Below, one piece after another: positions 1 through 64,000 of a DNA stretch of 64,000 nucleotides. Below the pieces are notes generated by a model that did not search any database, was not told the origin of the DNA, and worked only from the letters and a program-made list of their open reading frames with translations. The DNA comes from Labia minor (Eukaryota; Arthropoda; Insecta; Dermaptera; Spongiphoridae), in the NCBI GenBank assembly GCA_963082975.1, contig OY720349.1, positions 66,958,501 through 67,022,500 on the forward strand. The letters run 5' to 3'. Positions within the stretch are counted from its first letter, which is position 1. Each line of letters opens with the position of its first letter. The translations under genes and the position numbers were made by a program.

Positions 1-24
1 TAATTATTTTTTTAATGTCGAAAA
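1..24. repeat. Partial monomer at left edge
   Basis: The 3' end of a monomer (T-tract, then AATGTCG and an A-run) enters from the left and leads into the anchor monomer at 25. The array therefore continues beyond the window. Confidence 0.9.
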
Positions 25-2115
25 CCTAGGGTCATCCTACGATGACCTTTCATACTTTTTACGGGAAAATTAAAAAATGAAATTTTTAGAAAATCAATAA
101 TAAATTCGTTCATTTTACATCATAAAAATATTAAAAAAATATATTATTCATATTCTTACTAAAAATTATTTTTTTATGCCGAAACCTAGGGTCATCCTAC
201 GATGACCTTTCATAATTTTTACGGGAAAATTAAAAAATGAAATTTTTAAAAATAAATAATAAATTCGTTCATTTTACATCATAAAAATATTAAAAAAATA
301 TATTATTGATATTTCTGATGAATAATTATTTTTTTATACCGAAAACCTAGGGTCATCCTACGATGACCTTTCATAATTTTTTAGGTAAAATTAAAAAATG
401 AAATGTTTTAAAAAAAATAATAAATTCGTTCTGTTTACATCATAAAAATATTGAAAAAATATATTATTGATATTTCTGAAGAATAATTATTTTTTTTCCG
501 AAAAGCTAGGGTCATCCTACGATGACTTTTCATAATTTTTTAGCTAAAATTAAAAAATTAAATGTTTTAAAAAAAATAATAAATTCGTTCATTTTACATC
601 ATAAAAATATTAAAAATATATATTATTGATATTTCTGATGAATAATTATTTTATTATGCCGAACACCTAGGGTCATCCTACGATGACCTCTCATAATTTT
701 TACGGGAAAATTAAAATATTAAATTTTTAAAAATAAATAATAAATTCATTCATTTAACTTTATAAAAATATTAAAAAAATATATTATTGATATTTCTGAT
801 GAATAATTATTTTTTTATGCCGAAAAGCTAGGGTCATCCTACGATGACCTTTCATAATTTTTACGGGAAAATTAAAAAATGAAATTTTTAAAAATAAATA
901 ATAAATTCGTTCATTTTACATCATAAAAATATTAAAAAAATATATTATTGATATATCTGATGAATAATTATTTTTTTATGCCGAAAACCTAGGGTCATCC
1001 TACGATGACCTTTCATAATTTTTACGGGAAAATTAAAAAATGAAATTTTTAAAAATAAATAATAAATTCGTTCATTTTACATCATATAAATATTAAAAAA
1101 ATATATTATTGATATTTCTGATGAATAATTATTTTTTTATGCAGAAAACCTAAGGTCATCCTACAATGACCTTTCATAATTTTTACGGGAAAATTAAAAT
1201 ATGAAATTTTTAAAAATAAATAATAAATTCGTTCATTTAACTTCATAAAAATATTAAAAAAAATATTATTGATATTTTTGATGAATAATTATTTTTTTAT
1301 GGCGAAAACCTAGGGTCATCCTACGATGACCTTTCATAATTTTTACGGGAAAATTAAAAAATGAAATTTTTAAAAATAAATAATAAATTCGTTCATTTTA
1401 CATCATATAAATATTAAAAAAATATATTATTGATATTTCTGATGAATAATTATTTTTTTATACTGAAAACCTAGGGTCATCCTACGATGACCTTTCATAA
1501 TTTTTACGGGAAAATTAAAATATGAAATTTTTAAAAATAAATAATAAATTCGTACATTTTACATCAGAAAAATATTAAAAAAATATATTATTGATATTTC
1601 TGATGAATAATTATTTTTTTATGCCGAAAACCTAGGGTCATCCTACGATGACCTTTCATAATATTTACGGGAAAATTAAAAAATGAAATTTTTAAAAATA
1701 AATAATAAATTCGTTCATTTTACATCATAAAAATATTAAAAAAATATATTATTGATATTTCTGATGAATAATTATTTTTTTAATGCCGAAAACCTAGGGT
1801 CATCCTAAGATGACCTTTCATAATTTTTACGGGAAAATTAAAAAATGAAATTTTTAGAAAATCAATAATAAATTCGTTCATTTTACATCATAAAAATATT
1901 AAAAAAATATATTATTCATATTTCTTACTAAAAATTATTTTATTATGCCGAAACCTAGGGTCATCCTACGATGACCTTTCATAATTTTTACGGGAAAATT
2001 AAAAAATGAAATTTTTAAAAATAAATAATAAATTCGTTCATTTTACATCATAAAAATATTAAAAAAATATATTATTGATATTTCTGATGAATAATTATTT
2101 TTTTAATGTCGAAAA
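25..2115. repeat. 13-monomer HOR unit, copy 1 (2,091 bp)
   Basis: Starts with the anchor monomer (AATGTCG upstream, CATACTTTTTACGGG, AGAAAATC). The order of the 13 variants is: anchor; GCCGAAACC; ACCG/TTAGGT; TTCCGAAAAGC with TTAGCT; TTATTATGCCGAACACC; GAAAAGC with GATATATCTG; GCCG with ATATAAAT; GCAG/CTAAGG/ACAATG; GGCG; ACTG with GTACATT; GCCG with ATATTTACG; TAATGCCG with CTAAGATG; TTATTATGCCGAAACC. Starts are 25, 185, 346, 505, 666, 827, 988, 1149, 1309, 1470, 1631, 1793, 1954. The same 13 variants in this order open the units at 4206 and 10803. Here monomer 13 leads straight back to the anchor, so this unit is a shortened version of the long unit. Confidence 0.9.
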
Positions 2116-4205
2116 CCTAGGGTCATCCTACGATGACCTTTCATACTTTTTACGGGAAAATTAAAAAATGAAATTTTTAGAAAATCAATAATAAATTCGT
2201 TCATTTTACATCATAAAAATATTAAAAAAATATATTATTCATATTCTTACTAAAAATTATTTTTTTATGCCGAAACCTAGGGTCATCCTACGATGACCTT
2301 TCATAATTTTTACGGGAAAATTAAAAAATGAAATTTTTAAAAATAAATAATAAATTCGTTCATTTTACATCATAAAAATATTAAAAAAATATATTATTGA
2401 TATTTCTGATGAATAATTATTTTTTTATACCGAAAACCTAGGGTCATCCTACGATGACCTTTCATAATTTTTTAGGTAAAATTAAAAAATGAAATGTTTT
2501 AAAAAAAATAATAAATTCGTTCTGTTTACATCATAAAAATATTGAAAAAATATATTATTGATATTTCTGAAGAATAATTATTTTTTTTCCGAAAAGCTAG
2601 GGTCATCCTACGATGACTTTTCATAATTTTTTAGCTAAAATTAAAAAATTAAATGTTTTAAAAAAAATAATAAATTCGTTCATTTTACATCATATAAATA
2701 TTAAAAAAATATATTATTGATATTTCTGATGAATAATTATTTTTTTATGCAGAAAACCTAAGGTCATCCTACAATGACCTTTCATAATTTTTACGGGAAA
2801 ATTAAAATATGAAATTTTTAAAAATAAATAATAAATTCGTTCATTTAACTTCATAAAAATATTAAAAAAAATATTATTGATATTTTTGATGAATAATTAT
2901 TTTTTTATGGCGAAAACCTAGGGTCATCCTACGATGACCTTTCATAATTTTTACGGGAAAATTAAAAAATGAAATTTTTAAAAATAAATAATAAATTCGT
3001 TCATTTTACATCATATAAATATTAAAAAAATATATTATTGATATTTCTGATGAATAATTATTTTTTTATACTGAAAACCTAGGGTCATCCTACGATGACC
3101 TTTCATAATTTTTACGGGAAAATTAAAAAATGAAATTTTTAAAAATAAATAATAAATTCGTTCATTTTACATCATATAAATATTAAAAAAATATATTATT
3201 GATATTTCTGATGAATAATTATTTTTTTATGCAGAAAACCTAAGGTCATCTTACAATGACCTTTCATAATTTTTACGGGAAAATTAAAATATGAAATTTT
3301 TAAAAATAAATAATAAATTCGTACATTTTACATCAGAAAAATATTAAAAAAATATATTATTGATATTTCTGATGAATAATTATTTTTTTATGCCGAAAAC
3401 CTAGGGTCATCCTACGATGACCTTTCATAATATTTACGGGAAAATTAAAAAATGAAATTTTTAAAAATAAATAATAAATTCGTTCATTTTACATCATAAA
3501 AATATTAAAAAAATATATTATTGATATTTCTGATGAATAATTATTTTTTTAATGCCGAAAACCTAGGGTCATCCTAAGATGACCTTTCATAATTTTTACG
3601 GGAAAATTAAAAAATGAAATTTTTAGAAAATCAATAATAAATTCGTTCATTTTACATCATAAAAATATTAAAAAAATATATTATTCATATTTCTTACTAA
3701 AAATTATTTTATTATGCCGAAACCTAGGGTCATCCTACGATGACCTTTCATAATTTTTACGGGAAAATTAAAAAATGAAATTTTTAAAAATAAATAATAA
3801 ATTCGTTCATTTTACATCATAAAAATATTAAAAAAATATATTATTGATATTTCTGATGAATAATTATTTTTTATACCGAAAACCTAGGGTCATCCTACGA
3901 TGACCTTTCATAAATTTTACGGGAAAATTAAAAAATGAAATGTTTTAAAAAAAATAATAAATTCGTTCATTTTACATCATATAAATATTAAAAAAATATA
4001 TTATTGATATTTCTGATGAATAATTATTTTTTTATGCCGAAAACCTAGGGTCATCCTACGATGACCTTTCATAATTTTTACGGGAAAATTAAAAAATGAA
4101 ATTTTTAAAAATAAATAATAAATTCGTTCATTTTACATCATAAAAATATTAAAAAAATATATTATTGATATTTCTGATGAATAATTATTTTTTTAATGTC
4201 GAAAA
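2116..4205. repeat. 13-monomer HOR unit, copy 2, rearranged (2,090 bp)
   Basis: Nearly the same length as the preceding unit but a different content. Variants 1-4 are followed at once by the GCAG variant (2757), so three monomers are missing. Three others are present instead: a second GCAG monomer with CATCTTACAATG (core at 3239), an ATACCG/AAATTTTACG monomer (3883) and a GCCG monomer (4044). The last two are the ones that close the long units before the next anchor at 4206. Equal length with the first unit is therefore a coincidence of loss and gain. Confidence 0.85.
2596..2756. repeat. Hybrid monomer (variant 4 / variant 7 junction)
   Basis: The left part is the GAAAAGC/TTAGCT/AATTAAATG variant seen at 505. 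The right part switches to ATATAAATATT followed by GCAG, as in the monomer at 988. The intact order in the first unit has three more monomers here. The crossover lies in the shared stretch around 2,660-2,691. Confidence 0.8.
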
Positions 4206-7200
4206 CCTAGGGTCATCCTACGATGACCTTTCATACTTTTTACGGGAAAATTAAAAAATGAAATTTTTAGAAAATCAATAATAAATTCGTTCATTTTACA
4301 TCATAAAAATATTAAAAAAATATATTATTCATATTCTTACTAAAAATTATTTTTTTATGCCGAAACCTAGGGTCATCCTACGATGACCTTTCATAATTTT
4401 TACGGGAAAATTAAAAAATGAAATTTTTAAAAATAAATAATAAATTCGTTCATTTTACATCATAAAAATATTAAAAAAATATATTATTGATATTTCTGAT
4501 GAATAATTATTTTTTTATACCGAAAACCTAGGGTCATCCTACGATGACCTTTCATAATTTTTTAGGTAAAATTAAAAAATGAAATGTTTTAAAAAAAATA
4601 ATAAATTCGTTCTGTTTACATCATAAAAATATTGAAAAAATATATTATTGATATTTCTGAAGAATAATTATTTTTTTTCCGAAAAGCTAGGGTCATCCTA
4701 CGATGACTTTTCATAATTTTTTAGCTAAAATTAAAAAATTAAATGTTTTAAAAAAAATAATAAATTCGTTCATTTTACATCATAAAAATATTAAAAATAT
4801 ATATTATTGATATTTCTGATGAATAATTATTTTATTATGCCGAACACCTAGGGTCATCCTACGATGACCTCTCATAATTTTTACGGGAAAATTAAAATAT
4901 TAAATTTTTAAAAATAAATAATAAATTCATTCATTTAACTTTATAAAAATATTAAAAAAATATATTATTGATATTTCTGATGAATAATTATTTTTTTATG
5001 CCGAAAAGCTAGGGTCATCCTACGATGACCTTTCATAATTTTTACGGGAAAATTAAAAAATGAAATTTTTAAAAATAAATAATAAATTCGTTCATTTTAC
5101 ATCATAAAAATATTAAAAAAATATATTATTGATATATCTGATGAATAATTATTTTTTTATGCCGAAAACCTAGGGTCATCCTACGATGACCTTTCATAAT
5201 TTTTACGGGAAAATTAAAAAATGAAATTTTTAAAAATAAATAATAAATTCGTTCATTTTACATCATATAAATATTAAAAAAATATATTATTGATATTTCT
5301 GATGAATAATTATTTTTTTATGCAGAAAACCTAAGGTCATCCTACAATGACCTTTCATAATTTTTACGGGAAAATTAAAATATGAAATTTTTAAAAATAA
5401 ATAATAAATTCGTTCATTTAACTTCATAAAAATATTAAAAAAAATATTATTGATATTTTTGATGAATAATTATTTTTTTATGGCGAAAACCTAGGGTCAT
5501 CCTACGATGACCTTTCATAATTTTTACGGGAAAATTAAAAAATGAAATTTTTAAAAATAAATAATAAATTCGTTCATTTTACATCATATAAATATTAAAA
5601 AAATATATTATTGATATTTCTGATGAATAATTATTTTTTTATACTGAAAACCTAGGGTCATCCTACGATGACCTTTCATAATTTTTACGGGAAAATTAAA
5701 ATATGAAATTTTTAAAAATAAATAATAAATTCGTACATTTTACATCAGAAAAATATTAAAAAAATATATTATTGATATTTCTGATGAATAATTATTTTTT
5801 TATGCCGAAAACCTAGGGTCATCCTACGATGACCTTTCATAATATTTACGGGAAAATTAAAAAATGAAATTTTTAAAAATAAATAATAAATTCGTTCATT
5901 TTACATCATAAAAATATTAAAAAAATATATTATTGATATTTCTGATGAATAATTATTTTTTTAATGCCGAAAACCTAGGGTCATCCTAAGATGACCTTTC
6001 ATAATTTTTACGGGAAAATTAAAAAATGAAATTTTTAGAAAATCAATAATAAATTCGTTCATTTTACATCATAAAAATATTAAAAAAATATATTATTCAT
6101 ATTTCTTACTAAAAATTATTTTATTATGCCGAAACCTAGGGTCATCCTACGATGACCTTTCATAATTTTTACGGGAAAATTAAAAAATGAAATTTTTAAA
6201 AATAAATAATAAATTCGTTCATTTTACATCATAAAAATATTAAAAAAATATATTATTGATATTTCTGATGAATAATTATTTTTTATCCCGAAAACCTAGG
6301 GTCATCCTACGATGACCTTTCATAAATTTTACGGGAAAATTAAAAAATGAAATGTTTTAAAAAAAATAATAAATTCGTTCATTTTACATCATATAAATAT
6401 TAAAAAAATATATTATTGATATTTCTGATGAATAATTATTTTTTTATGCCGAAAACCTAGGGTCATCCTACGATGACCTTTCATAATTTTTACGGGAAAA
6501 TTAAAAAATGAAATTTTTAAAAATAAATAATAAATTCGTTCATTTTACATCATAAAAATATTAAAAAAATATATTATTGATATTTCTGATGAATAATTAT
6601 TTTTTTAATGCCGAAAACCTAGGGTCATCCTACGATGACCTTTCATAATTTTTACGGGAAAATTAAAAAATGAAATTTTTAAAAATAAATAATAAATTCT
6701 TTCATTTTACATCATAAAAATATTAAAAAAATATATTATTGATATTTCTGATGAATAATTATTTTTTTAATGCCGAAAACCTAGGGTCATCCTACGATGA
6801 CATTTCATAATTTTTACGGGAAAATTAAAAAATGAAATTTTTTACAAAATCAATAATAAATTCGTTCATTTTACATCATAAAAATATTAAAAAAATATAT
6901 TATTCATATTTCTTACTAAAAATTATTTTTTTATGCCGAAACCTAGGGTCATCCTACGATGACCTTTCATAATTTTTACGGGAAAATTAAAAAATGAAAT
7001 TTTTAAAAATAAATAATAAATTCGTTCATTTTACATCATAAAAATATTAAAAAAATATATTATTGATATTTCTGATGAATAATTATTTTTTTTTACCGAA
7101 AACCTAGGGTCATCCTACGATGACCTTTCATAATTTTTTAGGTAAAATTAAAAAATGAAATGTTTTAAAAAAAATAATAAATTCGTTCTGTTTACATCAT

Positions 7201-7745
7201 AAAAATATTGAAAAAATATATTATTGATATTTCTGAAGAATAATTATTTTTTTTCCGAAAACCTAGGGTCATCCTACGATGACCTTTCATAATTTTTTAG
7301 CTAAAATTAAAAAATTAAATGTTTTAAAAAAAATAATAAATTCGTTCATTTTACATCATAAAAATATTAAAAATATATATTATTGATATTTCTGATGAAT
7401 AATTATTTTATTATGCCGAACACCTAGGGTCATCCTACGATGACCTTTCATAATTTTTACGGGAAAATTAAAAAATGAAATTTTTAAAAATAAATAATAA
7501 ATTCGTTCATTTTACATCAGAAAAATATTAAAAAAATATATTATTGATATTTCTGATGAATAATTATTTTTTTATGCCGAAAACCTAGGGTCATCCTACG
7601 ATGACCTTTCATAATTTTTACGGGAAAATTAAAAAATGAAATTTTTAAAAATAAATAATAAATTCGTTCATTTTACATCATAAAAATATTAAAAAAATAT
7701 ATTATTGATATTTCTGATGAATAATTATTTTTTTAATGCCGAAAA

Positions 7746-9676
7746 CCTAGGGTCATCCTACGATGACCTTTCATAATTTTTACGGGAAAATTAAAATATG
7801 AAATTTTTAAAAATAAATAATAAATTCGTTCATTTTACATCATATAAATATTAAAAAAATATATTATTGATATTTCTGATGAATAATTATTTTTTTATGC
7901 CGAAAACCTAAGGTCATCCTACGATGACCTTTCATAATTTTTAAGGGAAAATTAAAATATGAAATTTTTAAAAATAAATAATAAATTCGTTCATTTAACT
8001 TCATAAAAATATTAAAAAAATATATTATTGATATTTCTGATGAATAATTATTTTTTTATGCCGAAAACCTAGGGTCATCCTACGATGACCTATCATAATT
8101 TTTTCGGTATAATTAAAAAATGAAATATTTTAAAAAAAATAATAAATTTGTACATTTTACATCAGAAAAATATTAAAAAAATATATTATTGATATTTCTG
8201 ATGAATAATTATTTTTTTATGCCGAAAACCTAGGGTCATCCTAAGATGACCTTTCATAATTTTTACGGGAAACTTAAAAAATGAAATTTTTAAAAATAAA
8301 TAATAAATTCGTTCATTTTACATCATATAAATATTAAAAAAATATATTATTGATATTTCTGATGAATAATTATTTTTTTTCCGAAAACCTAGGGTCATCC
8401 TACGATGACGTTTCATAATTTTTTCGGTAAAATTAAAAAATGAAATGTTTTAAAAAAAATAATAAATTCGTTCTGTTTACATCATAAAAATATTGAAAAA
8501 ATATATTATTGATATTTTTGATGAATAATTATTTTTTTATGCCGAAAACCTAAGGTCATCCTACGATGAACTTTCATAATTTTTAAGGGAAAATTAAAAT
8601 ATGAAATTTTTAAAAATAAATAATAAATTCGTTAATTTAACTTCATAAAAATATTAAAAAAATATATTATTGATATTTCTGATGAATAATTATTTTTTTA
8701 TGCCGAAAACCTAGGGTCATCCTACGATGACCTTTCATAATTTTTACGGGAAAATTAAAAAATGAAATTTTTAAAAATAAATAATAAATTCGTTCATTTT
8801 ACATCATAAAAATATTAAAAAAATATATTAATGATATTTCTGATGAATAATTATTTTTTTAATGCCGAAAACCTAGGGTCATCCTAAGATGACCTTTCAT
8901 AATTTTTACGGGAAAATTAAAAAATGAAATTTTTAGAAAATCAATAATAAATTCGTTCATTTTACATCATAAAAATATTAAAAAAATATATTATTCATAT
9001 TTCTTACTAAAAATTATTTTATTATGCCGAAACCTAGGGTCATCCTACGATGACCTTTCATAATTTTTACGGGAAAATTAAAAAATGAAATTTTTAAAAA
9101 TAAATAATAAATTCGTTCATTTTACATCATAAAAATATTAAAAAAATATATTATTGATATTTCTGATGAATAATTATTTTTTATACCGAAAACCTAGGGT
9201 CATCCTACGATGACCTTTCATAAATTTTACGGGAAAATTAAAAAATGAAATGTTTTAAAAATAAATAATAAATTCGTTCATATAACTTCATAAAAATATT
9301 AAAAAAAATATTATTGATATTTTTGATGAATAATTATTTTTTTATGCCGAAAACCTAGTGTCATCCTACGATGACCTTTCATAATTTTTACGGGAAAATT
9401 AAAAAATGAAATTTTTAAAAATAAATAATAAGTTAGTTCATTTTACATCATATAAATATTAAAAAAATATATTATTGATATTTCTGATGAATAATTATTT
9501 TTTTATACCGAAAACCTAGGGTCATCCTACGATGACCTTTCATAATTTTTACGGGAAAATTAAAAAATGAAATTTTTAAAAATAAATAATAAATTCGTTC
9601 ATTTTACATCATAAAAATATTAAAAAAATATATTATTGATATTTCTGATGAATAATTATTTTTTTAATGCCGAAAA
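7746..9676. repeat. 12-monomer HOR block R (1,931 bp) in the 41-mer unit
   Basis: Twelve variants: TAATGCCG/AAATATG; CTAAGG with TTTTTAAGGG; GACCTATC with TCGGTATAATT; CTAAGATG with GGGAAACTT; TTCCG with GATGACG; CTAAGG with GATGAAC; GCCG ending TATTAATGATATT; CTAAGATG with AGAAAATC; TTATTATGCCGAAACC; ATACCG/AAATTTTACG; CCTAGTGTC; ATACCG. The order starts again at 9677. Confidence 0.87.
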
Positions 9677-10531
9677 CCTAGGGTCATCCTACGATGACCT
9701 TTCATAATTTTTACGGGAAAATTAAAATATGAAATTTTTAAAAATAAATAATAAATTCGTTCATTTTACATCATATAAATATTAAAAAAATATATTATTG
9801 ATATTTCTGATGAATAATTATTTTTTTATGCCGAAAACCTAAGGTCATCCTACGATGACCTTTCATAATTTTTAAGGGAAAATTAAAATATGAAATTTTT
9901 AAAAATAAATAATAAATTCGTTCATTTAACTTCATAAAAATATTAAAAAAATATATTATTGATATTTCTGATGAATAATTATTTTTTTATGCCGAAAACC
10001 TAGGGTCATCCTACGATGACCTATCATAATTTTTTCGGTATAATTAAAAAATGAAATATTTTAAAAAAAATAATAAATTTGTACATTTTACATCAGAAAA
10101 ATATTAAAAAAATATATTATTGATATTTCTGATGAATAATTATTTTTTTATGCCGAAAACCTAGGGTCATCCTAAGATGACCTTTCATAATTTTTACGGG
10201 AAACTTAAAAAATGAAATTTTTAAAAATAAATAATAAATTCGTTCATTTTACATCATATAAATATTAAAAAAATATATTATTGATATTTCTGATGAATAA
10301 TTATTTTTTTTCCGAAAACCTAGGGTCATCCTACGATGACGTTTCATAATTTTTTCGGTAAAATTAAAAAATGAAATGTTTTAAAAAAAATAATAAATTC
10401 GTTCTGTTTACATCATAAAAATATTGAAAAAATATATTATTGATATTTTTGATGAATAATTATTTTTTTATGCCGAAAACCTAAGGTCATCCTACGATGA
10501 ACTTTCATAATTTTTAAGGGAAAATTAAAAA
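9677..10531. repeat. Second, truncated copy of 12-mer block R
   Basis: Repeats the first five variants of block R and part of the sixth (GATGAAC with TTTTTAAGGG). It then breaks off: where other copies continue AAAATATGAAATTTTT, this one reads AAAAAATGAAATGTTTTAAA. The monomer is a hybrid marking a deletion of the rest of the long unit. Confidence 0.82.
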
Positions 10532-13500
10532 ATGAAATGTTTTAAAAAAAATAATAAATTCGTTCATTTTACATCATATAAATATTAAAAAAATATATTA
10601 TTGATATTTCTGATGAATAATTATTTTTTTATGCCGAAAACCTAGGGTCATCCTACGATGACCTTTCATAATTTTTACGGGAAAATTAAAAAATGAAATT
10701 TTTAAAAATAAATAATAAATTCGTTCATTTTACATCATAAAAATATTAAAAAAATATATTATTGATATTTCTGATGAATAATTATTTTTTTAATGTCGAA
10801 AACCTAGGGTCATCCTACGATGACCTTTCATACTTTTTACGGGAAAATTAAAAAATGAAATTTTTAGAAAATCAATAATAAATTCGTTCATTTTACATCA
10901 TAAAAATATTAAAAAAATATATTATTCATATTCTTACTAAAAATTATTTTTTTATGCCGAAACCTAGGGTCATCCTACGATGACCTTTCATAATTTTTAC
11001 GGGAAAATTAAAAAATGAAATTTTTAAAAATAAATAATAAATTCGTTCATTTTACATCATAAAAATATTAAAAAAATATATTATTGATATTTCTGATGAA
11101 TAATTATTTTTTTATACCGAAAACCTAGGGTCATCCTACGATGACCTTTCATAATTTTTTAGGTAAAATTAAAAAATGAAATGTTTTAAAAAAAATAATA
11201 AATTCGTTCTGTTTACATCATAAAAATATTGAAAAAATATATTATTGATATTTCTGAAGAATAATTATTTTTTTTCCGAAAAGCTAGGGTCATCCTACGA
11301 TGACTTTTCATAATTTTTTAGCTAAAATTAAAAAATTAAATGTTTTAAAAAAAATAATAAATTCGTTCATTTTACATCATAAAAATATTAAAAATATATA
11401 TTATTGATATTTCTGATGAATAATTATTTTATTATGCCGAACACCTAGGGTCATCCTACGATGACCTCTCATAATTTTTACGGGAAAATTAAAATATTAA
11501 ATTTTTAAAAATAAATAATAAATTCATTCATTTAACTTTATAAAAATATTAAAAAAATATATTATTGATATTTCTGATGAATAATTATTTTTTTATGCCG
11601 AAAAGCTAGGGTCATCCTACGATGACCTTTCATAATTTTTACGGGAAAATTAAAAAATGAAATTTTTAAAAATAAATAATAAATTCGTTCATTTTACATC
11701 ATAAAAATATTAAAAAAATATATTATTGATATATCTGATGAATAATTATTTTTTTATGCCGAAAACCTAGGGTCATCCTACGATGACCTTTCATAATTTT
11801 TACGGGAAAATTAAAAAATGAAATTTTTAAAAATAAATAATAAATTCGTTCATTTTACATCATATAAATATTAAAAAAATATATTATTGATATTTCTGAT
11901 GAATAATTATTTTTTTATGCAGAAAACCTAAGGTCATCCTACAATGACCTTTCATAATTTTTACGGGAAAATTAAAATATGAAATTTTTAAAAATAAATA
12001 ATAAATTCGTTCATTTAACTTCATAAAAATATTAAAAAAAATATTATTGATATTTTTGATGAATAATTATTTTTTTATGGCGAAAACCTAGGGTCATCCT
12101 ACGATGACCTTTCATAATTTTTACGGGAAAATTAAAAAATGAAATTTTTAAAAATAAATAATAAATTCGTTCATTTTACATCATATAAATATTAAAAAAA
12201 TATATTATTGATATTTCTGATGAATAATTATTTTTTTATACTGAAAACCTAGGGTCATCCTACGATGACCTTTCATAATTTTTACGGGAAAATTAAAATA
12301 TGAAATTTTTAAAAATAAATAATAAATTCGTACATTTTACATCAGAAAAATATTAAAAAAATATATTATTGATATTTCTGATGAATAATTATTTTTTTAT
12401 GCCGAAAACCTAGGGTCATCCTACGATGACCTTTCATAATATTTACGGGAAAATTAAAAAATGAAATTTTTAAAAATAAATAATAAATTCGTTCATTTTA
12501 CATCATAAAAATATTAAAAAAATATATTATTGATATTTCTGATGAATAATTATTTTTTTAATGCCGAAAACCTAGGGTCATCCTAAGATGACCTTTCATA
12601 ATTTTTACGGGAAAATTAAAAAATGAAATTTTTAGAAAATCAATAATAAATTCGTTCATTTTACATCATAAAAATATTAAAAAAATATATTATTCATATT
12701 TCTTACTAAAAATTATTTTATTATGCCGAAACCTAGGGTCATCCTACGATGACCTTTCATAATTTTTACGGGAAAATTAAAAAATGAAATTTTTAAAAAT
12801 AAATAATAAATTCGTTCATTTTACATCATAAAAATATTAAAAAAATATATTATTGATATTTCTGATGAATAATTATTTTTTATACCGAAAACCTAGGGTC
12901 ATCCTACGATGACCTTTCATAAATTTTACGGGAAAATTAAAAAATGAAATGTTTTAAAAAAAATAATAAATTCGTTCATTTTACATCATATAAATATTAA
13001 AAAAATATATTATTGATATTTCTGATGAATAATTATTTTTTTATGCCGAAAACCTAGGGTCATCCTACGATGACCTTTCATAATTTTTACGGGAAAATTA
13101 AAAAATGAAATTTTTAAAAATAAATAATAAATTCGTTCATTTTACATCATAAAAATATTAAAAAAATATATTATTGATATTTCTGATGAATAATTATTTT
13201 TTTAATGCCGAAAACCTAGGGTCATCCTACGATGACCTTTCATAATTTTTACGGGAAAATTAAAAAATGAAATTTTTAAAAATAAATAATAAATTCTTTC
13301 ATTTTACATCATAAAAATATTAAAAAAATATATTATTGATATTTCTGATGAATAATTATTTTTTTAATGCCGAAAACCTAGGGTCATCCTACGATGACAT
13401 TTCATAATTTTTACGGGAAAATTAAAAAATGAAATTTTTTACAAAATCAATAATAAATTCGTTCATTTTACATCATAAAAATATTAAAAAAATATATTAT

Positions 13501-14342
13501 TCATATTTCTTACTAAAAATTATTTTTTTATGCCGAAACCTAGGGTCATCCTACGATGACCTTTCATAATTTTTACGGGAAAATTAAAAAATGAAATTTT
13601 TAAAAATAAATAATAAATTCGTTCATTTTACATCATAAAAATATTAAAAAAATATATTATTGATATTTCTGATGAATAATTATTTTTTTTTACCGAAAAC
13701 CTAGGGTCATCCTACGATGACCTTTCATAATTTTTTAGGTAAAATTAAAAAATGAAATGTTTTAAAAAAAATAATAAATTCGTTCTGTTTACATCATAAA
13801 AATATTGAAAAAATATATTATTGATATTTCTGAAGAATAATTATTTTTTTTCCGAAAACCTAGGGTCATCCTACGATGACCTTTCATAATTTTTTAGCTA
13901 AAATTAAAAAATTAAATGTTTTAAAAAAAATAATAAATTCGTTCATTTTACATCATAAAAATATTAAAAATATATATTATTGATATTTCTGATGAATAAT
14001 TATTTTATTATGCCGAACACCTAGGGTCATCCTACGATGACCTTTCATAATTTTTACGGGAAAATTAAAAAATGAAATTTTTAAAAATAAATAATAAATT
14101 CGTTCATTTTACATCAGAAAAATATTAAAAAAATATATTATTGATATTTCTGATGAATAATTATTTTTTTATGCCGAAAACCTAGGGTCATCCTACGATG
14201 ACCTTTCATAATTTTTACGGGAAAATTAAAAAATGAAATTTTTAAAAATAAATAATAAATTCGTTCATTTTACATCATAAAAATATTAAAAAAATATATT
14301 ATTGATATTTCTGATGAATAATTATTTTTTTAATGCCGAAAA

Positions 14343-16273
14343 CCTAGGGTCATCCTACGATGACCTTTCATAATTTTTACGGGAAAATTAAAATATGAAA
14401 TTTTTAAAAATAAATAATAAATTCGTTCATTTTACATCATATAAATATTAAAAAAATATATTATTGATATTTCTGATGAATAATTATTTTTTTATGCCGA
14501 AAACCTAAGGTCATCCTACGATGACCTTTCATAATTTTTAAGGGAAAATTAAAATATGAAATTTTTAAAAATAAATAATAAATTCGTTCATTTAACTTCA
14601 TAAAAATATTAAAAAAATATATTATTGATATTTCTGATGAATAATTATTTTTTTATGCCGAAAACCTAGGGTCATCCTACGATGACCTATCATAATTTTT
14701 TCGGTATAATTAAAAAATGAAATATTTTAAAAAAAATAATAAATTTGTACATTTTACATCAGAAAAATATTAAAAAAATATATTATTGATATTTCTGATG
14801 AATAATTATTTTTTTATGCCGAAAACCTAGGGTCATCCTAAGATGACCTTTCATAATTTTTACGGGAAACTTAAAAAATGAAATTTTTAAAAATAAATAA
14901 TAAATTCGTTCATTTTACATAATATAAATATTAAAAAAATATATTATTGATATTTCTGATGAATAATTATTTTTTTTCCGAAAACCTAGGGTCATCCTAC
15001 GATGACGTTTCATAATTTTTTCGGTAAAATTAAAAAATGAAATGTTTTAAAAAAAATAATAAATTCGTTCTGTTTACATCATAAAAATATTGAAAAAATA
15101 TATTATTGATATTTTTGATGAATAATTATTTTTTTATGCCGAAAACCTAAGGTCATCCTACGATGAACTTTCATAATTTTTAAGGGAAAATTAAAATATG
15201 AAATTTTTAAAAATAAATAATAAATTCGTTAATTTAACTTCATAAAAATATTAAAAAAATATATTATTGATATTTCTGATGAATAATTATTTTTTTATGC
15301 CGAAAACCTAGGGTCATCCTACGATGACCTTTCATAATTTTTACGGGAAAATTAAAAAATGAAATTTTTAAAAATAAATAATAAATTCGTTCATTTTACA
15401 TCATAAAAATATTAAAAAAATATATTAATGATATTTCTGATGAATAATTATTTTTTTAATGCCGAAAACCTAGGGTCATCCTAAGATGACCTTTCATAAT
15501 TTTTACGGGAAAATTAAAAAATGAAATTTTTAGAAAATCAATAATAAATTCGTTCATTTTACATCATAAAAATATTAAAAAAATATATTATTCATATTTC
15601 TTACTAAAAATTATTTTATTATGCCGAAACCTAGGGTCATCCTACGATGACCTTTCATAATTTTTACGGGAAAATTAAAAAATGAAATTTTTAAAAATAA
15701 ATAATAAATTCGTTCATTTTACATCATAAAAATATTAAAAAAATATATTATTGATATTTCTGATGAATAATTATTTTTTATACCGAAAACCTAGGGTCAT
15801 CCTACGATGACCTTTCATAAATTTTACGGGAAAATTAAAAAATGAAATGTTTTAAAAATAAATAATAAATTCGTTCATATAACTTCATAAAAATATTAAA
15901 AAAAATATTATTGATATTTTTGATGAATAATTATTTTTTTATGCCGAAAACCTAGTGTCATCCTACGATGACCTTTCATAATTTTTACGGGAAAATTAAA
16001 AAATGAAATTTTTAAAAATAAATAATAAGTTCGTTCATTTTACATCATATAAATATTAAAAAAATATATTATTGATATTTCTGATGAATAATTATTTTTT
16101 TATACCGAAAACCTAGGGTCATCCTACGATGACCTTTCATAATTTTTACGGGAAAATTAAAAAATGAAATTTTTAAAAATAAATAATAAATTCGTTCATT
16201 TTACATCATAAAAATATTAAAAAAATATATTATTGATATTTCTGATGAATAATTATTTTTTTAATGCCGAAAA
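14343..16273. repeat. 12-mer block R, complete copy (1,931 bp)
   Basis: Matches 7746-9676 at offset 6,597. Carries a private CATAATATAAAT near 14,928, also found at about 30,193 in the second super-unit, so that copy descends from this version and not from the neighbour at 16274. Confidence 0.87.
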
Positions 16274-18042
16274 CCTAGGGTCATCCTACGATGACCTTTC
16301 ATAATTTTTACGGGAAAATTAAAATATGAAATTTTTAAAAATAAATAATAAATTCGTTCATTTTACATCATATAAATATTAAAAAAATATATTATTGATA
16401 TTTCTGATGAATAATTATTTTTTTATGCCGAAAACCTAAGGTCATCCTACGATGACCTTTCATAATTTTTAAGGGAAAATTAAAATATGAAATTTTTAAA
16501 AATAAATAATAAATTCGTTCATTTAACTTCATAAAAATATTAAAAAAATATATTATTGATATTTCTGATGAATAATTATTTTTTTATGCCGAAAACCTAG
16601 GGTCATCCTACGATGACCTATCATAATTTTTTCGGTATAATTAAAAAATGAAATATTTTAAAAAAAATAATAAATTTGTACATTTTACATCAGAAAAATA
16701 TTAAAAAAATATATTATTGATATTTCTGATGAATAATTATTTTTTTATGCCGAAAACCTAGGGTCATCCTAAGATGACCTTTCATAATTTTTACGGGAAA
16801 CTTAAAAAATGAAATTTTTAAAAATAAATAATAAATTCGTTCATTTTACATCATATAAATATTAAAAAAATATATTATTGATATTTCTGATGAATAATTA
16901 TTTTTTTTCCGAAAACCTAGGGTCATCCTACGATGACGTTTCATAATTTTTTCGGTAAAATTAAAAAATGAAATGTTTTAAAAAAAATAATAAATTCGTT
17001 CTGTTTACATCATAAAAATATTGAAAAAATATATTATTGATATTTTTGATGAATAATTATTTTTTTATGCCGAAAACCTAAGGTCATCCTACGATGAACT
17101 TTCATAATTTTTAAGGGAAAATTAAAATATGAAATTTTTAAAAATAAATAATAAATTCGTTAATTTAACTTCATAAAAATATTAAAAAAATATATTATTG
17201 ATATTTCTGATGAATAATTATTTTTTTATGCCGAAAACCTAGGGTCATCCTACGATGACCTTTCATAATTTTTACGGGAAAATTAAAAAATGAAATTTTT
17301 AAAAATAAATAATAAATTCGTTCATTTTACATCATAAAAATATTAAAAAAATATATTAATGATATTTCTGATGAATAATTATTTTTTTAATGCCGAAAAC
17401 CTAGGGTCATCCTAAGATGACCTTTCATAATTTTTACGGGAAAATTAAAAAATGAAATTTTTAGAAAATCAATAATAAATTCGTTCATTTTACATCATAA
17501 AAATATTAAAAAAATATATTATTCATATTTCTTACTAAAAATTATTTTATTATGCCGAAACCTAGGGTCATCCTACGATGACCTTTCATAATTTTTACGG
17601 GAAAATTAAAAAATGAAATTTTTAAAAATAAATAATAAATTCGTTCATTTTACATCATAAAAATATTAAAAAAATATATTATTGATATTTCTGATGAATA
17701 ATTATTTTTTATACCGAAAACCTAGGGTCATCCTACGATGACCTTTCATAAATTTTACGGGAAAATTAAAAAATGAAATGTTTTAAAAATAAATAATAAA
17801 TTCGTTCATATAACTTCATAAAAATATTAAAAAAAATATTATTGATATTTTTGATGAATAATTATTTTTTTATGCCGAAAACCTAGTGTCATCCTACGAT
17901 GACCTTTCATAATTTTTACGGGAAAATTAAAAAATGAAATTTTTAAAAATAAATAATAACTTCGTTCATTTTACATCATATAAATATTAAAAAAATATAT
18001 TATTGATATTTCTGATGAATAATTATTTTTTTATACCGAAAA
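16274..18042. repeat. 12-mer block R, second tandem copy (11 monomers before divergence)
   Basis: Follows the same variant order (TATTAATGATATT at about 17,353; CCTAGTGTC at 17,882). It differs from the first copy by AATAACTTCG (17,961) in place of AATAAGTTCG. The next monomer, at 18043, shares the ATACCG start but then carries TTAGGTAAAA and GTTCTG, so the R pattern ends here. Confidence 0.82.
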
Positions 18043-21000
18043 CCTAGGGTCATCCTACGATGACCTTTCATAATTTTTTAGGTAAAATTAAAAAATGAAA
18101 TGTTTTAAAAAAAATAATAAATTCGTTCTGTTTACATCATAAAAATATTGAAAAAATATATTATTGATATTTCTGAAGAATAATTATTTTTTTTCCGAAA
18201 ACCTAGGGTCATCCTACGATGACCTTTCATAATTTTTTAGGTAAAATTAAAAAATTAAATGTTTTAAAAAAAATAATAAATTCGTTGATTTTACATCATA
18301 AAAATATTAAAAAAATATATTATTGATATTTCTGATGAATAATTATTTTATTATGCCGAACACCTAGGGTCATCCTACGATGACCTTTCATAATTTTTAC
18401 GGGAAAATTAAAAAATGAAATTTTTAAAAATAAATAATAAATTCGTACATTTTACATCAGAAAAATATTAAAAAAATATATTATTCATATTTCTGATGAA
18501 TAATTATTTTTTTATGCCGAAAACCTAGGGTCATCCTAAGATGACCTTTCATAATTTTTACGCGAAACTTAAAAAATGAAATTTTTAAAAATAAATAATA
18601 AATTCGTTCATTTTAAATCATATAAATATTAAAAAAATATATTATTGATATTTCTGATGAATAATTATTTTTTTATGCCGAAAACCTAAGGTCATCCTAC
18701 GATGACCTTTCATAATTTTTAAGGGAAAATTAAAATATGAAATTTTTAAAAATAAATAATAAATTCGTCCATTTAACTTCATAAAAATATTAAAAAAATA
18801 TATTATTGATATTTCTGATGAATAATTATTTTTTTATGCCGAAAACCTAGGGTCATCCTACGATGACCTATCATAATTTTTTCGGTATAATTAAAAAATG
18901 AAATATTTAAAAAAAATAATAAATTTTTACATTTTACATCAGAAAAATATTAAAAAAATATATTATTGATATTTCTGATGAATAATTATTTTTTTATGCC
19001 GAAAACCTAGGGTCATCCTATAATGACCTTTCATAATTTTTACGGGAAAATTAAAAAATAAAATTTTTAAAAATAAATAATAAATTCGTACATTTTACAT
19101 CAGAAAAATATTAAAAAAATATATTATTGATATTTCTGATGAATAATTATTTTTTTATGACGAAATCCTAGGGTCATCCTACGATGACCTTTCATAATTT
19201 TTACGGGAAAATTAAAAAATGAAATTTTTAAAAATAAATAATAAATTCGTTCATTTTACATCATATAAATATTAAAAAAATATATTATTGATATTTCTGA
19301 TGAATAATTATTTTTTTTCCGAAAACCTAGGGTCATCCTACGATGACGTTTCATAATTTTTTCGGTAAAATTAAAAAATGAAATGTTTTAAAAAAAATAA
19401 TAAATTCGTTCTGTTTACATCATAAAAATATTGAAAAAATATATTATTGATATTTTTGATGAATAATTATTTTTTTATGCCGAAAACCTAAGGTCATCCT
19501 ACGATGAACTTTCATAATTTTTAAGGGAAAATTAAAATATGAAATTTTTAAAAATAAATAATAAATTCGTTCATTTAACTTCATAAAAATATTAAAAAAA
19601 TATATTATTGATATTTCTGATGAATAATTATTTTTTTATGCCGAAAACCTAGGGTCATCCTACGATGACCTTTCATAATTTTTTCGGTATAATTAAAAAA
19701 TGAAATATTTTAAAATAAATAATAAATTTGTACATTTTACATCAGAAAAATATTAAAAAAATATATTATTGATATTTCTGATGAATAATTATTTTTTTAT
19801 GCCGAAAACCTAGGGTCATCCTACGATGACCTTTCATAATTTTTACGGGAAAATTAAAAAATAAAATTTTTAAAAATAAATAATAAATTCGTACATTTTA
19901 CATCAGAAAAATATTAAAAAAATATATTATTGATATTTCTGATGAATAATTATTTTTTTATGACGAAATCCTAGGGTCATCCTACGATGACCTTTCATAA
20001 TTTTTACGGGAAAATTAAAAAATGAAATTTTTAAAAATAAATAATAAATTCGTTCATTTTATTCATAAAAATATTAAAAAAATATATTATTGATATTTCT
20101 GATGAATAATTATTTTTTTATGCCGAAAACCTAGGGTCATCCTACGATGACCTTTCATAATTTTTACGGGAAAATTAAAAAATGAAATTTTTAAAAATAA
20201 ATAATAAATTCGTACATTTTACATCATAAAAATATTAAAAAAATATATTATTGATATTTCTGATGAATAATTATTTTTTTATGCCGAAAACCTAGGGTCA
20301 TCCTACGATGACCTTTCATAATTTTTACGGGAAAATTAAAAAATGAAATTTTTAAAAATAAATAATAAATTCGTTCATTTTACATCATATAAATATTAAA
20401 AAAATATATTATTGATATTTCTGAAGAATAATTATTTTTTTTCCGAAAACCTAGGGTCATCCTACGATGACCTTTCATAATTTTTTAGGTAAAATTAAAA
20501 AATTAAATGTTTTAAAAAAAATAATAAATTCGTTCATTTTACATCATAAAAATATTAAAAAAATATATTATTGATATTTCTGATGAATAATTATTTTTTT
20601 ATGCCGAAAACCTAGGGTCATCCTACGATGACCTTTCATAATATTTACGGGAAAATTAAAAAATGAAATTTTTAAAAATAAATAATAAATTCGTTCATTT
20701 TACATCATAAAAATATTAAAAAAATATATTATTGATATTTCTGATGAATAATTATTTTTTTAATGCCGAAAACCTAGGGTCATCCTAAGATGACCTTTCA
20801 TAATTTTTACGGGAAAATTAAAAAATGAAATTTTTAGAAAATCAATAATAAATTCGTTCATTTTACATCATAAAAATATTAAAAAAATATATTATTCATA
20901 TTTCTTACTAAAAATTATTTTATTATGCCGAAACCTAGGGTCATCCTACGATGACCTTTCATAATTTTTACGGGAAAATTAAAAAATGAAATTTTTAAAA

Positions 21001-22218
21001 ATAAATAATAAATTCGTTCATTTTACATCATAAAAATATTAAAAAAATATATTATTGATATTTCTGATGAATAATTATTTTTTATACCGAAAACCTAGGG
21101 TCATCCTACGATGACCTTTCATAAATTTTACGGGAAAATTAAAAAATGAAATGTTTTAAAAAAAATAATAAATTCGTTCATTTTACATCATATAAATATT
21201 AAAAAAATATATTATTGATATTTCTGATGAATAATTATTTTTTTATGCCGAAAACCTAGGGTCATCCTACGATGACCTTTCATAATTTTTACGGGAAAAT
21301 TAAAAAATGAAATTTTTAAAAATAAATAATAAATTCGTTCATTTTACATCATAAAAATATTAAAAAAATATATTATTGATATTTCTGATGAATAATTATT
21401 TTTTTAATGCCGAAAACCTAGGGTCATCCTACGATGACCTTTCATACTTTTTACGGGAAAATTAAAAAATGAAATTTTTAGAAAATCAATAATAAATTCG
21501 TTCATTTTACATCATAAAAATATTAAAAAAATATATTATTCATATTCTTACTAAAAATTATTTTTTTATGCCGAAACCTAGGGTCATCCTACGATGACCT
21601 TTCATAATTTTTACGGGAAAATTAAAAAATGAAATTTTTAAAAATAAATAATAAATTCGTTCATTTTACATCATAAAAATATTAAAAAAATATATTATTG
21701 ATATTTCTGATGAATAATTATTTTTTTATACCGAAAACCTAGGGTCATCCTACGATGACCTTTCATAATTTTTTAGGTAAAATTAAAAAATGAAATGTTT
21801 TAAAAAAAATAATAAATTCGTTCTGTTTACATCATAAAAATATTGAAAAAATATATTATTGATATTTCTGAAGAATAATTATTTTTTTTCCGAAAAGCTA
21901 GGGTCATCCTACGATGACCTTTCATAATTTTTTAGCTAAAATTAAAAAATTAAATGTTTTAAAAAAAATAATAAATTCGTTCATTTTACATCATAAAAAT
22001 ATTAAAAATATATATTATTGATATTTCTGATGAATAATTATTTTATTATGCCGAACACCTAGGGTCATCCTACGATGACCTCTCATAATTTTTACGGGAA
22101 AATTAAAAAATGAAATTTTTAAAAATAAATAATAAATTCGTTCATTTAACTTCATAAAAATATTAAAAAAATATATTATTGATATTTCTGATGAATAATT
22201 ATTTTTTTATGCCGAAAA

Positions 22219-22378
22219 GCTAGGGTCATCCTACGATGACCTTTCATAATTTTTACGGGAAAATTAAAATATGAAATTTTTAAAAATAAATAATAAATTC
22301 GTTCATTTAACTTCATAAAAATATTAAAAAAAATATTATTGATATTTTTGATGAATAATTATTTTTTTATGGCGAAAA
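22219..22378. repeat. Hybrid monomer marking loss of two monomers
   Basis: Left part is the GAAAAGC variant; from about 22,270 it reads AAATATGAAATTTTT, then TTAACTTC, and is followed by GGCG, as the GCAG variant does. In the second super-unit the same interval (35,563-36,044) holds three monomers, 482 bp instead of 160. A 322-bp deletion by exchange within homologous positions explains it. Confidence 0.85.
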
Positions 22379-23665
22379 CCTAGGGTCATCCTACGATGAC
22401 CTTTCATAATTTTTACGGGAAAATTAAAAAATGAAATTTTTAAAAATAAATAATAAATTCGTTCATTTTACATCATATAAATATTAAAAAAATATATTAT
22501 TGATATTTCTGATGAATAATTATTTTTTTATACTGAAAACCTAGGGTCATCCTACGATGACCTTTCATAATTTTTACGGGAAAATTAAAAAATGAAATTT
22601 TTAAAAATAAATAATAAATTCGTTCATTTTACATCATATAAATATTAAAAAAATATATTATTGATATTTCTGATGAATAATTATTTTTTTATGCAGAAAA
22701 CCTAAGGTCATCTTACAATGACCTTTCATAATTTTTACGGGAAAATTAAAATATGAAATTTTTAAAAATAAATAATAAATTCGTACATTTTACATCAGAA
22801 AAATATTAAAAAAATATATTATTGATATTTCTGATGAATAATTATTTTTTTATGCCGAAAACCTAGGGTCATCCTACGATGACCTTTCATAATTTTTACG
22901 GGAAAATTAAAAAATGAAATTTTTAAAAATAAATAATAAATTCGTTCATTTTACATCATAAAAATATTAAAAAAATATATTATTGATATTTCTGATGAAT
23001 AATTATTTTTTTAATGCCGAAAACCTAGGGTCATCCTACGATGACCTTTCATAATTTTTACGGGAAAATTAAAAAATGAAATTTTTAGAAAATCAATAAT
23101 AAATTCGTTCATTTTACATCATAAAAATATTAAAAAAAATATTATTGATATTTTTGATGAATAATTATTTTTTTATGCCGAAAACCTAGTGTCATCCTAC
23201 GATGACCTTTCATAATTTTTACGGGAAAATTAAAAAATGAAATTTTTAAAAATAAATAATAACTTCGTTCATTTTACATCATATAAATATTAAAAAAATA
23301 TATTATTGATATTTCTGATGAATAATTATTTTTTTATACCGAAAACCTAGGGTCATCCTACGATGACCTTTCATAATTTTATAGGTAAAATTAAAAAATG
23401 AAATGTTTTAAAAAAAATAATAAATTCGTTCTGTTTACATCATAAAAATATTGAAAAAATATATTATTGATATTTCTGAAGAATAATTATTTTTTTTCCG
23501 AAAACCTAGGGTCATCCTACGATGACCTTTCATAATTTTTTAGGTAAAATTAAAAAATTAAATGTTTTAAAAAAAATAATAAATTCGTTGATTTTACATC
23601 ATAAAAATATTAAAAAAATATATTATTGATATTTCTGATGAATAATTATTTTATTATGCCGAACA

Positions 23666-23824
23666 CCTAGGGTCATCCTACGATGACCTTTCATAATTTT
23701 TACGGGAAACTTAAAAAATGAAATTTTTAAAAATAAATAATATATTCGTTCATTTTACATCATATAAATATTAAAAAAATATATTATTGATATTTCTGAT
23801 GAATAATTATTTTTTTTCCGAAAA
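23666..23824. repeat. Hybrid monomer marking loss of four monomers
   Basis: Starts as the TTATTATGCCGAACACC variant and switches by 23,710 to GGGAAACTTAAAA with ATATAAAT, followed by the TTCCG/GATGACG monomer. The second super-unit has five monomers here (37,332-38,133), a difference of 643 bp. An earlier paralogous stretch, 18,362-19,325, has six. A private AATAATATATTCG change lies near 23,742. Confidence 0.83.
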
Positions 23825-26800
23825 CCTAGGGTCATCCTACGATGACGTTTCATAATTTTTTCGGTAAAATTAAAAAATGAAATGTTTTAAAAAAAATAAT
23901 AAATTCGTTCTGTTTACATCATAAAAATATTGAAAAAATATATTATTGATATTTTTGATGAATAATTATTTTTTTATGCCGAAAACCTAAGGTCATCCTA
24001 CGATGAACTTTCATAATTTTTAAGGGAAAATTAAAATATGAAATTTTTAAAAATAAATAATAAATTCGTTCATTTAACTTCATAAAAATATTAAAAAAAT
24101 ATATTATTGATATTTCTGATGAATAATTATTTTTTTATGCCGAAAACCTAGGGTCATCCTACGATGACCTTTCATAATTTTTTCGGTATAATTAAAAAAT
24201 GAAATATTTTAAAAAAAATAATAAATTTGTACATTTTACATCAGAAAAATATTAAAAAAATATATTATTGATATTTCTGATGAATAATTATTTTTTTATG
24301 CCGAAAACCTAGGGTCATCCTACGATGACCTTTCATAATTTTTACGGGAAAATTAAAAAATAAAATTTTTAAAAATAAATAATAAATTCGTACATTTTAC
24401 ATCAGAAAAATATTAAAAAAATATATTATTGATATTTCTGATGAATAATTATTTTTTTATGACGAAATCCTAGGGTCATCCTACGATGACCTTTCATAAT
24501 TTTTACGGGAAAATTAAAAAATGAAATTTTTAAAAATAAATAATAAATTCGTTCATTTTATTCATAAAAATATTAAAAAAATATATTATTGATATTTCTG
24601 ATGAATAATTATTTTTTTATGCCGAAAACCTAGGGTCATCCTACGATGACCTTTCATAATTTTTACGGGAAAATTAAAAAATGAAATTTTTAAAAATAAA
24701 TAATAAATTCGTACATTTTACATCATAAAAATATTAAAAAAATATATTATTGATATTTCTGATGAATAATTATTTTTTTATGCCGAAAACCTAGGGTCAT
24801 CCTACGATGACCTTTCATAATTTTTACGGGAAAATTAAAAAATGAAATTTTTAAAAATAAATAATAAATTCGTTCATTTTACATCATATAAATATTAAAA
24901 AAATATATTATTGATATTTCTGAAGAATAATTATTTTTTTTCCGAAAACCTAGGGTCATCCTACGATGACCTTTCATAATTTTTTAGGTAAAATTAAAAA
25001 ATTAAATGTTTTAAAAAAAATAATAAATTCGTTCATTTTACATCATAAAAATATTAAAAAAATATATTATTGATATTTCTGATGAATAATTATTTTTTTA
25101 TGCCGAAAACCTAGGGTCATCCTACGATGACCTTTCATAATATTTACGGGAAAATTAAAAAATGAAATTTTTAAAAATAAATAATAAATTCGTTCATTTT
25201 ACATCATAAAAATATTAAAAAAATATATTATTGATATTTCTGATGAATAATTATTTTTTTAATGCCGAAAACCTAGGGTCATCCTAAGATGACCTTTCAT
25301 AATTTTTACGGGAAAATTAAAAAATGAAATTTTTAGAAAATCAATAATAAATTCGTTCATTTTACATCATAAAAATATTAAAAAAATATATTATTCATAT
25401 TTCTTACTAAAAATTATTTTATTATGCCGAAACCTAGGGTCATCCTACGATGACCTTTCATAATTTTTACGGGAAAATTAAAAAATGAAATTTTTAAAAA
25501 TAAATAATAAATTCGTTCATTTTACATCATAAAAATATTAAAAAAATATATTATTGATATTTCTGATGAATAATTATTTTTTATACCGAAAACCTAGGGA
25601 CATCCTACGATGACCTTTCATAAATTTTACGGGAAAATTAAAAAATGAAATGTTTTAAAAAAAATAATAAATTCGTTCATTTTACATCATATAAATATTA
25701 AAAAAATATATTATTGATATTTCTGATGAATAATTATTTTTTTATGCCGAAAACCTAGGGTCATCCTACGATGACCTTTCATAATTTTTACGGGAAAATT
25801 AAAAAATGAAATTTTTAAAAATAAATAATAAATTCGTTCATTTTACATCATAAAAATATTAAAAAAATATATTATTGATATTTCTGATGAATAATTATTT
25901 TTTTAATGTCGAAAACCTAGGGTCATCCTACGATGACCTTTCATACTTTTTACGGGAAAATTAAAAAATGAAATTTTTAGAAAATCAATAATAAATTCGT
26001 TCATTTTACATCATAAAAATATTAAAAAAATATATTATTCATATTCTTACTAAAAATTATTTTTTTATGCCGAAACCTAGGGTCATCCTACGATGACCTT
26101 TCATAATTTTTACGGGAAAATTAAAAAATGAAATTTTTAAAAATAAATAATAAATTCGTTCATTTTACATCATAAAAATATTAAAAAAATATATTATTGA
26201 TATTTCTGATGAATAATTATTTTTTTATACCGAAAACCTAGGGTCATCCTACGATGACCTTTCATAATTTTTTAGGTAAAATTAAAAAATGAAATGTTTT
26301 AAAAAAAATAATAAATTCGTTCTGTTTACATCATAAAAATATTGAAAAAATATATTATTGATATTTCTGAAGAATAATTATTTTTTTTCCGAAAAGCTAG
26401 GGTCATCCTACGATGACCTTTCATAATTTTTTAGCTAAAATTAAAAAATTAAATGTTTTAAAAAAAATAATAAATTCGTTCATTTTACATCATAAAAATA
26501 TTAAAAATATATATTATTGATATTTCTGATGAATAATTATTTTATTATGCCGAACACCTAGGGTCATCCTACGATGACCTCTCATAATTTTTACGGGAAA
26601 ATTAAAATATTAAATTTTTAAAAATAAATAATAAATTCATTCATTTAACTTTATAAAAATATTAAAAAAATATATTATTGATATTTCTGATGAATAATTA
26701 TTTTTTTATGCCGAAAAGCTACGGTCATCCTACGATGACCTTTCATAATTTTTACGGGAAAATTAAAAAATGAAATTTTTAAAAATAAATAATAAATTCG

Positions 26801-27521
26801 TTCATTTTACATCATAAAAATATTAAAAAAATATATTATTGATATATCTGATGAATAATTATTTTTTTATGCCGAAAACCTAGGGTCATCCTACGATGAC
26901 CTTTCATAATTTTTACGGGAAAATTAAAAAATGAAATTTTTAAAAATAAATAATAAATTCGTTCATTTTACATCATATAAATATTAAAAAAATATATTAT
27001 TGATATTTCTGATGAATAATTATTTTTTTATGCAGAAAACCTAAGGTCATCCTACAATGACCTTTCATAATTTTTACGGGAAAATTAAAATATGAAATTT
27101 TTAAAAATAAATAATAAATTCGTTCATTTAACTTCATAAAAATATTAAAAAAAATATTATTGATATTTTTGATGAATAATTATTTTTTTATGGCGAAAAC
27201 CTAGGGTCATCCTACGATGACCTTTCATAATTTTTACGGGAAAATTAAAAAATGAAATTTTTAAAAATAAATAATAAATTCGTTCATTTTACATCATATA
27301 AATATTAAAAAAATATATTATTGATATTTCTGATGAATAATTATTTTTTTATACTGAAAACCTAGGGTCATCCTACGATGACCTTTCATAATTTTTACGG
27401 GAAAATTAAAAAATGAAATTTTTAAAAATAAATAATAAATTCGTTCATTTTACATCATATAAATATTAAAAAAATATATTATTGATATTTCTGATGAATA
27501 ATTATTTTTTTATGCAGAAAA

Positions 27522-27682
27522 CCTAAGGTCATCTTACAATGACCTTTCATAATTTTTACGGGAAAATTAAAATATGAAATTTTTAAAAATAAATAATAAA
27601 TTCGTACATTTTACATCAGAAAAATATTAAAAAAATATATTATTGATATTTCTGATGAATAATTATTTTTTTATGCCGAAAA
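27522..27682. repeat. Extra monomer with CATCTTACAATG core
   Basis: A GCAGAAAACCTAAGG monomer followed by CATCTTACAATGACC, AAATATG and GTACATT. It is present in units starting at 2116, 21417, 25916, 34761 and 40225 and absent from those at 25, 4206 and 10803, where its right half is fused to the ACTG monomer (for example 12,248-12,408). It separates two lineages of the unit. Confidence 0.8.
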
Positions 27683-29617
27683 CCTAGGGTCATCCTACGA
27701 TGACCTTTCATAATATTTACGGGAAAATTAAAAAATGAAATTTTTAAAAATAAATAATAAATTCGTTCATTTTACATCATAAAAATATTAAAAAAATATA
27801 TTATTGATATTTCTGATGAATAATTATTTTTTTAATGCCGAAAACCTAGGGTCATCCTAAGATGACCTTTCATAATTTTTACGGGAAAATTAAAAAATGA
27901 AATTTTTAGAAAATCAATAATAAATTCGTTCATTTTACATCATAAAAATATTAAAAAAATATATTATTCATATTTCTTACTAAAAATTATTTTATTATGC
28001 CGAAACCTAGGGTCATCCTACGATGACCTTTCATAATTTTTACGGGAAAATTTAAAAAATGAAATTTTTAAAAATAAATAATAAATTCGTTCATTTTACA
28101 TCATAAAAATATTAAAAAAATATATTATTGATATTTCTGATGAATAATTATTTTTTATACCGAAAACCTAGGGTCATCCTACGATGACCTTTCATAAATT
28201 TTACGGGAAAATTAAAAAATGAAATGTTTTAAAAAAAATAATAAATTCGTTCATTTTACATCATATAAATATTAAAAAAATATATTATTGATATTTCTGA
28301 TGAATAATTATTTTTTTATGCCGAAAACCTAGGGTCATCCTACGATGACCTTTCATAATTTTTACGGGAAAATTAAAAAATGAAATTTTTAAAAATAAAT
28401 AATAAATTCGTTCATTTTACATCATAAAAATATTAAAAAAATATATTATTGATATTTCTGATGAATAATTATTTTTTTAATGCCGAAAACCTAGGGTCAT
28501 CCTACGATGACCTTTCATAATTTTTACGGGAAAATTAAAAAATGAAATTTTTAAAAATAAATAATAAATTCTTTCATTTTACATCATAAAAATATTAAAA
28601 AAATATATTATTGATATTTCTGATGAATAATTATTTTTTTAATGCCGAAAACCTAGGGTCATCCTACGATGACATTTCATAATTTTTACGGGAAAATTAA
28701 AAAATGAAATTTTTTACAAAATCAATAATAAATTCGTTCATTTTACATCATAAAAATATTAAAAAAATATATTATTCATATTTCTTACTAAAAATTATTT
28801 TTTTATGCCGAAACCTAGGGTCATCCTACGATGACCTTTCATAATTTTTACGGGAAAATTAAAAAATGAAATTTTTAAAAATAAATAATAAATTCGTTCA
28901 TTTTACATCATAAAAATATTAAAAAAATATATTATTGATATTTCTGATGAATAATTATTTTTTTTTACCGAAAACCTAGGGTCATCCTACGATGACCTTT
29001 CATAATTTTTTAGGTAAAATTAAAAAATGAAATGTTTTAAAAAAAATAATAAATTCGTTCTGTTTACATCATAAAAATATTGAAAAAATATATTATTGAT
29101 ATTTCTGAAGAATAATTATTTTTTTTCCGAAAACCTAGGGTCATCCTACGATGACCTTTCATAATTTTTTAGCTAAAATTAAAAAATTAAATGTTTTAAA
29201 AAAAATAATAAATTCGTTCATTTTACATCATAAAAATATTAAAAATATATATTATTGATATTTCTGATGAATAATTATTTTATTATGCCGAACACCTAGG
29301 GTCATCCTACGATGACCTTTCATAATTTTTACGGGAAAATTAAAAAATGAAATTTTTAAAAATAAATAATAAATTCGTTCATTTTACATCAGAAAAATAT
29401 TAAAAAAATATATTATTGATATTTCTGATGAATAATTATTTTTTTATGCCGAAAACCTAGGGTCATCCTACGATGACCTTTCATAATTTTTACGGGAAAA
29501 TTAAAAAATGAAATTTTTAAAAATAAATAATAAATTCGTTCATTTTACATCATAAAAATATTAAAAAAATATATTATTGATATTTCTGATGAATAATTAT
29601 TTTTTTAATGCCGAAAA

Positions 29618-31386
29618 CCTAGGGTCATCCTACGATGACCTTTCATAATTTTTACGGGAAAATTAAAATATGAAATTTTTAAAAATAAATAATAAATTCG
29701 TTCATTTTACATCATATAAATATTAAAAAAATATATTATTGATATTTCTGATGAATAATTATTTTTTTATGCCGAAAACCTAAGGTCATCCTACGATGAC
29801 CTTTCATAATTTTTAAGGGAAAATTAAAATATGAAATTTTTAAAAATAAATAATAAATTCGTTCATTTAACTTCATAAAAATATTAAAAAAATATATTAT
29901 TGATATTTCTGATGAATAATTATTTTTTTATGCCGAAAACCTAGGGTCATCCTACGATGACCTATCATAATTTTTTCGGTATAATTAAAAAATGAAATAT
30001 TTTAAAAAAAATAATAAATTTGTACATTTTACATCAGAAAAATATTAAAAAAATATATTATTGATATTTCTGATGAATAATTATTTTTTTATGCCGAAAA
30101 CCTAGGGTCATCCTAAGATGACCTTTCATAATTTTTACGGGAAACTTAAAAAATGAAATTTTTAAAAATAAATAATAAATTCGTTCATTTTACATAATAT
30201 AAATATTAAAAAAATATATTATTGATATTTCTGATGAATAATTATTTTTTTTCCGAAAACCTAGGGTCATCCTACGATGACGTTTCATAATTTTTTCGGT
30301 AAAATTAAAAAATGAAATGTTTTAAAAAAAATAATAAATTCGTTCTGTTTACATCATAAAAATATTGAAAAAATATATTATTGATATTTTTGATGAATAA
30401 TTATTTTTTTATGCCGAAAACCTAAGGTCATCCTACGATGAACTTTCATAATTTTTAAGGGAAAATTAAAATATGAAATTTTTAAAAATAAATAATAAAT
30501 TCGTTAATTTAACTTCATAAAAATATTAAAAAAATATATTATTGATATTTCTGATGAATAATTATTTTTTTATGCCGAAAACCTAGGGTCATCCTACGAT
30601 GACCTTTCATAATTTTTACGGGAAAATTAAAAAATGAAATTTTTAAAAATAAATAATAAATTCGTTCATTTTACATCATAAAAATATTAAAAAAATATAT
30701 TAATGATATTTCTGATGAATAATTATTTTTTTAATGCCGAAAACCTAGGGTCATCCTAAGATGACCTTTCATAATTTTTACGGGAAAATTAAAAAATGAA
30801 ATTTTTAGAAAATCAATAATAAATTCGTTCATTTTACATCATAAAAATATTAAAAAAATATATTATTCATATTTCTTACTAAAAATTATTTTATTATGCC
30901 GAAACCTAGGGTCATCCTACGATGACCTTTCATAATTTTTACGGGAAAATTAAAAAATGAAATTTTTAAAAATAAATAATAAATTCGTTCATTTTACATC
31001 ATAAAAATATTAAAAAAATATATTATTGATATTTCTGATGAATAATTATTTTTTATACCGAAAACCTAGGGTCATCCTACGATGACCTTTCATAAATTTT
31101 ACGGGAAAATTAAAAAATGAAATGTTTTAAAAATAAATAATAAATTCGTTCATATAACTTCATAAAAATATTAAAAAAAATATTATTGATATTTTTGATG
31201 AATAATTATTTTTTTATGCCGAAAACCTAGTGTCATCCTACGATGACCTTTCATAATTTTTACGGGAAAATTAAAAAATGAAATTTTTAAAAATAAATAA
31301 TAACTTCGTTCATTTTACATCATATAAATATTAAAAAAATATATTATTGATATTTCTGATGAATAATTATTTTTTTATACCGAAAA
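29618..31386. repeat. Single 12-mer block R in super-unit 2
   Basis: Aligns with 14343 at offset 15,275 on its left and with 16274-18042 at offset 13,344 on its right (AATAACTTCG at 31,305 as at 17,961). It has CATAATATAAAT at about 30,193 as in the first R copy. It is therefore a fusion of the two R copies of a super-unit-1-like ancestor, consistent with loss of exactly 12 monomers. Confidence 0.82.
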
Positions 31387-34300
31387 CCTAGGGTCATCCT
31401 ACGATGACCTTTCATAATTTTTTAGGTAAAATTAAAAAATGAAATGTTTTAAAAAAAATAATAAATTCGTTCTGTTTACATCATAAAAATATTGAAAAAA
31501 TATATTATTGATATTTCTGAAGAATAATTATTTTTTTTCCGAAAACCTAGGGTCATCCTACGATGACCTTTCATAATTTTTTAGGTAAAATTAAAAAATT
31601 AAATGTTTTAAAAAAAATAATAAATTCGTTGATTTTACATCATAAAAATATTAAAAAAATATATTATTGATATTTCTGATGAATAATTATTTTATTATGC
31701 CGAACACCTAGGGTCATCCTACGATGACCTTTCATAATTTTTACGGGAAAATTAAAAAATGAAATTTTTAAAAATAAATAATAAATTCGTACATTTTACA
31801 TCAGAAAAATATTAAAAAAATATATTATTCATATTTCTGATGAATAATTATTTTTTTATGCCGAAAACCTAGGGTCATCCTAAGATGACCTTTCATAATT
31901 TTTACGCGAAACTTAAAAAATGAAATTTTTAAAAATAAATAATAAATTCGTTCATTTTAAATCATATAAATATTAAAAAAATATATTATTGATATTTCTG
32001 ATGAATAATTATTTTTTTATGCCGAAAACCTAAGGTCATCCTACGATGACCTTTCATAATTTTTAAGGGAAAATTAAAATATGAAATTTTTAAAAATAAA
32101 TAATAAATTCGTCCATTTAACTTCATAAAAATATTAAAAAAATATATTATTGATATTTCTGATGAATAATTATTTTTTTATGCCGAAAACCTAGGGTCAT
32201 CCTACGATGACCTATCATAATTTTTTCGGTATAATTAAAAAATGAAATATTTAAAAAAAATAATAAATTTTTACATTTTACATCAGAAAAATATTAAAAA
32301 AATATATTATTGATATTTCTGATGAATAATTATTTTTTTATGCCGAAAACCTAGGGTCATCCTATAATGACCTTTCATAATTTTTACGGGAAAATTAAAA
32401 AATAAAATTTTTAAAAATAAATAATAAATTCGTACATTTTACATCAGAAAAATATTAAAAAAATATATTATTGATATTTCTGATGAATAATTATTTTTTT
32501 ATGACGAAATCCTAGGGTCATCCTACGATGACCTTTCATAATTTTTACGGGAAAATTAAAAAATGAAATTTTTAAAAATAAATAATAAATTCGTTCATTT
32601 TACATCATATAAATATTAAAAAAATATATTATTGATATTTCTGATGAATAATTATTTTTTTTCCGAAAACCTAGGGTCATCCTACGATGACGTTTCATAA
32701 TTTTTTCGGTAAAATTAAAAAATGAAATGTTTTAAAAAAAATAATAAATTCGTTCTGTTTACATCATAAAAATATTGAAAAAATATATTATTGATATTTT
32801 TGATGAATAATTATTTTTTTATGCCGAAAACCTAAGGTCATCCTACGATGAACTTTCATAATTTTTAAGGGAAAATTAAAATATGAAATTTTTAAAAATA
32901 AATAATAAATTCGTTCATTTAACTTCATAAAAATATTAAAAAAATATATTATTGATATTTCTGATGAATAATTATTTTTTTATGCCGAAAACCTAGGGTC
33001 ATCCTACGATGACCTTTCATAATTTTTTCGGTATAATTAAAAAATGAAATATTTTAAAATAAATAATAAATTTGTACATTTTACATCAGAAAAATATTAA
33101 AAAAATATATTATTGATATTTCTGATGAATAATTATTTTTTTATGCCGAAAACCTAGGGTCATCCTACGATGACCTTTCATAATTTTTACGGGAAAATTA
33201 AAAAATAAAATTTTTAAAAATAAATAATAAATTCGTACATTTTACATCAGAAAAATATTAAAAAAATATATTATTGATATTTCTGATGAATAATTATTTT
33301 TTTATGACGAAATCCTAGGGTCATCCTACGATGACCTTTCATAATTTTTACGGGAAAATTAAAAAATGAAATTTTTAAAAATAAATAATAAATTCGTTCA
33401 TTTTATTCATAAAAATATTAAAAAAATATATTATTGATATTTCTGATGAATAATTATTTTTTTATGCCGAAAACCTAGGGTCATCCTACGATGACCTTTC
33501 ATAATTTTTACGGGAAAATTAAAAAATGAAATTTTTAAAAATAAATAATAAATTCGTACATTTTACATCATAAAAATATTAAAAAAATATATTATTGATA
33601 TTTCTGATGAATAATTATTTTTTTATGCCGAAAACCTAGGGTCATCCTACGATGACCTTTCATAATTTTTACGGGAAAATTAAAAAATGAAATTTTTAAA
33701 AATAAATAATAAATTCGTTCATTTTACATCATATAAATATTAAAAAAATATATTATTGATATTTCTGAAGAATAATTATTTTTTTTCCGAAAACCTAGGG
33801 TCATCCTACGATGACCTTTCATAATTTTTTAGGTAAAATTAAAAAATTAAATGTTTTAAAAAAAATAATAAATTCGTTCATTTTACATCATAAAAATATT
33901 AAAAAAATATATTATTGATATTTCTGATGAATAATTATTTTTTTATGCCGAAAACCTAGGGTCATCCTACGATGACCTTTCATAATATTTACGGGAAAAT
34001 TAAAAAATGAAATTTTTAAAAATAAATAATAAATTCGTTCATTTTACATCATAAAAATATTAAAAAAATATATTATTGATATTTCTGATGAATAATTATT
34101 TTTTTAATGCCGAAAACCTAGGGTCATCCTAAGATGACCTTTCATAATTTTTACGGGAAAATTAAAAAATGAAATTTTTAGAAAATCAATAATAAATTCG
34201 TTCATTTTACATCATAAAAATATTAAAAAAATATATTATTCATATTTCTTACTAAAAATTATTTTATTATGCCGAAACCTAGGGTCATCCTACGATGACC

Positions 34301-34760
34301 TTTCATAATTTTTACGGGAAAATTAAAAAATGAAATTTTTAAAAATAAATAATAAATTCGTTCATTTTACATCATAAAAATATTAAAAAAATATATTATT
34401 GATATTTCTGATGAATAATTATTTTTTATACCGAAAACCTAGGGTCATCCTACGATGACCTTTCATAAATTTTACGGGAAAATTAAAAAATGAAATGTTT
34501 TAAAAAAAATAATAAATTCGTTCATTTTACATCATATAAATATTAAAAAAATATATTATTGATATTTCTGATGAATAATTATTTTTTTATGCCGAAAACC
34601 TAGGGTCATCCTACGATGACCTTTCATAATTTTTACGGGAAAATTAAAAAATGAAATTTTTAAAAATAAATAATAAATTCGTTCATTTTACATCATAAAA
34701 ATATTAAAAAAATATATTATTGATATTTCTGATGAATAATTATTTTTTTAATGCCGAAAA

Positions 34761-37700
34761 CCTAGGGTCATCCTACGATGACCTTTCATACTTTTTACGG
34801 GAAAATTAAAAAATGAAATTTTTAGAAAATCAATAATAAATTCGTTCATTTTACATCATAAAAATATTAAAAAAATATATTATTCATATTCTTACTAAAA
34901 ATTATTTTTTTATGCCGAAACCTAGGGTCATCCTACGATGACCTTTCATAATTTTTACGGGAAAATTAAAAAATGAAATTTTTAAAAATAAATAATAAAT
35001 TCGTTCATTTTACATCATAAAAATATTAAAAAAATATATTATTGATATTTCTGATGAATAATTATTTTTTTATACCGAAAACCTAGGGTCATCCTACGAT
35101 GACCTTTCATAATTTTTTAGGTAAAATTAAAAAATGAAATGTTTTAAAAAAAATAATAAATTCGTTCTGTTTACATCATAAAAATATTGAAAAAATATAT
35201 TATTGATATTTCTGAAGAATAATTATTTTTTTTCCGAAAAGCTAGGGTCATCCTACGATGACCTTTCATAATTTTTTAGCTAAAATTAAAAAATTAAATG
35301 TTTTAAAAAAAATAATAAATTCGTTCATTTTACATCATAAAAATATTAAAAATATATATTATTGATATTTCTGATGAATAATTATTTTATTATGCCGAAC
35401 ACCTAGGGTCATCCTACGATGACCTCTCATAATTTTTACGGGAAAATTAAAATATTAAATTTTTAAAAATAAATAATAAATTCGTTCATTTAACTTCATA
35501 AAAATATTAAAAAAATATATTATTGATATTTCTGATGAATAATTATTTTTTTATGCCGAAAAGCTAGGGTCATCCTACGATGACCTTTCATAATTTTTAC
35601 GGGAAAATTAAAAAATGAAATTTTTAAAAATAAATAATAAATTCGTTCATTTTACATCATAAAAATATTAAAAAAATATATTATTGATATATCTGATGAA
35701 TAATTATTTTTTTATGCCGAAAACCTAGGGTCATCCTACGATGACCTTTCATAATTTTTACGGGAAAATTAAAAAATGAAATTTTTAAAAATAAATAATA
35801 AATTCGTTCATTTTACATCATATAAATATTAAAAAAATATATTATTGATATTTCTGATGAATAATTATTTTTTTATGCAGAAAACCTAAGGTCATCCTAC
35901 AATGACCTTTCATAATTTTTACGGGAAAATTAAAATATGAAATTTTTAAAAATAAATAATAAATTCGTTCATTTAACTTCATAAAAATATTAAAAAAAAT
36001 ATTATTGATATTTTTGATGAATAATTATTTTTTTATGGCGAAAACCTAGGGTCATCCTACGATGACCTTTCATAATTTTTACGGGAAAATTAAAAAATGA
36101 AATTTTTAAAAATAAATAATAAATTCGTTCATTTTACATCATATAAATATTAAAAAAATATATTATTGATATTTCTGATGAATAATTATTTTTTTATACT
36201 GAAAACCTAGGGTCATCCTACGATGACCTTTCATAATTTTTACGGGAAAATTAAAAAATGAAATTTTTAAAAATAAATAATAAATTCGTTCATTTTACAT
36301 CATATAAATATTAAAAAAATATATTATTGATATTTCTGATGAATAATTATTTTTTTATGCAGAAAACCTAAGGTCATCTTACAATGACCTTTCATAATTT
36401 TTACGGGAAAATTAAAATATGAAATTTTTAAAAATAAATAATAAATTCGTACATTTTACATCAGAAAAATATTAAAAAAATATATTATTGATATTTCTGA
36501 TGAATAATTATTTTTTTATGCCGAAAACCTAGGGTCATCCTACGATGACCTTTCATAATTTTTACGGGAAAATTAAAAAATGAAATTTTTAAAAATAAAT
36601 AATAAATTCGTTCATTTTACATCATAAAAATATTAAAAAAATATATTATTGATATTTCTGATGAATAATTATTTTTTTAATGCCGAAAACCTAGGGTCAT
36701 CCTACGATGACCTTTCATAATTTTTACGGGAAAATTAAAAAATGAAATTTTTAGAAAATCAATAATAAATTCGTTCATTTTACATCATAAAAATATTAAA
36801 AAAAATATTATTGATATTTTTGATGAATAATTATTTTTTTATGCCGAAAACCTAGTGTCATCCTACGATGACCTTTCATAATTTTTACGGGAAAATTAAA
36901 AAATGAAATTTTTAAAAATAAATAATAACTTCGTTCATTTTACATCATATAAATATTAAAAAAATATATTATTGATATTTCTGATGAATAATTATTTTTT
37001 TATACCGAAAACCTAGGGTCATCCTACGATGACCTTTCATAATTTTATAGGTAAAATTAAAAAATGAAATGTTTTAAAAAAAATAATAAATTCGTTCTGT
37101 TTACATCATAAAAATATTGAAAAAATATATTATTGATATTTCTGAAGAATAATTATTTTTTTTCCGAAAACCTAGGGTCATCCTACGATGACCTTTCATA
37201 ATTTTTTAGGTAAAATTAAAAAATTAAATGTTTTAAAAAAAATAATAAATTCGTTGATTTTACATCATAAAAATATTAAAAAAATATATTATTGATATTT
37301 CTGATGAATAATTATTTTATTATGCCGAACACCTAGGGTCATCCTACGATGACCTTTCATAATTTTTACGGGAAAATTAAAAAATGAAATTTTTAAAAAT
37401 AAATAATAAATTCGTACATTTTACATCAGAAAAATATTAAAAAAATATATTATTCATATTTCTGATGAATAATTATTTTTTTATGCCGAAAACCTAGGGT
37501 CATCCTAAGATGACCTTTCATAATTTTTACGCGAAACTTAAAAAATGAAATTTTTAAAAATAAATAATAAATTCGTTCATTTTAAATCATATAAATATTA
37601 AAAAAATATATTATTGATATTTCTGATGAATAATTATTTTTTTATGCCGAAAACCTAAGGTCATCCTACGATGACCTTTCATAATTTTTAAGGGAAAATT

Positions 37701-40224
37701 AAAATATGAAATTTTTAAAAATAAATAATAAATTCGTCCATTTAACTTCATAAAAATATTAAAAAAATATATTATTGATATTTCTGATGAATAATTATTT
37801 TTTTATGCCGAAAACCTAGGGTCATCCTACGATGACCTATCATAATTTTTTCGGTATAATTAAAAAATGAAATATTTAAAAAAAATAATAAATTTGTACA
37901 TTTTACATCAGAAAAATATTAAAAAAATATATTATTGATATTTCTGATGAATAATTATTTTTTTATGCCGAAAACCTAGGGTCATCCTAAGATGACCTTT
38001 CATAATTTTTACGGGAAACTTAAAAAATGAAATTTTTAAAAATAAATAATAAATTCGTTCATTTTACATCATATAAATATTAAAAAAATATATTATTGAT
38101 ATTTCTGATGAATAATTATTTTTTTTCCGAAAACCTAGGGTCATCCTACGATGACGTTTCATAATTTTTTCGGTAAAATTAAAAAATGAAATGTTTTAAA
38201 AAAAATAATAAATTCGTTCTGTTTACATCATAAAAATATTGAAAAAATATATTATTGATATTTTTGATGAATAATTATTTTTTTATGCCGAAAACCTAAG
38301 GTCATCCTACGATGAACTTTCATAATTTTTAAGGGAAAATTAAAATATGAAATTTTTAAAAATAAATAATAAATTCGTTCATTTAACTTCATAAAAATAT
38401 TAAAAAAATATATTATTGATATTTCTGATGAATAATTATTTTTTTATGCCGAAAACCTAGGGTCATCCTACGATGACCTTTCATAATTTTTTCGGTATAA
38501 TTAAAAAATGAAATATTTTAAAAAAAATAATAAATTTGTACATTTTACATCAGAAAAATATTAAAAAAATATATTATTGATATTTCTGATGAATAATTAT
38601 TTTTTTATGCCGAAAACCTAGGGTCATCCTACGATGACCTTTCATAATTTTTACGGGAAAATTAAAAAATAAAATTTTTAAAAATAAATAATAAATTCGT
38701 ACATTTTACATCAGAAAAATATTAAAAAAATATATTATTGATATTTCTGATGAATAATTATTTTTTTATGACGAAATCCTAGGGTCATCCTACGATGACC
38801 TTTCATAATTTTTACGGGAAAATTAAAAAATGAAATTTTTAAAAATAAATAATAAATTCGTTCATTTTATTCATAAAAATATTAAAAAAATATATTATTG
38901 ATATTTCTGATGAATAATTATTTTTTTATGCCGAAAACCTAGGGTCATCCTACGATGACCTTTCATAATTTTTACGGGAAAATTAAAAAATGAAATTTTT
39001 AAAAATAAATAATAAATTCGTACATTTTACATCATAAAAATATTAAAAAAATATATTATTGATATTTCTGATGAATAATTATTTTTTTATGCCGAAAACC
39101 TAGGGTCATCCTACGATGACCTTTCATAATTTTTACGGGAAAATTAAAAAATGAAATTTTTAAAAATAAATAATAAATTCGTTCATTTTACATCATATAA
39201 ATATTAAAAAAATATATTATTGATATTTCTGAAGAATAATTATTTTTTTTCCGAAAACCTAGGGTCATCCTACGATGACCTTTCATAATTTTTTAGGTAA
39301 AATTAAAAAATTAAATGTTTTAAAAAAAATAATAAATTCGTTCATTTTACATCATAAAAATATTAAAAAAATATATTATTGATATTTCTGATGAATAATT
39401 ATTTTTTTATGCCGAAAACCTAGGGTCATCCTACGATGACCTTTCATAATATTTACGGGAAAATTAAAAAATGAAATTTTTAAAAATAAATAATAAATTC
39501 GTTCATTTTACATCATAAAAATATTAAAAAAATATATTATTGATATTTCTGATGAATAATTATTTTTTTAATGTCGAAAACCTAGGGTCATCCTAAGATG
39601 ACCTTTCATAATTTTTACGGGAAAATTAAAAAATGAAATTTTTAGAAAATCAATAATAAATTCGTTCATTTTACATCATAAAAATATTAAAAAAATATAT
39701 TATTCATATTTCTTACTAAAAATTATTTTATTATGCCGAAACCTAGGGTCATCCTACGATGACCTTTCATAATTTTTACGGGAAAATTAAAAAATGAAAT
39801 TTTTAAAAATAAATAATAAATTCGTTCATTTTACATCATAAAAATATTAAAAAAATATATTATTGATATTTCTGATGAATAATTATTTTTTATACCGAAA
39901 ACCTAGGGTCATCCTACGATGACCTTTCATAAATTTTACGGGAAAATTAAAAAATGAAATGTTTTAAAAAAAATAATAAATTCGTTCATTTTACATCATA
40001 TAAATATTAAAAAAATATATTATTGATATTTCTGATGAATAATTATTTTTTTATGCCGAAAACCTAGGGTCATCCTACGATGACCTTTCATAATTTTTAC
40101 GGGAAAATTAAAAAATGAAATTTTTAAAAATAAATAATAAATTCGTTCATTTTACATCATAAAAATATTAAAAAAATATATTATTGATATTTCTGATGAA
40201 TAATTATTTTTTTAATGTCGAAAA
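34761..40224. repeat. 34-monomer sub-unit in super-unit 2 (5,464 bp)
   Basis: Counterpart of 21,417-25,915 with six more monomers (two at 35,563-36,044, four at 37,332-38,133). It repeats the stretch before it at offset 5,464 (GATGACGTTT monomers at 32,670 and 38,134). Near its end, at 39,574, an AATGTCG stands before a CTAAGATG core where all comparable copies have AATGCCG. Confidence 0.82.
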
Positions 40225-43200
40225 CCTAGGGTCATCCTACGATGACCTTTCATACTTTTTACGGGAAAATTAAAAAATGAAATTTTTAGAAAATCAATAA
40301 TAAATTCGTTCATTTTACATCATAAAAATATTAAAAAAATATATTATTCATATTCTTACTAAAAATTATTTTTTTATGCCGAAACCTAGGGTCATCCTAC
40401 GATGACCTTTCATAATTTTTACGGGAAAATTAAAAAATGAAATTTTTAAAAATAAATAATAAATTCGTTCATTTTACATCATAAAAATATTAAAAAAATA
40501 TATTATTGATATTTCTGATGAATAATTATTTTTTTATACCGAAAACCTAGGGTCATCCTACGATGACCTTTCATAATTTTTTAGGTAAAATTAAAAAATG
40601 AAATGTTTTAAAAAAAATAATAAATTCGTTCTGTTTACATCATAAAAATATTGAAAAAATATATTATTGATATTTCTGAAGAATAATTATTTTTTTTCCG
40701 AAAAGCTAGGGTCATCCTACGATGACCTTTCATAATTTTTTAGCTAAAATTAAAAAATTAAATGTTTTAAAAAAAATAATAAATTCGTTCATTTTACATC
40801 ATAAAAATATTAAAAATATATATTATTGATATTTCTGATGAATAATTATTTTATTATGCCGAACACCTAGGGTCATCCTACGATGACCTCTCATAATTTT
40901 TACGGGAAAATTAAAATATTAAATTTTTAAAAATAAATAATAAATTCATTCATTTAACTTTATAAAAATATTAAAAAAATATATTATTGATATTTCTGAT
41001 GAATAATTATTTTTTTATGCCGAAAAGCTAGGGTCATCCTACGATGACCTTTCATAATTTTTACGGGAAAATTAAAAAATGAAATTTTTAAAAATAAATA
41101 ATAAATTCGTTCATTTTACATCATAAAAATATTAAAAAAATATATTATTGATATATCTGATGAATAATTATTTTTTTATGCCGAAAACCTAGGGTCATCC
41201 TACGATGACCTTTCATAATTTTTACGGGAAAATTAAAAAATGAAATTTTTAAAAATAAATAATAAATTCGTTCATTTTACATCATATAAATATTAAAAAA
41301 ATATATTATTGATATTTCTGATGAATAATTATTTTTTTATGCAGAAAACCTAAGGTCATCCTACAATGACCTTTCATAATTTTTACGGGAAAATTAAAAT
41401 ATGAAATTTTTAAAAATAAATAATAAATTCGTTCATTTAACTTCATAAAAATATTAAAAAAAATATTATTGATATTTTTGATGAATAATTATTTTTTTAT
41501 GGCGAAAACCTAGGGTCATCCTACGATGACCTTTCATAATTTTTACGGGAAAATTAAAAAATGAAATTTTTAAAAATAAATAATAAATTCGTTCATTTTA
41601 CATCATATAAATATTAAAAAAATATATTATTGATATTTCTGATGAATAATTATTTTTTTATACTGAAAACCTAGGGTCATCCTACGATGACCTTTCATAA
41701 TTTTTACGGGAAAATTAAAAAATGAAATTTTTAAAAATAAATAATAAATTCGTTCATTTTACATCATATAAATATTAAAAAAATATATTATTGATATTTC
41801 TGATGAATAATTATTTTTTTATGCAGAAAACCTAAGGTCATCTTACAATGACCTTTCATAATTTTTACGGGAAAATTAAAATATGAAATTTTTAAAAATA
41901 AATAATAAATTCGTACATTTTACATCAGAAAAATATTAAAAAAATATATTATTGATATTTCTGATGAATAATTATTTTTTTATGCCGAAAACCTAGGGTC
42001 ATCCTACGATGACCTTTCATAATATTTACGGGAAAATTAAAAAATGAAATTTTTAAAAATAAATAATAAATTCGTTCATTTTACATCATAAAAATATTAA
42101 AAAAATATATTATTGATATTTCTGATGAATAATTATTTTTTTAATGCCGAAAACCTAGGGTCATCCTAAGATGACCTTTCATAATTTTTACGGGAAAATT
42201 AAAAAATGAAATTTTTAGAAAATCAATAATAAATTCGTTCATTTTACATCATAAAAATATTAAAAAAATATATTATTCATATTTCTTACTAAAAATTATT
42301 TTATTATGCCGAAACCTAGGGTCATCCTACGATGACCTTTCATAATTTTTACGGGAAAATTAAAAAATGAAATTTTTAAAAATAAATAATAAATTCGTTC
42401 ATTTTACATCATAAAAATATTAAAAAAATATATTATTGATATTTCTGATGAATAATTATTTTTTATACCGAAAACCTAGGGTCATCCTACGATGACCTTT
42501 CATAAATTTTACGGGAAAATTAAAAAATGAAATGTTTTAAAAAAAATAATAAATTCGTTCATTTTACATCATATAAATATTAAAAAAATATATTATTGAT
42601 ATTTCTGATGAATAATTATTTTTTTATGCCGAAAACCTAGGGTCATCCTACGATGACCTTTCATAATTTTTACGGGAAAATTAAAAAATGAAATTTTTAA
42701 AAATAAATAATAAATTCGTTCATTTTACATCATAAAAATATTAAAAAAATATATTATTGATATTTCTGATGAATAATTATTTTTTTAATGCCGAAAACCT
42801 AGGGTCATCCTACGATGACCTTTCATAATTTTTACGGGAAAATTAAAAAATGAAATTTTTAAAAATAAATAATAAATTCTTTCATTTTACATCATAAAAA
42901 TATTAAAAAAATATATTATTGATATTTCTGATGAATAATTATTTTTTTAATGCCGAAAACCTAGGGTCATCCTACGATGACATTTCATAATTTTTACGGG
43001 AAAATTAAAAAATGAAATTTTTTACAAAATCAATAATAAATTCGTTCATTTTACATCATAAAAATATTAAAAAAATATATTATTCATATTTCTTACTAAA
43101 AATTATTTTTTTATGCCGAAACCTAGGGTCATCCTACGATGACCTTTCATAATTTTTACGGGAAAATTAAAAAATGAAATTTTTAAAAATAAATAATAAA

Positions 43201-43975
43201 TTCGTTCATTTTACATCATAAAAATATTAAAAAAATATATTATTGATATTTCTGATGAATAATTATTTTTTTTTACCGAAAACCTAGGGTCATCCTACGA
43301 TGACCTTTCATAATTTTTTAGGTAAAATTAAAAAATGAAATGTTTTAAAAAAAATAATAAATTCGTTCTGTTTACATCATAAAAATATTGAAAAAATATA
43401 TTATTGATATTTCTGAAGAATAATTATTTTTTTTCCGAAAACCTAGGGTCATCCTACGATGACCTTTCATAATTTTTTAGCTAAAATTAAAAAATTAAAT
43501 GTTTTAAAAAAAATAATAAATTCGTTCATTTTACATCATAAAAATATTAAAAATATATATTATTGATATTTCTGATGAATAATTATTTTATTATGCCGAA
43601 CACCTAGGGTCATCCTACGATGACCTTTCATAATTTTTACGGGAAAATTAAAAAATGAAATTTTTAAAAATAAATAATAAATTCGTTCATTTTACATCAG
43701 AAAAATATTAAAAAAATATATTATTGATATTTCTGATGAATAATTATTTTTTTATGCCGAAAACCTAGGGTCATCCTACGATGACCTTTCATAATTTTTA
43801 CGGGAAAATTAAAAAATGAAATTTTTAAAAATAAATAATAAATTCGTTCATTTTACATCATAAAAATATTAAAAAAATATATTATTGATATTTCTGATGA
43901 ATAATTATTTTTTTAATGCCGAAAACCTAGGGTCATCCTACGATGACCTTTCATAATTTTTACGGGAAAATTAAA
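40225..43975. repeat. Super-HOR unit 3, left part only (about 3.75 kb)
   Basis: Matches 25,916 onward at offset 14,309 (14,308 after the private extra T at 28,051), including the CTTTC marker at 42,879 and the GATGACATTT monomer. The match ends inside the monomer at 43,926. There super-unit 2 reads AAAATATG and begins block R, whereas this copy reads AAAAAATG with AGAAAATC, an anchor-like monomer. Confidence 0.85.
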
Positions 43976-46494
43976 AAATGAAATTTTTAGAAAATCAATA
44001 ATAAATTCGTTCATTTTACATCATAAAAATATTAAAAAAATATATTATTCATATTTCTTACTAAAAATTATTTTTTTATGCCGAAACCTAGGGTCATCCT
44101 ACGATGACCTTTCATAATTTTTACGGGAAAATTAAAAAATGAAATTTTTAAAAATAAATAATAAATTCGTTCATTTTACATCATAAAAATATTAAAAAAA
44201 TATATTATTGATATTTCTGATGAATAATTATTTTTTTATACCGAAAACCTAGGGTCATCCTACGATGACCTTTCATAATTTTTTAGGTAAAATTAAAAAA
44301 TGAAATGTTTTAAAAAAAATAATAAATTCGTTCTGTTTACATCATAAAAATATTGAAAAAATATATTATTGATATTTCTGAAGAATAATTATTTTTTTTT
44401 CCGACATCCTACGATGACCTTTCATAAATTTTACGGGAAAATTAAAAAATGAAATCTTTAAAAATAAATAATAACTTCGTTCATTTTACATAATAAAAAT
44501 ATTAAAAAAATATATTATTGATATTTCTGATGAATAATTATTTTTTTATGCCGAAAACCTACGGTCATCCTACGATGACCTTTCATAATTTTTACGGGAA
44601 AATTAAAAAATAAAATTTTTAAAAATAAATAATAAATTCGTTCATTTTACATCATATAAATATTAAAAAAATATATTATTGATATTTCTGATGAATAATT
44701 ATTTTTTTATGCCGAAAACCTAAGGTCATCCTACGATGACCTTTCATAATTTTTACGGGAAAATTAAAATATTAAATTTTTAAAAATAAATAATAAATTC
44801 GTTCATTTAACTTCATAAAAATATTAAAAAAATATATTATTGATATTTCTGATGAATAATTATTTTTTTATGCCGAAAACCTAGGGTCATCCTACGATGA
44901 CCTTTCATAATTTTTACGGGAAAATTAAAAAATGAAATTTTTAAAAATAAATAATAAATTCGTTCATTTTACATCATAAAAATATTAAAAAAATATATTA
45001 TTGATATTTCTGATGAATAATTATTTTTTTAATGCCGAAAACCTAGGGTCATCCTACGATGACATTTCATAATTTTTACGGGAAAATTAAAAAATGAAAT
45101 TTTTTACAAAATCAATAATAAATTCGTTCATTTTACATCATAAAAATATTAAAAAAATATATTATTCATATTTCTTACTAAAAATTATTTTTTTATGCCG
45201 AAACCTAGGGTCATCCTACGATGACCTTTCATAATTTTTACGGGAAAATTAAAAAATGAAATTTTTAAAAATAAATAATAAATTCGTTCATTTTACATCA
45301 TAAAAATATTAAAAAAATATATTATTGATATTTCAGATGAATAATTATTTTTTTTTACCGAAAACCTAGGGTCATCCTACGATGACCTTTCATAATTTTT
45401 TAGCTAAAATTAAAAAATTAAATGTTTTAAAAAAAATAATAAATTCGTTCATTTTACATCATAAAAATATTAAAAATATATATTATTGATATTTCTGATG
45501 AATAATTATTTTATTATGCCGAACACCTAGGGTCATCCTACGATGACCGTTCATAATTTTTACGGGAAAATTAAAAAATGAAATTTTTAAAAATAAATAA
45601 TAAATTCGTACATTTTACATCAGAAAAATATTAAAAAAATATATTATTGATATTTCTGATGAATAATTATTTTTTTATGCCGAAAACCTAGGGTCATCCT
45701 ACGATGACCTTTCATAATTTTTACGGGAAAATTAAAAAATGAAATTTTTAAAAATAAATAATAAATTCGTTCATTTTACATCATAAAAATATTAAAAAAA
45801 TATATTATTGATATTTCTGATGAATAATTATTTTTTTAATGCCGAAAACCTAGGGTCATCCTACGATGACCTTTCATAATTTTTACGGGAAAATTAAAAA
45901 ATGAAATTTTTAGAAAATCAATAATAAATTCGTTCATTTTACATCATAAAAATATTAAAAAAATATATTAATCATATTTCTTACTAAAAATTATTTTATT
46001 ATGCCGAAAACCTAAGGTCATCCTACGATGACCTTTCATAATTTTTACGGGAAAATTAAAATATTAAATTTTTAAAAATAAATAATAAATTCGTTCATTT
46101 AACTTCATAAAAATATTAAAAAAATATATTATTGATATTTCTGATGAATAATTATTTTTTTATGCCGAAAAGCTAGGGTCATCCTACGATGACCTTACAT
46201 AATTTTTACGGGAAAATTAAAAAATGAAATTTTTAAAAATAAATAATAAATTCGTTCATTTTACATCATAAAAATATTAAAAAAATATATTATTGATATT
46301 TCTGATGAATAATTATTTTTTTAATGCCGAAAACCTAGGGTCATCCTACGATGACCTTTCATAATTTTTACGGGAAAATTAAAAAATGAAATTTTTAGAA
46401 AATCAATAATAAATTCGTTCATTTTACATCATAAAAATATTAAAAAAATATATTATTCATATTTCTTACTAAAAATTATTTTTTTATGCCGAAA
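43976..46494. repeat. Mixed-order satellite stretch after the super-HOR break
   Basis: Still pure 161-bp satellite, but the variants follow no long period found elsewhere. It holds pieces of the 13-variant series, a GATGACATTT/TTTTACAAAATC monomer near 45,060, a TATTTCAGATG change near 45,334, and a hybrid near 46,000 where TTATTATGCCG is joined to a CTAAGG core. One monomer has a core deletion (see 44,404). Confidence 0.78.
44398..44557. repeat. Monomer with 11-bp deletion of the CCTAGG core
   Basis: Reads CCGACATCCTACGATGACC at 44,401: compared with the usual sequence, 11 bases covering the A-run, CCTAGGG and the first T are missing at 44,404/44,405. This removes the left dyad arm except ATC, and the two neighbouring cores are correspondingly closer (44,248 to 44,558 is 310 bp). 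It is the clearest loss of the dyad in the window. Confidence 0.88.
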
Positions 46495-47939
46495 CCTAGG
46501 GTCATCCTACGATGACCTTTCATAATTTTTACGGGAAAATTAAAAAATGAAATGTTTTAAAAAAAATAATAAATTCGTTCTGTTTACATCATAAAAATAT
46601 TGAAAAAATATATTATTGATATTTCTGAAGAATAATTATTTTTTTTCCGAAAACCTAGGGTCATCCTATGATAACCTTTCATAATTTTTTAGGTAAAATT
46701 AAAAAATTAAATGTTTTAAAAAAAATAATAAATTCGTTCATTTTACATCATAAAAATATTAAAAAAATATATTATTTATATTTCTGATGAATAATTATTT
46801 TATTATGCCGAACACCTAGGGTCATCCTACGATGACCTTTCATAATTTTTACGGGAAAATTAAAAAATGAAATTTTTAAAAATAAATAATAAATTCGTAC
46901 ATTTTACATCAGAAAAATATTAAAAAAATATATTATTGATATTTCTGATGAATAATTATTTTTTTATGCCGAAAACCTAGGGTCATCCTAAGATGACCTT
47001 TCATAATTTTGACGCGAAACTTAAAAAATGAAATTTTTAAAAATAAATAATAAATTCGTTCATTTTACATCATATAAATATTAAAAAAATATATTATTGA
47101 TATTTCTGATGAATAATTATTTTTTTATGCCGAAAACCTAAGGTCATCCTACGATGACCTTTCATAATTTTTAAGGGAAAATTAAAATATGAAATTTTTA
47201 AAAATAAATAATAAATTCGTTCATTTAACTTCATAAAAATATTAAAAAAATATATTATTGATATTTCTGATGAATAATTATTTTTTTATGCCGAAAACCT
47301 AGGGTCATCCTACGATGACCTATCATAATTTTTTCGGTATAATTAAAAAATGAAATATTTTAAAAAAAATAATAAATTTGTACATTTTACATCAGAAAAA
47401 TATTAAAAAAATATATTATTGATATTTCTGATGTTTAATTATTTTTTTATGCCGAAAACCTAGGGTCATCCTAAGATGACCTTTCATAATTTTTACGGAA
47501 AACTTAAAAAATGAAATTTTTAAAAATAAATAATAAATTCGTTCATTTTACATAATATAAATATTAAAAAAATATATTATTGATATTTCTGATGAATAAT
47601 TATTTTTTTTCCGAAAACCTAGGGTCATCCTACGATGACGTTTCATAATTTTTTCGGTAAAATTAAAAAATGAAATGTTTTAAAAAAAATAATAAATTCG
47701 TTCTGTTTACATCATAAAAATATTGAAAAAATATATTATTGATATTTTTGATGAATAATTATTTTTTTATGCCGAAAACCTAAGGTCATCCTACGATGAC
47801 CTTTCATAATTTTTAAGGGTAAATTAAAATATGAAATTTTTAAAAATAAATAATAAATTCGTTCATTTAACTTCATAAAAATATTAAAAAACTATATTAT
47901 TGATATTTCTGATGAATAATTATTTTTTTATGCCGAAAA

Positions 47940-48100
47940 CCTAGGGTCATCCTACGATGACCTTTCATAATTTTTTTGGTATAATTAAAAAATGAAATAT
48001 TTTAAAAATAAATAATAAATTCGTTCATATAACTTCATAAAAATATTAAAAAAAATATTATTGATATTTTTGATGAATAATTATTTTTTTATGCCGAAAA
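47940..48100. repeat. Hybrid monomer marking a three-monomer difference in block W
   Basis: Left part carries TTTTTTTGGTATAATT and GAAATATTTTAAAA; right part switches to AAATAAATAATAAATTCG with TATAACTTC, followed by CCTAGTGTC. In the second W copy the same interval (52,118-52,760) has four monomers, 643 bp against 161 bp. Confidence 0.82.
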
Positions 48101-48581
48101 CCTAGTGTCATCCTACGATGACCTTTCATAATTTTTACGGGAAAATTAAAAAATGAAATTTTTAAAAATAAATAATAAATTCGTTCATTTTACATCATAT
48201 AAATATTAAAAAAATATATTATTGATATTTCTGATGAATAATTATTTTTTTATACCGAAAACCTAGGGTCATCCTACGATGACCTTTCATAATTTTTTAG
48301 GTAAAATTAAAAAATGAAATGTTTTAAAAAAAATAATAAATTCGTTCTGTTTACATCATAAAAATATTGAAAAAATATATTATTGATATTTCTGAAGAAT
48401 AATTATTTTTTTTCCGAAAACCTAGGGTCATCCTACGATGACCTTTCATAATTTTTTAGGTAAAATTAAAAAATTAAATGTTTTAAAAAAAATAATAAAT
48501 TCGTTCATTTTACATCATAAAAATATTAAAAAAATATATTATTGATATTTCTGATGAATAATTATTTTTTTATGCCGAAAA

Positions 48582-48741
48582 CTTAGGGTCATCCTACGAT
48601 GACCTTTCATAATTTTTACGGGAAAATTAAAAAATGAAATTTTTAAAAATAAATAATAAATTCGTTCATTTTACATCATAAAAATATTAAAAAAATATAT
48701 TATTCATATTTCTTACTAAAAATTATTTTATTATGCCGAAA
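48582..48741. repeat. Hybrid monomer marking a one-monomer difference in block W
   Basis: Left part is the plain GCCG variant, with a private C-to-T giving CTTAGG; the right end is ATTCATATTTCTTACT, normally found only with AGAAAATC monomers. The second W copy has both parent monomers (53,242-53,564, 323 bp). Confidence 0.82.
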
Positions 48742-49229
48742 CCTAGGGTCATCCTACGATGACCTTTCATAATTTTTACGGGAAAATTAAAAAATGAAAT
48801 TTTTAAAAATAAATAATAAATTCGTTCATTTTACATCATAAAAATATTAAAAAAATATATTATTGATATTTCTGATGAATAATTATTTTTTTATACCGAA
48901 AACCTAGGGTCATCCTACGATGACCTTTCATAAATTTTACGGGAAAATTAAAAAATGAAATGTTTTAAAAAAAATAATAAATTCGTTCATTTTACATCAT
49001 ATAAATATTAAAAAAATATATTATTGATATTTCTGATGAATAATTATTTTTTTATGCCGAAAACCTAAGGTCATCCTACGATGACCTTTCATAATTTTTA
49101 CGGGAAAATTAAAATATTAATTTTTTAAAAATAAATAATAAATTCGTTCATTTAACTTCATAAAAATATTAAAAAAATATATTATTGATATTTCTGATGA
49201 ATAATTATTTTTTTATGCCGAAAACCTAG

Positions 49230-49247
49230 GGTCATCCTACGATGACC
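49230..49247. other. Dyad-symmetric core: 7-bp inverted repeat with 4-nt loop
   Basis: GGTCATC and GATGACC are exact reverse complements separated by CTAC, so the 18-bp element can form a hairpin or cruciform or bind a symmetric protein dimer. It recurs once per monomer through the window and is the most GC-rich part of the repeat. HOR-specific variants mostly change the outermost base of the right arm (GATGACG, GATGAAC, GATGACT, GATGACA) or the loop (CTAA). The inner TCATC...GATGA is usually intact, except in the GCAGAAAA variant monomers, which read CTACAATGACC. A role in binding or structure is inference. Confidence 0.85.
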
Positions 49248-49281
49248 TTTCATAATTTTTACGGGAAAATTAAAAAATGAA

Positions 49282-49293
49282 ATTTTTAAAAAT
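49282..49293. other. 12-bp perfect A/T palindrome ATTTTTAAAAAT
   Basis: The element is its own reverse complement and is present in the main monomer type at monomer positions 58-69. The GTTTTAAAA and AGAAAATC variants break or shorten it, so it is a property of subtypes and not of the whole family. It sits inside a run of A- and T-tracts likely to give intrinsic curvature. Confidence 0.8.
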
Positions 49294-49360
49294 AAATAAT
49301 AAATTCGTTCATTTTACATCATAAAAATATTAAAAAAATATATTATTGATATTTCTGATG

Positions 49361-49370
49361 AATAATTATT
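49361..49370. other. 10-bp palindrome AATAATTATT
   Basis: A self-complementary decamer at monomer positions 137-146, just before the T-tract. It is kept in most variants. Copies ending ACTAAAAATTATT (such as the anchor monomer 25-184) and the GTTTAATT copies near 47,433 and 51,611 alter it. Confidence 0.75.
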
Positions 49371-50672
49371 TTTTTATGCCGAAAACCTAGGGTCATCCTA
49401 CGATGACCTTTCATAATTTTTACGGGAAAATTAAAAAATGAAATTTTTAAAAATAAATAATAAATTCGTTCATTTTACATCATATAAATATTAAAAAAAT
49501 ATATTATTGATATTTCTGAAGAATAATTATTTTTTTATGCAGAAAACCTAAGGTCATCCTACAATGACCTTTCATAATTTTTAAGGGAAAATTAAAATAT
49601 GAAATTTTTAAAAATAAATAATAAATTCGTTCATTTAACTTCATAAAAATATTAAAAAAAATATTATTGATATTTTTGATGAATAATTATTTTTTTATGC
49701 CGAAAACCTAGGGTCATCCTACGATGACCTTTCATAATTTTTACGGGAAAATTAAAAAATGAAATTTTTAAAAATAAATAATAAATTCGTTCATTTTACA
49801 TCATATAAATATTAAAAAAATATATTATTGATATTTCTGATGAATAATTATTTTTTTATACCGAAAACCTAGGGTCATCCTACGATGACCTTTCATAAAT
49901 TTTACGGGAAAATTAAAAAATGAAATTTTTAAAAATAAATAATAAATTCGTTCATTTAACTTCATAAAAATATTAAAAAAATATATTATTGATATTTCTG
50001 ATGAATAATTATTTTTTTATGCCGAAAACCTAGGGTCATCCTACGATGACCTTTCATAATTTTTACGGGAAAATTAAAAAATGAAATTTTTAAAAATAAA
50101 TAATAAATTCGTTCATTTTACATCATAAAAATATTAAAAAAATATATTATTGATATTTCTGATGAATAATTATTTTTTTATGCCGAAAACCTAGGGTCAT
50201 CCTACGATGACCTTTCATAATTTTTTAGGTAAAATTAAAAAATGAAATGTTTTAAAAAAAATAATAAATTCGTTCTGTTTACATCATAAAAATATTGAAA
50301 AAATATATTATTGATATTTCTGAAGAATAATTATTTTTTTATGCCGAAAACCTAGGGTCATCCTACGATGACCTTTCATAATTTTTACGGGAAAATTAAA
50401 AAATGAAATTTTTAGAAAATCAATAATAAATTCGTTCATTTTACATCATAAAAATATTAAAAAAATATATTATTCATATTTCTTACTAAAAATTATTTTA
50501 TTATGCCGAAACCTAGGGTCATCCTACGATGACCTTTCATAATTTTTACGGGAAAATTAAAAAATGAAATTTTTAGAAAATCAATAATAAATTCGTTCAT
50601 TTTACATCATAAAAATATTAAAAAAATATATTATTCATATTTCTTACTAAAAATTATTTTTTTATGCCGAAA

Positions 50673-53600
50673 CCTAGGGTCATCCTACGATGACCTTTCA
50701 TAATTTTTACGGGAAAATTAAAAAATGAAATGTTTTAAAAAAAATAATAAATTCGTTCTGTTTACATCATAAAAATATTGAAAAAATATATTATTGATAT
50801 TTCTGAAGAATAATTATTTTTTTTCCGAAAACCTAGGGTCATCCTACGATAACCTTTCATAATTTTTTAGGTAAAATTAAAAAATTAAATGTTTTAAAAA
50901 AAATAATAAATTCGTTCATTTTACATCATAAAAATATTAAAAAAATATATTATTTATATTTCTGATGAATAATTATTTTATTATGCCGAACACCTAGGGT
51001 CATCCTACGATGACCTTTCATAATTTTTACGGGAAAATTAAAAAATGAAATTTTTAAAAATAAATAATAAATTCGTACATTTTACATCAGAAAAATATTA
51101 AAAAAATATATTATTGATATTTCTGATGAATAATTATTTTTTTATGCCGAAAACCTAGGGTCATCCTAAGATGACCTTTCATAATTTTTACGCGAAACTT
51201 AAAAAATGAAATTTTTAAAAATAAATAATAAATTCGTTCATTTTACATCATATAAATATTAAAAAAATATATTATTGATATTTCTGATGAATAATTATTT
51301 TTTTATGCCGAAAACCTAAGGTCATCCTACGATGACCTTTCATAATTTTTAAGGGAAAATTAAAATATGAAATTTTTAAAAATAAATAATAAATTCGTTC
51401 ATTTAACTTCATAAAAATATTAAAAAAATATATTATTGATATTTCTGATGAATAATTATTTTTTTATGCCGAAAACCTAGGGTCATCCTACGATGACCTA
51501 TCATAATTTTTTCGGTATAATTAAAAAATGAAATATTTTAAAAAAAATAATAAATTTGTACATTTTACATCAGAAAAATATTAAAAAAATATATTATTGA
51601 TATTTCTGATGTTTAATTATTTTTTTATGCCGAAAACCTAGGGTCATCCTAAGATGACCTTTCATAATTTTTACGGAAAACTTAAAAAATGAAATTTTTA
51701 AAAATAAATAATAAATTCGTTCATTTTACATAATATAAATATTAAAAAAATATATTATTGATATTTCTGATGAATAATTATTTTTTTTCCGAAAACCTAG
51801 GGTCATCCTACGATGACGTTTCATAATTTTTTCGGTAAAATTAAAAAATGAAATGTTTTAAAAAAAATAATAAATTCGTTCTGTTTACATCATAAAAATA
51901 TTGAAAAAATATATTATTGATATTTTTGATGAATAATTATTTTTTTATGCCGAAAACCTAAGGTCATCCTACGATGACCTTTCATAATTTTTAAGGGTAA
52001 ATTAAAATATGAAATTTTTAAAAATAAATAATAAATTCGTTCATTTAACTTCATAAAAATATTAAAAAAATATATTATTGATATTTCTGATGAATAATTA
52101 TTTTTTTATGCCGAAAACCTAGGGTCATCCTACGATGACCTTTCATAATTTTTTTGGTATAATTAAAAAATGAAATATTTTAAAAAAAATAATAAATTTG
52201 TACATTTTACATCAGAAAAATATTAAAAAAATATATTATTGATATTTCTGATGAATAATTATTTTTTTATTCCGAAAACCTAGGGTCATCCTACGATGAC
52301 CTTTCATAATTTTTACGGGAAAATTAAAAAATGAAATTTTTAAAAATAAATAATAAATTCGTACATTTTACATCAGAAAAATATTAAAAAAATATATTAT
52401 TGATATTTCTGATGAATAATTATTTTTTTATGACGAAATCCTAGGGTCATCCTACGATGACCTTTCATAATTTTTACGGGAAAATTAAAAAATGAAATTT
52501 TTAAAAATAAATAATAAATTCGTTCAGTTTACATCATAAAAATATTGAAAAAATATATTATTGATATTTCTGAAGAATAATTATTTTTTTTTCCGAAAAC
52601 CTAGGGTCATCCTACGATGACCTTTCATAATTTTTACGGGAAAATTAAAAAATGAAATGTTTTAAAAATAAATAATAAATTCGTTCATATAACTTCATAA
52701 AAATATTAAAAAAAATATTATTGATATTTTTGATGAATAATTATTTTTTTATGCCGAAAACCTAGTGTCATCCTACGATGACCTTTCATAATTTTTACGG
52801 GAAAATTAAAAAATGAAATTTTTAAAAATAAATAATAAATTCGTTCATTTTACATCATATAAATATTAAAAAAATATATTATTGATATTTCTGATGAATA
52901 ATTATTTTTTTATACCGAAAACCTAGGGTCATCCTACGATGACCTTTCATAATTTTTTAGGTAAAATTAAAAAATGAAATGTTTTAAAAAAAATAATAAA
53001 TTCGTTCTGTTTACATCATAAAAATATTGAAAAAATATATTATTGATATTTCTGAAGAATAATTATTTTTTTTCCGAAAACCTAGGGTCATCCTACGATG
53101 ACCTTTCATAATTTTTTAGGTAAAATTAAAAAATTAAATGTTTTAAAAAAAATAATAAATTCGTTCATTTTACATCATAAAAATATTAAAAAAATATATT
53201 ATTGATATTTCTGATGAATAATTATTTTTTTATGCCGAAAACCTAGGGTCATCCTACGATGACCTTTCATAATTTTTACGGGAAAATTAAAAAATGAAAT
53301 TTTTAAAAATAAATAATAAATTCGTTCATTTTACATCATAAAAATATTAAAAAAATATATTATTTATATTTCTGATGAATAATTATTTTTTTAATGCCGA
53401 AAACCTAGGGTCATCCTAAGATGACCTTTCATAATTTTTACGGGAAAATTAAAAAATGAAATTTTTAGAAAATCAATAATAAATTCGTTCATTTTACATC
53501 ATAAAAATATTAAAAAAATATATTATTCATATTTCTTACTAAAAATTATTTTATTATGCCGAAACCTAGGGTCATCCTACGATGACCTTTCATAATTTTT

Positions 53601-55495
53601 ACGGGAAAATTAAAAAATGAAATTTTTAAAAATAAATAATAAATTCGTTCATTTTACATCATAAAAATATTAAAAAAATATATTATTGATATTTCTGATG
53701 AATAATTATTTTTTTATACCGAAAACCTAGGGTCATCCTACGATGACCTTTCATAAATTTTACGGGAAAATTAAAAAATGAAATGTTTTAAAAAAAATAA
53801 TAAATTCGTTCATTTTACATCATATAAATATTAAAAAAATATATTATTGATATTTCTGATGAATAATTATTTTTTTATGCCGAAAACCTAAGGTCATCCT
53901 ACGATGACCTTTCATAATTTTTACGGGAAAATTAAAATATTAAATTTTTAAAAATAAATAATAAATTCGTTCATTTAACTTCATAAAAATATTAAAAAAA
54001 TATATTATTGATATTTCTGATGAATAATTATTTTTTTATGCCGAAAACCTAGGGTCATCCTACGATGACCTTTCATAATTTTTACGGGAAAATTAAAAAA
54101 TGAAATTTTTAAAAATAAATAATAAATTCGTTCATTTTACATCATAAAAATATTAAAAAAATATATTATTGATATTTCTGATGAATAATTATTTTTTTAT
54201 GCCGAAAACCTAGGGTCATCCTACGATGACCTTTCATAATTTTTACGGGAAAATTAAAAAATGAAATTTTTAAAAATAAATAATAAATTCGTTCATTTTA
54301 CATCATATAAATATTAAAAAAATATATTATTGATATTTCTGAAGAATAATTATTTTTTTATGCAGAAAACCTAAGGTCATCCTACAATGACCTTTCATAA
54401 TTTTTAAGGGAAAATTAAAATATGAAATTTTTAAAAATAAATAATAAATTCGTTCATTTAACTTCATAAAAATATTAAAAAAAATATTATTGATATTTTT
54501 GATGAATAATTATTTTTTTATGCCGAAAACCTAGGGTCATCCTACGATGACCTTTCATAATTTTTACGGGAAAATTAAAAAATGAAATTTTTAAAAATAA
54601 ATAATAAATTCGTTCATTTTACATCATATAAATATTAAAAAAATATATTATTGATATTTCTGATGAATAATTATTTTTTTATACCGAAAACCTAGGGTCA
54701 TCCTACGATGACCTTTCATAAATTTTACGGGAAAATTAAAAAATGAAATTTTTAAAAATAAATAATAAATTCGTTCATTTAACTTCATAAAAATATTAAA
54801 AAAATATATTATTGATATTTCTGATGAATAATTATTTTTTTATGCCGAAAACCTAGGGTCATCCTACGATGACCTTTCATAATTTTTACGGGAAAATTAA
54901 AAAATGAAATTTTTAAAAATAAATAATAAATTCGTTCATTTTACATCATAAAAATATTAAAAAAATATATTATTGATATTTCTGATGAATAATTATTTTT
55001 TTATGCCGAAAACCTAGGGTCATCCTACGATGACCTTTCATAATTTTTTAGGTAAAATTAAAAAATGAAATGTTTTAAAAAAAATAATAAATTCGTTCTG
55101 TTTACATCATAAAAATATTGAAAAAATATATTATTGATATTTCTGAAGAATAATTATTTTTTTATGCCGAAAACCTAGGGTCATCCTACGATGACCTTTC
55201 ATAATTTTTACGGGAAAATTAAAAAATGAAATTTTTAGAAAATCAATAATAAATTCGTTCATTTTACATCATAAAAATATTAAAAAAATATATTATTCAT
55301 ATTTCTTACTAAAAATTATTTTATTATGCCGAAACCTAGGGTCATCCTACGATGACCTTTCATAATTTTTACGGGAAAATTAAAAAATGAAATTTTTAAA
55401 AATAAATAATAAATTCGTTCATTTTACATCATAAAAATATTAAAAAAATATATTATTGATATTTCTGATGAATAATTATTTTTTTATACCGAAAA
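50673..55495. repeat. 30-monomer block W, copy 2 (4,823 bp)
   Basis: Same series as 46,495-50,672 with four more monomers: three at 52,118-52,760 and one at 53,404-53,564. After the second of these the offset to copy 1 stays at 4,823 (GCAG/CTAAGG monomers at 49,547 and 54,370). The series stops matching around 55,380-55,500. Confidence 0.86.
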
Positions 55496-55816
55496 CCTAG
55501 GGTCATCCTACGATGACCTTTCATAATTTTTTAGGTAAAATTAAAAAATGAAATGTTTTAAAAAAAATAATAAATTCGTTCTGTTTACATCATAAAAATA
55601 TTGAAAAAATATATTATTGATATTTCTGAAGAATAATTATTTTTTTATGCCGAAAACCTAGGGTCATCCTACGAAGACCTTTCATAATTTTTACGGAAAA
55701 TTAAATAATGAAATTTTTAAAAATAAATAATAAATTCGTTCATTTTACATCATATAAATATTAAAAAAATATATTATTGATATTTCTGATGAATAATTAT
55801 TTTTTTATGCCGAAAA

Positions 55817-55971
55817 CCTAACCTACGATAACCTTTCATAATTTTTACGGGAAAATTAAAATATTAAATTTTTAAAAATAAATAATAAATTCGTTCATTT
55901 AACTTCATAAAAATATTAAAAAAATATATTATTGATATTTCTGATGAATAATTATTTTTTTATGCCGAAAA
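55817..55971. repeat. 155-bp monomer with 6-bp deletion in the dyad
   Basis: Reads CCTAACCTACGATAACC: six bases (GGTCAT) are missing from the usual CTAAGG-type core, and the right arm has G-to-A. Both arms of the dyad are thus damaged in one copy. Spacing to the next core is 155 bp instead of 161. Confidence 0.87.
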
Positions 55972-57739
55972 GCTAGGGTCATCCTACGATGACCTTTCAT
56001 AATTTTTACGGGAAAATTAAAAAAGGAAATTTTTAGAAAATCAATAATAAATTCGTTCATTTTACATCATAAAAATATTAAAAAAATATATTATTCATAT
56101 TTCTTACTAAAAATTATTTTTTTATGCCGAAACCTAGGGTCATCCTACGATGACCTTTCATAATTTTTAAGGGAAAATTAAAAAATGAAATTTTTAAAAA
56201 TAAATAATAAATTCGTTAATTTTACATCATAAAAATATTAAAAAAATATATTATTGATATTTCTGATGAATAATTATTTTTTTATACCGAAAACCTAGGG
56301 TCATCCTACGATGACCTTTCATAATTTTTTAGGTAAAATTAAAAAATGAAATGTTTTAAAAAAAATAATAAATTCGTTCTGTTTACATCATAAAAATATT
56401 GAAAAAATATATTATTGATATTTCTGAAGAATAATTATTTTTTTTCCGAAAACCTAGGGTCATCCTACGATGACCTTTCATAATTTTTTAGCTAAAATTA
56501 AAAAATGAAATGTTTTAAAAAAAATAATAAATAAGTTCTGTTTACATCATAAAAATATTGAAAAAATATATTATTGATATTTCTGAAGAATAATTATTTT
56601 TTTATGCCGAAAACCTAGGGTCATCCTACGATGACCTTTCATAATTTTTACGGAAAATTAAAAAATGAAATTTTTAAAAATAAATAATAAATTCGTTCAT
56701 TTAACTTCATAAAAATATTAAAAAAATATATTATTGATATTTCTGATGAATAATTATTTTTTTATGCCGAAAAGCTAGGGTCATCCTACGATGACCTTTC
56801 ATAATTTTTACGGGAAAATTAAAAAATGAAATTTTTAAAAATAAATAATAAATTCGTTCATTTTACATCATAAAAATATTAAAAAAATATATTATTGATA
56901 TTTCTGATGAATAATTATTTTTTTATGCCGAAAACCTAGGGTCATCCTACGATGACCTTTCATAATTTTTACGGGAAAATTAAAAAATGAAATGTTTTAA
57001 AAAAAATAATAAATTCGTTCATTTTACATCATATAAATATTAAAAAAATATATTATTGATATTTCTGATGAATAATTATTTTTTTATGCCGAAAACCTAA
57101 GGTCATCCTACGATGACCTTTCATAATTTTTACGGGAAAATTAAAATATTAAATTTTTAAAAATAAATAATAAATTCGTTCATTTAACTTCATAAAAATA
57201 TTAAAAAAATATATTATTGATATTTCTGATGAATAATTATTTTTTTATGCCGAAAACCTAGGGTCATCCTACGATGACCTTTCATAATTTTTACGGGAAA
57301 ATTAAAAAATGAAATTTTTAAAAATAAATAATAAATTCGTTCATTTTACATCATAAAAATATTAAAAAAATATATTATTGATATTTCTGATGAATAATTA
57401 TTTTTTTATGCCGAAAACCTAGGGTCATCCTACGATGACCTTTCATAATTTTTACGGGAAAATTAAAAAATGAAATTTTTAAAAATAAATAATAAATTCG
57501 TTCATTTTACATCATATAAATATTAAAAAAATATATTATTGATATTTCTGAAGAATAATTATTTTTTTATGCAGAAAACCTAAGGTCATCCTACAATGAC
57601 CTTTCATAATTTTTACGGGTAAATTAAAATATAAAATTTTTAAAAATAAATAATAAATTCGTACATTTTACATCAGAAAAATATTAAAAAAATATATTAT
57701 TGATATTTCTGATGAATAATTATTTTTATATGCCGAAAA

Positions 57740-58060
57740 CCTAGGGTCATCCTACGATGACCTTTCATAATTTTTTAGCTAAAATTAAAAAATTAAATGT
57801 TTTAAAAAAAATAATAAATTCGTTCATTTTACATCATAAAAATATTAAAAATATATATTATTGATATTTCTGATGAATAATTATTTTATTATGCCGAACA
57901 CCTAGGGTCATCCTACGATGACCTTTCATAATTTTTACGGAAAATTAAAAAATGAAATTTTTAAAAATAAATAATAAATACGTTCATTTTACATCATATA
58001 AATATTAAAAAAATATATTATTGATATTTCTGATGAATAATTATTTTTTTATCCCGAAAA
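57740..58060. repeat. Two consecutive hybrid monomers
   Basis: The first (57,740-57,900) follows TTTTATATGCCG but carries TTAGCT and AATTAAATG. In the next unit the TATATGCCG monomer (58,866) and the TTAGCT monomer (about 59,508) are four places apart. The second (57,901-58,060) begins GAACACC but continues TACGGAAAATT with ATATAAAT, joining monomers that are two apart (59,670 and 59,992). Both fit deletion by unequal exchange. Confidence 0.78.
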
Positions 58061-58221
58061 CCTAAGGTCATCCTACGATGACCTTTCATAATTTTTACGG
58101 GAAAATTAAAATATTAAATTTTTAAAAATAAATAATAAATTCGTTCATTTAACTTCATAAAAATATTAAAAAAATATATTATTGATATTTCTGATGAATA
58201 ATTATTTTTTTATGCCGAAAA

Positions 58222-60312
58222 GCTAGGGTCATCCTACGATGACCTTTCATAATTTTTACGGGAAAATTAAAAAATGAAATTTTTAAAAATAAATAATAAA
58301 TTCGTTCATTTTACATCATAAAAATATTAAAAAAATATATTATTGATATTTCTGATGAATAATTATTTTTTTATGCCGAAAACCTAGGGTCATCCTACGA
58401 TGACCTTTAATAATTTTTACGGGAAAATTAAAAAATGAAATTTTTAAAAATAAATAATAAATTCGTTCATTTTACATCATATAAATATTAAAAAAATATA
58501 TTATTGATATTTTTGATGAATAATTATTTTTTTATGCCGAAAACCTAGGGTCATCCTACGATGACCTTTCATAATTTTTACGGGAAAATTAAAAAATGAA
58601 ATTTTTAAAAATAAATAATAAATTCGTTCATTTTACATCATATAAATATTAAAAAAATATATTATTGATATTTCTGATGAATAATTATTTTTTTATGCAG
58701 AAAACCTAAGGTCATCCTACAATGACCTTTCATAATTTTTACGGGAAAATTAAAATATAAAATTTTTAAAAATAAATAATAAATTCGTACATTTTACATG
58801 AGAAAAATATTAAAAAAATATATTATTGATATTTCTGATGAATAATTATTTTTATATGCCGAAAACCTAGGGTCATCCTACGATGACCTTTCATAATTTT
58901 TACGGGAAAATTAAAAAATGAAATTTTTAAAAATAAATAATAAATTCGTTCATTTTACATCATAAAAATATTAAAAAAATATATTATTGATATTTCTGAT
59001 GAATAATTATTTTTTTAATGCCGAAAACCTAGGGTCATCCTACGATGACCTTTCATAATTTTTACGGGAAAATTAAAAAATGAAATTTTTAGAAAATCAA
59101 TAATAAATTCGTTCATTTTACATCATAAAAATATTAAAAAAATATATTATTCATATTTCTTACTAAAAATTATTTTTTTATGCCGAAACCTAGGGTCATC
59201 CTACGATGACCTTTCATAATTTTTACGGGAAAATTAAAAAATGAAATTTTTAAAAATAAATAATAAATTCGTTCATTTTACATCATAAAAATATTAAAAA
59301 AATATATTATTGATATTTCTGATGAATAATTATTTTTTTATACCGAAAACCTAGGGTCATCCTACGATGACCTTTCATAATTTTTTAGGTAAAATTAAAA
59401 AATGAAATGTTTTAAAAAAAATAATAAATTCGTTCTGTTTACATCATAAAAATATTGAAAAAATATATTATTGATATTTCTGAAGAATAATTATTTTTTT
59501 TCCGAAAACCTAGGGTCATCCTACGATGACCTTTCATAATTTTTTAGCTAAAATTAAAAAATTAAATGTTTTAAAAAAAATAATAAATTCGTTCATTTTA
59601 CATCATAAAAATATTAAAAATATATATTATTGATATTTCTGATGAATAATTATTTTATTATGCCGAACACCTAGGGTCATCCTACGATGACCTTTCATAA
59701 TTTTTACGGGAAAATTAAAAAATGAAATTTTTAAAAATAAATAATAAATTCGTACATTTTACATTAGAAAAATATTAAAAAAATATATTATTGATATTTC
59801 TGATGAATAATTATTTTTTTATGCCGAAAACCTAGGGTCATCCTACGATGACCTTTCATAATTTTTACGGGAAAATTAAAAAATGAAATTTTTAAAAATA
59901 AATAATAAATTCGTTCTGTTTACATCATAAAAATATTGAAAAAATATATTATTGATATTTCTGAAGAATAATTATTTTTTTATGCCGAAAACCTAGGGTC
60001 ATCCTACGATGACCTTTCATAATTTTTACGGAAAATTAAAAAATGAAATTTTTAAAAATAAATAATAAATTCGTTCATTTTACATCATATAAATATTAAA
60101 AAAATATATTATTGATATTTCTGATGAATAATTATTTTTTTATGCCGAAAACCTAAGGTCATCCTACGATGACCTTTCATAATTTTTACGGGAAAATTAA
60201 AATATTAAATTTTTAAAAATAAATAATAAATTCGTTCATTTAACTTCATAAAAATATTAAAAAAATATATTATTGATATTTCTGATGAATAATTATTTTT
60301 TTATGCCGAAAA
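58222..60312. repeat. 13-monomer HOR unit Y, copy 1 (2,091 bp)
   Basis: Order: GAAAAGC; GCCG with CCTTTAATAATT; GCCG; GCAG with ATATAAAATTTTT; TATATGCCG; TAATGCCG/AGAAAATC; GCCGAAACC; ACCG/TTAGGT; TTCCG/TTAGCT; GAACACC; GCCG with GTTCTG; TACGGAAAATT; CTAAGG with AATATTAAATT. Rare markers CCTTTAATAATT (58,404; 60,495) and TATATGCCG recur at 2,091 bp. It has the same monomer number as the unit at 25 but a different composition. Confidence 0.87.
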
Positions 60313-62404
60313 GCTAGGGTCATCCTACGATGACCTTTCATAATTTTTACGGGAAAATTAAAAAATGAAATTTTTAAAAATAAATAATAAATTCGTTCAT
60401 TTTACATCATAAAAATATTAAAAAAATATATTATTGATATTTCTGATGAATAATTATTTTTTTATGCCGAAAACCTAGGGTCATCCTACGATGACCTTTA
60501 ATAATTTTTACGGGAAAATTAAAAAATGAAATTTTTAAAAATAAATAATAAATTCGTTCATTTTACATCATATAAATATTAAAAAAATATATTATTGATA
60601 TTTCTGATGAATAATTATTTTTTTATGCCGAAAACCTAGGGTCATCCTACGATGACCTTTCATAATTTTTACGGGAAAATTAAAAAATGAAATTTTTAAA
60701 AATAAATAATAAATAGGTTCATTTTACATCATATAAATATTAAAAAAATATATTATTGATATTTCTGATGAATAATTATTTTTTTATGCAGAAAACCTAA
60801 GGTCATCCTACAATGACCTTTCATAATTTTTACGGGAAAATTAAAATATAAAATTTTTAAAAATAAATAATAAATTCGTACATTTTACATCAGAAAAATA
60901 TTAAAAAAATATATTATTGATATTTCTGATGAATAATTATTTTTATATGCCGAAAACCTAGGGTCATCCTACGATGACCTTTCATAATTTTTACGGGAAA
61001 ATTAAAAAATGAAATTTTTAAAAATAAATAATAAATTCGTTCATTTTACATCATAAAAATATTAAAAAAATATATTATTGATATTTCTGATGAATAATTA
61101 TTTTTTTAATGCCGAAAACCTAGGGTCATCCTACGATGACCTTTCATAATTTTTACGGGAAAATTAAAAAATGAAATTTTTAGAAAATCAATAATAAATT
61201 CGTTCATTTTACATCATAAAAATATTAAAAAAATATATTATTCATATTTCTTACTAAAAATTATTTTTTTATGCCGAAACCTAGGGTCATCCTACGATGA
61301 CCTTTCATAATTTTTACGGGAAAATTAAAAAATGAAATTTTTAAAAATAAATAATAAATTCGTTCATTTTACATCATAAAAATATTAAAAAAATATATTA
61401 TTGATATTTCTGATGAATAATTATTTTTTTATACCGAAAACCTAGGGTCATCCTACGATGACCTTTCATAATTTTTTAGGTAAAATTAAAAAATGAAATG
61501 TTTTAAAAAAAAATAATAAATTCGTTCTGTTTACATCATAAAAATATTGAAAAAATATATTATTGATATTTCTGAAGAATAATTATTTTTTTTCCGAAAA
61601 CCTAGGGTCATCCTACGATGACCTTTCATAATTTTTTAGCTAAAATTAAAAAATTAAATGTTTTAAAAAAAATAATAAATTCGTTCATTTTACATCATAA
61701 AAATATTAAAAATATATATTATTGATATTTCTGATGAATAATTATTTTATTATGCCGAACACCTAGGGTCATCCTACGATGACCTTTCATAATTTTTACG
61801 GGAAAATTAAAAAATGAAATTTTTAAAAATAAATAATAAATTCGTACATTTTACATCAGAAAAATATTAAAAAAATATATTATTGATATTTCTGATGAAT
61901 AATTATTTTTTTATGCCGAAAACCTAGGGTCATCCTACGATGACCTTTCATAATTTTTACGGGAAAATTAAAAAATGAAATTTTTAAAAATAAATAATAA
62001 ATTCGTTCTGTTTACATCATAAAAATATTGAAAAAATATATTATTGATATTTCTGAAGAATAATTATTTTTTTATGCCGAAAACCTAGGGTCATCCTACG
62101 ATGACCTTTCATAATTTTTACGGAAAATTAAAAAATGAAATTTTTAAAAATAAATAATAAATTCGTTCATTTTACATCATATAAATATTAAAAAAATATA
62201 TTATTGATATTTCTGATGAATAATTATTTTTTTATGCCGAAAACCTAAGGTCATCCTACGATGACCTTTCATAATTTTTACGGGAAAATTAAAATATTAA
62301 ATTTTTAAAAATAAATAATAAATTCGTTCATTTAACTTCATAAAAATATTAAAAAAATATATTATTGATATTTCTGATGGTTAATTATTTTTTTATGCCG
62401 AAAA
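60313..62404. repeat. 13-monomer HOR unit Y, copy 2 (2,092 bp)
   Basis: Near-identical to copy 1. Private changes are AATAGGTTC near 60,713 and one extra A in the GTTTTAAAA tract near 61,510, which explains the 1-bp length difference. Confidence 0.87.
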
Positions 62405-64000
62405 GCTAGGGTCATCCTACGATGACCTTTCATAATTTTTACGGGAAAATTAAAAAATGAAATTTTTAAAAATATATAATAAATTCGTTCATTTTACATC
62501 ATAAAAATATTAAAAAAATATATTATTGATATTTCTGATGAATAATTATTTTTTTATGCCGAAAACCTAGGGTCATCCTACGATGACCTTTCATAATTTT
62601 TACGGGAAAATTAAAAAATGAAATTTTTAAAAATAAATAATAAATTCGTTCATTTTACATCATATAAATATTAAAAAAATATATTATTGATATTTCTGAT
62701 GAATAATTATTTTTTTATGCAGAAAACCTAAGGTCATCCTACAATGACCTTTCATAATTTTTACGGGAAAATTAAAATATGAAATTTTTAAAAATAAATA
62801 ATAAATTCGTTCATTTAACTTCATAAAAATATTAAAAAAAATATTATTGATATTTTTGATGAATAATTATTTTTTTATGGCGAAAACCTAGGGTCATCCT
62901 ACGATGACCTTTCATACTTTTTACGAGAAAATTAAAAAATGAAATTTTTAAAAATAAATAATAAATTCGTTCATTTTACATCATATAAACATTAAAAAAA
63001 TATATTATTGATATTTCTGATGAATAATTATTTTTTTATACCGAAAACCTAGGGTCATCCTACGATGACCTTTCATAATTTTTACGGGAAAATTAAAAAA
63101 TGAAATTTTTAAAAATAAATAATAAATTCGTTCATTTTACATCATATAAATATTAAAAAAATATATTATTGATATTTCTGATGAATAATTATTTTTTTAT
63201 GCAGAAAACCTAAGGTCATCCTACAATGACCTTTCATAATTTTTACGGGAAAATTAAAATATGAAATTTTTAAAAATAAATAATAAATTCGTACATTTTA
63301 CATCAGAAAAATATTAAAAAAATATATTATTGATATTTCTGATGAATAATTATTTTTTTATGCCGAAAACCTAGGGTCATCCTACGATGACCTTTCATAA
63401 TTTTTACGGGAAAATTAAAAAATGAAATTTTTAAAAATAAATAATAAATTCGTTCATTTTACATCATAAAAATATTAAAAAAATATATTATTGATATTTC
63501 TGATGAATAATTATTTTTTTAATGCCGAAAACCTAGGGTCATCCTACGATGACCTTTCATAATTTTTACGGGAAAATTAAAAAATGAAATTTTTAGAAAA
63601 TCAATAATAAATTCGTTCATTTTACATCATAAAAATATTAAAAAAATATATTATTCATATTTCTTACTAAAAATTATTTTTTTATGCCGAAACCTAGGGT
63701 CATCCTACGATGACCTTTCATAATTTTTACGGGAAAATTAAAAAATGAAATTTTTAAAAATAAATAATAAATTCGTTCATTTTACATCATAAAAATATTA
63801 AAAAAATATATTATTGATATTTCTGATGAATAATTATTTTTTTATACCGAAAACCTAGGGTCATCCTACGATGACCTTTCATAATTTTTTAGGTAAAATT
63901 AAAAAATGAAATGTTTTAAAAAAAATAATAAATTCGTTCTGTTTACATCATAAAAATATTGAAAAAATATATTATTGATATTTCTGAAGAATAATTATTT
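62405..64000. repeat. HOR unit Y, copy 3, partial and two monomers longer
   Basis: Starts with GAAAAGC and GCCG like the others, then has a GCAG (62,727) and a GGCG (62,888) monomer of the left-hand 13-mer type before rejoining the Y order. The GCAG/GTACATT monomer falls about 2,414 bp after its equivalent in copy 2, two monomers more than 2,092. Private changes are AAATATATAATAAA (about 62,471), TGATGGTTAATT (about 62,379, at the end of copy 2) and ATAAACATT (about 62,990). The unit runs off the right edge within a TTAGGT/GTTCTG monomer. Confidence 0.8.

What the first reader, a model, noticed from the sequence alone, without database searches (positions are those of the whole stretch)
10803..43975. 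Very long super-HOR of about 14-15 kb (94- and 89-monomer units)
Two complete units and part of a third follow the same order of monomer variants at offsets of 15,113 and 14,309 bp, tracked by rare markers (AATGTCG/CATACTT, CTTTC, GATGACATTT, CCTAGTG, GATGACG, TTTTATTCATAAA). Well-known centromeric HORs usually have far fewer monomers per unit (general knowledge of alpha satellite), so a unit of about 90 monomers is unusual. It implies recent amplification of very large segments.
Basis: seen in the sequence. Interest (0 to 1): 0.72.

Follow-up and report, generated by a model that had tools for sequence, protein, structure and literature searches.

The report
Very long nested satellite repeat unit
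A 161-base satellite repeat is arranged here in 94- and 89-copy blocks that repeat almost letter for letter, showing that very large pieces of such DNA were recently duplicated; similar giant blocks are already reported in orangutan centromeres, so this is a good further example and not a new kind of thing.

Summary
The whole window is one head-to-tail 161-bp, 80% AT satellite (397 full monomers, about 93% mutual identity). Unit 1 (10,779-25,891; 94 monomers; 15,113 bp) and unit 2 (25,892-40,200; 89 monomers; 14,309 bp) pair over 82 monomers at 99.86%. A third runs 23 monomers (40,201-43,901; 2 edits) and stops. Longest same-order run: 40 monomers, 3-4 in 30 shuffles. It is not a clean higher-order repeat (HOR): the units differ by 12, 1, 2 and 4 whole monomers, hold only 34 and 31 monomer types, repeat 13 monomers internally, and belong to a nest of duplications (lags 12, 13, 28, 34, 41, 55, 83-95 monomers) reaching base 1. 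Best reading: recent in-register exchange or conversion of multi-kilobase blocks, giving a "cascading" super-HOR. Precedent: orangutan 58-, 59- and (preliminary) 84-mers. Centromere function, unit copy number and organism stay unknown: the genome search was unreachable in 10 attempts and only 2.26 units lie in the window. Exploratory lead, mostly from the right flank: block junctions fall about twice as often as expected in an 18-bp dyad (p about 0.01, post hoc), but equally in the wider segment around it.

The parts
1..64000 (+). Head-to-tail array of one 161-bp, 19.5% G+C satellite monomer (398 anchors, all in one orientation)
10779..25891 (+). Unit 1: 94 monomers, 15,113 bp, 34 monomer types
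25892..40200 (+). Unit 2: 89 monomers, 14,309 bp, 31 monomer types; 99.86% identical to unit 1 over 82 paired monomers
40201..43901 (+). Unit 3, partial: 23 monomers in the order of unit 2 with 2 edits; order lost afterwards
14157..18018 (+). 12-monomer tandem duplication (14,157-16,087 and 16,088-18,018) in unit 1, single in unit 2 (the alignment places the extra 12 at monomers 93-104)
19302..27015 (+). Repeat at lag 28: 20 monomers of 19,302-22,515 recur at 23,801-27,015; 13 of the 20 lie twice inside unit 1, the rest of the second copy runs into unit 2
32646..42129 (+). Repeat at lag 34: 25 monomers of 32,646-36,665 recur at 38,110-42,129; 13 of the 25 lie twice inside unit 2, the rest of the second copy runs into unit 3
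4020..17696 (+). Upstream tandem duplication of 41 monomers (6,597 bp), matching over 44 monomers with short interruptions allowed, 84% of the monomers identical
43902..64000 (+). Less homogenised flank of the same satellite: more single-copy variants, 26 copying switches in 124 monomers against 11 in 273 to the left (each part run alone); short repeats at lags 13 and 30
10808..10825 (.). Example of the 18-bp dyad GGTCATC-CTAC-GATGACC; perfect arms at 334 places in the window

Best explanation
This is part of a large satellite array, most likely centromeric or pericentromeric heterochromatin of a eukaryote, in which long blocks were repeatedly duplicated in register by recombination between shifted copies (unequal exchange, or conversion / break-induced copying). 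Small blocks of 12-13 monomers and a 41-monomer block were built into a composite of about 90 monomers, which was then duplicated at least once completely and once at least in part, with gain or loss of 1, 2, 4 and 12 whole monomers. The result is a cascading (internally repetitive) super-HOR, here 2.26 copies. Shown: monomer order, identities, whole-monomer differences, chimeric junction monomers, preserved register. Inferred: the recombination pathway, the time order, the kind of organism and any centromere role.
For: 99.86% identity over 82 paired monomers of units 1 and 2, against about 93% between neighbours. A copying model needs 37 source switches for 397 monomers, against 230-232 in 5 shuffles of the order. 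At the three monomers of unit 1 that differ by 4 edits from their partner (76, 138, 147), a splice of two unit-2 monomers taken from the two sides of the missing ones cuts the edits to 0, 0 and 1, as in-register exchange predicts. In the other direction unit-2 monomers 223 and 236 are not improved by splicing (4 and 4 edits), which suggests that unit 1 lost the 2 and 4 monomers; monomer 170 does improve (3 to 0), so the single-monomer difference has no clear direction. 395 of 397 monomers are 159-162 bp long. Nested lags of 12, 13, 28, 34, 41, 55, 83, 89 and 95 monomers. The flank after 43,902 is less homogenised.
Against: Only 2.26 copies in one window, so a long array of this unit is not shown. 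The unit border is arbitrary: the type that opens a unit recurs at monomers 0, 13, 26, 67, 133, 161, 216 and 250 (spacings 13, 13, 41, 66, 28, 55, 34). The splice test used hand-picked small candidate sets, and two free parents reduce edits to some degree by themselves; of the other monomers tested, 232 fell only from 8 to 5 and 93, 104 and 137 were unchanged. Centromere position, chromatin and organism are unknown. Assembly error is not tested with reads.
Confidence: 0.78

Rival explanations
1. Irregular mosaic of segmental duplications within a satellite array, with no true repeating unit: the 94/89 unit is just the largest of many overlapping block copies.
For: No single lag dominates: over the whole window lags 83, 41 and 89 give mean edit distances of 9.6, 9.9 and 10.1 against 10.9 for all pairs; run lags vary widely; spacing of the opening monomer type is irregular.
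Against: Units 1 and 2 and the start of unit 3 follow one order almost completely (82 of 94 and 82 of 89 monomers paired; 23 monomers in unit 3 before the break), which needs whole-unit duplication at least once.
Confidence: 0.35
2. Assembly artefact: one unit duplicated, or two haplotypes joined end to end.
For: Near-identical multi-kilobase repeats are hard to assemble; no reads could be examined here.
Against: The copies are not identical (19 edits plus four whole-monomer differences between units 1 and 2), and duplications at many lags lie side by side, including a 41-monomer one upstream; a single false join would give one lag.
Confidence: 0.1
3. Amplification by rolling-circle copying of excised circles and re-insertion, not unequal exchange or conversion.
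For: Would also give in-register tandem blocks; extrachromosomal circles from plant satellites are described (PMC2543021, only the search listing with the start of its abstract seen).
Against: Whole-monomer differences with chimeric monomers inside units are expected from misaligned exchange; lags vary widely, so no constant circle length is seen.
Confidence: 0.12

Closest known systems
Cascading superHORs of orangutan alpha satellite (58mer on Y with a 90mer variant; 84mer on chromosome 5, called preliminary; 59mer on chromosome 13)
   Same: Very long unit with monomer types repeated inside it, variants made by gain or loss of rows or single monomers, divergence between copies of 0.25% (58mer) and 0.1% (59mer) (PMC12428378 and PMC11276891, passages read); here about 0.14%.
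   Different: Another satellite (161 bp, 80% AT); monomers within a unit differ by about 7%, against 22.4% in the 59mer; 2.26 copies seen here, against 67 (abstract) or 310 (main text) copies of the 58mer; organism unknown.
Human alpha-satellite HORs (33mer on chromosome 21, 34mer or 35mer on Y; a 52mer on chromosome 21 appears in the title of PMC12385485, seen only in the listing)
   Same: Ordered multi-monomer unit repeated at high identity.
   Different: Shorter units; the human Y unit is Willard-type, each monomer type once (PMC6718397 passages; PMC12428378 passages).
Mosaic HOR blocks of Arabidopsis CEN178 arrays (recalled; no passage read)
   Same: Block duplications of consecutive monomers at many lags.
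   Different: From memory, blocks there are mostly much shorter; not tested here.

Membership tests
Higher-order repeat (HOR) | Copies of the unit much more alike than monomers within a unit | tested here: met
   99.86% between units 1 and 2; 6.7-6.9% mean divergence within units
Higher-order repeat (HOR) | Same order of monomer variants in successive copies | tested here: met
   82 paired monomers in order, plus 23 of a third copy; 40-monomer run against 3-4 in 30 shuffles
Higher-order repeat (HOR) | Many tandem copies forming an array | tested here: inconclusive
   2.26 copies in the window; genome search did not complete (10 calls)
Higher-order repeat (HOR) | Constant unit length | tested here: not met
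   94 and 89 monomers, 15,113 and 14,309 bp; the papers read accept length variants within an HOR array, so this lowers 'regular HOR', not 'HOR with variants'
Cascading superHOR | Monomer types repeated within the unit | tested here: met
   34 types in 94 monomers and 31 in 89 at the chosen clustering; 13 monomers repeated inside each unit
Alpha satellite | About 171-bp monomer | tested here: not met
   161 bp
Alpha satellite | CENP-B box (consensus recalled; present in part of alpha monomers only) | tested here: not met
   0 matches with up to 1 mismatch, 6.4 expected by chance
Functional centromere DNA | CENP-A/CENH3 occupancy or centromere position | not testable with these tools

The most novel reading that the evidence does not exclude
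The 18-bp dyad in each monomer, or the segment 21-90 around it, is a preferred place for the exchanges that build the blocks, for instance because a bound protein or an extruded hairpin causes breaks there. In five settings the junction intervals put 5.2-6.2 events into the dyad where 2.65-3.1 are expected (p 0.003-0.009 in 1000 null draws each; 0.015 without the width filter), and 14.9-18.0 into segment 21-90 where 9.9-11.9 are expected (p 0.001-0.011; 0.002 without the filter). G/C positions in the dyad vary less than G/C positions elsewhere (10 and 22 positions, p 0.004). Both tests were chosen after looking, events and monomers are not independent, most events (22 of 29) come from the right flank, and the dyad is not singled out from the segment around it.
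Probability: 0.1. Interest if true: 0.6.

Novelty: new member of a known kind. Interest (0 to 1): 0.33.

Why it matters
It shows a giant, internally repetitive unit, made by recent multi-kilobase duplication, in a satellite that is not alpha satellite, and it is a clean case (few mutations, some junctions resolved inside single monomers) in which steps of satellite growth can be read. If the junction bias held in whole arrays, it would give a testable link between a satellite's own sequence and where it recombines.

Tried and rejected
Clean HOR with one period: rejected; of lags 1-376 monomers, only very long lags with few pairs (367, 354) give clearly low mean distances over the window.

Dyad as exact crossover point: a first look gave splice points 39-40 at three junctions, but these are only left ends of the possible intervals; with full intervals the two that the copying model also finds lie just right of the dyad centre (41-69 and 42-76), so an exact hotspot is not supported. 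A first null test (29 of 37 switches, width filter on the observed events but not on the null, no deduplication) gave 0 of 2000 draws as high, which is too favourable. One search mended this (same filter in the null, deduplication, three switch costs, reversed array) and left the weaker enrichment of the section on the most novel reading, with 23-30 events used of 35-39 switches; the rest had too wide intervals, sources at the edge, or junction monomers nearly identical to one already used. In the left part alone there are 7 usable events, 1.4 of them in the dyad.

Dyad as the best conserved part: not so over all positions (p 0.43); A/T stretches around 125-145 are more conserved. CENP-B box: none. 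Inverted sub-arrays as in Tribolium madens (PMC13081366, passages): none seen; 398 anchors in forward orientation and 0 reverse copies of an asymmetric 15-mer against 278 forward.

Organism: the exact 23-base core has 0 matches in genome contigs and viral contigs (one scan each; the tool says that records of the window's own genome may be left out); blastn of bases 1-330 in phages and plasmids gave 10 and 8 records with short matches at E 0.007-0.008, taken as chance in A+T-rich DNA; 4 sequence strings in the paper library, 0 papers. Searches for 161-bp satellites listed 0, 3 and 1 papers; only the Bradysia coprophila paper was opened (PMC12051294, passages), and its 161-bp satellite reads differently by eye and was not aligned. 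A survey of tandem repeats in many species (PMC4053949, passages) does not mention 161 bp. I do not claim that no other non-primate unit of this length is in print.

Full report
What is there. The whole 64,000-base window is one tandem array of a 161-bp, 19.5% G+C monomer; 398 anchors lie in one direction and no reverse copies were seen. Cut at a fixed phase it gives 397 full monomers, 134 of them distinct; 395 of 397 are 159-162 bp long, with one of 149 and one of 154. Two random monomers differ by 10.9 edits and neighbours by 11.3, so identity is about 93% and neighbours are no more alike than strangers.

Check of the claim. A monomer-by-monomer alignment pairs 82 monomers of units 1 and 2 with 19 edits in 13,182 bp, 99.86% identity; unit 3 follows unit 2 for 23 monomers with 2 edits and then stops matching. 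In monomer classes the longest same-order run is 40; in 30 shuffles of the order it was 3 in 22 and 4 in 8. The longest exact repeat is 5,256 bp.

Not a clean period. Unit 1 holds 12 monomers that unit 2 lacks (a tandem duplication at 14,157-18,018), and unit 2 holds 1, 2 and 4 monomers that unit 1 lacks. The units have 34 and 31 monomer types for 94 and 89 monomers (average-linkage clusters at 2.5 edits). Runs of 20 monomers at lag 28 and 25 at lag 34 start inside units 1 and 2; 13 monomers of each are repeated within the unit, and the second copy runs on over the chosen unit border. Upstream, 44 monomers match at lag 41 (short interruptions allowed) and 13 at lag 26, so ordered duplication reaches base 1. 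The monomer type that opens a unit recurs at spacings of 13, 13, 41, 66, 28, 55 and 34 monomers. A model in which each stretch is copied from elsewhere in the window needs 37 switches for 397 monomers, against 230-232 in 5 shuffles; run alone, the 273 monomers on the left need 11 and the 124 on the right 26, against 160-170 and 78-82 in 3 shuffles each. The left part is nearly free of single-copy variants; the right flank after about 43,902 has more.

How it most likely formed. Apart from single-letter edits, the differences between units are whole monomers. At the three unit-1 monomers that differ by 4 edits from their partners (76, 138, 147), a splice of two unit-2 monomers from either side of the missing ones explains the sequence with 0, 0 and 1 edits. 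The reverse test does not improve unit-2 monomers 223 and 236, so at these two places unit 1 probably lost monomers; for the single-monomer difference both directions fit (ten monomers tested with hand-picked candidates). This is what in-register homologous exchange or conversion between shifted copies leaves behind. Leaving out those three monomers, 7 edits remain in about 12.7 kb (lists), near 0.06%, so the large duplication is recent compared with the about 7% between monomers. No date is claimed, since organism and mutation rate are unknown and conversion may have erased differences. The pathway (unequal sister exchange, conversion, break-induced copying or circle re-insertion) is inference.

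Assembly. Reads were not available. Many lags side by side, 19 edits and four structural differences between the two units make a simple false duplication or joined haplotypes unlikely, not impossible.

The monomer. It carries an 18-bp dyad, GGTCATC-CTAC-GATGACC, with perfect arms at 334 places (398 monomer anchors). In a single-strand DNA fold of the consensus it forms one of the stems kept in the centroid structure (z -2.1; 5 of 200 shuffles fold at least as well). G/C positions in the dyad vary less than those elsewhere (mean 0.028 against 0.092, 10 and 22 positions, p 0.004), but over all positions the dyad is not special (p 0.43). Junction intervals of the copying model put 5.2-6.2 events into the dyad where 2.65-3.1 are expected (five settings, p 0.003-0.009; 0.015 without the width filter), and the wider segment 21-90 is enriched as clearly (p 0.001-0.011). 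Most of these events lie in the right flank (22 of 29), the test was chosen after looking, and events are few, so it is a lead only. A CENP-B-box-like site is absent.

What is known. A 58mer cascading superHOR with 0.25% divergence, a 90mer variant of it and, as a preliminary result, an 84mer on chromosome 5 are reported for orangutan (PMC12428378, passages), and a 59mer for orangutan chromosome 13 (PMC11276891, passages). Human units named in the passages read are the 33mer of chromosome 21 and a 34mer or 35mer on Y (PMC6718397; PMC12428378). The present case shares the cascading pattern and the very low divergence between copies, in another satellite. It is slightly longer than the 84mer, but with only 2.26 copies. 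It is a new member of a known kind.

Limits. The organism was not identified: the 23-base core has no exact match in the two contig collections, which hold prokaryotes and viruses, and the search of the window's own genome did not complete in 10 attempts. That the source is a eukaryote and the array centromeric or pericentromeric is inference from monomer length, A+T content and array form.

Noticed in passing
30-47 and in most monomers: 18-bp dyad GGTCATC-CTAC-GATGACC, perfect arms at 334 places; possible protein-binding or hairpin site, with block junctions mildly enriched there and in the segment around it.
   Followed up: partly
about 44373-44420 and 55787-55830: Two small deletions (12 and 7 bp by monomer length) that, read by eye in the sequences, fall in or beside the left arm of the dyad; they cause the only monomer lengths outside 159-162 bp.
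   Followed up: no
58037-62702: A separate duplication at lag 13 (16 monomers matching, 44% identical) in the right flank.
   Followed up: partly
48718-50487 and 53541-55310: 11 monomers repeated at lag 30 (4,823 bp) in the right flank, 10 of 11 identical.
   Followed up: no
1-64000: CpG is 2.36 times the number expected from base composition, about 3.6 per monomer, which argues against long-term loss of CpG by methylation (inference).
   Followed up: no
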